Shown: positions 1 to 64,000 of the stretch, piece after piece
How positions within the stretch are numbered: the stretch's first letter is position 1
How the letters are laid out: every line of letters starts with the position of its first letter
Assembly: GCA_015068245.1 (NCBI GenBank)
Contig: SVKU01000001.1
Location: 124,001 to 188,000, forward strand
Reading direction: 5' to 3'
DNA: 64,000 nt
Origin: Oscillospiraceae bacterium
Lineage (GTDB): Bacteria; Bacillota; Clostridia; Oscillospirales; Oscillospiraceae
Position numbers and translations under genes: made by a program
Notes under the pieces: model-generated
The model's input: only the letters and a program-made list of their open reading frames with translations
Databases searched by the model: none
What the model was told of the DNA's origin: nothing

Positions 1-584
1 AGAACTCCGTCCAGATCATTTACTATGTCGTATTCACCGTCGTAGACATGACAGGTATCAAGGCATACGCCCATATGTTGCCTCAACTCTACCCTGTCGA
101 TAATGGCTCTGAGTTCTTCAAAGCGTCCACCGACCTCACTGCCCTTGCCTGCCATGGTTTCCAGCAGAACAGTGGTTTGCATTCCGTCGAACAATACACG
201 GTTCAGCATTCCGGATATCAGCTCTATTCCCTTTTCAGTTCCCTGTTTAACATGACTGCCGGGATGGAAATTATACATGGTTCCGGGTATCAGTTCAAGA
301 CGTGAAATATCTTCGGTCATAACACGGTATGCAAAATCCCTCAGATCCTCTTTTGCGGCGCAGGCGTTGAGCGTATAGGGCGCATGAGCAAGGATTACAC
401 CAATGCCGTTGACAGCTGCAAAATCGTTATAGGCGGCAATATCAGACGTGTCAAGGGGTTTTGCGTTACCGCCTCTTGGATTGCGTGTAAAAAACTGAAA
501 AGTGTTTGCATTTATTGAAACGGCCTCTTTAGCCATGGCAAGATAGCCTTTTGAAGATGAAAGATGACAGCCTATTGTTAACAT
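1..584 (-). CDS. nfo: Deoxyribonuclease IV (AP endonuclease), 3' part cut by window edge
   Basis: The minus-strand frame starts with ATG at 584 behind a good GGAG ribosome site and runs off the window at base 1, so about 194 N-terminal residues are visible. The N-terminus reads [13 protein letters not shown], and [22 protein letters not shown] and [10 protein letters not shown] follow. These are the metal-binding His/Glu/Asp blocks of the Nfo TIM barrel, which cuts DNA 5' of abasic sites in base-excision repair using a metal cluster. The C-terminal third is not in the window. It is divergent from the Mn-catalase gene, with about 100 bp between them. Confidence 0.93.
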
Positions 585-681
585 GTTTTACTCCTTCATG
601 TGTTATTGCATTTATTATACCATACATGGGTGAATATAAGAAAGCAAAAAGCAAATAATACCATGGAAAGGAGCGGATAAA

Positions 682-1353
682 ATGTTTAAACACGAAAAAC
701 AGCTGTTTCACCCTGTAGCCGTAGAGAAAGCAAACCCTCAGTATGCAGCCTTGCTGCAGGAACAGCTTGGCGGCGGCAACGGTGAGCTTAAAGCTGCCAT
801 GCAGTATCTTTCACAGAGCTTCCGCATCAAGGATCCCGAAATCAAGGACCTGTTTATGGATATTGCTGCCGAAGAACTTGGCCACATGGAAATGGTGGCG
901 CAGACGATCAACCTTCTCAACGGTCATGATGTCGAGGCTCAGCAGGTTACTGCAGGAGAGATACAGAGCCATGTAATTCTTGGTCTGAATCCCGGTCTTA
1001 TTAATGCATCCGGTTATTCATGGACTGCGGACTATGTTACCGTTACCGGTGACCTGTGTGCTGATTTGCTTTCGAATATTGCATCTGAACAGCGAGCAAA
1101 GGTGGTATATGAATATCTGTATCGTCAGATCAATGATAAAAAGGTTCGTGACACCATTGACTTTTTGCTGAACCGTGAGGAAGCTCACAACGCCATGTTC
1201 CGTGAAGCATTCAACAAGATTCAGGACAGCGGCTCAAACAAGGATTTCGGTGTGACTGCAGATTCAAGAATATACTTTGACCTTTCAAAGGGAACCAATA
1301 ACCTTAATCCTGATAAGGTGGAGCCTCCAAGATTCGGGGCAAGCAAAAAATAA
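682..1353 (+). CDS. Manganese catalase family protein (CotJC-like)
   Basis: A 223-residue protein of the ferritin-like manganese catalase family. The di-manganese ligand helices are visible: a Gly/Glu-rich first helix near residues 29-45, EELGHMEM near 63-70, an EQRAKVVYEY helix near 134-143, and NREEAHNAMF near 164-173. The family dismutates hydrogen peroxide without haem. In spore formers the close relative CotJC sits in the spore coat. No cotJA or cotJB is adjacent, so coat location is inference. The start is ATG 682 with an AAGGAG site. A terminator hairpin follows the stop codon, so it is probably transcribed alone. Confidence 0.88.
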   Translation: MFKHEKQLFHPVAVEKANPQYAALLQEQLGGGNGELKAAMQYLSQSFRIKDPEIKDLFMDIAAEELGHMEMVAQTINLLNGHDVEAQQVTAGEIQSHVILGLNPGLINASGYSWTADYVTVTGDLCADLLSNIASEQRAKVVYEYLYRQINDKKVRDTIDFLLNREEAHNAMFREAFNKIQDSGSNKDFGVTADSRIYFDLSKGTNNLNPDKVEPPRFGASKK

Positions 1354-1359
1354 GCATAA

Positions 1360-1392
1360 AACCGTTGTGGTGTCCTATCATCCACAGCGGTT
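1360..1392 (+). terminator. Rho-independent terminator after the Mn-catalase gene
   Basis: Arms of 11 bp (AACCGTTGTGG / CCACAGCGGTT, one G-U pair) around an 11-nt loop, followed by ATTTTGTT. It begins 7 bases after the stop codon. Confidence 0.7.
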
Positions 1393-1467
1393 ATTTTGTT
1401 CATTACGCTTATTGATTACGAAACGTATAGGTGCTAAAATCGGCATACAAGGAGTGAATAAAAATAC

Positions 1468-2184
1468 ATGGACGTTAAACAAAAAGGAAAACGACTTAAA
1501 GCTCTAAAGGCTGCCTTTCCTCATACCATACCGATTCTGGCAGGTTTTGGTTTTTTGGGTATTGCCTATGGAATACTTATGAATGTCTCGGGATTCAGCT
1601 TCTGGTATCCCCTGCTGATAAGCATAATTGTCTTTGGCGGCTCGCTTCAGTTTGTCATGGTAACAATGCTGCTGAGCGCATTTGCGCCTGTTCAGACGCT
1701 TATTATGGCTCTGTTGGTTCAGGTAAGACACCTCTTTTACGGAATTGCAATGCTTGATAAATATAAAGGTCTTGGCTGGAAGAGATTCTATCTTATTCTT
1801 GGACTTTGCGACGAAACATTCTCGATCAACTGCAGTATTGAACCGCCGGAGGACGTTGATAAAGGATGGTTCATGCTGTTTGTAACAATGCTCAACCGAC
1901 TGTATTGGATAACCGGTTCCCTGTTGGGCGGTTTGCTTGGTTCTTTGATAGAATTCAATACAGAAGGTCTTGACTTTGCTATGTCAGCCATGTTTGTGGT
2001 CATTCTTCTGGAACAACTGATAAAAGAAAAAAGTCACATTTCATCAATAATCGGTCTTGCAGCTTCGATCATATGCCTTATTATCTTTGGTGCTGATTCA
2101 TTTATGATACCCACCATGATCACCATTTTGTGCCTGCTGACATTTTTGCGTAAGCCTATTGAGAAAGCAGGTGATCCGATATGA
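1468..2184 (+). CDS. azlC: AzlC family branched-chain amino acid exporter, large subunit
   Basis: A 238-residue integral membrane protein with hydrophobic segments spread along most of its length. The N-terminal block, [18 protein letters not shown], and the [10 protein letters not shown] segment near residue 86 are typical of AzlC. AzlC pairs with AzlD to export branched-chain amino acids and analogues. The ATG at 1468 has a GGAGTG site upstream. The stop overlaps the azlD start by 4 bases (ATGA), which implies translational coupling. No regulator lies beside it. Confidence 0.9.
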
Positions 2185-2507
2185 CAGGAACACAGCATAT
2201 AATCACCATCGCAATTTGCGCTGTCGCAACTATGGCAACACGCTTTCTGCCATTCATCATCTTTTCTGAAAAGCGCACTACGCCCAAATATATTGAGTAT
2301 CTTGGCAAAGCACTGCCTGCTGCCATCTTTGGTATGCTTGTGGTGTACTGTCTTAAAAACGTAAGTATTCTATCAGGAAGCCACGGTATTCCCGAGCTTA
2401 TTGCTATCGCAATAACGATCCTGCTGCATCTTTGGAAACGTCAGATGCTGCTTTCCATCGCCGGTGCAACAGTGTGCTACATGCTGCTTGTGCAGCTTGT
2501 TTTTTAA
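2181..2507 (+). CDS. azlD: AzlD family branched-chain amino acid exporter, small subunit
   Basis: A 108-residue protein with about four hydrophobic helices and the AzlD-type segment [10 protein letters not shown] near residues 19-28. It begins inside the last codon of azlC and is the small partner of that exporter. A strong terminator follows 9 bases after the stop, so azlCD forms a two-gene unit. Confidence 0.9.
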
Positions 2508-2515
2508 CACAAAAG

Positions 2516-2549
2516 AATCCCCATCTTGTTTTTGTTCAAGATGGGGATT
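2516..2549 (+). terminator. Rho-independent terminator after azlD
   Basis: Perfect 13-bp inverted repeat (AATCCCCATCTTG / CAAGATGGGGATT) with an 8-nt loop and a T-rich tail (TTCTCC). Confidence 0.8.
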
Positions 2550-2638
2550 TCTCCATTGCCTTCAGCGATGTTCGAAATGACAGGCAAAGCGGAGTCTCTG
2601 CAGATAATCTGCGGGGATTAATTATATGATCATTTATA

Positions 2639-3280
2639 TCAGATGAGTTTTTTGTGAAGCTGCCATGAGTAAACCACAGGAACCGCAATAAGGATCACCA
2701 ATACAGATACCATAATTGCCACCATCGATTCATCAGGCAAAAATGCAGAAGTTGCCATAACGATACCGCCAACGACCCACAGCCTTCCGCACAGGCGATG
2801 AGTTCTGTTCCAAACTTCCTCGTTGTTGAGTGTCCATGGCAGTTTGATCCCAATAGTATAGTTCTGCTTACACTTCGGCAGATAGTTTCCTATAACGATA
2901 AACACTATACCGACAATAATCGGCATAAACCGATTCATATCCATATCAATACCAAAAGAATGAGCATAAGTAGCTCCGCAGCAAGCGATGGAAAGAACCG
3001 GACTGATCCACAAAACCAGGTTCAAAATCTTACTCCCGTGATTCTGGTGTTTGGGGTCAATGGCGGTCATTGCAATGCACAGAAGGTGGACGCCAAGAAG
3101 TATAGCAGGCAAACCCAGCACCGCAAAGGACTTGCTGCTCCAGCCATCAACCTCACCTGCTGCGTTCCAGTGGGTTGCAATCTCCGTTGGCAGCTGATTC
3201 CAAAAGATAAGGCCAAAGAGCGCAGGCAGCATAATTGCAGCGCTGGTAATGATTATCAGGAATTTCTTTTCTCTAAACAC
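2639..3280 (-). CDS. SdpI family membrane protein
   Basis: A 213-residue membrane protein with six to seven hydrophobic segments. The N-terminal third matches the DUF1648 region (LPTEIATHWNAAGEVDGW near residues 30-47). The second half carries the SdpI motif IKLPWTLNNEEVWNRTHR near 144-161. SdpI of Bacillus subtilis confers immunity to the SDP cannibalism toxin and controls the repressor SdpR. The gene lies 4 bases downstream of an ArsR/SdpR-like regulator, the same pairing as in Bacillus. No sdpC-like toxin is in the window. The role may therefore be protection against foreign toxins or general envelope stress. Confidence 0.88.
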   Translation of the reverse strand: MFREKKFLIIITSAAIMLPALFGLIFWNQLPTEIATHWNAAGEVDGWSSKSFAVLGLPAILLGVHLLCIAMTAIDPKHQNHGSKILNLVLWISPVLSIACCGATYAHSFGIDMDMNRFMPIIVGIVFIVIGNYLPKCKQNYTIGIKLPWTLNNEEVWNRTHRLCGRLWVVGGIVMATSAFLPDESMVAIMVSVLVILIAVPVVYSWQLHKKLI

Positions 3281-3284
3281 GTTG

Positions 3285-3548
3285 TTACTCCCCTTTCAAA
3301 TTGGTTAACCAAAGCATTATTTCTTCCAGAACAGAAGCATTAAGCTCATAATAAATGTACTTACCCTCACGGGTATCACGAATGAGATCTGCATCTTTCA
3401 GTACTGAAAGATGCCTGGATATTGACGGACCTGATACATCAAATTTTTCTGAAATCTCTCCCGCAGACAATCTGCCGTCTTTGAGCATATTCATGATCTC
3501 ACGGCGAATCGGATCGGCTAAGGCTTTAAGAGTATTTTGTAATGACAT
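3285..3548 (-). CDS. ArsR/SdpR-like winged-helix autorepressor
   Basis: An 87-residue winged-helix protein. The HTH is LSAGEISEKFDVSGPSISRHLSVL near residues 28-51, and the wing follows as REGKYIYYELN. There is no metal-binding cysteine pair, as in SdpR and unlike true metal sensors. It is first gene of a two-gene unit with the SdpI-family gene. A consensus promoter and a matching inverted repeat sit just upstream, so autoregulation is likely. The ATG at 3548 has a GGAGGGG site. Confidence 0.87.
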   Translation of the reverse strand: MSLQNTLKALADPIRREIMNMLKDGRLSAGEISEKFDVSGPSISRHLSVLKDADLIRDTREGKYIYYELNASVLEEIMLWLTNLKGE

Positions 3549-3562
3549 TCAGACTCCCCTCC

Positions 3563-3595
3563 TTCATTTAACATTTAACCTAATTGTTAAATGAA
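3563..3595. promoter_or_regulatory. Probable operator of the sdpR/sdpI-like unit
   Basis: Perfect 11-bp inverted repeat TTCATTTAACA / TGTTAAATGAA with an 11-nt centre. It touches the -10 box and spans the likely transcription start and leader of the minus-strand unit. This is the typical place and form of an ArsR-family repressor site. Confidence 0.65.
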
Positions 3596-3622
3596 TTATA
3601 TCACACAAATACAAAATGTCAA
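3595..3622 (-). promoter_or_regulatory. Sigma-A promoter of the sdpR/sdpI-like unit
   Basis: On the minus strand, TTGACA (3622-3617) and TATAAT (3600-3595) are separated by 16 bp. Both hexamers are exact consensus. Confidence 0.8.
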
Positions 3623-3631
3623 TATATAATT

Positions 3632-3664
3632 TTTGCTGCCATCTCAATAGTTTGAGATAGCAGC
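3632..3664. repeat. Hairpin between a small gene and the sdpR promoter
   Basis: Arms GCTGCCATCTCAA / TTGAGATAGCAGC with one imperfect pair and a 4-nt loop. It lies just downstream of the 50-residue gene on the minus strand but has no T tract on that strand, so it is only a weak terminator candidate. Confidence 0.4.
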
Positions 3665-3677
3665 TAATTCAAATTTC

Positions 3678-3830
3678 TTATAAATCCTGAAGATCGGCAG
3701 CAGAAAGGTCGTTTTCAATATTATCCCGGGCAAGGTCATTGTCTATCACGGGATAAATCCTTGAAATGGGACGTTCTTTGGCTTCTTTTTTGTAGTACGC
3801 TGTATCTGAATCAATAATTATATTGTCCAT
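3678..3830 (-). CDS. Small hypothetical protein, 50 residues
   Basis: An acidic, charged 50-residue product starting MDNIIIDSDTAYY and ending SAADLQDL, with no membrane segment or cysteine. The ATG at 3830 is preceded by GAGGTG at ideal distance, which is the main reason to believe it is translated. I recognise no family. It sits alone between the sdpR promoter and the tRNA-Pro terminators. Confidence 0.5.
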   Translation of the reverse strand: MDNIIIDSDTAYYKKEAKERPISRIYPVIDNDLARDNIENDLSAADLQDL

Positions 3831-3907
3831 GAATTATCACCTCACAAATAGAATCTCCTGATAAAAGCTAAATATGAGGAAAGAAATAACTTCCAAAATA
3901 CCAAAAC

Positions 3908-3929
3908 AGACTGCCCATAAGGACAGCCT
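3908..3929 (-). terminator. Second terminator-like hairpin after tRNA-Pro
   Basis: On the minus strand the hairpin has 9-bp arms (AGGCTGTCC / GGGCAGTCT, wobble pairs included), loop TTAT, and then GTTTTGG. Its core, GTCCTTATGGGC, is the same as in the first hairpin upstream. Confidence 0.5.
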
Positions 3930-3970
3930 CTATTTGATCAATGCGACCGGTTCTCTCAACAAAACAAAAG

Positions 3971-4005
3971 CAAAAACACGGCAGCCCATAAGGACTACCG
4001 TGTTT
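3971..4005 (-). terminator. Terminator immediately after tRNA-Pro
   Basis: On the minus strand 14 pairs form between AAACACGGTAGTCC and GGGCTGCCGTGTTT (wobbles included) around loop TTAT, followed by TTGCTTTTGTTTTG. Confidence 0.75.
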
Positions 4006-4082
4006 TGGTCCGAGTGACTGGATTCGAACCAGCGGCCTCTTGAACCCCATTCAAGCGCGATACCAAACTTCGCCACACCCGG
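4006..4082 (-). tRNA. tRNA-Pro (GGG)
   Basis: A 77-nt cloverleaf with acceptor CCGGGTG / CACTCGG, D arm, anticodon stem CTTGA / TCAAG with loop ATGGGGT (anticodon GGG), T loop TTCGAAT and an encoded CCA end. It reads the CCC and CCU proline codons. Confidence 0.95.
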
Positions 4083-4201
4083 AAATCAGCCCCGTTATAG
4101 TACCACAAGGTTTAGAAAAAAGCAAGCCCTTTTTTCAAAAAATTTAAAAAATCTAAAAATATCGTAAAATGTCAAATCGTGTAAGAATTTATGATAAGTT
4201 T

Positions 4202-4234
4202 AAACCCCCGGAAGTGAGCAGCTTCCGGGGGTTT
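4202..4234 (-). terminator. Terminator of the YesL-like gene
   Basis: Perfect 13-bp inverted repeat AAACCCCCGGAAG / CTTCCGGGGGTTT, loop of 7, beginning 24 bases past the stop codon at 4258. It is nearly symmetrical, so it could act on both strands. Confidence 0.75.
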
Positions 4235-4257
4235 ATGCTGGGGTATTAGAAAGATAA

Positions 4258-5175
4258 TCAGTTATTCTCGTCGAAATTTGTTATTTCGTCGGTTACAGAT
4301 TCAGAGGTCTCCCCTTCCTGCTGCGCAAGAATAGGATCAACAAGGTACTTCCTGATCAGCGGATATGTTGCAAATACGCCGAGATAAGAAGTAAATGAGA
4401 AAATCAAACATGCAAGAATAGGAATTTCAAGCATCGAGAAAGTTACGATAAGGATGATGGTACCAACCCATATAAGACCGTTTACTATAGAAACACCAAC
4501 GTTTCTAAAGATACCGATAAAAGCAAGCAGCCATGCGTTTTTGAAAATGTCAAAAACCGAAAGATTGACAGTTACTATCATCTGATAGATATATCTCTTC
4601 ATGAATCCGTAAAAAACAAAGAACAGGATAGATAGATACTTTGCTATGCGCATCATACCTTCGCCGTTTGCATATGCCAGGTTGTAGAACACGACAAGGT
4701 AAACTATTATATCAAGGATACCGAAAAACAATCCCTGACGGAAGTTTTCCTTAGCCTTATCAAACATATCCGACAGCCACGAATGACGTTCATTGGTGAA
4801 GTTGCGAAGCACATAGGTCATGCCAGCCTTGGCAGGTCCATAGCATATGACCGAAGCAATAAGCAGAATAATCTGGATAAATACCGGGACATATTCAAAG
4901 TACATCATCGCAAGATGAAGTATCAGAGTATAAAAATCACCAAGTACTATTCCTGCTGACTCAAGTGCCTGAAAGGAACTTTGATAAATGAAGGTATAAA
5001 TGTACAGAATGATCGGCAGCAGTATAAGAAAATAGACGAGGTTGAGTTCAATGTATTTCCAGAACTTCCTGCCAAACAGTTCAAAGAACCTTACAGGTGC
5101 AATTTTCTGAGGTTCGTCCTTTTCAACACCCGGACCGGGTTTATAAAACTTCTTGGAATTGAAAAACAGCGACAT
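4258..5175 (-). CDS. YesL/DUF624 family membrane protein
   Basis: A 305-residue membrane protein. The family signature GPAKAGMTYVLRNF, followed by an acidic/aromatic stretch, lies near residues 119-132, and five to six hydrophobic helices are spread along the chain. The hydrophilic tail is acidic. DUF624 proteins often occur beside carbohydrate ABC transporters, but no transporter is adjacent here, so the function is unknown. It lies 8 bases downstream of xerD on the same strand and ends the unit with a strong terminator. Confidence 0.75.
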   Translation of the reverse strand: MSLFFNSKKFYKPGPGVEKDEPQKIAPVRFFELFGRKFWKYIELNLVYFLILLPIILYIYTFIYQSSFQALESAGIVLGDFYTLILHLAMMYFEYVPVFIQIILLIASVICYGPAKAGMTYVLRNFTNERHSWLSDMFDKAKENFRQGLFFGILDIIVYLVVFYNLAYANGEGMMRIAKYLSILFFVFYGFMKRYIYQMIVTVNLSVFDIFKNAWLLAFIGIFRNVGVSIVNGLIWVGTIILIVTFSMLEIPILACLIFSFTSYLGVFATYPLIRKYLVDPILAQQEGETSESVTDEITNFDENN

Positions 5176-5183
5176 TGAAACAC

Positions 5184-6068
5184 CTATGCTTTCGGATGGT
5201 ACTTGTTATATACGTCTTTAAGATGCTGGTTGGCAAGCTGAGCATAAATCTGAGTAGAACTGATGTCGGCATGTCCGAGCATTTCCTGGATAGATTTTAA
5301 ATCAGCACCGTTTTCAAGCAAATGAGTAGCAAAAGAATGCCGCAACGTATGAGGAGTAATATCCTTCTCTATCTGTGCTTTTTCCTGATAATGCTTGATT
5401 ATTTTCCAGAAACCCTGACGGGTCATACGTTCACCGTTCATGTTTACAAAAAGTGCAGTTTCCTGCTCATTTGCAATCATATTGGGACGAATATTCTGGA
5501 TATAATCAGTCAAAGCCTTGATAGCACCGGGATAAAGGGGAATTATGCGTTCCTTGGCTTTACTGAAGCAGCGAATGAATCCTGCTCCAAGATTTACATT
5601 GGCCTCATCAAGAGAAATAAGCTCAGTAACTCGGATTCCTGTCGCGTAAAGAAGCTCAAGCATAGCTTTATCACGATAGCCCTTCATATCGGTACACTTG
5701 GGCTGCTGCAAAAGCAGTTCAACCTCCTGACCGGTAAGAATCTGCGGAAGCTTTCTTTCTACCTTTACAGCCGTTACATTTTTGCAGGGGTTGGTTTCAA
5801 CAACTCCCAGCGTGATCAAATAGGCATAAAAGCTCTTGATGGAAGCAACACTTCTGGTTACGGTTGCGGCTGACTTGCCTGCTTCAGTAAGCTTTTCGAG
5901 ATACTCAGCAATGACATCTCTGTCAGCATTTACAATATCGGCAGCACCGGTACGATCAAGATAATCGCTGTACTGGCGAAGGTCACGCATGTACGAACTC
6001 AAAGTGTTGGCTGACGCATTCTTTTCAGTTGTAAGGTATTCCTCATACTTTTTCAGGTAATCCTGCAT
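5184..6068 (-). CDS. xerD: Tyrosine recombinase XerD
   Basis: A 294-residue tyrosine recombinase, normal XerD length. An N-terminal SAM-like core-binding domain covers residues 1-85. The catalytic domain shows Arg in ATGIRVTEL, Lys in FSKAKERIIPL, HTLRHSFATHLLENG (His-x-x-Arg), GHADISST and the nucleophilic Tyr in TQIYAQ. With XerC it would resolve chromosome dimers at dif. I chose ATG 6068 because GGAGAGG lies 9 bases upstream. A longer TTG start at 6113 has no ribosome site. The gene follows the SpoIIM-like gene, a neighbour pairing common in spore formers. Confidence 0.92.
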   Translation of the reverse strand: MQDYLKKYEEYLTTEKNASANTLSSYMRDLRQYSDYLDRTGAADIVNADRDVIAEYLEKLTEAGKSAATVTRSVASIKSFYAYLITLGVVETNPCKNVTAVKVERKLPQILTGQEVELLLQQPKCTDMKGYRDKAMLELLYATGIRVTELISLDEANVNLGAGFIRCFSKAKERIIPLYPGAIKALTDYIQNIRPNMIANEQETALFVNMNGERMTRQGFWKIIKHYQEKAQIEKDITPHTLRHSFATHLLENGADLKSIQEMLGHADISSTQIYAQLANQHLKDVYNKYHPKA

Positions 6069-6125
6069 ACCTAACGTCCTCTCCGCGGTAAAAACCGCAT
6101 TGAATTTTGGCAAACACCGTGTTAC

Positions 6126-6674
6126 TCAAGAATAAAATATTCTAAGCAATACCGGGCAAAGATACATATCTGCAAAAACTGCCGGAACCAGCAGCAAGAG
6201 ATATCTGACAGATGATTTGCCGTTATTTATTCTGCCGCTTCCCCGATGACCGCTTTTGGCCAGCAGCAGCATACAGGGCAGCGAGAAAATACAAGATGGT
6301 AGTAAAACGCAAAAACTTGCAACGAGTGCAGTTCTTCCGGTTACAGTAGAGATGCAACCGGTAAAAAAGGTCATTAAAAAACCTTGAACCGCAAAGACAG
6401 GACCGGTTATAAGTTTTCCAAACGAAGACATGCTCAGCAGAAAAACTAATATCGGAAACTTCCCTACCGTTGATAAGCTGTTGAGCAGTCGCTCAAAAGT
6501 TGTAAGCTCGATGTTACCGTTCAGTAACCCATCTGCAACTTCTTGGGCTGCAGCAAGACCGCTTCCGGATAGGTTTAAAGAAACAAAACGGCCCAAAGCA
6601 CAACCGCAAGCAAACATAGCAACCAAAAACAGCAAATAAGGAAGCTCGTCCTTGAATAATTGATTCCTTGTCAT
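6126..6674 (-). CDS. SpoIIM-like integral membrane protein
   Basis: A 182-residue membrane protein with five hydrophobic segments, about the size of stage II sporulation protein M. It lies directly upstream of xerD as spoIIM does in several Clostridia. SpoIIM works with SpoIID and SpoIIP in engulfment of the forespore. The match rests on length, topology (FACGCALGRF near the N-terminus, GKLITGPVFAVQGFLMTFF mid-chain) and context, so the name is not given as a gene symbol. ATG 6674 has GAGGTG at 6 bases. Its ribosome site lies in a 21-base palindrome. Confidence 0.62.
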   Translation of the reverse strand: MTRNQLFKDELPYLLFLVAMFACGCALGRFVSLNLSGSGLAAAQEVADGLLNGNIELTTFERLLNSLSTVGKFPILVFLLSMSSFGKLITGPVFAVQGFLMTFFTGCISTVTGRTALVASFCVLLPSCIFSLPCMLLLAKSGHRGSGRINNGKSSVRYLLLLVPAVFADMYLCPVLLRIFYS

Positions 6675-6682
6675 AACGCTCA

Positions 6683-6703
6683 CCTCATATTATTAATATG
6701 AGG
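6683..6703. promoter_or_regulatory. Palindrome covering the ribosome site of the SpoIIM-like gene
   Basis: CCTCATATTA / TAATATGAGG, perfect 10-bp arms around one T. In the minus-strand transcript the 3' arm contains most of the GAGGTG ribosome site of the gene starting at 6674. It could be an operator or a ribosome-site-masking hairpin. Confidence 0.5.
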
Positions 6704-6721
6704 TAACAAAACAAACAAGAA

Positions 6722-7516
6722 CTATTTGCCTAATTCATAAGCTCTCTTGGTACAACGCAAAACAGCTTCATTTACCATATTTTCAAAATGGTAATCATCG
6801 AAAGCAGATAGCGCAGCAACAGTGGTGCCTCCCCTGGAAGAAACCTGTTCAACCAGATCAGCAGCAGATCTGCCGCTGTTCAAAAGCATGAAGGCAGAGC
6901 CTAACATCGTATTTGCAGCCATTGCAAGAGCGGTGTCGGAATCAATGCCAAGAGAAGCAGCAGAATCAACAATAGACTGAACAAACCTGAAGAAAAACGC
7001 AGGAGAAGAACCACTGACAGCAATTATCTCATTCATCTTATCTTCGGGAACGATGAACACCTTACCGGAACAGGAAAATATTTTCAAAACATTTTCAAAA
7101 ATCTCATTCGGTACGGCTTCATTTTTACAAACAGCTGTGGTACCATTACCTACAAGAAGAGGTGTATTCGGCATTGTTCTGACAACATAAGCATCGGGAC
7201 ATAAATCCATGATGTGTGCAGTACTTATACCGGGAGCAAGTGAAACAAGACACTTGCCGCACACTACAGAAGATATCTCACGAAGGACTTCATCATAGTT
7301 CTGCGGTTTGACCGCAAGAATGATTATGTCACCAAACTTCGCTGCTTCAACATTATTTGTAGTCGTTGATAACTGTAAAGCGTCATACTTTACAAGCTTC
7401 GAGCAACCACTATTTGAGATACAAATATCCGAAGCGTTGTAAAGTAAAGAACTTGTCACGCCCGTGAGTATGGCATCTGCCATATTACCTGCACCTATAA
7501 AGCTGAGTCTGGACAT
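6722..7516 (-). CDS. proC: Pyrroline-5-carboxylate reductase
   Basis: A 264-residue enzyme that catalyses the last step of proline synthesis, NAD(P)H-dependent reduction of 1-pyrroline-5-carboxylate. The Rossmann motif FIGAGNMADAILTG is at residues 4-17. VVRTMPNTPLLVGNG lies near 113-127, and the substrate-binding VSGSSPAFFF near 157-166. GRSAADLVEQVSSRGGTT is the conserved C-terminal dimer region. ATG 7516 is preferred over an upstream TTG at 7534 because GAGGG lies upstream and the protein then has family length. A good promoter sits upstream. Confidence 0.93.
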   Translation of the reverse strand: MSRLSFIGAGNMADAILTGVTSSLLYNASDICISNSGCSKLVKYDALQLSTTTNNVEAAKFGDIIILAVKPQNYDEVLREISSVVCGKCLVSLAPGISTAHIMDLCPDAYVVRTMPNTPLLVGNGTTAVCKNEAVPNEIFENVLKIFSCSGKVFIVPEDKMNEIIAVSGSSPAFFFRFVQSIVDSAASLGIDSDTALAMAANTMLGSAFMLLNSGRSAADLVEQVSSRGGTTVAALSAFDDYHFENMVNEAVLRCTKRAYELGK

Positions 7517-7557
7517 AATCTTAGGTTCCCTCAATTGACATAATGCTTTGTGAACAT

Positions 7558-7586
7558 AATATACCGCAAAATACAGTGTTTTTCAA
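7558..7586 (-). promoter_or_regulatory. Sigma-A promoter of proC
   Basis: On the minus strand, TTGAAA (7586-7581) and TATATT (7563-7558) lie 17 bp apart, about 40 bases upstream of the start codon. Confidence 0.65.
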
Positions 7587-7589
7587 GGA

Positions 7590-7805
7590 AAATCAACAGG
7601 TTTAAATATTTTTTGTTAATTATGGCTAAGGTGTTATGTCAACAATATTATGTCTACTCTTGATTCTGGTTTGCTTTTTTAAGCAAAAATGACACTGTGT
7701 ATCGCAACATCTAGTGTACGCCTACCGGTGTAAAGTACAATTGGTTGCATGATGCTTTTAGGCTGTTTCTAACATGAATTGACCAATATTTGTTTTTGAT
7801 TTTTT
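7590..7805. other. Intergenic stretch without a recognisable gene
   Basis: AT-rich DNA between the proC promoter and the next terminator. The only pattern I see is a loosely repeated block: TTTTTTAAGCAAAAATGACAC near 7675 resembles TTTTTTAAGTAAAAACAACAC near 7800. No coding frame with a ribosome site and no known RNA is evident. Confidence 0.5.
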
Positions 7806-7809
7806 AAGT

Positions 7810-7855
7810 AAAAACAACACATTTGTGCATCTTGCATAAATGTGTCGTTTTTTAC
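7810..7855 (-). terminator. Terminator downstream of the TIGR04086-like gene
   Basis: A long hairpin: AAAAC, then ACACATTTGTGCA pairing with TGCATAAATGTGT (one mismatch), loop TCT, and T/A tracts on both sides. It lies 55 bases after the stop at 7911 and could work in both directions. Confidence 0.65.
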
Positions 7856-7910
7856 AAAATGGTTACAATGCCGTTTCTTGGGGTTACAAAAGGTTTACAG
7901 CAAAGTTTTC

Positions 7911-8309
7911 CTATTTTATTTTACGTTTTCGACCTCCGATAATGCCTGCGGCTGCTCCTGCTGCCAGGCAGCCTCCAATGATGGCGATTGATATATCTCT
8001 GCTTCCCTTAAAGAACAGCGACCCTGTGAGCAATAAGAGCACCGTAATTATTGATATGGATAAACCACTGATGAGTGTTTTCCCTTCCAGTTTGTTGACT
8101 GCCAGCAGTGCCGAAACCAACGTCATTATAATTATGACTACCTCAGAAACCACTTCTGATGCTTCGGGAGGCAGGCTTTCTTTTTCAATGAGAAGAGAAA
8201 ATAAAAACAGAATCATTACCGTAATAACTATTGATAAAAATGACATAACAACAGACAGCTTTACTCTTGTAATTATTTCTTGCCGTCCGTAAACTTCTTT
8301 TTTGCGCAT
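7911..8309 (-). CDS. TIGR04086-type four-helix membrane protein
   Basis: A 132-residue membrane protein with four predicted helices, a glycine-rich last helix (IAIIGGCLAAGAAAGIIGG) and a basic tail RKRKIK. Proteins like this are found next to yajC in many Firmicutes. Their function is unknown. ATG 8309 is used because GGGAGGGTG lies directly upstream. An in-frame ATG farther upstream has no such site. The ribosome site is entirely contained in a 14-bp inverted repeat, described separately. Confidence 0.7.
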   Translation of the reverse strand: MRKKEVYGRQEIITRVKLSVVMSFLSIVITVMILFLFSLLIEKESLPPEASEVVSEVVIIIMTLVSALLAVNKLEGKTLISGLSISIITVLLLLTGSLFFKGSRDISIAIIGGCLAAGAAAGIIGGRKRKIK

Positions 8310-8370
8310 AAAACACCCTCCCGTCATGGTGCAAATTCTTTGTACACTCTATTTTCCGGGAGGGTGTTTT
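8310..8370 (-). promoter_or_regulatory. Long inverted repeat masking the ribosome site downstream of yajC
   Basis: AAAACACCCTCCCG (8370-8357 on the minus strand) is perfectly complementary to CGGGAGGGTGTTTT (8323-8310), with a 33-nt loop. The second arm holds the GGGAGGGTG ribosome site and abuts the ATG at 8309. In the yajC read-through transcript the site would be locked in a 14-bp helix. It may act as a translational switch or an attenuator. Confidence 0.6.
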
Positions 8371-8394
8371 ATTCTTGTTTTTCAGAAAACAGTT

Positions 8395-8685
8395 TTACTG
8401 TTCAGAAGTCTGGGTTCCCTTAGTGGAGATGGCCCAGCGGGAGAACTGGATGCGAACCTCGTCAGCACCGGTTTCGATGGTAATAAGGTCATCCTTAATG
8501 TGGCAAATCTTGCCAACGATGCCGCCAATAGTGGTAACCTCGTCACCGACTGAAAGGCTGTTACGCATATCGGTCAGCTGCTGTTTCTTTTTCTTCTCGG
8601 GACGGAGAAGAAGGAAGTAGAAGATGACGATAAGAATTACGAATGGCAGAAGAGTTGCCAGCAGAGAAGAAGTTTCGGCTCCCAT
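8395..8685 (-). CDS. yajC: Preprotein translocase subunit YajC
   Basis: A 96-residue protein with one N-terminal transmembrane helix, the basic RPEKKKKQQ cytoplasmic junction and the conserved MRNSLSVGDEVTTIGGIVGKI segment. YajC associates with the SecDF accessory complex of the Sec translocon. AGGAGG precedes ATG 8685. It lies about 75 bases downstream of tgt on the same strand, the usual queA-tgt-yajC order. Confidence 0.95.
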   Translation of the reverse strand: MGAETSSLLATLLPFVILIVIFYFLLLRPEKKKKQQLTDMRNSLSVGDEVTTIGGIVGKICHIKDDLITIETGADEVRIQFSRWAISTKGTQTSEQ

Positions 8686-8760
8686 GGTTTTCCTCCTAAT
8701 AGTAGTTCAATAAGGCTATTATATTGTCAATAAAGGATATTTTCAAGTGTTTTTTGCTTT

Positions 8761-9909
<1,149 letters not shown>

Positions 9910-10935
9910 CTAGCTGATAAACATGGCATCGCCAAAGCTGAAGAAACGATAGCGTTCCTGAACAGCTTCATCATAAGCGGCAAGAGTGTTCTCTTTTCCT
10001 GCAAAGGCGGAAACGAGCATTATCAGCGTACTTTCGGGTAAATGGAAGTTAGTTACAAGTGCATCAATAGCCTTAAATCTGTATCCGGGATAGATAAAAA
10101 TATCTGTCCAGCCTGACCGCTCGATAAAGCTGCCGTCTTCATTGACAAAAGATTCCAGTGTTCTGCATGTTGTGGTTCCGACTGCGACAATTCTACCGCC
10201 GTTTTTTCGGGTTTCGTTAAGAATATCAACTGTTTCCTTCGGAATAACGCAGTATTCGCTGTGCATCTTATGCTCATTAACATCATCTACTTTGACAGGT
10301 CGGAAAGTGCCTATTCCCACATGAAGTGTCACATAAGCCAGCTTTACTCCTGACTGTTCAATCCTTGAAAGCATTTCCTTCGTAAAATGCAGACCGGCAG
10401 TGGGGGCAGCTGCAGAGCCGACTTCTTTTGAATACACTGTCTGGTATCGTTCGGGATCTTCCAGCCGTTCCTTGATATAAGGCGGCAGCGGCATGTTTCC
10501 CAGACGTTCAAGCACCTCAAGGAAGATTCCATCATATTCAAAACGTATCAGTTTATTTCCGCCATCAAGGCTTTCAACAACCTCAGCCTTCAACTGACCG
10601 TCACCAAAACTCAGCTTTTGACCGGGCTGAGTTTTTCTGCCGGGTTTTGTCATACATTCCCAGCACTTATCTCCCATGTCACGCAGCAGCAGCACTTCAA
10701 CGTGACCACCACTGGGATCACGAACACCGAGAAGTCTGGCCGGCAATACTCTGGAGTTATTCATAACAAGACAGTCGCCCGGTTTGAGCATATCAATAAG
10801 CTCATAAAAATGATGATGCCCGGTCTTTCCTGTAACCCTGTTGAGTGTAAGAAGTCTGGAACTGTCACGTTTCTCTATAGGTGTTTGAGCAATAAGCTCC
10901 TGAGGAAGATCGTAGTAGAAATCACTTGTTTTCAA
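9910..10935 (-). CDS. queA: S-adenosylmethionine:tRNA ribosyltransferase-isomerase
   Basis: A 341-residue QueA, the family's usual length. It builds epoxyqueuosine by transferring the ribosyl part of AdoMet onto preQ1-tRNA. Recognisable blocks are [20 protein letters not shown] at the N-terminus, [19 protein letters not shown] and the C-terminal [18 protein letters not shown]. The start is TTG at 10935, giving the common [11 protein letters not shown]-terminus. GAGGAT precedes it at normal spacing. A longer TTG frame from 10956 would place the ribosome site inside the gene. Confidence 0.94.
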
Positions 10936-10960
10936 AATTATATCCTCACAGATCAATAAC

Positions 10961-12727
10961 TTATCCGATGGTTACGCCGGTAAAATAGAATTTGATAATT
11001 TCGTCATAGGTTTTACCAAGCTCAGCCATGGCTTTGGCACCGTACTGACTCATACCAACATTGTGGCCCCAACCACCGCCTGTAATAACATACTTATCCT
11101 GACTGAGGACAGTACCCGTTGAAGAATCCGTTTGGGTTTCTGCTTTGGAAATTTGGCCACTTCCGGTAATTACGCTAAGTTCTCCTGACGACTGAACAAC
11201 GCCAACTGATGTTAAAACGGAATAGCTTCCCGAAGAAATGGAATTACGTCCGTCATTAACGAACAGCGCAGCTGACGAAGATGCATCAACAGCTTCACCG
11301 GGTCCAAATATTTTAAAATGTCGGCTGAAAAACTTGCCCGAAGACGAGTTTTCAAATATACCTCTGGTATCGTCACCGGTAATAACTATCGTGTTTCCGT
11401 TTTTAGTTGTAAAAGTAAGCTCATTTACATTTCCGGACGCAGAATACTCGGTCACTTCAACATGGGCAATGCCGTTATTGCTGTAACCTCTCTTGTTCAA
11501 AATACTGGTGAAATCATCAAGGGTATAATAATAGGTCCAATTGGCATTGGGGTTAGATGTTTCTTTTTCGTAAGGGTCGATCTTGCCAACGAGATAAGGT
11601 CTTTCTCCTCCCCAGGTGTTATATGAGCTTTCTGTTGCCCCGCCGTCAGAGGAATGAAAATATGCTTTGATTACTTCACCGTTATAATATATACACTGGC
11701 CTGAAGTTTCTTCAACAGCCTGTCTGATAACAGCTTCATTGCTGCCGGAATATACTCCCCTGTAAACCTGGCAGGAGGTGGTGGGACAAACATCGAATGT
11801 CTTATGGTTGTTGCAGGATACTGCGTAACTTCTTGCACAAAGTGCCTGGGCTTTAAGAGCTTCCAGCGGCCATGAGGAACTCATCTCATAAGCAATAACA
11901 CCGGCTGCATAATCGTCAATATCAACGAAATTCATAATAGTAATGTCATTACCTTCGGCTCTGGTATACTGAAAACCACCATGATATTTATATCCTTTGA
12001 ACCATGTAACTGCCTTCTCGCCATGAGATACGGGCATTACTGCAAAATTAGAAAACTCTTTGTAATCAAATTCAAAAATGATATCATTTGTTGTTAGTTT
12101 GCATACAGTGATACAGGTAGTGCTCTGACCAACAGCAGAAGCCCCGAGATAGTCTGATGCCGCATTCTGCGCATCTGCTGATGAAGCATAATGACCTATA
12201 CGAACAACAAATCTGCCGTTTTCATAAGCAGGAAAAGCATTATCGTAATTCATTGATGCTGTATAAGCATCATCATAATCACTGTATGTATCTGCAAGCT
12301 GAACGTGCCATGCTCCAAGCAAGCTGCCTGTGCCGTTTTCATTGTAAACAGAACCGTTGAGGTAAAGGTTACTGTCTTTTGCCATGGTTATGGCTGTAAT
12401 ATCTGTATGAGCAAGAGAAACAAATCTGTATTCACTGTCGAAATATCCAAACTCAAATCCTGAACCGATATAGTTCTGAAGATTGGCAGTTGGGAGTGCA
12501 TCATTGGCATAATAAAGACCTACCCGAATAATATCGTGGTCGTTATCACCAACAATCTGAGTGTTTGAAATTGCAGGATTTGATGCATTTATAGTACTGT
12601 CAGTTAATACTATGTCAGCTGCTGAAGCAGTAAAAAGAACAGTATTAAGGCAGAAAATCATCGAAAATAACACTGCAATTACTGCCGAGCTCTTTCTTTT
12701 TAGACTATGTATGAAAAATCCAATCAT
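10961..12727 (-). CDS. Secreted SpoIID/LytB-domain protein with SPOR-like repeat
   Basis: A 588-residue protein. A signal peptide (basic LKRKSS, hydrophobic [17 protein letters not shown], then SASAAD-type cleavage region) covers roughly residues 1-37. A SPOR-like segment, [17 protein letters not shown], lies near residue 168. The SpoIID domain fills the second half: [28 protein letters not shown] and the C-terminal [19 protein letters not shown]. SpoIID-family enzymes are lytic transglycosylases that act on peptidoglycan lacking stem peptides. ATG 12727 has GGAGG 5 bases upstream and gives a complete signal peptide; longer frames do not. It could act in engulfment or cortex remodelling. Confidence 0.85.
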
Positions 12728-12969
12728 TATGGCCTCCATTTTTGGTTGCGTTGGCAAGGGTGAATCATTGACACAATTTTTGTAATATGTTAACATTAAA
12801 ATAAGCAATTGAGAACACTGAAACTTTTTCCAATCCTTGTTTTTGCAGGGTTTCATTCTTGTATTATATTACATAATCCCTTATTTGGGAAGTGTTATGA
12901 TAACCAAAAATGACATTCAGTTAGTCAATTCCGCTGTAAATTAATAGTTTCTTGAAGGAGTATTAAGTA

Positions 12970-14058
12970 ATGAATAAATATAAAGTCGGTATTGTCGGTG
13001 CAACCGGTATGGTTGGCCAGCGTTTTATAACCCTTATGGACGGACACCCCTGGTTTGAAACCGTGGTACTTGCTGCCAGCAGCAGAACCGCCGGTAAGGC
13101 CTACGGTGAAGCCATTTCCGGCAGATGGAAGATGGACGTTCCCGTTCCCGAATGGGCCGAAAACATGGTCATCATGAATGCCGACACCGATGCAGAAAAG
13201 ATCGCAGGCATGGTTGATTTCATTTTCTGTGCCGTTGATATGAACAAAGACGAGATCAGAGCACTCGAAACAAGATATGCTCAGCTTGAATGCCCCGTAG
13301 TTTCCAACAACAGCGCCCATCGAGGAACTCCCGATGTCCCAATGGTCATTCCCGAAGTCAACCCCGAACACATCAAAGTCATTGATGATCAGAAAAAACG
13401 TCTCGGAACAAAACGAGGATTCATAGCAGTAAAATCCAACTGCTCTATCCAGAGCTATGTTCCTGCCCTTCATCCCCTGATGAAATTCGGTGTCAGCAAA
13501 GTATTGGCCTGTACATATCAGGCTATCTCCGGGGCTGGCAAAAACTTTGAAACCTGGCCGGAAATGGTTGATAACCTTATTCCCTATATCGGCGGTGAAG
13601 AAGAAAAGTCCGAGCAGGAACCCATGAAGGTTTGGGGTAAAGTTGAAGGCGGTGTTATCGTGCCCGCAGTCAAACCCCAGATCACAACCCAGTGTCTTCG
13701 TGTACCTGTAACCAATGGCCACATGGCAGCAGTCTTTGTCAGTTTTGATAACTGTCCCAACATAGAAGAAGTTAAAGAAATTTGGAAAAACTTCAAAGGC
13801 CGCGCCCAGGAACTGGAGCTTCCCACAGCTCCCAAGCAGTTCCTCCATTATTTCGAAGAAGACAATATGCCTCAGACCAAGCTTTGCCGCAACCTCGAGA
13901 ATGGCATGGCAGTCTCCATCGGTCGTCTTAGACCGGACACACAGTATGATCTCAAGTTTGTCTGTCTGTCCCACAACACTCTCCGTGGTGCTGCCGGCGG
14001 TGCAGTTCTGCTTGCCGAGCTTCTCTGCGCAGAGGGTTATATCGACGCTATCCACTGA
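12970..14058 (+). CDS. asd: Aspartate-semialdehyde dehydrogenase
   Basis: A 362-residue enzyme of the archaeal/fungal-like branch of the family. It reduces aspartyl phosphate to aspartate semialdehyde in lysine and threonine synthesis. The NADP loop VGATGMVGQRF lies at residues 9-19. The active cysteine is in VKSNCSIQSY near 157. ISGAGKNFETWPEM is the conserved block after it, and SIGRLRPD lies near the C-terminus. Codons favour C-ending forms, as in well-expressed genes. It heads asd-dapA-dapB-ACT, with a 23-base gap to dapA. I see no lysine riboswitch in the leader. Confidence 0.95.
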   Translation: MNKYKVGIVGATGMVGQRFITLMDGHPWFETVVLAASSRTAGKAYGEAISGRWKMDVPVPEWAENMVIMNADTDAEKIAGMVDFIFCAVDMNKDEIRALETRYAQLECPVVSNNSAHRGTPDVPMVIPEVNPEHIKVIDDQKKRLGTKRGFIAVKSNCSIQSYVPALHPLMKFGVSKVLACTYQAISGAGKNFETWPEMVDNLIPYIGGEEEKSEQEPMKVWGKVEGGVIVPAVKPQITTQCLRVPVTNGHMAAVFVSFDNCPNIEEVKEIWKNFKGRAQELELPTAPKQFLHYFEEDNMPQTKLCRNLENGMAVSIGRLRPDTQYDLKFVCLSHNTLRGAAGGAVLLAELLCAEGYIDAIH

Positions 14059-14081
14059 TTTGCTGAAAGGAGTTTAAAACT

Positions 14082-14981
14082 ATGAAAGAACCTATTTTTA
14101 CCGGAACCTGTACCGCACTGGTCACTCCCTTTAAGGGCGATTTCATCGATTTTGAAAAACTGGGTCAGCTTATCGACCACCAGATAGAAAACGGCGTTTC
14201 CGCCCTTGTTATTTGCGGCACCACAGGTGAAGCATCCACCCAGAGCATTCCTGAGCATCTTGCAGCTATCGACTATGCTGTAAAGCACGCTGACGGCAGA
14301 ATTAAAATCATTGCCGGCACCGGCAGTAACGACACTGCTCATGCTCTGAAAATGTCTGACGCTGCTCAGATATCCGGTGCCGATGGCCTTCTTCTTGTTA
14401 CCCCTTATTACAACAAGGCAACTCAGAAAGGTCTGTATGAGCACTATATGTACATTGCAGACAGAGTAAAGATCCCTATGATCCTTTACAATGTTCCCGG
14501 TCGTACCGGCGTTAGTTTCACTCCTGAAACCTACAAGAAGCTGTCTGCCCACCCTCTTATCAACGGCATCAAGGAAGCTTCCGGTTCCACCGGTATAGTT
14601 GCCAGAACACTGGCACTTTGCGGTGACGACATGAATATCTGGTCCGGCAACGATGATCAGACTGTTCCTTTCATGGCAATGGGCGCAAAGGGTGTTATCT
14701 CTGTCCTCTCCAACATCTGCCCTGCCGAGACTGTAAAAATGACTTCTCTGTGTCTTGAGGGCAACTACGCAGAAGCCGGCAAAATGCAGGTAGATTATAT
14801 GGAACTCATCGATGCTCTGTTCTGCGAAGTTAACCCTATTCCTGTAAAGACAGCTCTCAACCTTATGGGTTGGGATGTAGGTATTCTCAGAATGCCTCTT
14901 TGTGAGATGGAAGACAAGAACCTCGAAGTTCTAAGAAAGCTCTCAGAAACAAAGGTCTTATCGACTAAGAAATTAATATAA
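14082..14981 (+). CDS. dapA: 4-hydroxy-tetrahydrodipicolinate synthase
   Basis: A 299-residue TIM-barrel aldolase. It condenses pyruvate with aspartate semialdehyde. CGTTGEAST (Thr-Thr), the YNVPGRTG tyrosine block and the Schiff-base lysine in INGIKEASG are all present. The ribosome site is AAAGGAG 11 bases upstream. It is the second gene of the lysine/diaminopimelate operon. The product also feeds dipicolinate synthesis in spores. Confidence 0.97.
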   Translation: MKEPIFTGTCTALVTPFKGDFIDFEKLGQLIDHQIENGVSALVICGTTGEASTQSIPEHLAAIDYAVKHADGRIKIIAGTGSNDTAHALKMSDAAQISGADGLLLVTPYYNKATQKGLYEHYMYIADRVKIPMILYNVPGRTGVSFTPETYKKLSAHPLINGIKEASGSTGIVARTLALCGDDMNIWSGNDDQTVPFMAMGAKGVISVLSNICPAETVKMTSLCLEGNYAEAGKMQVDYMELIDALFCEVNPIPVKTALNLMGWDVGILRMPLCEMEDKNLEVLRKLSETKVLSTKKLI

Positions 14982-15001
14982 CAAAAGAAGTTGGTGCACC
15001 A

Positions 15002-15769
15002 ATGATAAAGATTATTATTTCCGGCTGCAACGGTTTTATGGGTAAAGTTCTTACTGAGCTGTGTGCTGCCGATGAACAGGTCACTGTTGTTGCCGGTATT
15101 GATCGTTATACTGAAAAGCTCTCTGATTATCCCGTTTATGCCGATATATTCGAGTTTACGGGCGAAGCCGACTGTATTCTTGACTTCTCTTCCCCTGCTT
15201 CTCTTGACAGCCTGCTGCCCTATTGCGTAGAAAAAGGCGTTCGCCTTGTAGTCGGAACGACCGGTCACAGCGAAGAACAGCTTGCAGCTATTAAAGCCGC
15301 TTCCGAAAAAGTAGGAATTTTCAAAAGCGGAAATATGTCTCTGGGAATCAACCTTATGATGGAGCTTGTAAAAAAAGCAGCCTCTGTTCTTGGTGTGAAT
15401 TACGATGTTGAAATCATCGAAAAGCATCATCGCCGTAAGGTAGATGCTCCCAGCGGCACAGCAATTATGCTGGCTGATGCTGCCAATGAAGCACTCCCCT
15501 ACGATGCTGAATATGTTTATGAACGCAACTCAGTACGTCAGCCCAGAGGCGATAACCAGATAGGCATCAGCTCACTTCGCGGAGGCACTATCGTTGGTGA
15601 GCACGATGTGGTTTTTGCTGGTCGTGACGAGGTTCTTACCATATCTCATCAAGCTTTTTCACGTGAGGTCTTTGCCGTAGGAGCTGTACGAGCAGGTAAA
15701 TTCATGGCGGGAGTAACCGAGCCGGGGATTTATGATATGTCTGATCTTCTTTCGGAGGTATTGAAATGA
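15002..15769 (+). CDS. dapB: 4-hydroxy-tetrahydrodipicolinate reductase
   Basis: A 255-residue reductase. The nucleotide-binding start IIISGCNGFMGK is at residues 3-14. VVGTTGHSEEQL lies near 80, and the family signature EKHHRRKVDAPSGTA near 140 holds the catalytic His-His and Lys. It follows dapA by 20 bases, and its stop overlaps the next start by 4 bases. Confidence 0.96.
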   Translation: MIKIIISGCNGFMGKVLTELCAADEQVTVVAGIDRYTEKLSDYPVYADIFEFTGEADCILDFSSPASLDSLLPYCVEKGVRLVVGTTGHSEEQLAAIKAASEKVGIFKSGNMSLGINLMMELVKKAASVLGVNYDVEIIEKHHRRKVDAPSGTAIMLADAANEALPYDAEYVYERNSVRQPRGDNQIGISSLRGGTIVGEHDVVFAGRDEVLTISHQAFSREVFAVGAVRAGKFMAGVTEPGIYDMSDLLSEVLK

Positions 15770-16254
15770 GCAGCATTATCAGTGAGATCACTTATTGCAG
15801 CGGTATTGCCCTTGTAACTCTTCCTGAAATACAGTGCGACAGCGGAATTATCGGTGAAATTCTCACTGCCATTGCCGATGGCGGTGTAAATGTTGATATG
15901 ATAAGTCAGACTGCTCCCAGAGGCAGCGAGATAAGTGTTTCCTTTTCTGTATCTGCCGACTCCGTTCCGCAATTGCTGCCTATCATCAATGCTCAAAAGG
16001 TCAAGTATCCCGGCTTGAAGAGCGATATTTCCATGGGAATGTGTAAGATCAACTATTATGATGCCAATATGGTGCATACTCCCGGTGTTGCAGGTAAAGT
16101 TTTGTCCGTTTTGTCTCAGTTCGGCATTCATACAAAAATGATAACTACCGCAACAGTGGATATTTCAATCCTTATTGCAGAACACGAATTGAATGATGCT
16201 CTTTCTGCTTCCGAGAGTGCATTTGGTACACTTCCGCAAGAAGTAGAGTTTTAA
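15766..16254 (+). CDS. Stand-alone aspartokinase-like ACT domain protein
   Basis: A 162-residue protein made of two ACT domains. The first is near residues 10-80, with IADGGVNVDMISQTAPRG; the second is near 95-150, with TPGVAGKVLSVLSQFGIHTKM. They resemble the C-terminal regulatory half of aspartate kinase. No kinase domain is encoded. Coupling with dapB by an ATGA overlap suggests that it senses lysine or threonine for this pathway. Possible roles are a separate subunit of an aspartokinase encoded elsewhere, or a free amino-acid sensor. A strong terminator ends the operon right after it. Confidence 0.8.
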   Translation: MSSIISEITYCSGIALVTLPEIQCDSGIIGEILTAIADGGVNVDMISQTAPRGSEISVSFSVSADSVPQLLPIINAQKVKYPGLKSDISMGMCKINYYDANMVHTPGVAGKVLSVLSQFGIHTKMITTATVDISILIAEHELNDALSASESAFGTLPQEVEF

Positions 16255-16256
16255 CA

Positions 16257-16296
16257 AAATGATAGTGGATGGATAGTTTTCCATCCACTATCATTT
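16257..16296 (+). terminator. Terminator of the asd-dap operon
   Basis: Perfect 17-bp inverted repeat AAATGATAGTGGATGGA / TCCATCCACTATCATTT with a 6-nt loop, 2 bases after the stop codon. Confidence 0.85.
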
Positions 16297-16322
16297 CTTA
16301 ACGGTAAATCTACAAAAAGTAC

Positions 16323-16351
16323 TTGTTATATCATGCGTAAGGCATTATAAT
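16323..16351 (+). promoter_or_regulatory. Sigma-A promoter of murC
   Basis: TTGTTA (16323-16328) and TATAAT (16346-16351), spaced 17 bp, 75 bases upstream of the murC start. Confidence 0.65.
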
Positions 16352-16426
16352 ATTAATTTGGAAATAATAAGCTGCAATACCTTCCCGAAAGGAATCCTTT
16401 GATTTTCAAAGGCTGGGTTTTTCTAT

Positions 16427-17788
16427 ATGTCTCAAATCGAATCTTATATTGTGCCCGGTAAGCGCTGCCACCTTGTTGGTATTGGCGGTATCTCCATGCG
16501 GGCACTGGGGGAAGTTCTTCATGGTATGGGCCTGATCGTTTCAGGTTCCGATATGCAGGAAAGCGATGCTGTTAAGCAACTTCGCAGTATGGGAATAAAT
16601 GTTGTTATCGGCCATCTTCCCGAAAGCGTGATAGGTGCTGATTTTGTTATTCGTACTGCTGCTGTACATGACGACAACCCCGAAATCGCTTCTGCTTTGT
16701 CTCTCGGAATCCCGGTATTTGAACGTGCTCAAAGCTGGGGTTCTCTGATGAAGAGCTACAAAAACGCACTGTGTATTTCCGGAACTCACGGTAAGACTAC
16801 CACTACTTCCATGGCAACACATATACTTATGGAAGCCGGCAGAGATCCTACTGTTATGATTGGCGGAATCCTTCCCGCCCTTGGAACCAGCTTTCGTGTT
16901 GGAAAGAGCGACACCATAGTGCTGGAGTCCTGTGAATACTGTAACTCATTTTTGAACTTCTACCCTACCATCGCTGTTATTCTGAATGTTGAAGCCGACC
17001 ATCTTGACTTTTTCAAAGATCTCGACGATATAGTTGACAGCTTTAAAAAATTTACTGCTCTTACCCCTGCTTCGGGCACAGTTGTTGCCAATGCTGATGA
17101 TGCAGGAGCCATGCTGGCAGCTGCCGATACCGGCAGAAAGCTTGTTACCTTTGGGTTCAGCGAAGATGCAGATGTCCGTGGTGTAAATGTCGCAGACGAC
17201 AGCTACAGCGAATTAGATGTTGAGTATAATGGGCAAGTTTATTGTCACCTTTCACTTAACGTATTTGGACGTCACAACGCATCAAATGCTCTTGCTGCAA
17301 CGGCAGCCGCCATCGTTATGGGCGTATCCCCGGAGCATATTTCAACCGGTCTTGCCCAGTTCAGAGGAGCAGGCAGAAGAATGGAATATAAGGGTGAGTT
17401 CAACGGAGCAAAGATATACGACGACTATGCACATCACCCAAGCGAAATCAGCGCAACCCTGACTGCCGTAAAAGCCTTGCCACATAATCGGATTATATGT
17501 GCTTTTCAGCCTCATACCTACAGCCGAACAAGAGCTTTGTTTGATGATTTTGTCACTTCCCTGTCCCTTGCGGATATTACTGTTCTTGCCGATATTTACG
17601 CTGCAAGAGAAAGCAACACAATCGGCGTGTCTTCGGCTGAACTTGCGGAGCACATTCCCGGTTGTACTTATTGCGGAGCTTTGAATAAAGTCGCCGATCA
17701 TCTGAAAAGTATTATTCAGCCCGGAGATATTGTATTGACTGTAGGCGCAGGCAACATTGATTCTGTTGCAGATATGCTGTTAAAATAA
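16427..17788 (+). CDS. murC: UDP-N-acetylmuramate--L-alanine ligase
   Basis: A 453-residue Mur ligase. It adds L-alanine to UDP-MurNAc with ATP in the cytoplasm. Visible blocks are HLVGIGGISMRALGEVL (nucleotide-sugar domain), the P-loop CISGTHGKTTTTSMA near residue 120, LESCEYCNSFLNFYPTIAV, and the C-terminal DDYAHHPSEI and FQPHTYSRT. The ribosome site is weak, and ATG 16427 is chosen because the conserved N-terminus begins right after it. It stands alone between two terminators. Confidence 0.96.
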   Translation: MSQIESYIVPGKRCHLVGIGGISMRALGEVLHGMGLIVSGSDMQESDAVKQLRSMGINVVIGHLPESVIGADFVIRTAAVHDDNPEIASALSLGIPVFERAQSWGSLMKSYKNALCISGTHGKTTTTSMATHILMEAGRDPTVMIGGILPALGTSFRVGKSDTIVLESCEYCNSFLNFYPTIAVILNVEADHLDFFKDLDDIVDSFKKFTALTPASGTVVANADDAGAMLAAADTGRKLVTFGFSEDADVRGVNVADDSYSELDVEYNGQVYCHLSLNVFGRHNASNALAATAAAIVMGVSPEHISTGLAQFRGAGRRMEYKGEFNGAKIYDDYAHHPSEISATLTAVKALPHNRIICAFQPHTYSRTRALFDDFVTSLSLADITVLADIYAARESNTIGVSSAELAEHIPGCTYCGALNKVADHLKSIIQPGDIVLTVGAGNIDSVADMLLK

Positions 17789-17799
17789 TGCCACAATAA

Positions 17800-17831
17800 A
17801 ACCCCCGAAGCCGAGGTTGGCTTCGGGGGTT
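17800..17831. terminator. Bidirectional terminator between murC and the flavoprotein gene
   Basis: Perfect 13-bp inverted repeat AACCCCCGAAGCC / GGCTTCGGGGGTT with a 6-nt loop, placed between two converging genes. T-rich DNA follows on both sides. Confidence 0.85.
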
Positions 17832-17843
17832 AGTATTTTAGCC

Positions 17844-19922
17844 TTAGATCTGGCTTGCGGTGGAGAAACCGTGCTGGATTGCAAAGTGCATGTTTGCAAC
17901 ACGGAAACAGTCACCGATGTAGTTAGTTTTCTTGGCAACGCCGTAGAACTTGGCAGCCTCAGCGGGTCTGGGTTTGGCACCGGTGGCCAAAACAACCAGA
18001 TCAGCATCTATATGACATTCGTTACCGGCCTTATCTACGTAGTTAACGCCGGTTTCGTCGATGGAGGTATATTTTACACTGGTAAGCTCATGGAAATCGG
18101 GAAGTGCTCTGTAAGCAGCCTTCAGCATTTCAACATAGTGAGCATGAGCAGCATCGGAAGCAAGCGAAGACTGACGGCACATAACAGTAACATCGTGACC
18201 GTTTTCGGCAAGATACATGCCGGTTTCAACACCGGTCTCACTGCCGCCGATAACAACGATCTTTTTGGGCAGTTCTGCTTCATGGCCGTAAGTTTCGATA
18301 GCCAGCATGGTGTTGGGGCCGTCTGCACCGGGCAGGTTGGGACGTACAAATTCAGGTCCGATTGCAACAATAAGTTCGTCGAAATCGAACTTAGCCAGCA
18401 TTTCGGGAGTAGCTTCGGTGTTCAGACGAACATCAACACCGTTCTTTGCCAGCTGTTTTGCCTGCCAGTCAATGTAATCCTTAATGGGCCACTTGAAGGA
18501 AGCATATTCTGAATGGCTCAGCTGACCGCCAAGCTTAATATCCTTTTCAAACAGGACAACGTCGTGTCCCCTCTTTGCTGCGGTAACTGCAGCCTGCATA
18601 CCGCCGGGGCCGCCGCCTACTACGCCGACCTTTTTCTTTTCGCCAACGGGCTTGACCATGCGGTCGATTTTGTCTTCCAGACCCATAACGGGGTTGACAG
18701 AGCAGAAAGAGCGATACTTGTCGGTATCGTTGGGAACGTGACATTTGTTGCAGCGGACGCAGGGAGTTACGTCCTCGCCACGGCCTTCATACAGCTTTGT
18801 GCCGTATTCGGGGTCACAGATCCATGTACGGGCAGCAGCAATAATATCACACTTCTTGTCGCGAATAGCGTTATCGCAGAAGGTGGGGTTCTGCAGACCG
18901 GCAGAAGCAGCAACAAGGATCTTACCTCCACGAGCCATAACGTCTGCCTTAACAGCAGCAGCAACGTCAAGGTTGGGGCAGGGATTTTCACGAGTAGAGG
19001 TGAATCCGGTGGGATGCTGAGGATCCTGATCGCCGTTGCGGATATGGATAACGTCGATAATTCCTTCGGCAAGACGTGCAAGCTCGATAGTATCAGCTAC
19101 AGAAGCACCGCCCTTTTCGTAACCGGAAACAAGAACTTCCAGAGGGAAGTCTTTACCAAGAGTCTGACGCAGTGCGTCAAAGAACTCAAGCATGAAACGG
19201 GTACGGTTCTTTACGGAATCGGGACCATATTCGTCCTTTCTCTGGTTGGTGATGGGGCTCCACAGCTGAGCTGCTATACCACCGCGGTAAGCATTATGTA
19301 CAGAGAAGAATTCAAAGCCAAGACTCTTAAGATCAAGAGCATTCTGAACAGAAGTGTCTATATACTCCTGCATCTGCTTCTTGGTGATGGTGTTGGCACC
19401 CTGACGACGAGCCATCATTTGCTTCATCATTTCTTCGCTCAGTTCAGGCATGTCACCACCGGGACCTCCAGGACCACCGGGACCTCCAGGTCCTCCAGGT
19501 CCACCGGGACCACCCGGTCCACCCGGACCTCCAGGACCACCGGGGCCGCCGGCAGACTCATCCTGAGTATATGAGCCTGAAACGCCGGTAACGGCAAGTG
19601 CACCGTAATAGCGCAGACCGTCGATCATCTGGCAAAGATAATTGTGAGTAGAAAGGTCGTTCATATCCATAATGGAGAAGTGGTTGGGTGTCATGCCGAT
19701 GGGACCCTTCTGGGGAGAACCATTCTCAAGATGGTTGATGTTAACAGCTGCAGCACCGTTCTTGGCACGGTTAACGATCATTGTGATCCACTTCTCAGTG
19801 GGGAAAGGTTCGGTGCCCTGAATGAAGTGGGGAGTTGCAGCTGTAGCTTCCATACGGTTCTTCATAAGAACGCCTGCTACCTGAATAGGAGAAAGCAAAT
19901 GTTCATATCTGATATTGCTCAC
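17844..19922 (-). CDS. Old Yellow Enzyme-type FMN/FeS/FAD oxidoreductase with a (GGP)10 insert
   Basis: A 692-residue protein laid out like 2,4-dienoyl-CoA reductase, trimethylamine dehydrogenase and BaiCD/BaiH. It has an FMN TIM barrel (residues 1 to about 390), a 4Fe-4S motif CVRCNKC with a further cysteine 12 residues on, and an FAD/NAD half with VGVVGGGPGGMQAA and IVVIGGSETGVE. The barrel starts LSPIQVAGVLMKNRM. The usual His-x-x-His active block reads VHNAYRGG, with Tyr for the second His. Residues 125-156 are ten Gly-Gly-Pro triplets plus Gly-Gly, inserted in the barrel. It probably reduces enone or dienoyl substrates; the substrate is unknown. A promoter lies upstream, and it diverges from the secreted beta-helix gene. 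Confidence 0.88.
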   Translation of the reverse strand: MSNIRYEHLLSPIQVAGVLMKNRMEATAATPHFIQGTEPFPTEKWITMIVNRAKNGAAAVNINHLENGSPQKGPIGMTPNHFSIMDMNDLSTHNYLCQMIDGLRYYGALAVTGVSGSYTQDESAGGPGGPGGPGGPGGPGGPGGPGGPGGPGGPGGDMPELSEEMMKQMMARRQGANTITKKQMQEYIDTSVQNALDLKSLGFEFFSVHNAYRGGIAAQLWSPITNQRKDEYGPDSVKNRTRFMLEFFDALRQTLGKDFPLEVLVSGYEKGGASVADTIELARLAEGIIDVIHIRNGDQDPQHPTGFTSTRENPCPNLDVAAAVKADVMARGGKILVAASAGLQNPTFCDNAIRDKKCDIIAAARTWICDPEYGTKLYEGRGEDVTPCVRCNKCHVPNDTDKYRSFCSVNPVMGLEDKIDRMVKPVGEKKKVGVVGGGPGGMQAAVTAAKRGHDVVLFEKDIKLGGQLSHSEYASFKWPIKDYIDWQAKQLAKNGVDVRLNTEATPEMLAKFDFDELIVAIGPEFVRPNLPGADGPNTMLAIETYGHEAELPKKIVVIGGSETGVETGMYLAENGHDVTVMCRQSSLASDAAHAHYVEMLKAAYRALPDFHELTSVKYTSIDETGVNYVDKAGNECHIDADLVVLATGAKPRPAEAAKFYGVAKKTNYIGDCFRVANMHFAIQHGFSTASQI
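19453..19550. repeat. 9-bp tandem array encoding (Gly-Gly-Pro)n
   Basis: About ten copies of a GGNCCNCCN-type 9-mer within the flavoprotein gene. Third positions vary (CCACCGGGA, CCTCCAGGT and similar), so the array has drifted at silent sites while the peptide GGP stayed the same. That suggests selection on the protein. Confidence 0.9.
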
Positions 19923-19959
19923 GGGATATCCTCCTTACATTTTATTTAGAGCCAGATAT

Positions 19960-19988
19960 ATTTTATACTTTTTCTGAACACATGTCAA
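19960..19988 (-). promoter_or_regulatory. Sigma-A promoter of the GGP flavoprotein gene
   Basis: On the minus strand, TTGACA (19988-19983) and TAAAAT (19965-19960) lie 17 bp apart. A TATAAA overlaps at 15 bp. The start codon is about 40 bases downstream, with GGAGG. Confidence 0.65.
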
Positions 19989-20104
19989 TAAAAGGCTCTG
20001 CATTAGAAGAATATTGTTGTTGAGTTTTGAAATAGTTTATCATTCTTCACAAATGATAATACGCAAAATAGGTAATAATTGCTTCAAAACTTTACCAAAA
20101 AAGT

Positions 20105-20133
20105 TTGTATACAACAGAAATCCGTGATATAAT
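20105..20133 (+). promoter_or_regulatory. Sigma-A promoter of the secreted beta-helix gene
   Basis: TTGTAT (20105-20110) and TATAAT (20128-20133), 17 bp apart. Confidence 0.65.
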
Positions 20134-20136
20134 AAG

Positions 20137-20155
20137 ATTTGGTAAATTACCAAAT
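20137..20155. promoter_or_regulatory. Operator-like palindrome at the start of transcription
   Basis: ATTTGGTAA / TTACCAAAT around a single A, a perfect 9-bp inverted repeat 3 bases after the -10 box and ending 22 bases before the start codon. The position is typical for a repressor site. The protein that would bind it is not known. Confidence 0.5.
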
Positions 20156-20177
20156 TTTGTACACAGGAGTGAAAGAA

Positions 20178-22073
20178 ATGAAGAAAAGAGCTTTATCTCT
20201 GGCACTGGCTATCGTTATGATGCTGAGCCTTGCAGTAACTGCAAACGCTCTCACCCTCGGTTCCATTGCCGACATGGGATACAAAAAAACCGCAGAAATC
20301 GTAGTCGCTGCCGCACCCGACATCAGCGACCTGGAAGTATCCGAGTATGCTACTCTCGACAGCGACAGAGGACGCAGAAAGGTTGATATCGGCCACATTT
20401 ATGTTGGTTATGCAGTTGAAGATGGCGTTATTAATGCCGATAACTCCAACTGGATCAAATCCAACACCGAAAGCATAGTTTTTAAGAATTATGTCAGCGG
20501 CGAGGGCTTCACCGCTCTTTATGCCACCGGTAAAGGCACTAAAGCTGATGTAAGCGGTAAACTTACTCTCGTTGACGGCAGTGACGGTCAGTATGCTTCC
20601 GACTTTACCGGAACCGGTGTTGCTATCGTTGTTGACGATTATGCAAAGGTTCAAGCTCATGACCTTACCATTTACACCGAAGGCTTTGTTCGTGCTGCTG
20701 CCATCGTTTACAACGGTGCCGAAATGACAATTAAAAACAGCAGCCTTATCACCGTTGGTGCCAACCCTCTGACCGAGGCTTATGACGGTTACAAGAACAG
20801 TGCCAATACCAGCAAGATGATCTCTCCTCCCTGGGTACTTGGCATTCAGGGCGGTATCCGAACCATCAACGTATTGGGCAAAAAGCCCACTCTCAATGTT
20901 ATTGATTCTTATCTTGCTACCGGCGGATGGGGTGTTCTTTCCACCGACGGCTGCAGCCAGCCTCTTCTTAACATTGTAGATTCCACTCTTGAAGTTCTTC
21001 CCGAATCCAAGGGCGGCATGAACTCCGGCTGGGAACTGTTTGGTTATGATAAAGACAAATACGGTTCCGGCTACGGCTCCTACATTATCGGCGATTCCAC
21101 CGAACTGTTCTATGGTGTAAATATCAAGGGCGGTACTTACGGTGCTATCGGCCGTGGCGGTAAGGCTGTATATGCTTCCACCAACGGTAATATCGACCTC
21201 TACAATGCTTATGGCACCAAGATGGAAACCGTTGAAGGCAAAGGCCGGGTTTCCGTTATCGACTGTGTTTACGGTGTTATGACCCATGCAAACGAAGATA
21301 TAGCAATTTCCTATATCGACGGCACTGTTGTTAATGCAGAGGAATCCATTTTCATGTATCGTTCCAGCGGTACTGCTGATTTTGTTGCTGACGAAGCTTC
21401 CCTTAATGCAGGCAATGGAATCATTCTTCAGATGATCGATGACGACGACAGCACTGTCGGCGGCTTTAACCCCTTCAATTCTTACCTGTATGAAGATGCA
21501 GGTGTTCCCTCCAGAAGCGGAAATGAAACCGGCAAGTCCAAGAAATGCGACACTGTCAATATGACTCTCACCAATGGTGTTTATGAAGGCGACTTCTACA
21601 ACGGAACCGGCTATTACAAGCAGGCTCCCGACGCCATGAATGTCATTATCGGTGAAGGCGCAACAGTAATTGGCGACATCGCTCTGACCGAAACTTTCCA
21701 CGGTGTTCACTACTCTGAAAAAGCAGTTGAAGTTCTCGACAGCTATGGCAATGATGTTTCCTACGTATTCCTCGATGCCGATTACTATGTAACCGAGAAT
21801 GAGGCCGATGCAGAATACATCCAGCTCACCAAGTTCTCAATTAATCAGTACTTTATGCTCTGCCATCTGCTCAACAGAGTCTATTACAACGGCTATTCCA
21901 AGGCTGATGTTGTTGTTGAAGACGGCGGCATCTGGATGGTTGAAGAAGAATCCCTTATCACCTCTCTGAAGATTGAAAGAGGCGCCAAGGTCTATGGTGC
22001 TGTCAAGTACAACGCTGACGGTACCCTTACCCTGACTCCCGCAGACAAGCTTCTGGCTGCAGATTCCTACTAA
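20178..22073 (+). CDS. Secreted right-handed beta-helix-like protein
   Basis: A 631-residue protein with a signal peptide (MKKRALSLALAIVMMLSLAV, cleavage near ANA). The mature part consists of short repeated strand-turn units rich in Asn, Asp, Gly and Val, such as VDDYAKVQAHDLTIYTEG, GAEMTIKNSSLITVGA, PTLNVIDSYLATGGWGVLSTDG. This is the rhythm of pectate-lyase-like beta-helices. I see no catalytic motif. It is clearly paralogous to the protein at 59486, sharing the GWGVLSTD / GWAALSTD and PPWVLGIQGG / PPAGLFLGG turns. ATG 20178 has AGGAGTG. Likely outside the cell; the substrate or ligand is unknown. Confidence 0.72.
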   Translation: MKKRALSLALAIVMMLSLAVTANALTLGSIADMGYKKTAEIVVAAAPDISDLEVSEYATLDSDRGRRKVDIGHIYVGYAVEDGVINADNSNWIKSNTESIVFKNYVSGEGFTALYATGKGTKADVSGKLTLVDGSDGQYASDFTGTGVAIVVDDYAKVQAHDLTIYTEGFVRAAAIVYNGAEMTIKNSSLITVGANPLTEAYDGYKNSANTSKMISPPWVLGIQGGIRTINVLGKKPTLNVIDSYLATGGWGVLSTDGCSQPLLNIVDSTLEVLPESKGGMNSGWELFGYDKDKYGSGYGSYIIGDSTELFYGVNIKGGTYGAIGRGGKAVYASTNGNIDLYNAYGTKMETVEGKGRVSVIDCVYGVMTHANEDIAISYIDGTVVNAEESIFMYRSSGTADFVADEASLNAGNGIILQMIDDDDSTVGGFNPFNSYLYEDAGVPSRSGNETGKSKKCDTVNMTLTNGVYEGDFYNGTGYYKQAPDAMNVIIGEGATVIGDIALTETFHGVHYSEKAVEVLDSYGNDVSYVFLDADYYVTENEADAEYIQLTKFSINQYFMLCHLLNRVYYNGYSKADVVVEDGGIWMVEEESLITSLKIERGAKVYGAVKYNADGTLTLTPADKLLAADSY

Positions 22074-22084
22074 AAGACAAAATA

Positions 22085-22111
22085 AAACCTCGGGTCTTTG
22101 ACCCGAGGTTT
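22085..22111 (+). terminator. Terminator after the secreted beta-helix gene (copy 1)
   Basis: AAACCTCGGGT / ACCCGAGGTTT, 11-bp arms with loop CTTTG, 11 bases after the stop codon. The 32-base block 22080-22111 recurs exactly at 22278-22309. Confidence 0.8.
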
Positions 22112-22277
22112 ATTTGAGACTGTCAAAAAAGTACCGTCAATGTCATTGCGAGGAGCGAAGCGACGTGGCAATCCGTTCATACTTTTACCTGTCCGGCAGG
22201 AGAGTACGGATTCCCACGCAAAAACCACATGGTGGTTTTTGCTCGGAATGACACAGCGGGGTCACTTTGACACACTG
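22112..22277. repeat. Palindromic interspersed repeat (MITE-like), non-coding
   Basis: A 166-bp stretch between two identical terminators. It has nested inverted repeats: TGTCATTGCGAG (22141) against CTCGGAATGACA (22242), CGTGGCAATCCGT against ACGGATTCCCACG, and a central AAAAACCAC / GTGGTTTTT hairpin. The core TGTCATTGCGAGGAGCGAAG is a widespread bacterial repeat core, commonly mistranslated as a peptide reading SLRGAKRRGNP. It encodes no transposase, so any movement would depend on an enzyme from elsewhere. Confidence 0.75.
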
Positions 22278-22282
22278 AAATA

Positions 22283-22309
22283 AAACCTCGGGTCTTTGAC
22301 CCGAGGTTT
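22283..22309 (-). terminator. Terminator after the solute-binding protein gene (copy 2)
   Basis: The same 11-bp hairpin as copy 1, sitting 12 bases past the stop (22321) of the minus-strand lipoprotein gene. Its T tract on the plus strand (TTTTATTTTTTATC) is better than the one on the minus strand. Confidence 0.7.
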
Positions 22310-22320
22310 TATTTTTTATC

Positions 22321-24030
22321 TTACTTATTCAGATATCTTTCGTATGCAGCTTCATATGCAGCCTGAATATCTGCCATCTTCATGCTTTCGCAGGTAGCAA
22401 TATATTCTTCCCATGCTGCGTCAGTCAGTTCGTCTTCCTTGCAGAGCCAACGGAAAACAGTGCTTTCAACATAGGTCTCAAGGTCGGCGATCTGGCTGGA
22501 CAGAGTTTCGCTTTCTTCGGCAGTCAGACGAACTGCGGAAGGCAGGCTCAGATAAATTGCAGATTCGGTAGAAGTATCGCTTACCCAGAGGTCAGCAGCC
22601 TTCTTCTGCATTTCATCAGCAACATAGTAAGTAATGTTGATATATCTCAGACCAAAGTCACCGTCAGAGGTGTAAACACTCTTGTTGCCAAAGCCGAGAT
22701 CACTTCTTGCTTTGTAGAAATCGGTGATGAACTTCTGACCATCTTCAACATAATAGGTTTCGCCTTCGTTCCAACCGAAGTTGCAGATATCAGCACCTTC
22801 GTCGCTGTAGCACCAGTCGAAGAATTTCATTGCGCCTTCAATATCTTCACAAGCAGTAGTGATGGCCATACCGCCGCCGGCACTGACACGGGAAGTAACT
22901 GCGCTGACAATAGCTTTCTGGCCGGGACCGTAGCCTTCACGGCGAACAATGGGACAGGGTTCAAGGTTAATGCCGTATCTTTCAAAGTTTACGGAAATAT
23001 GCTCGCCCATTGCGTCCTTGGTAGCAAGAAGTCCCTGATTGAACTTGGGATTCTCCATACCCGCATTAACGGTCCAGTCGGGATCGATCCATCCCTTATC
23101 GAAGCAGTCGATAAACAGTTCGATATACTCTCTGGTTTCGGGAGTAGTGGGACCAAACACAAACTCTTCGGTCTCTTTATCGATAAGGAAACCTGTGGTC
23201 AGGCTTGCACCCATAGCGTTCATAAACTGACCGTTCATAATTGCGCCGGCAGAGTTGGTATCGATGGGATACTGAACACCATTGTTCTTCATGGCCTCAG
23301 CAACAACCAGCCACTCATTGATGGTTGTCGGCATTTCAAGACCGGTAGCAGCAAGATAGTCAGCGTTTACACAAAGACCGAGGCTGGGTTTCTCATCTTC
23401 ATTTGCAATGGTAAGGAATGCGCCGATATGGCCGCCGTCTGTTACAATGACCTTACGGTTAGCTTCATCAGCAAGACCATAATAAGCATAGTTGGGGGCG
23501 TATTCAATGTATTCCATAAGGTCAACGTAAATATCGTCCTCAATGGCCTTGTCATAACCGCCGGTGTAGGCAGAACCTTCCATGGAGATCATGTTTTCAC
23601 ATACAATATCAGTGAAATCTCCGGAAGCTACCATCAGATTAAACTTCTCGGTGCCAACCTGTTCGCCTGGTTCCTGGAATACAAAGTCAACATTGAGTTC
23701 TTCCTGAACCTTAGTCCAGAATACGTTAACTTCATCGTCACGACCGGGCATGCTGGAACCCTGGCCGCCACGAAGAGCATAGAAGAAAGAGAATTCCGCG
23801 CCATCAGGGTACAACGGCAGCTCATAAGCTACCTTTTCATAAGCGGGAGCTTCTTCTTCAGGTTCAACCTCTTCAGCAGGGGGAGCTTCTTCTGCTTCAG
23901 ATTCTACTTCAGGAGCCGATTCTGCAGGAGTGCTTTCTTCTGCTGCAGGTTCATCAGTTTTTGATGCGCAGCCTGCAATGAAAGTAAGCATCATCAGTGC
24001 TGCCAAAAGCAGTGCCAACAGTTTTTTCAT
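22321..24030 (-). CDS. Extracellular solute-binding lipoprotein (family 1), orphan
   Basis: A 569-residue substrate-binding protein with lipobox FIAGC (Cys near residue 21) followed by an acidic Glu/Ala/Pro-rich linker to about residue 65. The binding-protein fold shows EKFNLMVASGDFTDIV near 127-142, VNADYLAATGLEMPTTINEW near 217-236 and late motifs FDWCYSDEGADICNFGWNEG. It resembles the larger LplA-type binding proteins for oligosaccharides. No ABC permease or ATPase is nearby. The protein at 55174 is a paralogue. A weak TTGACT promoter lies about 60-90 bases upstream. The ligand is unknown. Confidence 0.85.
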   Translation of the reverse strand: MKKLLALLLAALMMLTFIAGCASKTDEPAAEESTPAESAPEVESEAEEAPPAEEVEPEEEAPAYEKVAYELPLYPDGAEFSFFYALRGGQGSSMPGRDDEVNVFWTKVQEELNVDFVFQEPGEQVGTEKFNLMVASGDFTDIVCENMISMEGSAYTGGYDKAIEDDIYVDLMEYIEYAPNYAYYGLADEANRKVIVTDGGHIGAFLTIANEDEKPSLGLCVNADYLAATGLEMPTTINEWLVVAEAMKNNGVQYPIDTNSAGAIMNGQFMNAMGASLTTGFLIDKETEEFVFGPTTPETREYIELFIDCFDKGWIDPDWTVNAGMENPKFNQGLLATKDAMGEHISVNFERYGINLEPCPIVRREGYGPGQKAIVSAVTSRVSAGGGMAITTACEDIEGAMKFFDWCYSDEGADICNFGWNEGETYYVEDGQKFITDFYKARSDLGFGNKSVYTSDGDFGLRYINITYYVADEMQKKAADLWVSDTSTESAIYLSLPSAVRLTAEESETLSSQIADLETYVESTVFRWLCKEDELTDAAWEEYIATCESMKMADIQAAYEAAYERYLNK

Positions 24031-24200
24031 TTCTTTTTCATCCTTTCACGATATTTGCATTTTCTTCATAATGCCTACACACAAATTAGCATAATTATTA
24101 AATTTTATCAAGTCAAAATAAATGTTACAGGTCACATATTTCACATATGGGCAAAAAAAGACAGGGCAGAATATGATTATTCAGTCCTGTCTTTTCATTT

Positions 24201-25538
24201 TCAGCGTTTATTGGATCTGATCCAGATTTTCTGTTTTTCCGCCTCTTTGATCAATGAATCTCTGAAATCAGGGTGCGCAATGCTGATAATACCTTCGGCT
24301 CTTTCCCATGTAGTCAAACCTTCAAGGTTTACTATCCCCTGTTCTGTAACAATATAGTATGACTGACTTCTCGGAACAGTAACAATATCAGCACCAAAAT
24401 GGGCTTTAACATTTGAGTGTTTGTTACCTTTAGAGTCCGTATAATAGGATTTCATGCATATAAATGCTTTACCACCGCTGGACATAGAAGCACCTGTCAG
24501 AAAGTCCAGCTGACCTCCTGTACCGCTTATATGTCTTGTTCCCGAGCTTTCGGAAGAAATCTGACCATACAGGTCAACGGAAATGCAGCTATTGATGGAA
24601 ACCATATTATCGTGCTTGGCAATGGTACCGGGATCATTGACATATTCAAGCGGACACCCAATAACTCCGGGATTCTCATTGACCCAGTCATACAGGTCAC
24701 GAGAGCCAAATACAATTCCAGTAACGCCTTTATTCCTGTGCAGCTGCTTTTTCTTATTAGTGAGTTTACCCGCCTTGAAAAGCTCCAAATAAGCGTCTGA
24801 ACAAAGCTCGGTATGCATTCCCAGATCTTTGATATCTGTGTCAGCAATCAAGGTACCAACAGCGTTGGGCATGCTTCCTATGCCTAATTGAAGTGTTGCA
24901 CCGTCGACAATATATGGTATAATACTCTTGGCAATAGCATTGTCATCATCTGATGGAGGTGCTGATTTCATCTCCATTATGGGAGCGTGCTCGCCTTCAA
25001 CAATACAGTCAACATCAGAAATATGAATACACTCATCAAACCCACCGAAAATTCTGGGCAAGTTTTCATTGACCTCAACAATAACGTAGTCGGCATGTTC
25101 CAGTACACCATATGCTCCGCCGATTGAGCATGACAGGTTGAAGTATCCATGTTTATCCATAGGTGTTACAGAGACCATTGCCACATTTACAGTAAGGAAA
25201 TGCCTGTAATAAGGCACATAGTGTCGGAAAATCATGGGTATCGGGTTACAAAGCCCTTTATCGCAAAGGCTGCGTTCATAGGAAGAACAGTGCCAGCTGT
25301 TATAAATGAAGTGTTCCCTTTCCGGGTCGCACTCAACGACCTGAATTGGGCCAAAAATAAGGTTGCCACGCAATTTGACGTCAAACAGCTCTTCCTTGCG
25401 TTTTGCAAGGGCTGCATCTAGCAATTCAGGAAATCCGAGAGTGATAGTGTAATCCACCCAGTCTCCTGATTTTACTATTTTAACTGCTTCTTCAGGGGTT
25501 TTAAGTTTTTTCTTATACTCGCTGATCAGATCAAACAT
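24201..25538 (-). CDS. Acetyl-CoA hydrolase/transferase family CoA-transferase (butyryl- or 4-hydroxybutyrate-CoA type)
   Basis: A 445-residue family I-like CoA transferase. The catalytic glutamate lies in GMHTELCSDAYLELF near residue 245. LQLGIGSMPNAV near 216 and the CoA-binding GTGGQLDFLTGAS near 345 are clear. The length and motifs fit butyryl-CoA:acetate or 4-hydroxybutyrate CoA-transferase. That reaction moves CoA from a fermentation acyl-CoA to acetate. No butyrate pathway genes are adjacent, so the acyl substrate is undetermined. It appears monocistronic. Confidence 0.88.
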   Translation of the reverse strand: MFDLISEYKKKLKTPEEAVKIVKSGDWVDYTITLGFPELLDAALAKRKEELFDVKLRGNLIFGPIQVVECDPEREHFIYNSWHCSSYERSLCDKGLCNPIPMIFRHYVPYYRHFLTVNVAMVSVTPMDKHGYFNLSCSIGGAYGVLEHADYVIVEVNENLPRIFGGFDECIHISDVDCIVEGEHAPIMEMKSAPPSDDDNAIAKSIIPYIVDGATLQLGIGSMPNAVGTLIADTDIKDLGMHTELCSDAYLELFKAGKLTNKKKQLHRNKGVTGIVFGSRDLYDWVNENPGVIGCPLEYVNDPGTIAKHDNMVSINSCISVDLYGQISSESSGTRHISGTGGQLDFLTGASMSSGGKAFICMKSYYTDSKGNKHSNVKAHFGADIVTVPRSQSYYIVTEQGIVNLEGLTTWERAEGIISIAHPDFRDSLIKEAEKQKIWIRSNKR

Positions 25539-25621
25539 ACTATCAGCCTCCCAATTTAATGTATCAATATTTTACCATTACACGACTGTTACATTCAAGT
25601 ATTTTTATAAAGGAAAATCAA

Positions 25622-26314
25622 ATGAACAAAAGTATCGAAATCACTCCTATTGCGCATATTCATTCCGACTTCCCTACTAAGTTTGGTATTCCGCGTCAGA
25701 GCGGCATTGTATCCGACTTAAAATCCATGATAGTTTTTCAGCAGGATTATCGTGACCCGGAAGCACTTCGCGGAATAGAAGGCTTTACTCACCTATGGCT
25801 CATATGGCAATTCTCAAAAGCAGTGCGAACCGATTGGTCACCTACTGTACGGCCACCTCGTCTTGGTGGAAATACAAGAATAGGTGTATTTGCAACACGT
25901 TCTCCCTATCGTCCAAACTCCCTTGGTTTATCTTCAGTAAAGCTCGAAGCTGTTGAACACCATGATGAGTACGGCACCGTGCTTATAGTGTCAGGTGCCG
26001 ACTTGATGGACGGTACTCCAATATTTGACATCAAACCATATATTCCATACACCGACAGTCATCCGGATGCCGTTGGAGGCTTTGCATCAGAACCGGCCGG
26101 AGAAAAGCTTGATGTCAAAGTTTCTGATGAAATGCTGAGTTTGGTTCCGGAAGAAAAAAGAAACGGTCTGGTAAGCGTGCTTGCGCTTGATCCCAGACCG
26201 CAGTATCATAATGACCCCGAGAGAGTATATGGTTTTGAATTTGCAGGATTTGAGGTAAAGTTCAAGGTTTCGGAAGCTGTCCTGACAGTGACAGCGATTC
26301 AGCCTCTGCAATAA
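25622..26314 (+). CDS. trmO: tRNA (t6A37)-N6-methyltransferase TrmO
   Basis: A 230-residue TsaA/TrmO (UPF0066) protein. It uses AdoMet to methylate N6 of t6A37 in threonine tRNA. The beta-barrel signature is present: ITPIAHIHSDFPTKFGIPRQ, GIEGFTHLWLIWQFS, GVFATRSPYRPNSLGLSSVKL. A C-terminal extension past residue 170 matches the longer form of the family. ATG 25622 has AAAGGA upstream. Its 3' end overlaps the convergent P-loop gene by 53 bases. tsaE and tsaB, which make t6A itself, are about 13 kb away. Confidence 0.92.
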   Translation: MNKSIEITPIAHIHSDFPTKFGIPRQSGIVSDLKSMIVFQQDYRDPEALRGIEGFTHLWLIWQFSKAVRTDWSPTVRPPRLGGNTRIGVFATRSPYRPNSLGLSSVKLEAVEHHDEYGTVLIVSGADLMDGTPIFDIKPYIPYTDSHPDAVGGFASEPAGEKLDVKVSDEMLSLVPEEKRNGLVSVLALDPRPQYHNDPERVYGFEFAGFEVKFKVSEAVLTVTAIQPLQ

Positions 26315-26804
26315 ATCTGTCAAGCTGACGTTGATTTTTAATAATGCGCATTTTTGAAGCATACTTCTGTTTTAAAAATGCGCGTTTTTCTTCTTTCTCA
26401 GCGGTTCTGCTGGAAAACAGAATCCATGTAATGAATTCTCGATCCAGCTTCTCATCACAACCGTCTGTCATATCAGGTCTGCTCTTTCCTTTATAGTTCT
26501 TATAACGCTTAAATGCACGATAAAGACAGTTGAATCTGTTGAACAGCATAAACACAATCAGATCAGCGTTATCAAGACGTTCCTGCTGAAACTGCCAGGT
26601 ATAGTTGCCGTCAATCACCCAACTATCATTGAAGTCCATAAATGCTCTGCACATCAGACGAGCCTCATCTTTATCACGTTCAACCCAGTTTGATTCAAAC
26701 TGCAAAGTATCAAGATGTAGAACAGGAAGATCATAAAGTTCGCCAATTTTCCTTGCCAGCGTGGATTTTCCGCTGCCGCTATGACCAAGTATAGCAATTC
26801 TCAT
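26262..26804 (-). CDS. P-loop kinase-like protein (FlaR/topology-modulation type)
   Basis: A 180-residue P-loop NTPase with Walker A GHSGSGKST at residues 7-15. LDTLQFESNW and DGNYTWQFQQERLDNADLIVFM follow, the layout of the adenylate-kinase-like proteins annotated as DNA topology modulation protein FlaR. The true substrate of the family is not settled. The C-terminus overlaps the end of trmO on the other strand by 53 bases. It lies directly downstream of the two tRNA genes and their terminator. Confidence 0.78.
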   Translation of the reverse strand: MRIAILGHSGSGKSTLARKIGELYDLPVLHLDTLQFESNWVERDKDEARLMCRAFMDFNDSWVIDGNYTWQFQQERLDNADLIVFMLFNRFNCLYRAFKRYKNYKGKSRPDMTDGCDEKLDREFITWILFSSRTAEKEEKRAFLKQKYASKMRIIKNQRQLDRFIAEAESLSLSGQLPKP

Positions 26805-26830
26805 GTTTTACCTCCTTGATACCAACAAAA

Positions 26831-26858
26831 AAACCTTGAAACTTGCGTTTCAAGGTTT
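26831..26858 (-). terminator. Terminator after tRNA-Thr
   Basis: AAACCTTGAAA / TTTCAAGGTTT, 11-bp arms, then TTTTTGTTGG on the minus strand. Confidence 0.75.
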
Positions 26859-26859
26859 G

Positions 26860-26935
<76 letters not shown>

Positions 26936-26939
26936 ATTT

Positions 26940-27016
26940 TGGCGACCCGGAACGGGCTCGAACCGTCGACCTCCAGCGTGACAGGCTGGCGTTCTAACCA
27001 ACTGAACTACCGGGCC
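26940..27016 (-). tRNA. tRNA-Asp (GTC)
   Basis: A 77-nt cloverleaf: acceptor GGCCCGG / CCGGGTC, anticodon stem CCAGC / GCTGG with loop CTGTCAC (anticodon GTC), T loop TTCGAGC, encoded CCA. It is the first of a two-tRNA transcript. Confidence 0.95.
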
Positions 27017-27129
27017 ATCTCTTAGACAGCTTCGTTATTATACTCATATAACACCATTTTGTCAAGCATTATTTTCGAAGTTTTTCTATTTATTTTTCGC
27101 CCGGCAATAATGCCGGGCGATTACAATTT

Positions 27130-27567
27130 TTAGAAATTATCTACTTCTTCCTGACTGATCATACCAATACCACAGTCGGCAAAAGCTTTGGCTCCCTTGT
27201 CTTTATCGGAAGGTCTTACAATAAGTACTGCATCATCAAGAGTGCTGCGGCAGAATGAATAAGTATACTCAACAGAAATGTCATTATCTTCCAGAACTCT
27301 CAGTGCATTGGCAAGACCGCAGGGCTTATGAGGAATACGCATGCAAATAACATTGTTGATTTTTGCTACGTACCCCCCCTCTTTAAGTGCTTCCATAGCA
27401 GGCTCAACATCAGAACTCTTTACTATACAGCGAACAATACCAAAACCAGAGGTGTCAGCAACAGACATTGCAAGCAAATTTATGTTGTTTTCCCCCAAAA
27501 GCTGAGTCAGCTCACGAAGAGAACCTTTTACGTTTTCAAGATAAATTGATATCTGCTTAATATACAT
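27130..27567 (-). CDS. Tandem ACT domain amino-acid-binding protein
   Basis: A 145-residue protein of two ACT domains, residues 1-68 (VKGSLRELTQLLGENNINLLAMSVADTS) and 70-140 (KPCGLANALRVLEDNDISVEYTY). This type is frequently next to phenylacetate-CoA ligase-like genes in anaerobes and is thought to sense an amino acid. Here it follows the HTH-cupin-ligase gene by 147 bases on the same strand, so co-transcription is plausible. The ligand is not evident. Confidence 0.82.
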   Translation of the reverse strand: MYIKQISIYLENVKGSLRELTQLLGENNINLLAMSVADTSGFGIVRCIVKSSDVEPAMEALKEGGYVAKINNVICMRIPHKPCGLANALRVLEDNDISVEYTYSFCRSTLDDAVLIVRPSDKDKGAKAFADCGIGMISQEEVDNF

Positions 27568-27714
27568 TATAATTCTCCTTTGATGCAGATTGGATAGTGA
27601 TTTCCTATCCCCGGTATAATTATAACACTAATTTCCAATTATGTGTAGTGTTTATTTATGAAATTATGAATAAATATAAACAAGGCAAGAGGAAAATCCT
27701 CTTGCCTTGAAAAA

Positions 27715-29982
27715 TTAAAGCTTGTTTCTCTGGATCTTGCCGCTGATGGTTTTGGGAAGTTCGTCCTTAAACTCAACGATTCGGGGATATTTATACGGAG
27801 CAGTATGTTCTTTAACATAGTTCTGAATTTCTTTTTTCAGTTCTTCAGTGCCTTCAGTACCGTTAACAAGAACAATGCTTGCTTTTACAACCTGACCACG
27901 TATCTCATCAGGTGCTGCAGAAACGCCGCATTCAAGCACATAAGGAAGTTCCATAATGACATTTTCGATTTCGAATGGTCCAATACGATAACCGGATGAC
28001 TTAATAACATCGTCTGCACGGCCAACATACCATAGGAATCCGTCTTCGTCACGCCATGCAAGGTCACCGGTGTGATACCAACCGTCATGCCATGCTTCTT
28101 CGGTTTTTTCAGTGTCTCTGTAGTATTCCATGAACAGACCGCAGGGAATCTTTTCAGAGGTACGAATGACGATTTCACCGTTTTCGCCGTCGTCAACAAG
28201 ATTGCCGTCGCTGTCCATGAGTTCAACATCGTATGTGGGAACAGGTTTACCCATAGAACCGAGTTTATTGGGATGACCAACAAGATTAGCGATAGTAAGG
28301 GTTGTTTCGGTCTGACCAAAGCCTTCCATGATCTGAAGTCCTGTAGCTTTCTGGAACTGAACAAATACTTCGGGGTTTAGTGCTTCACCGGCTGTTGTAG
28401 CATGTTTAATGGAGCTCAGATCATACTGAGAAATATCCTGCTTGATAAGCATACGATACATGGTGGGAGGAGCACAGAATGTTGTAATGTTATATTCCTT
28501 AAACAGAGGCAGGATCTCGGAAGCATTGAACTTATCAAAGTCGTATACAAATACTGCGCCTTCGCACATCCACTGACCAAAGAGTTTGCCCCACAATGCT
28601 TTGCCCCAGCCTGTATCGGAGATGGTAAGATGCAGACCGTCACGCTGGCAGCAATGCCAGTATTTAGCAGTAACAAAATGACCAAGAGGATACTTGTGAT
28701 TATGGGCTGCAATTTTGGGATAACCGGTAGTACCGGAAGTGAAGAACATGAGCAGGGGATCTTCGCCGCAGGCAGTTTCTTCATCACGATGGAACTTGCG
28801 GGTAAACAGATAATATTCGTTATCGAAATCACGCCAGCCTTCCCTGCTTCCTCCAACAAGGATCTTTGTTTTGAGTGTGGGAGAATTCGGTTCGGCAAGC
28901 TCGACCTGATGGGCACAATCACCGTCTGCAGTGCAAACGATGGCAGAAACACCGGCAGAATTAAAGCGGTATTCGTAATCGTGCTGAACAAGAAGATTGG
29001 TGGCAGGAATAGCAACTGCGCCAATCTTGCTCAAACCAAGGAAGGCAAACCAGAACTGGTAATGACGTTTAAGAACGAGCATTACCTTATCGCCCTTCTT
29101 AATGCCCAGTGATTTGAAGTAGTTGGCAGCCTGAGAAGACTTCTCCTTGATGTCCTTAAAGGTGAACCTGTTGACATTCATGTGTTTATCAAGATGGACC
29201 ATAGCCAGCTTTTCGGGATACTTTCTGCCAAGTTCATCAACTATATCAAAGGCAAAGTTGAACGTATCTGTGTTCTTGAAATCAGCTCTTATAAGGCCGC
29301 CCATTTCATTTTCAACAACATCAACAAAGTTATTGACCAGCAAAGGTTCATCGGTCTTAGGTGTTGCTGCAGGCTGGAATACGATATCAGCTTCCTTTTC
29401 ATCGCCGTGCATAACGACTGCAAGAAAAACGCAGTCTTCACCGCCAACAGCAATCATACCATGCGGACGATCAGAGTTATAGTAAATGCTGTCTCCGGCT
29501 TCAAGGTATTCATAGTTTCCGCCGATTTGAATTTTCAGTCTGCCGCTGATAACATAGTCAAGCTCCTGACCTGCGTGGGTAGTTAGGTGGATAGGAGCAT
29601 TTTCAAGCTTTGGATCATACTGATATCTACAAAAATACGGATCAGCAAGCTTATTGACAAACATAGGAGCCAGGTTATCTATATCAATACCGTTTTCTCT
29701 GGCAGTGGGCTGACCTTCACCTTTTCTTGTAACAGTATAGGTGGAGAGCTTGGCACTATGGCCCTCAAGAATATCGGTAATACCAATACCAAAAGCCAGA
29801 GAGCATTTGTGAATAAAGGTAAACGGAAAGTCTACAAGACCGGCTTCATAGGCTTTGTACTGTTCAACAGTGGTATCTGTTTTTTCTGCCATTTGTTCAA
29901 CAGAAAAACCGACGATCTCGCGCATTTCACGAATACGAAACGCTACTTCAAACAGCTGATTCTGAGCATTGCGCAATTCCAT
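27715..29982 (-). CDS. HTH-cupin-acyl-CoA ligase fusion protein
   Basis: A 755-residue three-part protein. Residues 8-70 are an XRE-type helix-turn-helix (AFRIREMREIVGFSVEQMAEKT). Residues about 115-190 are a cupin (HAGQELDYVISGRLKIQIGG, YYNSDRPHGMIAV). Residues about 220-755 are an AMP-forming acyl-CoA synthetase with FFTSGTTGYPKIA, EGFGQTETT, YHTGDLAWRDEDGFLWYVGR and catalytic Lys in KTISGKIQRNKL. The ligase part resembles medium-chain/aromatic acyl-CoA synthetases. The T-box leader upstream ties expression to an uncharged tRNA. ATG 29982 has AAAGGAG. The fusion of a DNA-binding and ligand-sensing module to the enzyme suggests it also acts as a regulator. Confidence 0.88.
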   Translation of the reverse strand: MELRNAQNQLFEVAFRIREMREIVGFSVEQMAEKTDTTVEQYKAYEAGLVDFPFTFIHKCSLAFGIGITDILEGHSAKLSTYTVTRKGEGQPTARENGIDIDNLAPMFVNKLADPYFCRYQYDPKLENAPIHLTTHAGQELDYVISGRLKIQIGGNYEYLEAGDSIYYNSDRPHGMIAVGGEDCVFLAVVMHGDEKEADIVFQPAATPKTDEPLLVNNFVDVVENEMGGLIRADFKNTDTFNFAFDIVDELGRKYPEKLAMVHLDKHMNVNRFTFKDIKEKSSQAANYFKSLGIKKGDKVMLVLKRHYQFWFAFLGLSKIGAVAIPATNLLVQHDYEYRFNSAGVSAIVCTADGDCAHQVELAEPNSPTLKTKILVGGSREGWRDFDNEYYLFTRKFHRDEETACGEDPLLMFFTSGTTGYPKIAAHNHKYPLGHFVTAKYWHCCQRDGLHLTISDTGWGKALWGKLFGQWMCEGAVFVYDFDKFNASEILPLFKEYNITTFCAPPTMYRMLIKQDISQYDLSSIKHATTAGEALNPEVFVQFQKATGLQIMEGFGQTETTLTIANLVGHPNKLGSMGKPVPTYDVELMDSDGNLVDDGENGEIVIRTSEKIPCGLFMEYYRDTEKTEEAWHDGWYHTGDLAWRDEDGFLWYVGRADDVIKSSGYRIGPFEIENVIMELPYVLECGVSAAPDEIRGQVVKASIVLVNGTEGTEELKKEIQNYVKEHTAPYKYPRIVEFKDELPKTISGKIQRNKL

Positions 29983-30001
29983 ATATAGTTCTCCTTTCAG
30001 C

Positions 30002-30265
30002 AAAAAAGCTCGTCTCAAAGACTAACTTTGAGACGAGCATAAATTCTTATTACCCGCGGTACCACTCAAATTGCAACAATCAATTGTTACCACCTTCAGG
30101 CTCCAACAAGCCCTATGCATTAACGCAGCAGTCACGGAAGGCGCCTACATAAATTTCGGACCTCCAGCTCGGAAGTGATGGGAACCTGAAATGTTCTTTA
30201 TCGGGATCACACCATCCCCGACTCTCTTAAAAACAACAATTTCGTCCGTCTTCGTCATCGCTTTT
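30002..30265 (-). promoter_or_regulatory. T-box riboswitch upstream of the HTH-cupin-ligase gene
   Basis: The minus-strand leader has the conserved T-box TGGTACCGCGG (30064-30054). A Stem I has an AGAGAG motif and the distal hairpin TCGGG / CCCGA. The terminator is GCTCGTCTCAAAG / CTTTGAGACGAGC followed by TTTTTTG (30038-30002). Uncharged tRNA should favour the antiterminator. The UGGU bulge predicts a tRNA with discriminator A. By my hand folding the specifier region reads AGGTTCC, which would allow UUC (Phe), but this is uncertain. Confidence 0.9.
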
Positions 30266-30284
30266 CTATTAAATTGTTGTGATA

Positions 30285-30313
30285 ATATTAGCATTTAAGC
30301 ATTAATATGTCAA
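30285..30313 (-). promoter_or_regulatory. Sigma-A promoter of the ligase T-box transcript
   Basis: On the minus strand, TTGACA (30313-30308) and TAATAT (30290-30285), 17 bp apart, just upstream of Stem I. Confidence 0.75.
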
Positions 30314-30355
30314 CAGTGATTTTGCACACAAAAAGAAATTATCATTAACTTCAAA

Positions 30356-32848
30356 TCATGCTGTTTCAACAGAGGCTGCGTCCTGCAGACCAAGTTTTAC
30401 TATTGCATCTTCACGCATTTTATATTTAAGTATCTTACCCGCAGCATTCATTGGGAAGGATTCTATAAAGTCGACATACTTGGGAACCTTATGCTTTGCC
30501 ATATGATCGCGAACATAGGTCTTCATTTCTGCATCGGTCATCTGCTGACCTTCCTTGAGGATAACACATGCCATTATTTCTTCGCCAAGAGCTTCATCGG
30601 GAACGCCTATTACCTGAACATCACTTACCTTAGGATGAGTGTAAATGAATTCTTCGATTTCCTTTGGGTAGATGTTTTCGCCGCCACGAATGATCATATC
30701 CTTGAGTCGACCGGTAATGCGATAGTTGCCCTCAGGAGTACGACAAGCAAGGTCGCCGGTATGGAGCCAGCCATCTTTATCAATGGTAGACGCTGTTGCC
30801 CGTGGCATTTTATAATAACCTTTCATGATATTATAGCCTCTGGCAACAAATTCACCGGTAGCTTCATCAGGCAGATCCTCCCCTGTTTCAGGATCAATTA
30901 TCTTACATTCTATTTCAGGCAGAGGACGTCCAACGGTAGAAACACGAACTTCAAGAGGATCATCTGTGCTGGACATAGTACATCCGGGAGACGCTTCTGT
31001 CTGACCGAAAACAATGGTTATCTCCCTCATGTTCATTTTTTCAACTACATCTTTCATAACAGAGATTGGACAGGGCGATCCGGCCATTATACCTGTTCTC
31101 ATATATGAAAAATCCGTTTTATCAAAATCGGGGTGCTCAAGAAGCGAAATAAACATTGTTGGAACGCCGTTGAAACAGGTAATCCGTTCCTGATGTATGC
31201 ACGCAAGAGACGGTTTTGCCGAGAAATATGGCATAGGATAAATTGACGAACCGTGAGTCATGGAAGCAGTCATAGACAGAACCATGCCAAAGCAGTGGAA
31301 CATTGGCACCTGTATCATCATGCGGTCTTCGGTGGAAAGATCCATACGGTCACCGATGCATTTACCGTTATTGACGACGTTATAATGAGTCAGCATAACC
31401 CCTTTGGGGAATCCGGTCGTACCTGAGGTATACTGCATATTGCAAACATCATCGGGTGAAACATAGCTTGCAAGTCGGTAAACCTCCTCTACGGGAGTAT
31501 GATCAGCAAGCTCCATGGCTTCGTCCCAGGTCATACAGCCCTCCTGTTCAAATCCGACTGTAATAACATTTCGTAAAAACGGCAGACGCTTTGCATGAAG
31601 GGGGTCTGTTTTCTTTTTGCTTTTGATCTCAGGACAAAGCTCATTGATTATCTGGGCATAGTTGGAATCTCTATATCCGTCAATAAGGATAAGGGTATGA
31701 GTATCAGACTGGCGAAGCAAATACTCCGCTTCATGGATCTTATATGCGGTGTTCATGGAAACCAGAACAGCACCTATTTTTGTAACTGCCCAAAAAGCAA
31801 TATACCACTGAGGAAGGTTAGTTGCCCAGACAGCAACATGAGTTCCTGCTTTAACGCCCATAGATACCAGTGCTCTTGCACAGTTATCCACATCGTCACG
31901 GAATTGCGAATATGTTCTTGTGTAGTCCAAAGTTGTGTAATGGAAAGCTATCTGGTCGGGGAATTCCTCGCACTGAGCATCCAAAACCTGAGAAAATGTT
32001 TTATAAATGAGAGTCTCTTTCTTCCAGATAAACTCACCGGTGTTTCGGTTGTTTTTATACAGATGTTTTTTGGCCCTTGCAGTGGAATCAAACTTGGACA
32101 TATAGTCTTCAAAATGAGTAAGGATGATCTCAAGATCATCAAGCCCCTCTATCCAGGCGGAATCCCATTCCAAAGCAATATATCCCTTGTAATTTACGGA
32201 GCGAAGAGCATTCATCAGTTCAGTCATTGGAAGCTGCCCCTCACCGATAAGCTCGTGGGTCATGTTGCCATCTGATACACTTGCATCAGAAAGAATGACC
32301 AGTTTGACATACGCACCAAGGTTGGTTATGGTAGTTTCGGCGTCCTCTCCACCGTTAAAGAAGGTGTCGTGCATATTCCAACAAGCTGCAAGGTTGTCGC
32401 TTGCGAACTCATTAAGAGCATCACGAAGCTTTGAAGTATCGGCAAAATAGCCGCTGGATTCAATCAACAATTCTATCCCGCTGGACTCTGCATACCTGAC
32501 AATCATTTTCAGTGCAGAAATAACTTTGTCACGGTCATTTTCATATGTATGAACCATTACATGGTCGACACTCAGATTCTTTGCCGTTTTGATTGCCTTG
32601 CTGACTTCACTGTCGTCATCAACAAAATCGCAAGTTGTATCGATACACGGAATACTGAGTTTTTGCTTCTGCATCTGTCTGACAGTTCCTCTGGCAGAGT
32701 CAGGGCTGATGGGGCTTCCCTTACCCTCGAAAATCGGATTGAAAACACTGTCTATAATAATACCGGAAATTTTTGATTCAGCTGCATAATTGCAGTAATC
32801 TGTAAAAGCAGGAGATTTCCAGTTTTTTATACTAAAGGCAAGATTCAA
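30356..32848 (-). CDS. Sugar-isomerase-like TIM barrel fused to acyl-CoA ligase
   Basis: An 830-residue fusion. Residues 1 to about 255 are a xylose-isomerase/AP-endonuclease-type TIM barrel with likely metal ligands in ELLIESSGYF, CWNMHDTFF and YIALEWDSAW. Residues about 275-830 are an AMP-forming ligase with MQYTSGTTGFPKGVMLTHYN, FGQTEASPG, LHTGDLACRTPEGNYRITGR and catalytic Lys in MNAAGKILKYKM. The ligase half is fatty acyl-CoA synthetase-like. The gene begins 2 bases after the LeuA-like gene's stop and shares its T-box leader. Combining an isomerase/epimerase fold with acyl activation in one chain suggests successive steps on one acid. The substrate is unknown. Confidence 0.88.
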   Translation of the reverse strand: MNLAFSIKNWKSPAFTDYCNYAAESKISGIIIDSVFNPIFEGKGSPISPDSARGTVRQMQKQKLSIPCIDTTCDFVDDDSEVSKAIKTAKNLSVDHVMVHTYENDRDKVISALKMIVRYAESSGIELLIESSGYFADTSKLRDALNEFASDNLAACWNMHDTFFNGGEDAETTITNLGAYVKLVILSDASVSDGNMTHELIGEGQLPMTELMNALRSVNYKGYIALEWDSAWIEGLDDLEIILTHFEDYMSKFDSTARAKKHLYKNNRNTGEFIWKKETLIYKTFSQVLDAQCEEFPDQIAFHYTTLDYTRTYSQFRDDVDNCARALVSMGVKAGTHVAVWATNLPQWYIAFWAVTKIGAVLVSMNTAYKIHEAEYLLRQSDTHTLILIDGYRDSNYAQIINELCPEIKSKKKTDPLHAKRLPFLRNVITVGFEQEGCMTWDEAMELADHTPVEEVYRLASYVSPDDVCNMQYTSGTTGFPKGVMLTHYNVVNNGKCIGDRMDLSTEDRMMIQVPMFHCFGMVLSMTASMTHGSSIYPMPYFSAKPSLACIHQERITCFNGVPTMFISLLEHPDFDKTDFSYMRTGIMAGSPCPISVMKDVVEKMNMREITIVFGQTEASPGCTMSSTDDPLEVRVSTVGRPLPEIECKIIDPETGEDLPDEATGEFVARGYNIMKGYYKMPRATASTIDKDGWLHTGDLACRTPEGNYRITGRLKDMIIRGGENIYPKEIEEFIYTHPKVSDVQVIGVPDEALGEEIMACVILKEGQQMTDAEMKTYVRDHMAKHKVPKYVDFIESFPMNAAGKILKYKMREDAIVKLGLQDAASVETA

Positions 32849-32850
32849 TT

Positions 32851-34275
32851 TCAGCCCTCCTCGTAAACGATTTTGTTCAAAGCGTTAACGTATGCAATAA
32901 TGCAGGCACCAATAATGTCTGTGGAAGTACCGGATCCGGAATAGAGCTTACCGTTTGCTCTGATCTTCAGCATTGCGGAGCCAAGAGCTTCACGACCTTC
33001 GGTTACGGCCTGGATCTGGAATTCGTCCAGTTCATAGTGATGGCCGACTATCTGTTCGATGGCGAGAAATGCAGCATCAACAGGACCGTCACCGGCAGAA
33101 AGGCCCTGACGTTTGATACCGTCTTTGATAAGTGTAATACAGGCAGTGGCAGTAATATTATTGCCGCTGTTTATCATATAGGTGTCGATATGATAGGCAG
33201 AAGGCACCTGCAGCGCAGTACTTGCAATGATCGCCTCAAGGTCACGGGCAACAACGTACTGTTTTTTTGCAGCAACTACTCTGACAGCCTCATAGACCTT
33301 AAAATTATCGTCTTCAGACAGTTCATAACCAAGAGATTTAACTGCACTGATAACCTCTGAAATATCATCATTGAGGTCGAGGCGGATCTCAGGAGTATCA
33401 ACAGATGCAGCTGATCCTGCACCATTATCAAATGGAGATCCTTCGCTTCGATTGGTCTGCAAAATCCACTGGAGCTGTTTGGCAGAGCGGTTGATATCTG
33501 CGGTTTTGACATAGGATTCAACGCCAAGAGACCCGCCCTTTGTTGCGATCAGTTTAACAACGTCCTCCAGTTTTGGATATCCCATATCAGCAACTGTGGA
33601 TTTGATTTCAGTAACGCCGCACTGAATAGCTGCAGTAAGGCAAGCCAATGCAAGATTAAGTGAATCAGAAAGCTGCATAGCAACGTAAACATCTTTCAGT
33701 TCCGGAACGGCGATATAGAGTTCATCAAGAAAGCTGGCAATCTCGGAGGGCATGATTATGCCGGAAGTATCACAAAGCGTTATCTTTTTGGCTCCGGCTT
33801 CAATAGCGGTTTTGACTGCTCCCACAAGGTGATCGAATTCTGCACGGGTGGCATCAACAGCAGAAAACTCAACGAAGTCTGAGTAGGAACTGCACTTGGA
33901 AACAAGTTCGCCTATCATTTCAACTACAGCATCGATTTTTTTGCCGCAGATATATTCCATCTGAGCGGAAGAAACAGGAACCATAACATGAAGTGCAGGT
34001 TTCCTGGCATTCTTGATGCTTGCCCATGCTTCATCGACAGACTCAGCGGTAAATCCAACAGTAGCGGAAACATAGCTGTATTCAACGTCAGACGCAATAG
34101 TCTTATTTATAAGAGTATCTGCTTTTGCATCTTTTATCTGAGGTAGTTCGATTACATTTACTCTAAGGCTGTCAAGAGTTTTTGCTATTTCAAGCTTTTC
34201 CTTAAAACTGAGGCTTGAACCCTTGCCCGGGACAAATTCTCTAAGGGTAATGTCTGCAATACTTACTGTTCTCAT
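32851..34275 (-). CDS. LeuA/HMGL-like protein with allosteric dimer domain and degenerate metal site
   Basis: A 474-residue protein with the 2-isopropylmalate/citramalate synthase layout: HMGL-like TIM barrel (residues 1 to about 270) and a C-terminal LeuA regulatory domain (about 355-474, SGSGTSTDIIGACIIAYVNAL). Key sites are altered. The start reads ADITLREF where D-x-T-L-R-D-G is usual. The His-x-His metal motif (typically HxHND) reads MQLSDSLN. The usual NGIGERAGN-type block is absent. It may not perform the normal acetyl-CoA condensation. It heads a two-gene operon behind a T-box, which fits an amino-acid-linked role. The regulatory half might serve as a sensor. Confidence 0.8.
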   Translation of the reverse strand: MRTVSIADITLREFVPGKGSSLSFKEKLEIAKTLDSLRVNVIELPQIKDAKADTLINKTIASDVEYSYVSATVGFTAESVDEAWASIKNARKPALHVMVPVSSAQMEYICGKKIDAVVEMIGELVSKCSSYSDFVEFSAVDATRAEFDHLVGAVKTAIEAGAKKITLCDTSGIIMPSEIASFLDELYIAVPELKDVYVAMQLSDSLNLALACLTAAIQCGVTEIKSTVADMGYPKLEDVVKLIATKGGSLGVESYVKTADINRSAKQLQWILQTNRSEGSPFDNGAGSAASVDTPEIRLDLNDDISEVISAVKSLGYELSEDDNFKVYEAVRVVAAKKQYVVARDLEAIIASTALQVPSAYHIDTYMINSGNNITATACITLIKDGIKRQGLSAGDGPVDAAFLAIEQIVGHHYELDEFQIQAVTEGREALGSAMLKIRANGKLYSGSGTSTDIIGACIIAYVNALNKIVYEEG

Positions 34276-34339
34276 TGTAAATTTCCTTTCCTGGTTGGAT
34301 TCATTATTACTGATTAACGAAATACTTCAATGCAAAAAA

Positions 34340-34590
34340 CAAAAACCCCAGAAGCGAACTTCTGGGACGATAAAATTACCGCGGTACCACCCGGATTACT
34401 GCATAAGCAGCCACTTTCAGACTCAATAAAGTCGTTAGCCATGATAACGGGGCATCCGTAGTCCCCTACTGAAAGTTCAGGAACTCTGCTCAGGCGGGAG
34501 ACTGTCGGAACCATACTCACTGTCTTGCACCAAACGACAGTTCTCTGAAGAGTACTGCGATTCTGACTTAACGCCTTCAACGCATTTGAA
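34340..34590 (-). promoter_or_regulatory. T-box riboswitch upstream of the LeuA-like operon
   Basis: The minus-strand leader has GGGTGGTACCGCGG (T-box core TGGTACCGCGG at 34389-34379). Its Stem I has a k-turn-like base, AGGCG / CGCCT, an AGAGAA motif and the distal hairpin CTGTC / GACAG. The terminator is CCCAGAAG / CTTCTGGG followed by GTTTTTGTTTTTT. The UGGU bulge predicts discriminator A. Hand folding leaves CGACAGTCTCC as the specifier side. GUC (Val) or CUC (Leu) are the candidates, and neither is secure. Confidence 0.9.
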
Positions 34591-34606
34591 TTATTTTGTT
34601 AGTCAT

Positions 34607-34635
34607 AGAGTATCACAGCTTTAAATCATTGTCAA
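34607..34635 (-). promoter_or_regulatory. Promoter of the LeuA-like T-box transcript
   Basis: On the minus strand, TTGACA (34635-34630) and TACTCT (34612-34607), 17 bp apart, upstream of Stem I. The -35 is exact and the -10 is weak. Confidence 0.55.
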
Positions 34636-34740
34636 CTGTTCAAATAAACGATGATGAAGCAGCAACTCATAATAAATTTTGTACATTTGGACTTGCAGAT
34701 TCCGAATAAGATTTAGCATATCTCTTTTGGGAGGAAATAC

Positions 34741-35427
34741 ATGCTTTCTGCTTCATTAATACTCATACTAAACAGTATGTTCTGCACTCTGAGGCTTTCC
34801 TCAGGAGCAGGATCGTTTCCCAAACCGCTTACAACAGAAGAAGAAAAGGAATATCTGATCAAGGCCGCAAATGGTGACACTGATGCCAGGAATGTGCTCA
34901 TTGAAAGAAACCTGAGGCTTGTTGCGCACATAGTAAAGAAGTACTATACACAAACAGACGACCAGGAAGATTTGATATCTATCGGTACAATAGGACTCAT
35001 CAAAGGAATTTCAACTTTCGATTATACAAAAGGTGCAAAATTAGGAACTTATGCCGCTCGATGTATAGAAAACGAAATACTTATGCATTTTCGCAGCAAA
35101 AAGAAGACGGCAGGAAACATTTCATTATCAGACGATATTGAAACAGGTAAAGACGGAAACAGTCTTTCAATACTTGATGTGCTCAGCACAGAAGAAAACA
35201 TGTTCGAAGATCTGTGCAGCCGTGAAATGACTGCAAAACTGATGGATTCAATAGACAGTGTGCTTGATTCCAGAGAACGGGAAATTATCAATCTGCGATA
35301 TGGTCTTGGCAACAATACTCCTCTAACTCAAAGAGAGATAGCACAGCGTATGGGCATCTCAAGAAGCTATATATCACGTATCGAAAAGAAAGCTTTAGGA
35401 AAGCTCTATGAAGCAATAAATGAATAG
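34741..35427 (+). CDS. sigK: RNA polymerase sporulation sigma factor SigK, uninterrupted
   Basis: A 228-residue sigma-70 family factor with a hydrophobic N-terminal pro-sequence (MLSASLILILNSMFCTLRL), as in pro-sigma-K. Region 2 includes NLRLVAHIVKKYY and [18 protein letters not shown]. Region 4 ends with LTQREIAQRMGISRSYISRIEKKAL. It directs late mother-cell gene expression during sporulation. The frame is continuous, with no skin-like prophage interrupting it as in some Bacillus and Clostridioides strains. GGGAGG precedes ATG 34741. Confidence 0.93.
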   Translation: MLSASLILILNSMFCTLRLSSGAGSFPKPLTTEEEKEYLIKAANGDTDARNVLIERNLRLVAHIVKKYYTQTDDQEDLISIGTIGLIKGISTFDYTKGAKLGTYAARCIENEILMHFRSKKKTAGNISLSDDIETGKDGNSLSILDVLSTEENMFEDLCSREMTAKLMDSIDSVLDSREREIINLRYGLGNNTPLTQREIAQRMGISRSYISRIEKKALGKLYEAINE

Positions 35428-35507
35428 GTCGGAAAATTTTTCTTGAACCCTTAATAATAATATCGTACAATAATAGTCACGAGAGAAGATAGTGGGGAGT
35501 GATTCCG

Positions 35508-36026
35508 ATGAACGCCTGGGGGCATTTCAAAACGATAACCAAACATAAATTCATAGTTATGATATACTGCTTTCGGGCAGGAATGATAAAGCAGGGTCTT
35601 TTGCATGACCTGTCGAAATACTCCCCTTCTGAGTTTCTTGTCGGTGCAAAATACTATTCCGGCGTAAGAAGTCCAAATGTTCTTGAACGTCAGGAGCTTG
35701 GTTACTCTACTTCATGGATACATCACAAAGGCCGCAACAAACACCATTTCGAGTATTGGGTAGACAACAGTAAAGATGGGTTCTACCCCGTCCCTATGCC
35801 TAAAAAATATATTGCAGAAATGGTTTTTGACCGTATTGCTGCATGTAAAACTTATAACGGCAAAGAATACACCGACGCTTCTCCACTGAACTATTACAAA
35901 ATGGGTTTTGATTCAAGAATCATGAATCCCGAAACAAAAGGCCAAATTGAGATGCTGCTGACCATGCTTGCTGAGCAAGGTGAAGAAAGGGTCATAGCTT
36001 TTATTCGCAAGGAATACCTGAAATAG
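35508..36026 (+). CDS. DUF5662 family protein
   Basis: A 172-residue protein with an HD-like spread of His and Asp: GLLHDLSKYSPSEF near residue 32, then WIHHKGRNKHHFEYWVD near 75. It matches the DUF5662 family, whose activity is not established; a metal-dependent phosphohydrolase-like role is inference. ATG 35508 is chosen because GGGGAG sits 7-8 bases upstream. A GTG at 35499 overlaps that ribosome site. A strong terminator follows. Confidence 0.75.
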   Translation: MNAWGHFKTITKHKFIVMIYCFRAGMIKQGLLHDLSKYSPSEFLVGAKYYSGVRSPNVLERQELGYSTSWIHHKGRNKHHFEYWVDNSKDGFYPVPMPKKYIAEMVFDRIAACKTYNGKEYTDASPLNYYKMGFDSRIMNPETKGQIEMLLTMLAEQGEERVIAFIRKEYLK

Positions 36027-36038
36027 TCAATTATTTTC

Positions 36039-36073
36039 GACACTGTTTGTTTCCGTAAGGGTCAAACAGTGTC
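36039..36073 (+). terminator. Terminator after the DUF5662 gene
   Basis: GACACTGTTTG / CAAACAGTGTC, 11-bp arms, loop of 13, then TTTTTGTTT. Confidence 0.8.
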
Positions 36074-36201
36074 TTTTTGTTTCTATTTGTAAATAAAAAC
36101 TCAGATTAAAAATATTAAACCACAACATTTGTCTTATTTTCTTGATTTGGATACAATATACTGATATAATCATTAATAACAATACAACGTGCGGTGAATT
36201 T

Positions 36202-37143
36202 ATGGATACTCAGCTCAAAACACTATATATTGTCGTCCCCTGTTATAACGAAGAAGAAGCATTGCCGGAAACCAACGATGTTTTGCTCCGGTTGCTTGAC
36301 CGGTTGCAGTCGTGCGGTAAGATTTCTGACAGCAGCAAAATATGCTATGTGGACGACGGTTCCAAGGACAACACCTGGAATCTCATTTCAGAATACTGCT
36401 GCAGCCGCAAAAACGTATCCGGCATAAAGCTGTCCCGCAACCGTGGACATCAGAACGCAGTCATGGCCGGACTTATGACTGTCCGCACCTGCTGCGACAT
36501 GGCTGTCAGTATTGATGCCGATCTTCAGGACGATCCCAATGTAATTGAACAGTTTGTAGATCATTATCTTAATGGCTGTGAGGTCGTATATGGCGTTCGA
36601 AACGACCGCAATTCAGACACTTCATTTAAGCGTTCAACGGCTCAGCTATATTACAGATTCTTGGAACTGCTGGGAGTTGAAATAATATACAACCATGCCG
36701 ATTTCAGATTACTTGGCAAACGTGCACTTGATGCGCTTGCCGAATATGGTGAAAGCAATCTGTTTCTTCGCGGCATTGTGCCTCAGCTTGGTTTTAAATC
36801 TGCCGCTGTTGAGTATGCACGCTCTTCCCGTAATGCCGGTCAGTCAAAATATACCTTGGCTAAAATGCTCTCTCTTGCATCAGAAGGTGTGACCTCTTTT
36901 TCTGTAAAACCACTCAGAATGGTATCGGCTTTTTCTGTCCTGTTGTTTACTGTATGTGTTTTGTGCTGGATCGTTAACCTCATTTCAGGCGTTAGCTTTT
37001 CAGAAGCGATGATACTTTCAGTTTGGTCAGCCTGTTCACTGATCCTTCTGGCAATTTCCATCATTGGTGAATATATCGGAAGAACTTATATTGAGGTAAA
37101 ACGGCGGCCAAGGTATTTCATCGACGAATATATCAATCAATAA
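36202..37143 (+). CDS. Family 2 glycosyltransferase (GtrB/DPM1-like)
   Basis: A 313-residue protein. The GT2 catalytic domain has VVPCYNEEEALPET near residue 12, YVDDGSKDNTW near 52 and the metal-binding DADLQDDP near 102. Two C-terminal transmembrane helices (SAFSVLLFTVCVLCWIVNLI and a second pair) are typical of polyprenyl-phosphate glycosyltransferases. It probably transfers a sugar to undecaprenyl phosphate at the inner face of the membrane. ATG 36202 gives the family N-terminus. A small lipoprotein gene follows by 5 bases. Confidence 0.87.
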   Translation: MDTQLKTLYIVVPCYNEEEALPETNDVLLRLLDRLQSCGKISDSSKICYVDDGSKDNTWNLISEYCCSRKNVSGIKLSRNRGHQNAVMAGLMTVRTCCDMAVSIDADLQDDPNVIEQFVDHYLNGCEVVYGVRNDRNSDTSFKRSTAQLYYRFLELLGVEIIYNHADFRLLGKRALDALAEYGESNLFLRGIVPQLGFKSAAVEYARSSRNAGQSKYTLAKMLSLASEGVTSFSVKPLRMVSAFSVLLFTVCVLCWIVNLISGVSFSEAMILSVWSACSLILLAISIIGEYIGRTYIEVKRRPRYFIDEYINQ

Positions 37144-37148
37144 TTGAG

Positions 37149-37583
37149 GTGATTACCCTGAAGCGAATACTGATTCTAACGGCAGTGCTGCTGTTACTGC
37201 TTTGTTCCTGCTCCGCCGAACCCTCCCTCGTCATAACCGAAGGAGCAAACTTTCATACTGTAACCGCAGAAAAATGCTGCGAATCCGAGCGTCTGGAGCT
37301 TACTGCTCAGGAAAGTGCAGAAATCACCGTAAACGTATCGGTTCAATCCTCAAAGGGTTCAGTCGACCTGTTGTGCAACAACTCCGCAGGAGACATCGTT
37401 TCGCAGTATGATGAGTTGAAAGAAGGTTCATACTCTTTCCGCCTTACCGGACCCGATACTTTCTATATTACCGTGACTTGTGACAGATTCAGCGGTACCT
37501 GTAATATTTCCTGGGAAACGATTGGTGCCGTGTCTACTACCGAGGAGACGCCCGAGGTCGTTGTCGTTGACCCTAAAGCCTGA
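37149..37583 (+). CDS. Small hypothetical lipoprotein
   Basis: A 144-residue product with a signal sequence LKRILILTAVLLLLLC and lipobox-like LLCSC near residue 20, followed by a mature part rich in Val, Ser and Thr, probably all-beta. I recognise no family. The given start is GTG 37149, but the best ribosome site, GAGGTG (37146-37151), overlaps it. That site is well spaced for CTG 37158, so translation may begin at CTG. It is probably co-transcribed with the glycosyltransferase. Confidence 0.65.
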   Translation: MITLKRILILTAVLLLLLCSCSAEPSLVITEGANFHTVTAEKCCESERLELTAQESAEITVNVSVQSSKGSVDLLCNNSAGDIVSQYDELKEGSYSFRLTGPDTFYITVTCDRFSGTCNISWETIGAVSTTEETPEVVVVDPKA

Positions 37584-37592
37584 TAAAGTAAT

Positions 37593-37623
37593 AAAAATGG
37601 GGTACTGATCGTACCCCATTTTT
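37593..37623. terminator. Bidirectional terminator between the lipoprotein gene and rodA
   Basis: Perfect 13-bp repeat AAAAATGGGGTAC / GTACCCCATTTTT with a 5-nt loop, between converging genes. The right arm reaches to 2 bases from the rodA stop. Confidence 0.85.
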
Positions 37624-37624
37624 A

Positions 37625-38797
37625 TCATGCTTTGACAGATATAGGTGGTCTTACATAACGTATACTTGAATCAGACTCCGGTCTCTTATGAATACCGGAA
37701 ACTATCCCCATAGCCGCAAATGTCATAACCAGCGAAGAACCGCCATAACTAAAGAACGGTAAAGTCAGACCAATAACAGGCAACACTCCAAGATTCAGTC
37801 CAATATTTACGATTATCTGAAACATGAGCATGCCTGCAATACCGATACAAACAAGCCTGTTGGTGAAATTGGGAGTTTTAAGTCCAACATACAGGCATCT
37901 GATGACTATTGCCGCAAGAATGATCATTACGACCATGCATCCCATAAACCCAAGTTCTTCGCCTATAACAGAGAAGATACAGTCAGTATGCTGAGCCGGT
38001 ATGCTTCCGGATCCTGTCATTTTTCCGTTACCGTAACCCTGGCCAAACATCTTGCCGCTGCCAAGAGCGGTCTGAGTCTGCTCCATCTGATAACGCTCAT
38101 TATTCGCCATTGGATCTATCGCAGGATCATATACAACAAGTATTCTGTTTTTCATATAATCCCTGATGATACCCGTGGACCATAAAACCGGGACAGCTGC
38201 GCACAAAGCAGCAAAGCCTCCAAGAAACCAGCCAAAACTGATACCGGCACCAAGGGCAAGAAATACAAATATTGCAAGGAATGTCAATGCAGAACCTGCG
38301 TCATTTGATGCGTCCATATAAAGTCCAACGATAATTATTACAAGGGCAGCAAAGACAAGGATCGAAACAGGAGAATTCAACTTATCACGGCGAATTGTCA
38401 TTTCCTGGGCAAGAACAATAATGAATATTACCTTACACACCTCAGAAGGCTGAATACTTACGCCAACATAAGGTATTACCATCCAGGCACGGTTACCTGT
38501 ACCGTCGTCACGCCCCCATATGTATAGCATTGCGATAAACACAAGGCAAAAAAGATAAAGCAATCTGTTCTGTTCAGCAAAAATATCCAGATCAATAACT
38601 GAAAAGAAAAGATAGGCAATGATGCCCAATAATAAAGCAGCTATCTGAACAGTAACCGATCCGGACATGCTCGAGCTGTATGAAGTTGCACTGGCAATAG
38701 CAACAATGCCATATATCGAAGCAACACAGCACAGACCAAGTAAAACCCAGTCTGAACCCTTCAGATACATAAGGCATTTTTTGATAAATAACCTCAC
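37625..38797 (-). CDS. rodA: FtsW/RodA/SpoVE family peptidoglycan polymerase
   Basis: A 390-residue SEDS-family membrane protein with about ten helices. Conserved blocks are SIQPSEVCKVIFI, DAGSALTFLAIF, GQGYGNGKMTGSGSIPAQHTDCIFSVIGEELGF and LPFFSYGGSSLVMTF. SEDS proteins polymerise lipid II glycan strands with a class B PBP. The family cannot be split into RodA, FtsW and SpoVE with certainty here. RodA is favoured by the IPAQHTDCIF block and the absence of division genes nearby. The start is GTG 38797 with GGAGG upstream. Confidence 0.88.
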   Translation of the reverse strand: MRLFIKKCLMYLKGSDWVLLGLCCVASIYGIVAIASATSYSSSMSGSVTVQIAALLLGIIAYLFFSVIDLDIFAEQNRLLYLFCLVFIAMLYIWGRDDGTGNRAWMVIPYVGVSIQPSEVCKVIFIIVLAQEMTIRRDKLNSPVSILVFAALVIIIVGLYMDASNDAGSALTFLAIFVFLALGAGISFGWFLGGFAALCAAVPVLWSTGIIRDYMKNRILVVYDPAIDPMANNERYQMEQTQTALGSGKMFGQGYGNGKMTGSGSIPAQHTDCIFSVIGEELGFMGCMVVMIILAAIVIRCLYVGLKTPNFTNRLVCIGIAGMLMFQIIVNIGLNLGVLPVIGLTLPFFSYGGSSLVMTFAAMGIVSGIHKRPESDSSIRYVRPPISVKA

Positions 38798-38935
38798 AAG
38801 CTACCTCCTGCAGAATAATCGACAAAAATATCAATCATTATTGTATCATTATTTTTCAATTCCGTAAACTAAAAAGATTGCCAAACCGTCACAATATGAT
38901 ATAATCATTTGTAGAATTCCAAAGCGAGGTGCAAA

Positions 38936-39370
38936 ATGACGTACATCTCTCACAGTGTTGAAGAGACCGAGAATCTTGGAGCTTCCCTTGCCAAGGCCCT
39001 GTCTCCCGGTGATATAGTTGCCTTTACAGGCGACCTTGGAGCGGGCAAAACCGCATTTATCCGCGGTATGGCTGCCGGATTGGGACTTAACGATCGAGTT
39101 ACGAGTCCCACTTACACTATCGTTAACGAGTATGTTGGCTCTGTTTCTCTGTTTCATTTCGACCTGTACAGGCTTGGCGGCTCAGATGAACTTTTTGATA
39201 TCGGTTGGGAAGATTACATTTCAAGAAACGGTATTTGCGCTGTTGAGTGGTCTGAGCGTGCAGAAGATGAACTTTTAGACTGTGTTAAAGTAAACATCAG
39301 CCGCATTTCAGACAATGAGCGTTGTATTATGATCGAAGGAGTTGATTTGAATGCTTTTACTGGCTCTTGA
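38936..39370 (+). CDS. tsaE: tRNA t6A biosynthesis ATPase TsaE
   Basis: A 144-residue P-loop protein with FTGDLGAGKTAFIRGMAAGLG (Walker A) near residues 30-50 and TSPTYTIVNEY, FHFDLYRL and GICAVEWSERAED following in the family order. TsaE is the ATPase that resets the TsaBD complex in threonylcarbamoyl-adenosine synthesis. It overlaps tsaB by 20 bases. tsaD and tsaC are not in the window. Confidence 0.95.
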   Translation: MTYISHSVEETENLGASLAKALSPGDIVAFTGDLGAGKTAFIRGMAAGLGLNDRVTSPTYTIVNEYVGSVSLFHFDLYRLGGSDELFDIGWEDYISRNGICAVEWSERAEDELLDCVKVNISRISDNERCIMIEGVDLNAFTGS

Positions 39371-40043
39371 TTGTTCTGCAAAGGCAGCTTCAGTTGCATT
39401 GGTGAAAGACGATCAGCTTTTGGCTCAGTATTATCAAAACAGCGGGCTTACCCACAGTCGAACTCTGCTTCCCATGGTTGAGAACATTTTGTCTAATAAT
39501 GAGCTTAGTATCAGCGATGTAGACTGTGTGGCTGTTTCCAAAGGTCCCGGTTCCTTTACCGGACTTCGCATAGGCATTTCCACCGTTAAAGGTCTGTGTT
39601 GGGGCAGAGATATTCCATGCCGTGGTGTTTCAACCCTCGAATCAATGGCATATAATCTTATACATCAAGAGGGTCTCATCTGCTGCGTTATGGACGCCAG
39701 AAGGAATCAGGTTTATAATGCACTGTTCCTGTCAGATGGCAAAAACCTGACCCGTTTATGCGATGACCGTGCAATATCTACCTCAGAACTAGACGCTGAA
39801 CTTAAACGCCATCAGAAGACCACTTACCTTGTGGGCGACGGCACCGATCTTTGCAGTCGGGAATTGACGTATGAAAATATAGTACTCCCCTCTCAACAAC
39901 TAAAAATGCAGTCAGCCTACGGTGTTGCAATGGCTGCAATCGCTGCCGGAACTAATATCCCTGCTTCGGAACTTACTCCAAGTTATCTTAGGTTGTCACA
40001 GGCAGAACGTGAACGCCTGGAGAGAATAAATAATCATAAATAA
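39351..40043 (+). CDS. tsaB: tRNA t6A biosynthesis scaffold protein TsaB
   Basis: A 230-residue ASKHA-fold protein. It begins LLLALDCSAKAASVALV, and carries GLTHSRTLLPMVENIL, VSKGPGSFTGLRIGISTVKGL and MDARRNQVYNALF. TsaB is a non-catalytic partner of TsaD. The start is inside the end of tsaE, which suggests coupled translation. No rimI-like gene follows, unlike in many relatives. Confidence 0.95.
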   Translation: MLLLALDCSAKAASVALVKDDQLLAQYYQNSGLTHSRTLLPMVENILSNNELSISDVDCVAVSKGPGSFTGLRIGISTVKGLCWGRDIPCRGVSTLESMAYNLIHQEGLICCVMDARRNQVYNALFLSDGKNLTRLCDDRAISTSELDAELKRHQKTTYLVGDGTDLCSRELTYENIVLPSQQLKMQSAYGVAMAAIAAGTNIPASELTPSYLRLSQAERERLERINNHK

Positions 40044-40063
40044 TAAACCAATGAGGTGCAAAA

Positions 40064-40693
40064 ATGGGAAAAGTAACTGTATACGACCATCCACTTATTC
40101 ATCACAAGCTCACCATTCTCAGAAACAAAGATACATCTGTTAAGGATTTTCGTGAGTTGATTGGTGAGATAGCAATGTTTATGTGCTATGAAGCCACCAG
40201 AGACCTCCCTACCGAAGAAATCGAAGTCGAAACTCCTGTAGCACCGGGCAAATTCAGAGCGCTTTCCGGCAAAATGCTGGCCGTCGTTCCGATTCTTCGT
40301 GCGGGTCTTGGCATGGTAGATGGCATGATAGCGATGATTCCGTCTGCCAAGATTGGTCATATCGGACTTTATCGTGACCCTGATACTCTTGAGCCTGTAG
40401 AATACTACTGCAAGCTTCCCACCGACATTTCAGAACGTGAAGTATTTGTTGTGGATCCCATGCTTGCAACCGGTGGTTCTGCCTCGGCTGCAATTACCTT
40501 CCTCAAAGAACACGGCTGCAAAAGTATTCGTCTTATGAACATTATCGCCGCTCCCGAAGGAATTGCAGTAGTTCAGCAGCAGCATCCCGATGTAGACATT
40601 TATGTTGCCGCAGTGGACGAGTGCCTTAACGATCACGGTTACATCGTTCCCGGCCTTGGCGATGCCGGCGACAGAATATTCGGCACCAAGTAA
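40064..40693 (+). CDS. upp: Uracil phosphoribosyltransferase
   Basis: A 209-residue enzyme. It makes UMP from uracil and [18 protein letters not shown] and the PRPP-binding loop [16 protein letters not shown] near residue 130 are diagnostic. [13 protein letters not shown] at the C-terminus binds uracil. GAGGTG precedes ATG 40064. It follows tsaB by 20 bases and ends at a strong terminator. Confidence 0.97.
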
Positions 40694-40704
40694 ATATCTA
40701 TACT

Positions 40705-40735
40705 CAAAAACGGAAAGCAATTGCTTTCCGTTTTT
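40705..40735 (+). terminator. Terminator after upp
   Basis: Perfect 13-bp repeat AAAAACGGAAAGC / GCTTTCCGTTTTT, loop AATT, T tract included. Confidence 0.85.
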
Positions 40736-40737
40736 TG

Positions 40738-40766
40738 TTGAAAAGAACAGGCTGTTGGACTATAAT
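40738..40766 (+). promoter_or_regulatory. Sigma-A promoter of coaX
   Basis: TTGAAA (40738-40743) and TATAAT (40761-40766), 17 bp apart, directly behind the upp terminator and 27 bases before the coaX start. Confidence 0.75.
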
Positions 40767-40793
40767 ATAATTAACAATAAGGGAGGTAATGCT

Positions 40794-41582
40794 ATGATTT
40801 TGGCTATGGACGTGGGAAACAGCAACATTGTCTTGGGTTGTATAGATAACGGAAGTATAAAATGTATTTGCCGCATGGCAACTGACAAGCATAAAACCGG
40901 AGACCAGTATGGTTATGAGATCAAGAATCTTTTGAGCATGCATTCGGTACATCCCGATGATATAGATGGTTGTATTATTTCCTGCGTTGTACCTTCACTT
41001 ACCGATTCAATTTCTCAGGGCGTTAAGCTGGCACTCATGGTTGATGCTTTGGTCGTTGGTCCCGGCATAAAGACCGGACTTAACATCAGAATGGATAATC
41101 CCACACAGGTTGGTGCAGATCTGGTGGTTGAGTCTGTTGGGTGTATCCATAAATACCAGCTTCCGGTCATTATCATTGATCTCGGAACAGCCACAACTAT
41201 GGCTGTTATCAACGCAAAGGGCGAGTATATAGGCGGTGTGATTTGTCCAGGTGTAAATCTGTCACTTACCGCTCTTTCGACAGGTACTGCCCAGCTGCCG
41301 GATATCAGTCTTGAAACACCAAAACGTGTTATTGGCAGCAACACCGTAGACAGTATGAGAAGCGGACTTGTTTACGGCATGGCTTCGATGTTGGACGGTA
41401 TGGCATCACGTATGGAAGAAGAGTTAGGACAACCTGCCACCGTTGTTATGACGGGCGGAGTTTCATCATTGATCGCACCCGTCTGCAAACGGGAAGTAAT
41501 TGTTGACGAGAATCTGATACTGGAAGGATTGTATCTGCTTTATCAGAGAAACACATCAGACAGGAGACATCACCATGAATAA
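40794..41582 (+). CDS. coaX: Type III pantothenate kinase
   Basis: A 262-residue CoaX. It phosphorylates pantothenate, the first step of CoA synthesis, and is insensitive to CoA feedback. The ATP site is MDVGNSNIVLGC near residues 5-16. VGADLVVESVG and IIDLGTATTMAVINAKGEYIGG are diagnostic. GGGAGG precedes ATG 40794. Longer in-frame starts reach back through the promoter and terminator and are unlikely. It overlaps the next gene by 8 bases. Confidence 0.95.
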   Translation: MILAMDVGNSNIVLGCIDNGSIKCICRMATDKHKTGDQYGYEIKNLLSMHSVHPDDIDGCIISCVVPSLTDSISQGVKLALMVDALVVGPGIKTGLNIRMDNPTQVGADLVVESVGCIHKYQLPVIIIDLGTATTMAVINAKGEYIGGVICPGVNLSLTALSTGTAQLPDISLETPKRVIGSNTVDSMRSGLVYGMASMLDGMASRMEEELGQPATVVMTGGVSSLIAPVCKREVIVDENLILEGLYLLYQRNTSDRRHHHE

Positions 41583-42753
41583 AGTTCTTGGTAAGGATAT
41601 CATAATTCTGGACGGTGCTACCGGCACAATGCTCCAGCAGTTGGGGCTTCGACCGGGAGAGTCACCCTTAAACATGAACCTTAGAGCCCCGGAGCTTGTA
41701 AAACAGCTTCACGAAACCTATCTCAAAGCAGGTTCGAATATAATTTGCAGCAACACTTTCTCCGCCAGCGAGCATTATGGTAAAGGCTCCGATGTTTCGG
41801 AAGCTTTTATCGCCGCAATTGAAATCGCTAAATCAGCGGCGAAACCCTACGACGCACTGGTAGCTGCCGATATTGGCCCCATTGGCAGACTGTTGCAGAC
41901 GTTTGGCGATTTATCTGCAGATGAAGCCTATGAGATTTTTGCTAAACAGGCTAAGATGGCTGAAGATGCAGGTGCCGATATTATTTATTTTGAAACAATG
42001 ACCGATATTCTTGAGACAAAGATTGGAATACTCGCCGCCAAAGCTTCCACTTCCCTGCCGGTGTTTGCCTCAATGAGTTTTGAGTCAAACGGAAAAACTT
42101 TTCTTGGCTGTTCCCTTTCATCTATGGCTTTGACACTTCAGGCTGCAGGTGCCAATGCTGTCGGCATCAACTGTTCAGTCGGCCCCAATGAAGCTATTGC
42201 CATGGCGCAGGAAATTGTTAAATGGACTGACCTGCCAATAATAGTCAAACCCAATGCGGGTCTGCCGGCAACAGAAAACGGAGTCACAGTTTACAATGTG
42301 ACCCCGTCAGAATTTGCTGATACAATGTCCTCGTTGCCTTCCCTGGGCGTTTCTCTCATGGGAGGATGCTGCGGTACTTCTCCCGATTTCATTTCTGCAC
42401 TGGTAAACTCAGTTAAAGATAAGGCAGTTGGAGAAAGACCCATGCCAAATACTTCTTCCCGCTGTTCAAGCAGCGTTGTTGATGACGGCACCGAACCGGA
42501 TCATTCTCTCGATTGTCGAGTATCAGACGATGCAAAAGACGCTTATTCGGACATTGATGACCTTATTGACCTTGCCATGGATGCCGACGATACTTCTCTT
42601 GTCCTTTATGTCGACGGTTTAGAAAACGGACGTGAGATACTGAAAAATGCCATCACAGAACTGCAGGCAGCTGTCAAAAACCCATTGATTGTTGAATCAC
42701 AGGAAGCCGACATGATTGCTTACATCGATCGTTATTACAGAGGAAAACTTTAG
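41575..42753 (+). CDS. Homocysteine S-methyltransferase family protein with truncated pterin-binding remnant
   Basis: A 392-residue protein. Residues 1 to about 285 are the homocysteine-binding barrel of Met[25 protein letters not shown], and zinc ligands in NCSVGP and GGCCGT. The remainder looks like only the first strand-helix units of a MetH-type pterin-binding domain ([19 protein letters not shown], then NPLIVES and RYYRGKL) and then stops. The folate-, B12- and activation domains are absent. It may work with separately encoded partners, or use S-methylmethionine-like donors. The gene overlaps coaX by 8 bases, and its terminator lies inside the 3' end of sigE. Confidence 0.85.
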
Positions 42754-43457
42754 GTATTAATAGACATACTTCGAATAATGTCCCGTTTCAAACGGGACAT
42801 TATTCTTTTTTCAAGCCTTGAAATATATGATTGTGATATTCCCATTTTATCTGCTACTTCTTTTTGTGTCTGTTCCTTATGACCACCTATTCCATATCGC
42901 ATCAACACGATCTCACGCTCACGTTGACTAAGCCTGCCCAGAGCTTCAAAAAGAAGCTGTTTATCTGCATCGTCCTCAAGCGGTCTCATCACCGTATCAT
43001 TTTCTGTTCCAAGCACATCAGATAAAAGCAGTTCGTTCCCGTCATAATCCGTATTCAAAGGTTCATCGAATGAAACCTCTGTCTTTTGTCCGTTTGTTTT
43101 TCGCAGATACATAAGGATCTCATTTTCTATACATCTTGAAGAATATGTGGCAAGTTTGATTTTCTTATCCGGTTTGAACGTGTTGACCGCCTTTATAAGT
43201 CCGATAGTTCCGATTGAAATAAGATCTTCAATGTTTATGCCTGTGTTTTCAAATCTTTTAGCAATGTAGACCACCAGTCTGAGATTGTGCTCAATCAGAA
43301 GAGATTTAGCATCAGCATCATCAAGAGCCAGTTTATTAATTGCAGCCAATTCTTCATCGGCTTCCAACGGAGGAGGCAGTACATCACTTCCCCCTATGTA
43401 GTGAATTGACTGTTTGTTTAATCCAAATACTCTCAATAATAATTCTTTTATTCTCAT
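42750..43457 (-). CDS. sigE: RNA polymerase sporulation sigma factor SigE
   Basis: A 235-residue pro-sigma-E. The first 25-30 residues form the cleavable pro-region ending near [13 protein letters not shown]. Region 2 has [16 protein letters not shown] and [17 protein letters not shown], and region 4 has [23 protein letters not shown]. It controls early mother-cell transcription. It lies 2 bases after spoIIGA, which encodes its processing protease. The last codons overlap the convergent methyltransferase gene by 4 bases and also contain that gene's terminator. Confidence 0.95.
42774..42804 (+). terminator. Terminator of the methyltransferase gene, embedded in sigE coding sequence
   Basis: Perfect 14-bp repeat AATAATGTCCCGTT / AACGGGACATTATT, loop TCA, followed by CTTTTTT on the plus strand. 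It lies inside the 3' end of sigE on the opposite strand. Confidence 0.75.
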
Positions 43458-43459
43458 TT

Positions 43460-44296
43460 TTATCCTCCTAAAAGTCCAGAAATTGCTTCATAACTGCCGT
43501 CACTACTTATCCTATTTGGCGAAAAAGCTATCAATCCGTCTTTTATTTCACGCCCATCAAGTTTAATGCTGTCACACTTCAATGCAAGCATAAGGCCGCT
43601 GCTTTTTCCCACTGAGTTGAACGGTATAAGCCTTGTTTTTGCATTTGGGTAGACCAAACGAAGTCTTTCCAAAAGCAATACAGGGTCATTACTTGGAGCA
43701 AGTCCTGATATTCTACTGAATATGTCCATTGATACAACAGTCACAGGTGCATTTGTCATAGGATCTGTTAGAGCATTGCCTGTATCACAAAGGTATTTTA
43801 TCCGAATTATTTTTCCTAAAGCTGCAATTTCAGCAGTCCCAAGACTTCTTGCTATTTGAGATGCTGTCTTTTTATACACATAACTTAAAACAACATAGGC
43901 AATGGCTGTTATTAAAAGCAGAGTTTTTAAATCGACAGGAATATACAAAGTTGAAATATTGGCAAGCATATTTCCACCCATCATTGAAGCCACAATTGCT
44001 GCCCCTGCAAAAGCAAAAGAAACTCCTGCAGTTATTAATGTAAGTCTGATTATTCTCCTATTCATACCGAAAGCTATAGCTGTCATAAGAAAACAAATTG
44101 CAGATTTACCGGCAACGCCTGACAAAAAGTAAAAACACGGAAGCAATACCGTTGCAGAATATACGGCTCCGACTGCAGCAGCAATCAAAAGCCTAAATCT
44201 TGAGAATATTGCTCCACTTATTTTGGCTGTGGAAAGAAGCACAAGATAGTCTACTATTGTATTAAGCGTAATCAGACTGTCTACGTATATGATCAC
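43460..44296 (-). CDS. spoIIGA: Sigma-E processing peptidase SpoIIGA
   Basis: A 278-residue protein. The N-terminal half has five to six transmembrane helices. The C-terminal half is an aspartic-protease-like domain with the catalytic motif YLCDTGNAL near residue 170 and [13 protein letters not shown] near 220. SpoIIGA sits in the sporulation septum and cleaves pro-sigma-E when signalled by SpoIIR. It forms the conserved spoIIGA-sigE operon. Confidence 0.93.
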
Positions 44297-44347
44297 GGCA
44301 TCACCTCCATGTAGATATTATATTTGGACAAGATCAAAAAACAGGTC

Positions 44348-44384
44348 AAAAAAAGCCCCGGTGCAAACTAAATTTGCACCGGGG
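44348..44384 (-). terminator. Terminator of the radical SAM gene
   Basis: CCCCGGTGCAAA / TTTGCACCGGGG, 12-bp arms, loop of 5, then CTTTTTTTGACC on the minus strand, 18 bases past the stop codon. Confidence 0.85.
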
Positions 44385-44402
44385 TAATTAGATTCAATTG
44401 AA

Positions 44403-45272
44403 TTACAATCCTCTTGCAAACTCGCTTCTGATAGCGGTTTTACCTTCGATTGCACTTTGCAGCAAAGCCGAAAGCTTTGCTTTATCTTCAGTAAGAGTTC
44501 CCTTAATGGGCAGATAATTGGACGCATGATCAGACGTAAAGTGAAGCTTTTCAACTGTCAGATTGTCAATCAATTTTTTTGTTTCGATCAGTGATTCAAC
44601 TGCGCTGAGCACCTGAAACTTCCCCTCAACTATCTCACTATAAAGTTTAGTGCCGGGAACAGGTGTATAGTTCATTGAGGAAAGATGATTCGGATGCATC
44701 TTATTGATGATATCTGCAGTAGCCAGAATATGCTCATCAGATCTCTCGGTTCCGCCAAGACCTACAAGAATAATCGCCCAAAGGTCGATTCCGGCCTCAA
44801 CAAGACGTCTCCCGGCTTCCAGCATTGTTGCGGAATCAACGCCCTTGTTTGTATGTTTCAGAACGTAGTCGCTTCCGCTTTCAACTCCAAGATATGCCCT
44901 TCCAAGACCTGCATCTGCCAGTTCTTTCAATTCAGAAAGTGATTTAGTGAGTGTACTTCTCGGTCCCGCATAAGTGGAAATCAGCCGTGCGTAAGGAAAG
45001 CACTTTTTCAGCTTTTCGATAATTCTCAAAAGTTCATCGGTTTTGATAATGATAGCATCACCGTCACAGAGAAAAATCTTTTCATAACGGTTATAAATCA
45101 TAGCCGATTCTTCAATATCGCGAAGTATATCTTCTGTAGGGCGTATTCTGAACTTCTTATCTTTATACATACCACAGAACGTACAGCCGTTGTGGCTGCA
45201 GCCAATAGTAGCCTGAATCAAAAAGCTGCGCCACTCTCCGGGTGGACGGTATACGTTGCCTTCATATTCCAT
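44403..45272 (-). CDS. Radical SAM protein
   Basis: A 289-residue radical SAM enzyme. The cluster motif is CSHNGCTFC near residues 24-32, a Cys-x4-Cys-x2-Cys spacing where Cys-x3-Cys is most common. The AdoMet-binding Gly-Glu region is GVESGSDYVL near 125. VGLGGTERSDEH near 170 and MNYTPVPGTKLY are family blocks. It resembles B12/HemN-like radical SAM proteins of unknown substrate. It lies 4 bases downstream of a DUF951 gene, so the two form one unit. Confidence 0.85.
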   Translation of the reverse strand: MEYEGNVYRPPGEWRSFLIQATIGCSHNGCTFCGMYKDKKFRIRPTEDILRDIEESAMIYNRYEKIFLCDGDAIIIKTDELLRIIEKLKKCFPYARLISTYAGPRSTLTKSLSELKELADAGLGRAYLGVESGSDYVLKHTNKGVDSATMLEAGRRLVEAGIDLWAIILVGLGGTERSDEHILATADIINKMHPNHLSSMNYTPVPGTKLYSEIVEGKFQVLSAVESLIETKKLIDNLTVEKLHFTSDHASNYLPIKGTLTEDKAKLSALLQSAIEGKTAIRSEFARGL

Positions 45273-45276
45273 TGTA

Positions 45277-45456
45277 TCATTCCCTTTCTATGGATTTGAT
45301 TCTTTTTTCAACATTTGAGCGTGCCAGCATTACCTCGTGTCCACAGGTCAGGCACTTCATTCTGATATCCGCTCCCGTTCTCAATACCTGCCAGCTGTAG
45401 CTTCCGCAGGGATGAGGCTTTTTCAAAATTAATTTATCGCCAACTCTAATATCCAT
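45277..45456 (-). CDS. DUF951 family small zinc-ribbon-like protein
   Basis: A 59-residue protein starting MDIRVGDKLILKKPHPCG. It has CLTCGHEVMLAR near 35-46 and ends RIKSIERE. Three cysteines and the central RTGADIRMKC match the DUF951 family, common in Firmicutes and of unknown role. Many relatives lie near ychF or noc genes, but here it precedes a radical SAM gene. GGAGC precedes ATG 45456. Confidence 0.85.
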   Translation of the reverse strand: MDIRVGDKLILKKPHPCGSYSWQVLRTGADIRMKCLTCGHEVMLARSNVEKRIKSIERE

Positions 45457-45560
45457 AATTTGCTCCTAAGTTGGAAAATCAAGTATAAACATATTTTGCC
45501 TGGGGAAAACTCCTTTCAGACAGATGAACCTATAGTTCTGTAAGCGAAAGGAAGAAAAAC

Positions 45561-45935
45561 ATGAACAGAAAGATTTCAGCTGAATTCGACAGTGCATATA
45601 TGGCAGACAGAGCATACGGACGAATAAAGGCCTTGGGCATTGCAGCGGCAGGAATTAAGTATTCTCATCGAGAATCAGAACCCGAGCCTGGTCTCTTCAT
45701 AACTCAACCATATCCACGTCAGCAATATTCATATTATAACAACCTATCTTTTGGATTGCCGGAAACAACAGGTACAAGCATCAGAATGGATACAACAATT
45801 CTGGGAAAGCTTGGTGACTCCGGCGGCAAAAGAGACAGCGTAAGAATTGAAGTGACCGTTAATGAACACGACCTCAAAAATGCGAGAAGTATCCTTATCA
45901 ACAGCGGTGCCAGAAGCATACGCTGCATAAACTGA
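45561..45935 (+). CDS. Hypothetical protein, 124 residues
   Basis: I recognise no family. The N-terminal part, ISAEFDSAYMADRAYGRIKALGI, and the C-terminal VNEHDLKNARSILINSGA look like the two halves of a ferredoxin-like alpha/beta fold, joined by a Pro/Tyr/Gln-rich loop (near residues 45-62). GAAAGGAAG precedes ATG 45561. The next gene, an S1-domain protein, follows at once, so they form a transcription unit. Confidence 0.65.
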   Translation: MNRKISAEFDSAYMADRAYGRIKALGIAAAGIKYSHRESEPEPGLFITQPYPRQQYSYYNNLSFGLPETTGTSIRMDTTILGKLGDSGGKRDSVRIEVTVNEHDLKNARSILINSGARSIRCIN

Positions 45936-45948
45936 AATGGAGCAGAAT

Positions 45949-46860
45949 ATGAACAGATATCTACCGGAAGGAATGGCGTTACATACGCCGGAAAACAAAG
46001 ACTATATTACCAGTCGTGGACTCAGTAAAGCTATGGCAGAGAACAAAATTATTGAAGCCCCCGCCATAGTATGCACCACAGATCACGATTTGAATGTACG
46101 TTTGGGAGACTCCATAGGAGTAATTCCCAGAGATATGGCTGCAATTGGAATAACGGAAGGTGTTACAAGGGATATTGCCATTATATCTCGGGTTGGAAAA
46201 CCGGTTTGCTTTAAGGTTCACAGCACCGAACCAAAAATACTGCTTTCAAGACGTGATGCTCAGGAAGAAGCCTTAAACTGGTTTCTTGAAAACCTTCAAC
46301 CTGGTGACATTCTTCCATGCGTTGTAACTCACACTGCAGCTTTTGGAGCATTTGTAGATATCGGCTGCGGAATAATCGGTCTTATAGGTATTGAAAACCT
46401 TTCTGTTTCTCGAATTTCACATTCATCAGACAGGGTTTATGCAGGTCAGCATATTTTTGCTGCAATTCTTACTGTGGACAAGGCTGAAAGACGAATTACG
46501 CTCACCCACAAGGAACTGCTTGGTACATGGCAGGAAAATGCAGAAATGTTTCACACCGGTGAAACTGTGTCCGGTATTGTCAGAGGTAAAAAAGATTACG
46601 GATTATTTGTCGAACTGGCACCGAACCTTTCCGGGCTTGCGGAATACAGGGATGATATTAACGAAGGTGACTTCGTATCAGTCTATATAAAATCGATCAT
46701 ACCGGAAAAAATGAAAATCAAGCTTATTATCATAGATAAAACTGCTGCGCAGACAAAGCATAAAGAACTAAAATACTTCAAAAGCTGCGGTAGAATACAG
46801 CAATGGAATTACTGCACTGAGGAAAGCGGAAGGAACATTCCCGGCACGATATTTTACTGA
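45949..46860 (+). CDS. S1 RNA-binding domain protein (ribosomal S1-like)
   Basis: A 303-residue protein with two OB-fold S1 domains. One is near residues 120-190 (PGDILPCVVTHTAAFGAFVDIGCGIIGLIG...RITLTHKELLGTW, here abbreviated); the other is near 205-265 (GETVSGIVRGKKDYGLFVEL). An N-terminal domain resembles the S1-like proteins found in Clostridia. It likely binds mRNA and may affect translation. ATG 45949 is preferred over 45937 because GGAG lies 6 bases upstream. The last 7 bases overlap rarA on the other strand. Confidence 0.82.
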   Translation: MNRYLPEGMALHTPENKDYITSRGLSKAMAENKIIEAPAIVCTTDHDLNVRLGDSIGVIPRDMAAIGITEGVTRDIAIISRVGKPVCFKVHSTEPKILLSRRDAQEEALNWFLENLQPGDILPCVVTHTAAFGAFVDIGCGIIGLIGIENLSVSRISHSSDRVYAGQHIFAAILTVDKAERRITLTHKELLGTWQENAEMFHTGETVSGIVRGKKDYGLFVELAPNLSGLAEYRDDINEGDFVSVYIKSIIPEKMKIKLIIIDKTAAQTKHKELKYFKSCGRIQQWNYCTEESGRNIPGTIFY

Positions 46861-48128
46861 TCTCCCTTAATAATGTCCCAATACTTCTTAGCGGCCTGTT
46901 CAGTTTTGTTCAGGCCGTATTTATAATACTGCCTGTCTTTGATCTCGTCCGGCAAATACTGCTGTTGAACATAATTATTCTCAAATCCGTGGGGATACTT
47001 ATATGTCAACCCCCTGCCCATTTCTTTTGCTCCGCTGTAATGAGCATCTTTCAAATGCGCAGGAATGTCACCACTGCGGCCATTTCTGATATCGTCAAGA
47101 GCTTCGTCGATAGCGCAAATGCCCGAATTAGACTTGGGAGCTGTACAAAGCAGAATTACAGCATCAGCAAGCGGGATCCTTGCCTCAGGAAGTCCCAGCT
47201 GTAATGCGCTGTCAACGCAGGATTTTACAATTGACAACACCTGAGGATATGCAAGACCAATATCTTCAGCAGCAGTTACAAGCAGTCTTCTGCAGGCCGA
47301 GAGCAAATCACCTGCTTCAAGAAGTCTTGCAAGGTAATGGATACCGGCGTTGGGATCAGAGCCTCTTATGGATTTCTGAAATGCAGACAAAATGTCGTAA
47401 TGGGAATCGCCATCTCTGTCGTATCTCATTGCCGATTTCTGTGAAACAGCCATACAGTCATCAAGGGTGATATGCATAACACCGTCTTTAATCCTGTTTG
47501 CCTGACATATCAGTTCCACGGCGTTGATGGACTTTCTCACATCACCGCCGCAGGCAGAAGCGATATGGGCAGTACAGCCGTTCTCACATTCAATAATGCA
47601 GTCAAGCTTCTTTTCCATTTCAGAAAAGGCACGAATCACTGCTTTTTCAGTTTCAGATGCCGAAACTTCTTTGAACTCAAATACGGTGCATCGGCTAAGA
47701 ATAGCGTTGTAAACATAGAAATATGGATTCTCGGTAGTAGACGCTATAAGAGTGATTTTTCCGTTTTCTATGAATTCCAAAAGGGACTGCTGTTGTTTCT
47801 TATTGAAATACTGGATCTCATCAAGATAAAGCAGAATACCGCCGGGTGCAAGGAAAGTATCAACATCGCCTATGATTGCTTTGATATCATTGATAGAAGC
47901 TGTGGTTGCATTCAGTTTATGCAGAGTTCTGTTAGTTTTGGCCGCAATGATGTTGGCCACGGTAGTTTTACCACAGCCTGAAGGACCATAGAATATCATA
48001 TTTGCAGAAGTTCCGTTTTCAATAAGCCTGCGAAGAACAGAACCTTCGGAAAGAATATGCTCCTGCCCTACGACATCATCAAGACTGATAGGGCGAATTT
48101 CATCTGCCAACGGTCTATACATAGCCAA
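46854..48128 (-). CDS. rarA: Replication-associated recombination protein A (MgsA)
   Basis: A 424-residue AAA+ ATPase of the RarA/WRNIP1 family. It starts PLADEIRPISLDDVVGQEH. Walker A is FYGPSGCGKTT near residue 47, and Walker B is LYLDEIQYFNKKQQ near 100. The sensor region STTENPYF and the C-terminal tetramerisation part RGLTYKYPHGFENNYVQQQYLPDE are typical. It acts at stalled replication forks. It ends in a 7-base overlap with the convergent S1-like gene. Confidence 0.95.
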   Translation of the reverse strand: MAMYRPLADEIRPISLDDVVGQEHILSEGSVLRRLIENGTSANMIFYGPSGCGKTTVANIIAAKTNRTLHKLNATTASINDIKAIIGDVDTFLAPGGILLYLDEIQYFNKKQQQSLLEFIENGKITLIASTTENPYFYVYNAILSRCTVFEFKEVSASETEKAVIRAFSEMEKKLDCIIECENGCTAHIASACGGDVRKSINAVELICQANRIKDGVMHITLDDCMAVSQKSAMRYDRDGDSHYDILSAFQKSIRGSDPNAGIHYLARLLEAGDLLSACRRLLVTAAEDIGLAYPQVLSIVKSCVDSALQLGLPEARIPLADAVILLCTAPKSNSGICAIDEALDDIRNGRSGDIPAHLKDAHYSGAKEMGRGLTYKYPHGFENNYVQQQYLPDEIKDRQYYKYGLNKTEQAAKKYWDIIKGDQ

Positions 48129-48144
48129 AACCTCTTGTTAAAAC

Positions 48145-48172
48145 TTACGGTGCGCATGAGTGCGCACCGTAA
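48145..48172 (-). terminator. Terminator-like hairpin between glyA and rarA
   Basis: Perfect 12-bp repeat TTACGGTGCGCA / TGCGCACCGTAA, loop TGAG, 8 bases past the glyA stop. The T tract on the minus strand is short (GTTTTAAC). Confidence 0.6.
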
Positions 48173-48180
48173 TATAATGA

Positions 48181-49428
48181 TCAATAAATAGGATACTTAT
48201 CGGTGAGCTTGGCAACTCTGTCACGAATCTCGTCTGCCTTGTTATCAAAGTCAACAACTGTCAGATAAATGAGTTCGGCGATCTCTTCCATATCTTCGGG
48301 AGTGAATCCACGGGAAGTAACAGCAGGAGTGCCAATACGAACGCCGGAAGTAACAAAGGGACTTCTGGGGTCGTTGGGAACCTTGTTTTTATTAACAGTG
48401 ATGAACACTTCATCGAGACGCTTTTCAAGTTCCTTACCGGTAACGTCTTCAAAATTCTGAAGGTCAACAAGCATCAAATGGTTGTCGGTACCGCCGGAAA
48501 CAAGATTGAATCCACGCTTAACAAGACCGTTTGCCAGAGCCTGAGCATTGGCAACAACCATCTTCTGATACTCAATAAACTCGGGTTTTAGAGCTTCACC
48601 AAGAGCAACAGCCTTCGCAGCAATAATATGCATAAGGGGACCTCCCTGGGATCCGGGGAATACTGCACTGTTGATCTTCTTGGCAATAGCCTCATCGTTG
48701 CAGAGTATCATGCCACCTCTGGGTCCGCGAAGAGTCTTATGAGTAGTTGTTGTAACAACATCAGCATAAGGTATGGGGCTGGGGTGCAGACCTGCAGCAA
48801 CAAGGCCGGCAATGTGAGCCATATCAACCCAAAGATATGCGCCAACTTCCTTAGCAATTTCGGAGAACTTTGCAAAATCTATAATACGGGGATAAGCGGA
48901 AGCGCCGGCAACAATCATCTTTGGTTTGCATTCGTGGGCAACACGACGCAGCTCATCGTAATCGATGTAACCGGTATTTTCATCAACACCATAGGCAACA
49001 ATATTGAAATACTTACCGGAGAAGTTTACAGGGCTGCCATGAGTGAGGTGACCGCCATGATCAAGATTCATGCCGAGGACGGTATCGCCGGGTTCGCACA
49101 GAGCCATATAAACAGCATAGTTTGCCTGAGCACCGCTATGAGGCTGAACATTGGCAAAATTGCAGCCGTAGAGTTTTTTTGCTCTTTCTATGGCAAGATC
49201 TTCTGCGATGTCTACACACTCGCAGCCGCCATAATAACGCTTGCCGGAATAGCCTTCAGCATATTTATTGGTAAGTACTGTACCCATAGCAGTCATGACT
49301 GCTTCACTAACTATATTTTCAGATGCAATAAGTTCAATGTTTCTGCACTGACGTTCATATTCTTTTGCAACGGCATTACCCAGCTCAGGGTCAGCCTGCT
49401 GCAGGAAAGAAATAGTTTCTTTGACCAT
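48181..49428 (-). CDS. glyA: Serine hydroxymethyltransferase
   Basis: A 415-residue PLP enzyme. It interconverts serine and glycine and loads one-carbon units onto tetrahydrofolate. The Schiff-base lysine is in [16 protein letters not shown] near residue 227. The N-terminus [14 protein letters not shown] and the block [15 protein letters not shown] are diagnostic. It stands alone, divergent from nth. Confidence 0.97.
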
Positions 49429-49579
49429 GATAGATTATCCTTTCTAGAGCAAATAAGAATTCACAACAAGATTATAACATTAAATTAAAAAAACTCAATC
49501 AAAATTTTATAGTCATAACGTCGATTATATGCTAATTATGTGCTATAATTATTTAAAAGAGAACCACGAGGTTTATTAT

Positions 49580-50224
49580 ATGAAAAGCAAATACGAAATC
49601 GACGAGATTATCACTCTGTTAAAGCAGGACTATCCGCTGGCTTATTGCGAACTTACATACACAAAAGACTATGAACTGCTGTTTGCAACAAGGCTCTCCG
49701 CGCAGTGTACAGACAAGCGTGTAAATCAAGTAACGCCCAATCTTTTTTCAAAATATCCCACCCTGGAATCACTGGCGGAAGCGGATATTGAAGACATCGG
49801 AAAAATAATCCACTCATGTGGGTTTTACCGCACCAAAGCCAGAGACATTGTTCTTGCTTCAGCAATGCTGCTCACTGAGTTTGGCGGTAAAGTGCCGGAT
49901 AATATGGACGATCTGCTCAAGCTGCCGGGCGTTGGCAGAAAAACCGCAAACCTTATACTCGGTGATATTTATGGTCAGCCCGCCGTTGTTGTTGACACGC
50001 ACTGTATTCGTCTGGTTAACAAGATCGGTCTTGCTTCAGGGAAAGATCCTGAAAAACTTGAATTTGCACTTAAAGAAATCATTCCCCCCGAGGAGCAGTC
50101 GGACTTCTGTCATCGTCTTGTTCTTCACGGTCGGGCAGTATGTATAGCAAGACGGTCCAAATGTGAAAAATGCTCCATAAGAATGTACTGCGACGAATAC
50201 AATTCTAATTCTCAAAACGCATAA
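49580..50224 (+). CDS. nth: Endonuclease III
   Basis: A 214-residue DNA glycosylase/AP lyase for oxidised pyrimidines. The helix-hairpin-helix LLKLPGVGRKTANLIL near residues 110-125 carries the catalytic lysine, and VVDTHCIRLVNKIGL the catalytic aspartate. The C-terminal cysteines CIARRSKCEKCSIRMYC give the Cys-x6-Cys-x2-Cys-x5-Cys 4Fe-4S cluster. ATG 49580 gives the usual N-terminus. A longer frame from 49529 has no good ribosome site. Confidence 0.96.
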   Translation: MKSKYEIDEIITLLKQDYPLAYCELTYTKDYELLFATRLSAQCTDKRVNQVTPNLFSKYPTLESLAEADIEDIGKIIHSCGFYRTKARDIVLASAMLLTEFGGKVPDNMDDLLKLPGVGRKTANLILGDIYGQPAVVVDTHCIRLVNKIGLASGKDPEKLEFALKEIIPPEEQSDFCHRLVLHGRAVCIARRSKCEKCSIRMYCDEYNSNSQNA

Positions 50225-50287
50225 TTTTCCTTATATGTAAGATAATAACCCCGTAGAAAGAACCATCTTGATATGGAGGTCATTATC

Positions 50288-51523
50288 GTGAATACAAGAA
50301 GAAACAGAATTCTGGCAATATGTTTGTGTACTGTTTTGGTATTAAACATTACTGCCGCAGCAGCAGACATCACTACTTCTTATGATGCACCGGCTAACCT
50401 GTCTTCTGAATTTGACTCCGACCTTAACGGAATCATTTTAACAGAAGTACCAGCATCATATAAGGCAGTTCTGTCCAACGGCAGACGCAACCTCAACGCC
50501 GGTGACGCTGTAATGAAGAGTGATTTTGAGAAACTCTCTCTCATTCCAATGACACAGGCAGATGCTACAGCTCAGTTGTGCTATATTCCCGTGTATGCAG
50601 ACGGTGCCATTGGCAAAGAAACCCAGATTGAGGTAGGGTTTTTTTCAAAGAAAAACAGTGCACCAACCGCTGACGATCTTAGCTTTACCACTTATAAAAA
50701 CATTGCAATAACCGAGAGCTTCAGCTCAACGGACCCTGACGGCGACACAGTGACCTACGAGATCACCGGCGCTCCCAAGCGAGGTGAAGCTGTAATGCAC
50801 GATGACGGAAGTTTTACCTACACTCCAAACAAAAACAAAGTCGGAAAAGACAGTTTTACCTATACAGCAACAGATTCTAACGGAAATGTCTCTGAAAATG
50901 CAACGGTAGAAATTGAAATAACAAAACCTACCTCCAGGCTAACCTATGCAGATATGGAAAACGAACCTTCTCATTATGCAGCGTTAAGACTCAATGAGGC
51001 CGGTGTGTTTACCGGCGAAAAGCTAGGCAACGAATATTTTTTCAAACCTGAACAGCTTGTAACAAGAGGAGAGTTTCTAACAGCTGTAATGTGTCTTGCT
51101 AATACTGAAATTTCAGAATCATCCGTATCTTCCGGATTTGCAGATGATGATGTAACGCCAACATGGGTCAAGCCTTATATTACAACAGCTCTCCAAAACG
51201 GAATAATTACCGGTGTGACTACCACCGAGGGTGATTTGGTATTTCGCAGTCAGGCATATCTGACAAAAGCCGAAGCCGCAGTTATTATTGATAATATACT
51301 TGGTCTCGGAGACTGTACGCAGGTTATGAATTTTGAAGATGTTGTTCCGGCATGGGCAGTTCAGGCAACAGCTAATCTCGAAAGCAACGGAATATTGAAA
51401 AACAACCAGATAACCGGCATGAGCGCAAGCATTACTCGGGCAGATATGGCAATCATGCTGTCATCAATGATGGACGTAATTGATAAAACCAACGCAGGAC
51501 TGCTGTCCTGGGTGTTTGAATAG
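50288..51523 (+). CDS. Secreted cadherin-like/SLH-domain surface protein
   Basis: A 411-residue secreted protein. A signal peptide covers about residues 1-26 (RRNRILAICLCTVLVLNITAAAA). A cadherin-like Ig module lies near 135-215: DPDGDTVTYEITG, GSFTYTPNKNKVGKDSFTYTATD. At least two SLH repeats lie near 220-345, with short alpha-helical units such as HYAALRLNEAGVFTG and VTRGEFLTAVM. SLH domains bind secondary cell-wall polymer, so it is probably anchored on the surface. GTG 50288 has GGAGGT 7 bases upstream. Confidence 0.82.
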   Translation: MNTRRNRILAICLCTVLVLNITAAAADITTSYDAPANLSSEFDSDLNGIILTEVPASYKAVLSNGRRNLNAGDAVMKSDFEKLSLIPMTQADATAQLCYIPVYADGAIGKETQIEVGFFSKKNSAPTADDLSFTTYKNIAITESFSSTDPDGDTVTYEITGAPKRGEAVMHDDGSFTYTPNKNKVGKDSFTYTATDSNGNVSENATVEIEITKPTSRLTYADMENEPSHYAALRLNEAGVFTGEKLGNEYFFKPEQLVTRGEFLTAVMCLANTEISESSVSSGFADDDVTPTWVKPYITTALQNGIITGVTTTEGDLVFRSQAYLTKAEAAVIIDNILGLGDCTQVMNFEDVVPAWAVQATANLESNGILKNNQITGMSASITRADMAIMLSSMMDVIDKTNAGLLSWVFE

Positions 51524-51530
51524 GATCGTT

Positions 51531-51557
51531 GCGGGATGTTCTGATTGAACATCCCGC
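51531..51557 (+). terminator. Terminator after the SLH protein gene
   Basis: GCGGGATGTTC / GAACATCCCGC, 11-bp arms, loop TGATT, then TATTTTTTAG. Confidence 0.85.
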
Positions 51558-51600
51558 TATTTTTTAGTATAATAACAAAAAATCAAAAGGAATGGACGAA

Positions 51601-52818
51601 ATGAAAGCGTACGAAAGATTTGTAAAATATGCAGCTGTCCACACGACCAGCGATGAAGACAGTACAACATCTCCATCTACCATGCGTCAATTCGATTTGG
51701 CAAACATGCTGGTTGATGAATTGAAATCACTGGGCATAAACGATGCATACGTTGACGAATACTGCTATGTCTATGCTCATATCCCCGCTGCTAAAGGTTA
51801 TGAAAAAGCAAAACGAATCGGATTTATTGCCCATATGGACACTGCTCCGGATTTCTGCGGAGAAAACGTAAAGCCTCAGATCATTGAAAACTACGATGGC
51901 GGCGATGTTGTTCTGGGCATCAGCGGACGGACGCTCAAGGTTAGTGACTTCCCCCACCTCCCCTCTCTTAAAGGCAGAACACTCATAACCACTGACGGTA
52001 ATACACTGCTTGGAGCTGATGATAAAGCCGGCGTTGCAGAAATAATGACCATGGCTGAAAAGTTGATGTCTGAGAATATCCCTCACGGTCCTGTTTGTAT
52101 CTGTTTTACTCCCGATGAAGAAATCGGGAGAGGTACCGAACATTTTGATCTTGATGCATTCGCCGCTGATTTTGCCTATACACTCGATGGCGGAGAAGCC
52201 GGCGAAATAGTTTATGAGAACTTTAATGCGGGAGCAGCTGACTTTGAAATAAATGGATTCAACATACATCCCGGAGAAGCAAAGAACACAATGATCAACG
52301 CTCTTTTAGTAGCAACAGAGATCAACTCCATGCTGCCCAACGGTGAAACTCCAAGAGATACTGAACGCTACGAGGGCTTTTATCACCTTGTCCGAATTGG
52401 AGGAACTGTAGAAAAAGCGTATGTTTCTTACATCATTCGTGACCACAGCGCAGAGATTTTCAAAGCACGCAAAAACACAATGCAGCATATTGAAAAGCTG
52501 CTGAACGAAAAATACGGAGAAGGTACCGTGAAGCTCACGCTGTCTGACCAGTATCGTAATATGGAAGAAATGGTGCGTCCTCATATGCATCTTATCGACA
52601 ACGCAAAAGCTGCCATGACAGAACTTGGTATTGAACCTTTCACCGAACCCATAAGAGGCGGTACCGATGGTGCAACTCTGAGTTATATGGGACTTCCCTG
52701 CCCTAACCTTGGTACAGGCGGTTATGCGTTCCACGGTCCTTTTGAGCACATTACAGCCGAAGGTATGGACAACGCTTTGGCAATAGTTTTGGAAATCATC
52801 AAAAAATACGCTGAATAA
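51601..52818 (+). CDS. pepT: Peptidase T (tripeptide aminopeptidase)
   Basis: A 405-residue M20 metallopeptidase. It removes the N-terminal residue of tripeptides in the cytoplasm. Zinc-site blocks are IAHMDTAPDFCG near residue 76, LGADDKAGVAEIM near 138 and CFTPDEEIGRGTEHFD near 170. RGGTDGATLSYMGLPCPNLGTG and the C-terminal GPFEHI complete the site. ATG 51601 fits the AAAGGA ribosome site; the ATG at 51592 overlaps it. Confidence 0.95.
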   Translation: MKAYERFVKYAAVHTTSDEDSTTSPSTMRQFDLANMLVDELKSLGINDAYVDEYCYVYAHIPAAKGYEKAKRIGFIAHMDTAPDFCGENVKPQIIENYDGGDVVLGISGRTLKVSDFPHLPSLKGRTLITTDGNTLLGADDKAGVAEIMTMAEKLMSENIPHGPVCICFTPDEEIGRGTEHFDLDAFAADFAYTLDGGEAGEIVYENFNAGAADFEINGFNIHPGEAKNTMINALLVATEINSMLPNGETPRDTERYEGFYHLVRIGGTVEKAYVSYIIRDHSAEIFKARKNTMQHIEKLLNEKYGEGTVKLTLSDQYRNMEEMVRPHMHLIDNAKAAMTELGIEPFTEPIRGGTDGATLSYMGLPCPNLGTGGYAFHGPFEHITAEGMDNALAIVLEIIKKYAE

Positions 52819-52822
52819 CTCA

Positions 52823-52852
52823 AAAAGCCACAGTCTTTTGACTGTGGCTTTT
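52823..52852. terminator. Bidirectional terminator between pepT and the SnoaL-like operon
   Basis: Perfect 13-bp repeat AAAAGCCACAGTC / GACTGTGGCTTTT, loop TTTT, placed between converging genes and 10 bases from the operon's last stop. Confidence 0.85.
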
Positions 52853-52862
52853 ATTTGTTGAC

Positions 52863-53633
52863 TTAGTAGCTCCAGGTCTCCTCAAGGCTCTTGAAAGGCT
52901 CGGGAATGCGGGGCATTTCGACCTGCAGACGAGTTGCGCTGTAATCGGTGAAGCGACCGGGTTCGTCCTTTTCAACGCTTACTTTACCGCCCATAGCGGG
53001 AGAAGCACCCTTGAGGGGTTCTTTCTTTTCTTCCTTCTTCTCTTCGGGAGGAGGACCCATGGGCATTCTGGGCTTGGTCCAGTCGCCGGTGTCGCCGCCG
53101 GTAGACATATCCATGCAGATAAGCAGACGCAGGAACTTCCATTCGCCGTCTTCGTAAATAAAGTCAGCACCGTACTTTTCCCACATCCAGGCTACGTCCT
53201 GAACATCTCTGCCGGTATCGGCGCGAAGTGCAAAACCCGGAGTATACCAAAGACCCTTGGCACTCATGCCGTCTTCAGCGATTTCAATAACGCTGGAGCA
53301 AAGCACATGAGTGGGCATTTCGGAAAGACGACGTCCGTCGATCTCTTCGAGCTTTTCGGCATACTCGGGATGGATCTCAAGAATCTGCTGTTTCTGGATT
53401 GCAGCCATTTCATACTTATCGTCGCCGGCGTACATGGGAAGAAGTTTATGCATACCGATCCAACGACCAAAGTTCTGAGACCAAACAACTTCATCTGCAC
53501 GCTTCTGAGACCAGAGAGTTGTGACTTCTTCTCTATTCATATCAGCTGCATGATAATAAGTATGGCGAGACATGAGGTTTTCAATCTCGGTGATAGCTAA
53601 AGCTTTATGGGCTCTCAGTTCAAAATCAGTCAT
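52863..53633 (-). CDS. SnoaL/NTF2-like protein 3 of a tandem triplet
   Basis: A 256-residue protein. The cone-shaped NTF2 fold covers about residues 1-172: LAITEIENLMSRHTYYHAAD, then TLWSQ, and SVIEIAEDGMSAKGLWYTPGF with WEKYGADFIYEDGEWKFLRLL. After that comes a Pro/Glu/Lys-rich linker (near 188-210, MPMGPPPEEKKEE) and a tail ending FKSLEETWSY. BaiE-type dehydratases and polyketide cyclases share this fold; the reaction here is unknown. Its ATG abuts the stop of the preceding gene, which places its ribosome site (GGAGGG) inside that gene. Confidence 0.82.
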   Translation of the reverse strand: MTDFELRAHKALAITEIENLMSRHTYYHAADMNREEVTTLWSQKRADEVVWSQNFGRWIGMHKLLPMYAGDDKYEMAAIQKQQILEIHPEYAEKLEEIDGRRLSEMPTHVLCSSVIEIAEDGMSAKGLWYTPGFALRADTGRDVQDVAWMWEKYGADFIYEDGEWKFLRLLICMDMSTGGDTGDWTKPRMPMGPPPEEKKEEKKEPLKGASPAMGGKVSVEKDEPGRFTDYSATRLQVEMPRIPEPFKSLEETWSY

Positions 53634-54299
53634 TTATTTGCCCTCCTTGTTGAGAAACGGTTCGGGACCGTAACTTACGGTCTCACTGAATGTTGCATAG
53701 GGCTTGGGGAACGGAGGATAATTAGGCCAACCGAACTTGGGATCGGTAATGCCGGGAATACGCAGGACATTGGGATCTGGTTCCTGCTCGCCTCCGGGAG
53801 GAGGACCTCCGGGACCTTTCTTGGGGTCGGACAGCTTTGTTCCGAATTCCATGGAGAAGTCGGTGCCTACAAAGAAGTGCCAGATCTTCCATTCGCCATC
53901 TTCTTTAATGAAGTCGATAGCGTAGCGTTCATGCATCCAGTTTACTCCGCCGTCAGGGCCACTGCCGTAACCGGGAGTGTACCACATGGCCTGAGCAGTC
54001 TCACCATCGTCTGCAATTTCAATAAGAGGAGTGGTAAGGGTGTGCATAAACAGTTCGCCGGGTTTGGGTTCTGCGCCAATGTGAGGCTCAACATAGTATT
54101 TGATAAGGGTCTCACGGCCCATCTGATAACCGCCGTTATTACCCCAGGAAACGTCATCACGTTTGCTCCAGATATCTTCAAACTCTTCGGGATGCATGCC
54201 CCAGGAGTGATAGTAAGCATGACGACCCATGACATTTTTGATCATGAAGGCATCGTATGCTCTTGTTGCCTTTTCTTCAGCAGTAAAAATTTTGCTCAT
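53634..54299 (-). CDS. SnoaL/NTF2-like protein 2 of a tandem triplet
   Basis: A 221-residue protein. The NTF2-like domain spans about residues 15-148: IKNVMGRHAYYHSWGMHPEEF, MHTLTTPLIEIADDGETAQAMWYTPG and RYAIDFIKEDGEWKIWHFFVG. A Pro/Gly-rich linker follows (near 160-175, KKGPGGPPPGG) and then a tail YATFSETVSY at 201-210. Charged His/Asp/Tyr residues that could act as a general base are present (HAYYH). It lies 14 bases after protein 1 and directly abuts protein 3. Confidence 0.82.
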   Translation of the reverse strand: MSKIFTAEEKATRAYDAFMIKNVMGRHAYYHSWGMHPEEFEDIWSKRDDVSWGNNGGYQMGRETLIKYYVEPHIGAEPKPGELFMHTLTTPLIEIADDGETAQAMWYTPGYGSGPDGGVNWMHERYAIDFIKEDGEWKIWHFFVGTDFSMEFGTKLSDPKKGPGGPPPGGEQEPDPNVLRIPGITDPKFGWPNYPPFPKPYATFSETVSYGPEPFLNKEGK

Positions 54300-54313
54300 A
54301 CCAAATGCCCTCC

Positions 54314-55024
54314 TTAATAGCTGAATGTTTCGGCAAAGGTCTTATACTCAACAGGCATTTCAGGCTTTCTGAGAGAAGCTGTTTCTTTGGAAAGAGCAGT
54401 AAAGAATACGCCTTCTTCAGAATAAGCGGGCTGTTCAATGCCGGATACAGAGATATTACCCTTGACGTTGTTGAATTTCTGACCAACAGGAGTTACGAAA
54501 TCGGTAAAGAACTGCAGATGCCACAGTTTCCAAACACCGTTTTCCTTAACAAAGTCAGCACCGTAACGACCCATGTTCCAGTAAGCAGCAAGACCGTCAT
54601 CGGTAACAACAGTCTGCTCACCGTAGCAATACCAAACACCTTTGGCAGTTTCACGGTCATATGCAAGCTCAATAAGAGGAGTGGTTGCATTCAGAACTTC
54701 ATTAAATCCTGCACCAAATGTTTCTGCTTCGGACAGAGAGCCAAGTTCCTTTGGATATCTTTCTCTCATAAGAGCGTTTGCCTTGGCAGTAATGGCGTTC
54801 TGATAGTCAACAAACCAGCTCTTAACAGCTTCGGTTCCAACATATTTGCCGTCATTCAGAGTAAGGGTGGGCTCGTTTTCCTTGCACCAAAGGGTTTCCC
54901 AAGCGTCGGAATAACGACGATAGGACATAAGGAAAACCAGCTTGCCCATGATGTTTTCAACGGCACGCAGATCTTCAAGTCTCTCAATTTTCTCGAGAGG
55001 CGAGAATTCGGGATGCTTGTACAA
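54314..55024 (-). CDS. SnoaL/NTF2-like protein 1 of a tandem triplet
   Basis: A 236-residue protein, first gene of the operon. It has the NTF2-like pattern LEDLRAVENIMGKLVFLMSY, TTPLIELAYDRETAKGVWYCYG and RYGADFVKENGVWKLWHLQFF. The tail ends YKTFAETFSY. Near residues 28-36 it reads KLVFLMSYRR where the other two have a His-x-Tyr-Tyr-His block, so it may be a non-catalytic partner. The start is TTG 55024, with GGAGGAAG 6-9 bases upstream. Confidence 0.8.
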   Translation of the reverse strand: MYKHPEFSPLEKIERLEDLRAVENIMGKLVFLMSYRRYSDAWETLWCKENEPTLTLNDGKYVGTEAVKSWFVDYQNAITAKANALMRERYPKELGSLSEAETFGAGFNEVLNATTPLIELAYDRETAKGVWYCYGEQTVVTDDGLAAYWNMGRYGADFVKENGVWKLWHLQFFTDFVTPVGQKFNNVKGNISVSGIEQPAYSEEGVFFTALSKETASLRKPEMPVEYKTFAETFSY

Positions 55025-55059
55025 TTTAGACTTCCTCCTTATTTTTTATTTCAGATTAT

Positions 55060-55088
55060 ATTATATTTCCAAATCACAAAATCATCAA
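55060..55088 (-). promoter_or_regulatory. Sigma-A promoter of the SnoaL-like operon
   Basis: On the minus strand, TTGATG (55088-55083) and TATAAT (55065-55060), 17 bp apart. A second TATAAT overlaps at 55060-55055. Confidence 0.65.
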
Positions 55089-55130
55089 CCATCACAAACT
55101 GCTATATAGTATCAACTTGTGCTTTAATCA

Positions 55131-55160
55131 ATAAGGAGGCAGGACACCCTGCCTCCTTAT
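55131..55160 (-). terminator. Terminator of the second solute-binding protein gene
   Basis: Perfect 13-bp repeat ATAAGGAGGCAGG / CCTGCCTCCTTAT, loop ACAC, 14 bases past the stop. The following T tract is weak. Confidence 0.65.
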
Positions 55161-55173
55161 CAATAACTGAAAC

Positions 55174-56865
55174 TTATTTTGCCAGATATCTGTCAAGAGC
55201 ACCCTGACGGATGGTCATGATCTCTTCATAACCAAGTTCCATGATTGTGTTCACATATTCATCCCAAGTTGCTTCAATGTCAACTTCACCCATGATGAAC
55301 TTCAGAGCCATCTCTTCCTGATAGGTTTCAATGTCAGTCTGGAGAGTTGCAACTTCGGTGGATTCCTCAGGGCTGAGAGAATAGTTGGGAACAGTCTTGT
55401 CATAGCTGTTGAAAGTGCTGATCCAAATATCAACAGCTTCCTTCTGTGCTTCATCATAGGTCAGCTGATTAACAGAAAGGTCAACCAGTCCGGGAAGACC
55501 GGGGTTGATGAAGGCGCTCTGGGCACCCTGATAACCGAGCTTATGGTTCATAATGAAATCGGTAAACATGGGAGTGCCGTCTTCCTGATATTCAAATGTG
55601 GTGCCTTCAATACCGAAGTTGCCCAGGATACGGCCTTCTTCGGTAAACAGATAGTCGATCATGCCAAGAGCAAGAGGAATGTTTTCTTCTTCGCAGTTGG
55701 TGGAGATGGACAGAGCGTACTTGTCGGAAACCTTGCTGGGGATCTTGCAGGTGTCGAGTACCTGACCTTCTTCCAGAAGCATCTGAGGCATAGCTCTCAG
55801 TTCAAAATCGGGATTGGAATGGTTTTTGCGATAGGTGGATATGGAGACAACGTCCTCATTATACATACCTGCCAGATCCTGATATACGCAGGCCTCAGGA
55901 GGCTTGGTCTGGCTGTAATCGTTGGAAAGGAAATCGTGATAGATATAACCCTTTTCGTACCATTCATTCATCTTGAGGAAGTAATTCTTTGCATTTTCGG
56001 TAATGGAATAGTCAACAAGATCACCGTTTTCCATAACGGTTCCGCTTTCATAAGCAGTTGCAAGGAACTCAAGTCTGGGAGATGCGGCCAGCAGAACGAT
56101 GGGCTGTTCAAGTTCAAGTTCAGTCTTGAAAGCTTCAAGAACTGCGTCATATTCTTCCAGAGTTACAGGCATATCCATACCGATCTTGTCGAGGAAGTCC
56201 TGACGGCACCAGAAGCCCTGGTCCTGATAGAAATAGTCTGAATAAAGTCCGTAGATATTACCGAGCTGACCTTCATCATCAAGCATATATCGACGAATGT
56301 TTTCGTCATCACCGATAGCATTGCGGAAAGAAGGCATGCATTCTTCGACATAAGGCCAGATGTCTATAACAACTTCTTCAGCAATAGCCTGAGTTATACC
56401 ACCGGTATAAACCTTGTTGGCTCCCTGCATAATATCGGTCATATCGCCTGCTGCAACCATCAGGTTAAACTTTTCGGACTGAGTCTCGGTATCAACTACG
56501 GTTATATCGAGATGTACACCGGTGATCTCTTCAAGTTTTGCAAAGGTTTCACATTCAGTGGGGCTGCAGAAAGTGGACAGGAAAGGAGGCCATGCCTGCC
56601 AATAAGTCAGGGTGGTCACTTCGTCACAAAGAGGATAGCTCAGGGGCTCGAGAGGTACATATCCCTCCGGTTCGGCAGGTTCCTCAACTTCTGTTTCTTC
56701 AGCAGGAGCTTCTTCAGGAGTTTCAGCAGGAGCTTCAGCTTCTTCTGCCGGTGCTTCTTCCACAACTTCGGATTCTACGGGTTCGGCTTCTTTCGAGCCG
56801 CAGCCGGCAGTAAGAGCAAACAGCATAACAAGCGCAAGAAGCATACATATTAATCTTTTACTCAT
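55174..56865 (-). CDS. Extracellular solute-binding lipoprotein (family 1), orphan paralogue
   Basis: A 563-residue lipoprotein with lipobox LTAGC (Cys near residue 22) and an acidic Glu/Pro/Ala linker to about residue 68. The core shows SEKFNLMVAAGDMTDIM near 129-145, then YTGGITQAIAEEVVIDI and a TWDEYVNTIMELGY...LDRYLAK tail (abbreviated). These align with the protein at 22321, so the two are paralogues. No permease or ATPase is adjacent. AAAGGAG precedes ATG 56865. It lies between the SnoaL-like operon and the divergent metallophosphoesterase gene. Confidence 0.85.
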   Translation of the reverse strand: MSKRLICMLLALVMLFALTAGCGSKEAEPVESEVVEEAPAEEAEAPAETPEEAPAEETEVEEPAEPEGYVPLEPLSYPLCDEVTTLTYWQAWPPFLSTFCSPTECETFAKLEEITGVHLDITVVDTETQSEKFNLMVAAGDMTDIMQGANKVYTGGITQAIAEEVVIDIWPYVEECMPSFRNAIGDDENIRRYMLDDEGQLGNIYGLYSDYFYQDQGFWCRQDFLDKIGMDMPVTLEEYDAVLEAFKTELELEQPIVLLAASPRLEFLATAYESGTVMENGDLVDYSITENAKNYFLKMNEWYEKGYIYHDFLSNDYSQTKPPEACVYQDLAGMYNEDVVSISTYRKNHSNPDFELRAMPQMLLEEGQVLDTCKIPSKVSDKYALSISTNCEEENIPLALGMIDYLFTEEGRILGNFGIEGTTFEYQEDGTPMFTDFIMNHKLGYQGAQSAFINPGLPGLVDLSVNQLTYDEAQKEAVDIWISTFNSYDKTVPNYSLSPEESTEVATLQTDIETYQEEMALKFIMGEVDIEATWDEYVNTIMELGYEEIMTIRQGALDRYLAK

Positions 56866-56911
56866 AGTATTTCTCCTTTCTCAAATAAGAAATAAATATG
56901 TATCCAAACAA

Positions 56912-56940
56912 ATTGTAATACTAATTTCATGATGCTTCAA
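56912..56940 (-). promoter_or_regulatory. Probable promoter of the second solute-binding protein gene
   Basis: On the minus strand, TTGAAG (56940-56935) and TACAAT (56917-56912), 17 bp apart. A second possible promoter (TTGAAA, 16 bp, TATATT) lies about 45 bases farther upstream. The rest of the 325-bp divergent region to 57190 shows no gene. Confidence 0.55.
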
Positions 56941-57123
56941 CAGACATAAACGTAAATATACTATCACTTTTCACACTTTCAACACAATAAAAGTTTTACA
57001 AACCGAAGTGTTTTTACTGCTGATCATATAATGACACGTTGTTGCAACGACATTCCGAATCATGAGTGAAGAATTAAGAAACAAATGCACAAAACAGATA
57101 ATAAAATAAACATTAGTACATAA

Positions 57124-57152
57124 TTGACATTTTTACTCCAAGGTGGTAACAT
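57124..57152 (+). promoter_or_regulatory. Probable promoter of the metallophosphoesterase gene
   Basis: TTGACA (57124-57129) and TAACAT (57147-57152), 17 bp apart, 38 bases before the start codon. Confidence 0.55.
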
Positions 57153-57190
57153 TAAAATTGCACATTTGTACAAAGAATGGAGGAAATAGA

Positions 57191-59281
57191 ATGAAGTGTA
57201 CAAAGCGTTTCGTGAGCATCATGCTGGTTCTCTGCATGGCTCTCACACTGCTCCCCATGAGCGTTCTCGCCACTTATACTTACGCTGATAACGGCTTCAA
57301 ACCCGTTGAGGTATATGGCGAAAACTCTCTGTTCATTTCTGACATCCATGCCGAAGGCGAAACCAATGCCAGACTTGAACAGCTGCTCAAGCTTGCTGAC
57401 CCCAACAAGGAAATCGCTATCATTTCCGTTGGCGGCGACTACGAAGCCGGTATGGATTACCGTCTTGGCGACGTAACCGACTCCCGTTCCGGCGCAGCTT
57501 GTATTGTATCCACCAACAAGCTGATCGACGAATACTATGGCTCCTCTGAAAAGTGGGGATGCGAAGATCCCGACTGCAACAACTGCCATGTTTCCATCGT
57601 CTACACCAAGGGCAACCACGAATCCGGCAAAGCCGACTGGAAAGGTTATGGCAAAAGCACCGACGCATATCTGAATGCAGAAGCTGCAGCTCTGAACGAT
57701 CAGATCAATGCTGACTTCCTCGCTTTCACCGAATGGCCCGACTCCGGTCACGTTGCAACCGTTTATGCCGACGAAACCAAGACCACCGTTGTTTACTATC
57801 TGTATGCAATGGGTTGGCAGTGCAACGGCGGCGACAAGTCCATGCAGTTCAGCTACGACGAAAGCGTCGGTCTGATGAAGGACTTTGAAAAGTGGTATGC
57901 CGAAACCGGCAACGATGGCAGCATTCCCGTTTTCATCGTTTCCCACAGCCCCATTCACTACTACAATGATCGTCGTACCCCCTATCATGCAGCTAACGCT
58001 ATCGAAACTTTCAACAAGTATCCGAACCTCGTTTTCTGCTGGGGCCACAACCACACCGAACGCGATCCCCTTTACACCACCGTTCTTGAATCCGGTGACC
58101 TTATGACCGTACAGCTTGACGACGGCACCGTCGTTGAAAAGGAGATCCTCTTCTCCTACACTGGTCTTGGCTCCATCCGTGCCAACGGCCACATGAACGA
58201 AACCGGCTTCCTTGCTCAGTATAAGGGCATTGGCGAAGCTGACCTGACCGCCAAGAGTGTTGAACTGACTTTCTACTTCCTGGAAAACAAGGAAAACATG
58301 AAGGTTCTTGAAAGCAACGGCAACCCCCTTGTTGACGAAGACACCACCATCAACTTCTATGATCCTGCTGTTATCTCCAGAGCCGCTGTTGAAGTTGCTG
58401 CTCCCGTAACCGGCGCTGCTCCCGCTGCCGAAGTTGAATTCAGCGATCGTTTCAGCGCTGCTGTTAATTGGTCTCCCGCTGTTGAAGGCGAATTCAAGGC
58501 CGGCGTTGCTTACACTGCTGAAGTCGTTCTGACTGCTGAAGAAGGCTACAGCTTTGCTGAAGCTCCCGAATTCAATCTGAACGGTGCTAAGGCTAGCGAT
58601 GTCAAGGTTGAAGGCAACACTGCTATTCTGACCTTTGAATTCGACAGAACTCTGTACTACTCCGACGTTGCTCTCGATTCTGCATACTATAACGCCATCG
58701 GTGCTCTTACTGAGATCGGCGTAGTTAACGGTTATGGCGATGGTACCTTTGGTGTCGCTGATAAGATCACCGAAGCTCACTTTGATCTCATGATCAGCCG
58801 CTCCGGCGCTACCGGTGTTGAAATGGTTGCCGGCATGACTCGTGGTGAGGCAGCAAAGGCTATTTATGAAGCCCTTGGTCTGGCACCCGTTATCGTCCCC
58901 AGAGAAGGCAACTGCATCGTCACTTTCTCCGACGGCAGAGCTTTTGAAACAAAGATTGGCGAAGACTTCGTGTTCTTCTTCCAGTGCAACGCTCCCGGCG
59001 ACATGGGCGCTCCCGCTGAAGGTGAAGAAGGCGCCGGCATCACTGTTTCCGAAGGTAATGTTACCTATTCCAATGTTGGTGTAGGCGGACCCTTCAAGTA
59101 TCCCACCAGCGAGAAGGTAATCATCTCCGGTTTCACCGGTGATATCACTGTAACCATCACTGAAGCTGCTACCAATATGGGTGCCACTTATTCCATCTAC
59201 ACCGAAGAGGCTGACATAGCTGCTGCTATTGCTTTTGCTGAAAAGATGGCTGCCCAGATGGCTGCAAATCCCATGCATTAA
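57191..59281 (+). CDS. Secreted metallophosphoesterase with SLH-like module
   Basis: A 696-residue secreted protein with a signal peptide in residues 1-27. The calcineurin-like phosphoesterase domain covers about 38-300: FISDIHAEG, GGDYEAG, YTKGNHESG, VSHSPIHYY and CWGHNHTERD supply the two-metal ligands. Residues about 400-480 look like an Ig-type beta module. About 485-570 resemble SLH repeats (YYSDVALDSAYYNAIGAL, VVNGYGDGTFG, MTRGEAAKAIYEALGL). A Val/Thr-rich beta domain ends the chain. Codons are strongly C-biased, suggesting high expression. ATG 57191 has GGAGG. The substrate is unknown; nucleotides or phosphorylated polymers are possible. Confidence 0.85.
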   Translation: MKCTKRFVSIMLVLCMALTLLPMSVLATYTYADNGFKPVEVYGENSLFISDIHAEGETNARLEQLLKLADPNKEIAIISVGGDYEAGMDYRLGDVTDSRSGAACIVSTNKLIDEYYGSSEKWGCEDPDCNNCHVSIVYTKGNHESGKADWKGYGKSTDAYLNAEAAALNDQINADFLAFTEWPDSGHVATVYADETKTTVVYYLYAMGWQCNGGDKSMQFSYDESVGLMKDFEKWYAETGNDGSIPVFIVSHSPIHYYNDRRTPYHAANAIETFNKYPNLVFCWGHNHTERDPLYTTVLESGDLMTVQLDDGTVVEKEILFSYTGLGSIRANGHMNETGFLAQYKGIGEADLTAKSVELTFYFLENKENMKVLESNGNPLVDEDTTINFYDPAVISRAAVEVAAPVTGAAPAAEVEFSDRFSAAVNWSPAVEGEFKAGVAYTAEVVLTAEEGYSFAEAPEFNLNGAKASDVKVEGNTAILTFEFDRTLYYSDVALDSAYYNAIGALTEIGVVNGYGDGTFGVADKITEAHFDLMISRSGATGVEMVAGMTRGEAAKAIYEALGLAPVIVPREGNCIVTFSDGRAFETKIGEDFVFFFQCNAPGDMGAPAEGEEGAGITVSEGNVTYSNVGVGGPFKYPTSEKVIISGFTGDITVTITEAATNMGATYSIYTEEADIAAAIAFAEKMAAQMAANPMH

Positions 59282-59341
59282 GGTAACAAAGACCCTACCA
59301 AAACGCTTTCTAAGTCTTAACCTTTAAACGATAATAGTTTT

Positions 59342-59369
59342 AGCTCCCGCTGCAATAGCAGCGGGAGCT
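59342..59369 (+). terminator. Terminator after the metallophosphoesterase gene
   Basis: Perfect 12-bp repeat AGCTCCCGCTGC / GCAGCGGGAGCT, loop AATA, then TTCTGCG. Confidence 0.75.
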
Positions 59370-59485
59370 TTCTGCGTGCAATCAGCAAGTAAATTCATAA
59401 AAATGTTTGCCTTTAGTATACGAAAGATGTAAAATGAATAAGGAATGAAGCAAAAACCAATGAAAATAATGAAAGGAAAAATAAC

Positions 59486-60952
59486 ATGAAAGAAATACTT
59501 ACAAAAGCTCTCCCGCCTTATGGCATGCCATTGAAAGATGAGATCGGCGATAAGCCTGAAAAAGTTATGATGGGCTTCCCCGGAATGGGTCCCGGCCCGG
59601 GTGGCCCCGGTGGCCCCGGAGGACCTGGCGGACCCGGTGGTCCTTCAAATGATCCTACTGACGACCCCATGTTCCCTCGTTCTTTCAAGGCTATACCATC
59701 CTATGTCATAGAAGACAATAAGGTTACTGATTTCCCCACTGTTCATGCTCTGGAAGGTGAAATTGGCGATACAGAAGCTAAAGGAATCAAGTTCACCACT
59801 GAGGAAAAGTTCATTAACGGCATCATTGTCAAAGGCAGCAGCAAATACACCATTTCTGATGCTTATTTCAAGCTCGATGGACAGGGTGTCAACGACTTTG
59901 ATGGTATCGGTTCCGCAGTCATGGTAACCGACGATGCCGAACTCACTGTTAAAGACAGCTATATCGAAACCAACGGCGTTATTCGCCCCTGTACTGCCTG
60001 TGCAGGCAAAGCTACTCTTATCGTTGATAACTGTAAGGTTTACGGCAACAGTGGTCCCCTGCCCGACTACTACGACAAGGAAAATCCCATCAAGGGACCC
60101 GGTATGATGGAACCTCCTGCAGGTCTGTTCCTGGGCGGTACCTGTCGTACTCACCTTTCTGTTGGCACTACCAAGACTTATTATAAGAACACCTATATTG
60201 AAGCCGAAGGCTGGGCAGCACTTTCCACCGATAATGGACGTGATTTGTATCTGCAAGCAGATAACTGCGATGTAATTGTTCGTAATGTTGGTTATGGCGT
60301 TTATGCTGACGGCGGCTGTAATGTAGTGCTGAATGACTGCCGCATTAAAGTAGCTACCCACGCCGGTATCCTCGCCGGAGATTTTACCGCTGTATTCAAA
60401 GGCTGTACCGTCACATCCGGCCGATATGACTTTATGTGCCACGATCTTTCAGGCGGTGCTTCTTCCGCTGCTCCTCTTGAGATACGCAACTGCAGCTGTT
60501 ATGCGGAGGACGAAGTTATCCGCATTAAGAGCCACAATGTCCATATCGACATTGCCGACTCCAAACTGAAATCCCCAAATTACATTGTACACGCTTTCGT
60601 GAACGACGACTCTGACGGCGGAGTTCTTCCCGAAGATGCCATACCTTATGGAAATAAACTGTATGTTACGGGATCTGAATTGGAAGGTGATATCGTTAAT
60701 GAGGATATTCGCTGCATGGCAATAATTCTCAAGGATTCAAAAGTTAAAGGCGCTATTGTAGGTTCATACCTTCAGATTGAAAATTCCGAATGGTTTGCAA
60801 CGAAAGATTCAGTCATTGCTCTTGTAAATTGCAAAGCTGTCGACGGAATTGACGCTGCTGACGGTGTTACCATCAAGGCGATCGCTTCCGAAGGAACCAC
60901 CCTTTCCGGTGAATATGATCTTCCTTCAGGCGGCAAACTTATTGTTGAATAA
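59486..60952 (+). CDS. Beta-helix-like protein with Gly-Gly-Pro tract, no signal peptide
   Basis: A 488-residue protein. Residues 1-55 are MKEILTKALPPYG followed by a Gly/Pro tract (PGMGPGPGG, then repeated GGP to about residue 53). There is no hydrophobic signal. The rest is a repeated strand-turn architecture paralogous to the secreted protein at 20178 (AVMVTDDAELTVKDSYIETNG, PPAGLFLGGTCRTHLSVG, GWAALSTDNGRDLYLQADN). A cysteine-containing stretch, IRPCTACAGKATL, lies near residue 170. AAAGGAAAAATAAC precedes ATG 59486. Location is predicted cytoplasmic unless exported by an unusual route. The function is unknown. Confidence 0.72.
   Translation: MKEILTKALPPYGMPLKDEIGDKPEKVMMGFPGMGPGPGGPGGPGGPGGPGGPSNDPTDDPMFPRSFKAIPSYVIEDNKVTDFPTVHALEGEIGDTEAKGIKFTTEEKFINGIIVKGSSKYTISDAYFKLDGQGVNDFDGIGSAVMVTDDAELTVKDSYIETNGVIRPCTACAGKATLIVDNCKVYGNSGPLPDYYDKENPIKGPGMMEPPAGLFLGGTCRTHLSVGTTKTYYKNTYIEAEGWAALSTDNGRDLYLQADNCDVIVRNVGYGVYADGGCNVVLNDCRIKVATHAGILAGDFTAVFKGCTVTSGRYDFMCHDLSGGASSAAPLEIRNCSCYAEDEVIRIKSHNVHIDIADSKLKSPNYIVHAFVNDDSDGGVLPEDAIPYGNKLYVTGSELEGDIVNEDIRCMAIILKDSKVKGAIVGSYLQIENSEWFATKDSVIALVNCKAVDGIDAADGVTIKAIASEGTTLSGEYDLPSGGKLIVE
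59590..59644. repeat. Short 9-bp tandem array encoding Gly-Gly-Pro
   Basis: About five copies of a GGNGGNCCN-type 9-mer at the 5' end of the beta-helix gene. It is the same peptide unit as in the flavoprotein at 17844, on the opposite strand and 40 kb away. Confidence 0.85.
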
Positions 60953-60956
60953 TATA

Positions 60957-60983
60957 AAATCGGCATCCATTCGGATGCCGATT
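60957..60983. terminator. Bidirectional terminator between the beta-helix gene and the NifX-like gene
   Basis: AATCGGCATCC / GGATGCCGATT, 11-bp arms, loop ATTC, between converging genes. Confidence 0.8.
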
Positions 60984-60987
60984 CTTA

Positions 60988-61347
60988 TTATTCATGATGG
61001 TGATCGTGATCACCGTGATTATGATGGCAGACAGCACCTGTGGATTTAAGTTCTCCCTTAAGGTATGCTTCAACGGCAGCAGTAGCATCACCCTGAGCAC
61101 CAACAATTACTTCGATGTTTCTGGAATTGAAAATCTCAACTGCAGCGGCACCCATACCGCCTGCGATAATTACTTCTGCTCCCATATCACCAAGGAAATT
61201 GGGCAGAAAGCCGGGCTTATGACCCGGATTGGGAATGGTCTGTACATCGATAATTTTTCCGCCCTCAGTGAGGAAAATGGTAAAGTTTTCGCAATGTCCA
61301 AAATGACCGGATACCTGTGTTCCCATACAAGCTACAGAAATTTTCAT
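60988..61347 (-). CDS. NifB/NifX-type Fe-Mo cofactor-binding-like protein with His-rich tail
   Basis: A 119-residue protein of the dinitrogenase iron-molybdenum cofactor family. It starts MKISVACMGTQVSGHFGHCENF. LGDMGAEVIIAGGMGAAAV is near 53-71. The last residues are rich in His, Asp and Gly (CHHNHGDHDHHHE), which suggests metal binding. No nitrogenase is in the window. Such proteins accompany MinD-ferredoxin ATPases in anaerobes and may carry iron-sulfur or molybdenum clusters. It is the last gene of the operon, 14 bases after the second MinD-like gene. Confidence 0.87.
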   Translation of the reverse strand: MKISVACMGTQVSGHFGHCENFTIFLTEGGKIIDVQTIPNPGHKPGFLPNFLGDMGAEVIIAGGMGAAAVEIFNSRNIEVIVGAQGDATAAVEAYLKGELKSTGAVCHHNHGDHDHHHE

Positions 61348-61361
61348 AAAAAACGTCTCCT

Positions 61362-62225
61362 TTAGTTATTAAGTATTTCAATAGTGTTTTTATATATTTC
61401 AAACAGCGCGTTTCTTGCCGGACAATCAAAGTATGCAATACTCTTTCCGCTGTTTATAGCCTCAGAAGCTTTTCGGTCAAACGGTACACAACCGACAAAG
61501 GGTATTGACAAATCTTTGCAGAAATTCATAATTTCCTTGGTTTTTTCAAAAGAAATATCGAATTTATTGACACATACCGCAATTTTAACTTCAAGCGAGC
61601 CTGCTGTTTTGACAAGTCTTTTCAAATCGCTTATTCCGGAAACCGATGGTTCAGTTACAATAAGTGCCATGTCAACACCGGCAACCGAAGCAATTACGGG
61701 GCAGCCGATACCCGGTGAGCCATCAATGATCTGAAGTTCACTGTCCTGGGCTTCCCTTTTCAAAGCTGCTTTAACTTCCGTGACCAATTTACCGGAGTTT
61801 CCCCTGCCCATTTTTAATCTGGCAGTGGAGAATACCCTGTAGTCCTTATAAAGTTCCATCTCTCCTGCTTCATCAGGCACCATAGATATAGCTTGCTGCG
61901 GGCAAACATGAGTACATACAGCACAACCTTCACAGGCAAACTCTTTGATTTTATATTTTCCATCATTGGCTTCAACAGAATCGAATCGGCAAACTTCAAG
62001 ACACTTTCCACAGCCTGCACAAAGGTCAGTGTTTATTGAAGCCTTTTTCGAACCCATATAGACAGTTTTATGTCCCACTGAGTCAAATGATGAAACCAAA
62101 TGGAGATTGGGCGCATCAACATCGCAATCCGCAAAAGCTTTGGCACCTGAAAAGCCAATGAAAGCAGCGGCAGTGGTAGTCTTGCCTGTACCGCCTTTAC
62201 CGCTGAGTATAAGCAGTCTTTTCAT
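61362..62225 (-). CDS. MinD-superfamily ATPase with inserted ferredoxin domain (second copy)
   Basis: A 287-residue P-loop ATPase starting LLILSGKGGTGKTTTAAAFIG (deviant Walker A). An inserted 2x4Fe-4S ferredoxin domain lies at about residues 65-115 with CAGCGKCLEVC and CEGCAVCTHVC. The later block is IDGSPGIGCPVIASVAGVD. Relatives are believed to act in Fe-S cluster or cofactor handling. It overlaps the preceding paralogue by 4 bases. Confidence 0.9.
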   Translation of the reverse strand: MKRLLILSGKGGTGKTTTAAAFIGFSGAKAFADCDVDAPNLHLVSSFDSVGHKTVYMGSKKASINTDLCAGCGKCLEVCRFDSVEANDGKYKIKEFACEGCAVCTHVCPQQAISMVPDEAGEMELYKDYRVFSTARLKMGRGNSGKLVTEVKAALKREAQDSELQIIDGSPGIGCPVIASVAGVDMALIVTEPSVSGISDLKRLVKTAGSLEVKIAVCVNKFDISFEKTKEIMNFCKDLSIPFVGCVPFDRKASEAINSGKSIAYFDCPARNALFEIYKNTIEILNN

Positions 62226-63055
62226 ATTTCGGCCTCCTCTTCAATGCGTTTAAGGAGGTCAGTGAACATACTAAAAACTCCGTTATCTTCCCGCACAGCA
62301 ACTTTACCTGCGGAACACAGGGAAGCTGTTTGTTCACTGAATGGTATTCGCATCAGAATGTTAATGTTATTATCTTTACAAAACTGCTCAAGAGGTGCGT
62401 AAGCTGAAGTTTCTTTATTAATGACAACACCACATCTTTTGCCAAGCAGAGTTACCAATTCATAAACCATTTTAAAATTGTGCAGTCCAAATGCAGTTGG
62501 TTCCGCAACAATAACACAATAGTCTGAATCCATGACGCTCTCCATTACTGAACACCCACTGCCGGGCGGGCAATCAATTACAATAAGAGTGTCATTCTGG
62601 TGCTGCAATGCCTGTGAAATCACTTTAACACCTGATGCCTCACCTGTATCAAGTATTCCGGTTACAACAGTTACATTCCCTGATACCCCTGTTTCAACAA
62701 CACCAATGTGTTTTTTGTCCTCATATATTGCGTTTTCCGGGCAGAGCACTAAACAGCCTCCACAGCTGTGACAAAGCTGCGGGAAGAATCTTGGCTTGTC
62801 CTTTATAAACAGGACTGAATTGAACTGACATACTTCTGCACATTTTCGACAGCCAATACACTTTTCAATGTTGAATCCGGGAATCATTGTGAAAACATCT
62901 TCTGCAACTACATTCTGAGGCTTTAAAAAAAGATGACCATTTGGTTCCTCAACATCACAGTCGATATATGCAGCTTTAGACGATGCGGCAGCCAGATTGA
63001 CTGATACAAAGGTTTTGCCTGTACCGCCTTTTCCACTGAGAACAGCAAGCTTCAT
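62222..63055 (-). CDS. MinD-superfamily ATPase with inserted ferredoxin domain (first copy)
   Basis: A 277-residue paralogue of the next gene. It starts LAVLSGKGGTGKTFVSVNLA, and its ferredoxin insert carries CIGCRKCAEVC and CHSCGGCLVLC near residues 60-110. The block IDCPPGSGCSVMESVMDSDY follows. Having two such ATPases in tandem suggests a heterodimer that couples ATP use to cluster or electron transfer. It overlaps the genes on both sides by 4 bases each. Confidence 0.9.
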   Translation of the reverse strand: MKLAVLSGKGGTGKTFVSVNLAAASSKAAYIDCDVEEPNGHLFLKPQNVVAEDVFTMIPGFNIEKCIGCRKCAEVCQFNSVLFIKDKPRFFPQLCHSCGGCLVLCPENAIYEDKKHIGVVETGVSGNVTVVTGILDTGEASGVKVISQALQHQNDTLIVIDCPPGSGCSVMESVMDSDYCVIVAEPTAFGLHNFKMVYELVTLLGKRCGVVINKETSAYAPLEQFCKDNNINILMRIPFSEQTASLCSAGKVAVREDNGVFSMFTDLLKRIEEEAEI

Positions 63056-63408
63056 AAAATCCCTATATAACCTCCGTGAAATGATGTAAGCTCTTCCAGC
63101 TTACCGGCTTTAAACGCAGAAATATTATCATCTGCAAATTCATATGCAGACTTGAAAATCTGAATTTCCGCTGCTTTCATAACTTCCGCAGCGTTTTCAC
63201 CGCATCGCTTTGTGATCAGAACATCAGCTTCAGCGTCAACAACACACTGGGCAGCTTTCATACCTGCTCCCCCCTGTGCCTCTGCACCGGGATTGGGTAA
63301 AAAGCTTTGTTCTCCGGTTTCAGTATTACACACCAGAAACAATGGTGTTCTGCCAAAAGCAACACAAACACTCTTTTTATCGTCATCAACGGGAATTGCG
63401 ATTATCAC
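63052..63408 (-). CDS. NifB/NifX-type cofactor-binding-like protein
   Basis: A 118-residue protein of the same family as the gene at 60988. It starts MIIAIPVDDDKKSVCVAFGR, with GGAGMKAAQCVVDAEADVLITKRCGENAAEV mid-chain (abbreviated here as two blocks around residues 46-75). There is no His-rich tail. It overlaps the MinD-like gene downstream and the DUF134 gene upstream by 4 bases each, so translation is coupled through the operon. Confidence 0.87.
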   Translation of the reverse strand: MIIAIPVDDDKKSVCVAFGRTPLFLVCNTETGEQSFLPNPGAEAQGGAGMKAAQCVVDAEADVLITKRCGENAAEVMKAAEIQIFKSAYEFADDNISAFKAGKLEELTSFHGGYIGIL

Positions 63409-63776
63409 TGCATACCCTCCTTAATTTCACAGGCTCTTCGATGTTTTCTGCAGCCGCCGCAGGCACAGTATGTCTCTTCACCACTGCAAAGCTGATATTC
63501 TCCGCCTTCAATTCGCAATGTCAGCCCCATAACCAAAGCACGGGCAACTTTTCTTCTGGCATTGTTATAAATCTGCTGCGCAGTGGTTCTGGCGACTTTC
63601 ATATATTCACTGCACTGTTCCTGTGTAAAGCCTTCGTTATCAATGAGCCGTATAGATTCATATTCATCGACGGTCATAATAATGATTTCGTCAGACACCT
63701 CATCAGTATTAACAGGTGCAAACTGGTTGACTCTTGGCAGGCAGCATACTTTTCTGCATTTTCTGGGGCGCGGCAT
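63405..63776 (-). CDS. DUF134 (UPF0251) family helix-turn-helix protein
   Basis: A 123-residue protein starting MPRPRKCRKVCCLP, the family hallmark. A sigma-region-4-like HTH (EYESIRLIDNEGFTQEQCSE, then ARTTAQQIYNNARRKVA) lies near residues 38-75, and a cysteine cluster YCACGGCRKHRRAC is at the C-terminus. It is first gene of the operon and likely binds DNA, perhaps responding to a metal or an Fe-S state through its cysteines. It could regulate its own promoter. GGAGGG precedes ATG 63776. Confidence 0.9.
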   Translation of the reverse strand: MPRPRKCRKVCCLPRVNQFAPVNTDEVSDEIIIMTVDEYESIRLIDNEGFTQEQCSEYMKVARTTAQQIYNNARRKVARALVMGLTLRIEGGEYQLCSGEETYCACGGCRKHRRACEIKEGMQ

Positions 63777-63797
63777 AAGCGTCCCTCCTTCTGTTTA

Positions 63798-63809
63798 TGG
63801 CATATGTCA
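63798..63809. promoter_or_regulatory. Operator-like element, copy 1
   Basis: TGGCATATGTCA, 22 bases upstream of the DUF134 start and downstream of the -10 box. Two further copies lie upstream. Confidence 0.6.
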
Positions 63810-63814
63810 CTTTA

Positions 63815-63842
63815 ATTATACAAAATAATTGGCATATGTCAA
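63815..63842 (-). promoter_or_regulatory. Sigma-A promoter of the DUF134-MinD operon
   Basis: On the minus strand, TTGACA (63842-63837) and TATAAT (63820-63815), 16 bp apart. Both are exact consensus. The -35 box overlaps the second operator copy. Confidence 0.8.
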
Positions 63843-63868
63843 TAATAAAAATGACATATGCCAATTAT
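63825..63868 (-). promoter_or_regulatory. 17-bp inverted repeat: operator copies 2 and 3 and decarboxylase terminator
   Basis: ATAATTGGCATATGTCA / TGACATATGCCAATTAT with a 10-nt centre. Each arm contains one TGNCATATGNCA element. The repeat starts 1 base after the decarboxylase stop and is followed by TTTTG on the minus strand, so it can also serve as that gene's terminator. Confidence 0.65.
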
Positions 63869-64000
63869 TCAAATTACTACACTGATATTTTCGATACCGT
63901 AAATATCAAAAAGCTTTAAAGCTTCTTCTGTTACAACTTCTCCGGATACAACGATCGGTATAGCAGGAGGACAAGATACAGTAGGTGATGCACAAATCCT
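63869..64000 (-). CDS. Orn/Lys/Arg decarboxylase, C-terminal end (cut by window edge)
   Basis: The last 43 residues of a PLP-dependent amino acid decarboxylase: RICASPTVSCPPAIPIVVSG, then EVVTEEALKLFDIYGIENIS. The Ser-Cys-Pro-Pro-Ala-Ile-Pro stretch is typical of the C-terminal domain of the SpeA/LdcC type found in Firmicutes. The decarboxylase would make a polyamine or its precursor. Most of the gene lies beyond the window. Confidence 0.8.
   Translation of the reverse strand, partial: RICASPTVSCPPAIPIVVSGEVVTEEALKLFDIYGIENISVVI

What the first reader, a model, noticed from the sequence alone, without database searches (positions are those of the whole stretch)
17844..60952. Duplicated accessory module: beta-helix protein + orphan solute-binding lipoprotein + small-molecule enzymes + Gly-Gly-Pro tracts
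Locus A (17.8-24.0 kb) holds a GGP-flavoprotein, a secreted beta-helix protein and an orphan solute-binding lipoprotein. Locus B (52.9-61.0 kb) holds three SnoaL-like proteins, a paralogous orphan lipoprotein, a secreted phosphoesterase and a paralogous beta-helix protein with a GGP tract. The paralogy of both pairs is visible directly (SEKFNLMVA[AS]GD[MF]TDI-type block in the lipoproteins; GW[GA][VA]LSTD in the beta-helices). Recurrence of the same three ingredients in two places argues for one functional system split over two loci.
Basis: partly seen in the sequence, partly recalled or inferred. Interest (0 to 1): 0.75.

Follow-up and report, generated by a model that had tools for sequence, protein, structure and literature searches.

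The report
Genome-wide small-molecule uptake and cleavage arsenal
The two loci are two samples of gene families spread over one bacterial genome, likely from a ruminant gut: 47 predicted binding lipoproteins that would share a single import channel, and recurring three-gene sets predicted to work together in breaking down small, probably plant-derived, molecules.

Summary
The genes are there, but this is not a two-locus duplication. The same 2.43 Mb genome holds 47 near-full-length copies of the "orphan" lipoprotein, 22 beta-helix genes, 42 OYE-domain and 17 SnoaL_4 matches, so the recurrence in 64 kb is about what abundance gives. Beta-helix, OYE and lipoprotein genes are not clustered above chance.

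Three better-supported facts replace it. (1) The genome has one LplB-type permease, with YtcP but no binding protein beside it; close LplB relatives occur in 8 of the 9 lipoprotein-bearing genomes and in none of 51 others. This points to many binding proteins sharing one ABC permease. (2) The three SnoaL genes are one of 22 alpha-beta-gamma triads found in three genera, always in that order and co-diverging. Gamma keeps the histidine aligned with H97 of the diarylpropane lyase LdpA, its nearest solved structure; 21 of 22 alphas lack it. I predict a hetero-oligomeric LdpA-like lyase or dehydratase. (3) Gly-Gly-Pro tracts sit in unrelated proteins. Abundant tracts, beta-helices and SnoaL genes mark the same 3 of 60 genomes. 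The tracts' role is unknown.

Permease sharing, complex formation and the aromatic substrates are inferred, not shown.

The parts
54314..55024 (-). SnoaL_4 protein, alpha of the triad; Leu (L108) where LdpA has its catalytic His
   Evidence: PF13577 43.5 bits; alpha clade 95/85; 1 of 22 alphas has His in that column
53634..54299 (-). SnoaL_4 protein, beta of the triad; His (H86) in the LdpA-H97 column
   Evidence: PF13577 48.4 bits; beta clade 99/99; His in 18 of 22 betas; printed alignment to LdpA chains
52863..53633 (-). SnoaL_4 protein, gamma of the triad; predicted catalytic subunit with H24, H28, E36, H109
   Evidence: PF13577 25.1 bits; gamma clade 100/98; these four residues in 22 of 22; model pLDDT 88.6 nearest to LdpA
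55174..56865 (-). Orphan solute-binding lipoprotein B (LplA/YtcQ-like family), upstream of alpha on the same strand
   Evidence: 47 near-full-length paralogues in the genome; sub-cut-off SBP_bac_1 and DUF3502 matches
22321..24030 (-). Orphan solute-binding lipoprotein A
   Evidence: SBP_bac_1 32.4 bits; 31% to B in the genome search, rank 42 of 59
17844..19922 (-). OYE/FadH-type Fe-S flavoenzyme with a (GGP)10 tract at 19461-19550
   Evidence: Oxidored_FMN 59.9 bits and Pyr_redox_2 91.2 bits; tract; nearest solved relative NCR 6qkg
20178..22073 (+). Beta-helix A, predicted secreted, no GGP tract
   Evidence: Genome search with beta-helix B, E=3.7e-10; signal-like N-terminus
59486..60952 (+). 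Beta-helix B, no signal peptide, GGP tract near the N-terminus (59594-59638) modelled as disordered
   Evidence: Beta_helix 41.7 bits; model pLDDT 88.9, residues 30-66 under 50
57188..59281 (+). Calcineurin-like phosphoesterase with SLH domain; neighbour, no tie to the system shown
   Evidence: Metallophos 37.9 bits, SLH 31.7 bits

Best explanation
The two loci are two samples of a genome-wide set of expanded gene families that likely lets this probably gut-dwelling Oscillospiraceae bacterium capture many small plant-derived molecules with its 47 predicted lipoproteins, import them through a single shared LplB-YtcP permease, and break them down with predicted three-subunit LdpA-like SnoaL enzymes followed by flavoenzyme reductases.

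Shown here: the copy numbers, the single LplB gene and its lack of a neighbouring binding protein, the co-occurrence of this permease type with the lipoprotein family, the 22 triads with fixed order and correlated divergence, the histidine pattern, and the GGP tracts in unrelated proteins. Inferred: that the lipoproteins dock on that permease, that alpha, beta and gamma form one complex with gamma (and perhaps beta) catalytic, that the substrates are aromatic dimers or similar plant compounds, and that OYE and FAD_binding_2 enzymes act on the products. The GGP tract is most likely a flexible linker or tether; its role is the least certain step.
For: Copy numbers: 47 near-full-length lipoproteins, 27 beta-helix matches, 17 SnoaL_4, 42 Oxidored_FMN.
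Hub: one LplB match in G000 and one in G033; LplB at 49% identity or more in 8 genomes, all of them among the 9 of 60 with the lipoprotein family (Fisher p=3.5e-9); permease pair without a lipoprotein of this family beside it in 7 of 8 stretches, and the ordinary LplB-YtcP-SBP order in G020; none of 47 lipoproteins lies within 1.5 kb of a BPD_transp_1 match.
Triad: 22 complete triads in three genera, order alpha-beta-gamma in 22 of 22; three supported clades; correlated divergence r=0.59-0.80, 0 of 5000 permutations.
Confidence: 0.5

Rival explanations
1. The lipoproteins are sensors or surface scavengers rather than transport subunits: they bind ligands and feed regulators, and the LplB-YtcP pair serves only a few of them.
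For: AraC-type regulators lie within 500 bp of lipoproteins in 2 pairs in G000 and 5 in G033 stretches; a histidine-kinase-like and a response-regulator-like gene sit between two lipoproteins in L013 (by sequence reading). PMC5994714 names sensing as an alternative for orphan binding proteins (passages). G049 has the family without LplB.
Against: Co-occurrence with one LplB clade in 8 of 9 genomes, and an ordinary operon in G020.
Confidence: 0.25
2. The three SnoaL proteins are separate homo-oligomeric enzymes for successive steps of a pathway, kept together as an operon, not subunits of one complex.
For: All three have the fold and share D/W/H positions (D157, W165, D175 columns); 18 of 22 betas keep the catalytic-column His. 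Single SnoaL genes exist. BaiE, a related dehydratase, is a trimer of one chain (passage of PMC13101464).
Against: Order never changes in 22 triads; the three diverge together; 21 of 22 alphas lack the catalytic-column His, which suits a non-catalytic partner.
Confidence: 0.3
3. The set is a bile-acid or steroid dehydroxylation system of the Bai type: SnoaL proteins as BaiE-like dehydratases, OYE proteins as BaiCD-like reductases.
Against: Both OYE scores are far below the cut-offs of 825 and 750; LdpA fits gamma better.
Confidence: 0.1
4. One reading: loci A and B are one functional system split over two places.
For: Beta-helix, SnoaL and GGP tracts are abundant in the same 3 of 60 genomes; OYE and beta-helix genes are neighbours in several places.
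Against: No positional clustering above chance. A and B members are distant paralogues. Abundance alone predicts the recurrence.
Confidence: 0.05

Closest known systems
LdpA (and PcfL), cofactorless diarylpropane lyases of sphingomonads, NTF2 superfamily (PDB 8abt, 8abu, 8abv, 8abw)
   Same: Nearest solved relative of gamma by sequence profile and fold; catalytic-column His kept in gamma 22 of 22 and beta 18 of 22.
   Different: About 20% identity; three paralogous genes in fixed order instead of one; alpha mostly without the His; anaerobic-type host; activity unknown.
Orphan solute-binding-protein expansions (Bug/TctC family of Bordetella and Rhodoplanes)
   Same: Many binding proteins, few membrane components: up to 181 genes against at most four in Bordetella, 434 SBP genes in Rhodoplanes (passages and abstract of PMC5994714).
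   Different: Those are tripartite tricarboxylate transporters; here it is an ABC (LplB-YtcP) system with lipoproteins.
LplA/LplB/YtcP-type ABC importers (name recalled; Pfam BPD_transp_1, SBP_bac_1, DUF3502)
   Same: Permease pair and binding-protein family; ordinary operon in relative G020.
   Different: 47 near-full-length binding proteins against one LplB, none adjacent.
Bai bile-acid dehydroxylation enzymes (BaiE dehydratase, BaiCD reductase)
   Same: SnoaL/NTF2-fold dehydratase plus OYE-type flavoenzyme.
   Different: OYE A scores about a third of the BaiCD cut-off; BaiE ranks below LdpA for gamma.

Membership tests
LdpA-type NTF2-fold lyases | NTF2/SnoaL fold with LdpA as nearest solved structure | tested here: met
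LdpA-type NTF2-fold lyases | Catalytic-column histidine (H97 of NaLdpA; changed to Gln in 8abu) | tested here: met
   Gamma 22 of 22, beta 18 of 22, alpha 1 of 22; column set by printed alignments, in which 8abu shows Q. So met for gamma and mostly beta, not for alpha
LdpA-type NTF2-fold lyases | Cofactorless dehydration/deformylation of an aromatic dimer | not testable with these tools
   Needs an enzyme assay
LplA/LplB/YtcP ABC importer | LplB-type and YtcP-type permease pair | tested here: met
   L113:4386-5372 and 3472-4365 (-); BPD_transp_1 47.5 bits over cut-off for the first, 18.5 bits below cut-off for the second as a whole protein; both similar to the G020 pair
LplA/LplB/YtcP ABC importer | Binding protein in the same operon | tested here: not met
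   No family lipoprotein beside the pair in G000, G033 and five others; present in G020
LplA/LplB/YtcP ABC importer | Associated ATPase | not tested
   A MalK-like ATPase lies in another ABC locus (L111); no link to this permease tested
Bug/TctC (TTT) binding-protein expansion | Binding proteins of the TctC family | tested here: not met
   The only Pfam matches of lipoproteins A and B at E<=0.1 are SBP_bac_1 and DUF3502
BaiCD | NCBIfam NF041087 score at or above 825 bits | tested here: not met
   278.9 bits
Bilirubin reductase (long form) | NCBIfam NF045599 score at or above 750 bits | tested here: not met
   283.5 bits
Right-handed beta-helix proteins | Pfam Beta_helix above cut-off and a beta-helix-like model | tested here: met
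   Beta-helix B: 41.7 against 25.9 bits; mostly-strand model pLDDT 88.9; weak Foldseek matches to beta-helix lyases such as FdlA (TM about 0.3-0.4). Beta-helix A had no Pfam match

The most novel reading that the evidence does not exclude
The (Gly-Gly-Pro)n tract is a lineage-specific sorting tag that gathers unrelated catabolic enzymes (OYE, FAD_binding_2, SDR-type, amidohydrolase, esterase-type, flavodoxin-type) with cytosolic GGP-tagged beta-helix proteins into one soluble assembly, fed by a one-permease, fifty-lipoprotein importer and served by asymmetric alpha-beta-gamma SnoaL lyases.
Probability: 0.12. Interest if true: 0.85.

Novelty: new variant of a known kind. Interest (0 to 1): 0.6.

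Why it matters
If the hub model holds, one ABC permease would be served by about fifty binding proteins, which makes the old question of what orphan binding proteins do directly testable by removing a single gene. If the triad is one complex, it would be a three-gene, hetero-oligomeric enzyme in a fold where the related dehydratase BaiE is a trimer of one chain (passage), with one subunit lacking the catalytic-column histidine. Its nearest solved relative acts on lignin-type aromatic dimers, which would suggest an anaerobic route for such compounds in the ruminant gut. The GGP tracts, shared by unrelated proteins in one lineage, have no explanation yet.

Tried and rejected
Two-locus duplication: rejected on copy numbers, distant paralogy and random-placement tests.

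OYE beside beta-helix as a fixed module: neighbours within 500 bp occur (window A and L021 in G000; 7 pairs in G033 stretches, which were chosen around such hits), and beta-helix genes lie near the OYE in L090, L091, L092 and, 7 kb off, L100 of 21 named loci, but orientation varies and the genome-wide test in G000 gives no excess.

SnoaL near lipoprotein: suggestive only. 11 of 17 SnoaL hits within 6 kb (21 of 1000 shuffles reach it); by triads 4 of 5 within 5 kb (46 of 2000) but 2 of 5 within 1 kb (239 of 2000); lipoproteins within 600 bp of a SnoaL hit 3 of 47 (115 of 2000). None is corrected for the number of tests. The nulls used only contigs whose length or span I knew.

GGP tract only in cytosolic proteins: not so for the beta-helix family in the stretches held, where tract and signal peptide are unrelated (with signal 5 tract, 3 no tract; without 13 and 13; p=0.69). 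Of the 22 tract ORFs on contigs C1-C27 none reaches the hydropathy cut-off that 58 of 58 control lipoproteins reach, but two are fragments and several starts are uncertain.

Shared C-terminal ETxSY motif: my pattern found it in 14 of 22 alpha, 1 of 22 beta and 2 of 22 gamma ends, so I make no claim.

Peptide-level selection on the tracts: adjacent 9-base units differ in 129 of 153 pairs, all at third codon positions, but I had selected peptide-pure tracts, so this is only consistent with selection.

Literature: no paper held all the terms of 'SnoaL' + 'heterotrimer', 'old yellow enzyme' + 'gut bacteria' + 'SnoaL', or 'shared permease' + three others; 'Gly-Gly-Pro' + three others gave one listing on E. 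coli collagen-like proteins; two searches listed nothing to the point. These searches are narrow and the library is partial, so I do not claim that any of this is unpublished.

A scan of genome contigs with beta-helix B found no relative. No PDB sequence matched its profile.
Full report
Check of the observation. All named genes are in the window at the stated coordinates. Beta-helix B carries the GGP tract and has no signal peptide; beta-helix A has a signal peptide and no tract.

The two-locus idea. The window is G000:C34:124001-188000 of a 2,428,919-base genome in 43 contigs. Searches of that genome gave 59 matches to lipoprotein B, of which 47 cover 430 or more residues (my count), 27 matches to beta-helix B, of which I count 22 as genes, 17 SnoaL_4 matches at E<=0.01 and 42 Oxidored_FMN matches. 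In 64 kb one expects 1.34 lipoproteins, 0.58 beta-helices and 1.11 OYE genes. Random placement shows no excess of beta-helix, OYE and lipoprotein genes near each other. Lipoproteins A and B align only in the signal peptide by BLASTP, and neither A gene ranks near its B partner.

One permease for many lipoproteins. The own genome has 22 BPD_transp_1 matches; none of the 47 lipoproteins lies within 1.5 kb of one. The pair at C36 is LplB-like and YtcP-like (names recalled); no lipoprotein of the family lies beside it, and an alpha/beta-hydrolase-like protein rich in GGP is upstream. A search of 60 genomes with this LplB at E<=1e-12 found one match in G000 and one in G033 (72%). Matches at 49% identity or more occur in 8 genomes (G000, G033, G011, G002, G007, G042, G006, G020). 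The lipoprotein family at E<=1e-15 occurs in these 8 and in G049: 8 of 9 against 0 of 51, Fisher p=3.5e-9, with a line drawn after seeing the list and no correction for kinship; LplB-type genes at lower identity occur in many of the 60. The lipoprotein counts for G000 and G033 are lower bounds, as only 23 candidates each were scored (70 and 117 first-look candidates). In 7 of 8 stretches the permease pair has no lipoprotein of this family beside it (in G006 one side ends about 0.5 kb past LplB at the contig end); in G020 the order is LplB-YtcP-SBP. The simple reading is that an ordinary operon gave rise to scattered binding proteins around a single permease. That they dock on it is inferred.

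SnoaL triads. The tree of 37 SnoaL proteins (38 collected; one 534-aa protein left out by a length filter; the three of L009 were not yet in the set) has three supported clades, alpha 95/85 (12 rows), beta 99/99 (9) and gamma 100/98 (9), each with one window gene; 7 rows fall outside. Profiles built from them and run on the own, G033 and G030 stretches held at that point found 22 complete triads: 5 in G000, 4 in G030, 13 in G033 (the split by genome is my count). The order is alpha-beta-gamma in 22 of 22; in one (L044, second set) alpha is on the opposite strand. The stretches were chosen around family hits, so this is not a genome-wide rate. Incomplete or weak sets exist too: L059 (no beta), L123 and L050 (at contig ends), L116, L122, L128 and single genes. 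Pairwise identities within the three groups correlate (r=0.59, 0.77, 0.80; 0 of 5000 permutations reach each), so the sets diverge together; the nearest triad agrees in all three proteins for 9 of 22 and in at least two for 16 of 22. The window's nearest triad is L119 in G033, at 48, 61 and 67%. At E<=0.001 SnoaL_4 was found in 7 of 60 genomes: own 16, G033 41, G030 12, four others one each.

Neighbours. Within 500 bp in the G000 stretches, FAD_binding_2 and OYE genes lie beside lipoproteins in 8 and 7 pairs. One or the other lies beside a complete-triad gene in L009, L014, L118 and L126, and an OYE gene beside the weak set of L116. A lipoprotein lies next to alpha in the window, L025, L050, L056, L054 and L129, next to weak alpha-like genes in L122 and L128, and next to gamma in L124. 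This fits cleavage or dehydration followed by reduction, but the clustering tests do not prove it.

GGP tracts. The DNA pattern for (GGP)3 gave 143 overlapping matches in the own genome, 139 in G033, 15 in G030, 1 each in G011 and G022, and 0 in the other 55 of 60. The listing runs through C27 and breaks off in C28. On C1-C27 I count 22 tracts: 6 in beta-helix-type proteins (one, C12, below Pfam's cut-off), 4 OYE, 2 FAD_binding_2-type, 2 amidohydrolase-type, 1 flavodoxin-type (sub-cut-off), 1 SDR-type, 1 polysaccharide deacetylase, 1 BD-FAE-type hydrolase, 2 small unassigned proteins and 2 contig-end fragments, one with a sub-cut-off DinB match (several labels rest on sequence reading or cluster membership alone). 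Tract position varies: N-terminal, internal, C-terminal. In beta-helix B it is modelled as disordered. Among the 27 closest homologues of beta-helix B, 21 have a Gly/Pro(/Met)-rich run near the N-terminus, of differing sequence and length, while only 12 of the 120 listed homologues have a pure (GGP)3; composition rather than exact repeat seems kept. Several contigs (C2, C3, C8, C28) end in such tracts, so the assembly may miss some.

Who carries this. G033 matches by four contig lengths the MAG RGIG4454, an Oscillospiraceae bacterium from roe deer omasum (JAFUFT01). Pure (GGP)3 tracts in the same OYE subfamily occur in 6 of 21 named loci, from RGIG4454, Red_deer_4_mag_125, SUG1319 and RUG12379. 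The origin of the window's own genome is not given; gut or rumen is inferred from kin.

Beta-helix. The family has conserved polar residues (such as R221, H223, W243, D249, Y270, D275, H319, K348, N373, D375), so a ligand-binding or enzymatic role is as likely as a scaffold. The best structural matches are weak (FdlA fucoidan lyase, TM about 0.3-0.4), and no PDB sequence matched its profile.

Verdict. What lies beneath is a lineage-specific expansion with three testable oddities: a many-to-one importer, SnoaL triads and GGP tracts. Each is a variant of something known, and none is yet shown to work as proposed.

Noticed in passing
window 27715-34589 (-): A T-box leader (34360-34589) stands before a gene set with two AMP-binding proteins, one fused to a xylose-isomerase-like TIM barrel and one to HTH and cupin domains.
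   Followed up: no
L113:6170-7708 (G000 C36): An alpha/beta-hydrolase-like protein rich in Gly-Gly-Pro lies just upstream of the single LplB-YtcP permease pair.
   Followed up: no
L054:2377-3981 (G033 C61): A 534-aa SnoaL protein with a GGP run, about twice the usual length, perhaps a fusion.
   Followed up: no
window 24201-25538 (-): CoA-transferase next to lipoprotein A; 533.8 bits to the butyryl-CoA:acetate CoA-transferase model, below its cut-off of 674.8.
   Followed up: no
L119 about 4243-5927 (G033 C41): Transposase-like genes beside the triad closest to the window's, by sequence reading.
   Followed up: no
P0192, P0208, P0210, P0211, P0212: Beta-helix relatives whose N-termini look like signal peptides, two of them named from Duganella and Novosphingobium; some have a GGP-rich stretch after it.
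   Followed up: partly
G000 contigs C2, C3, C8, C28: Contig ends fall inside GGP tracts, so the repeat DNA seems to break the assembly.
   Followed up: partly
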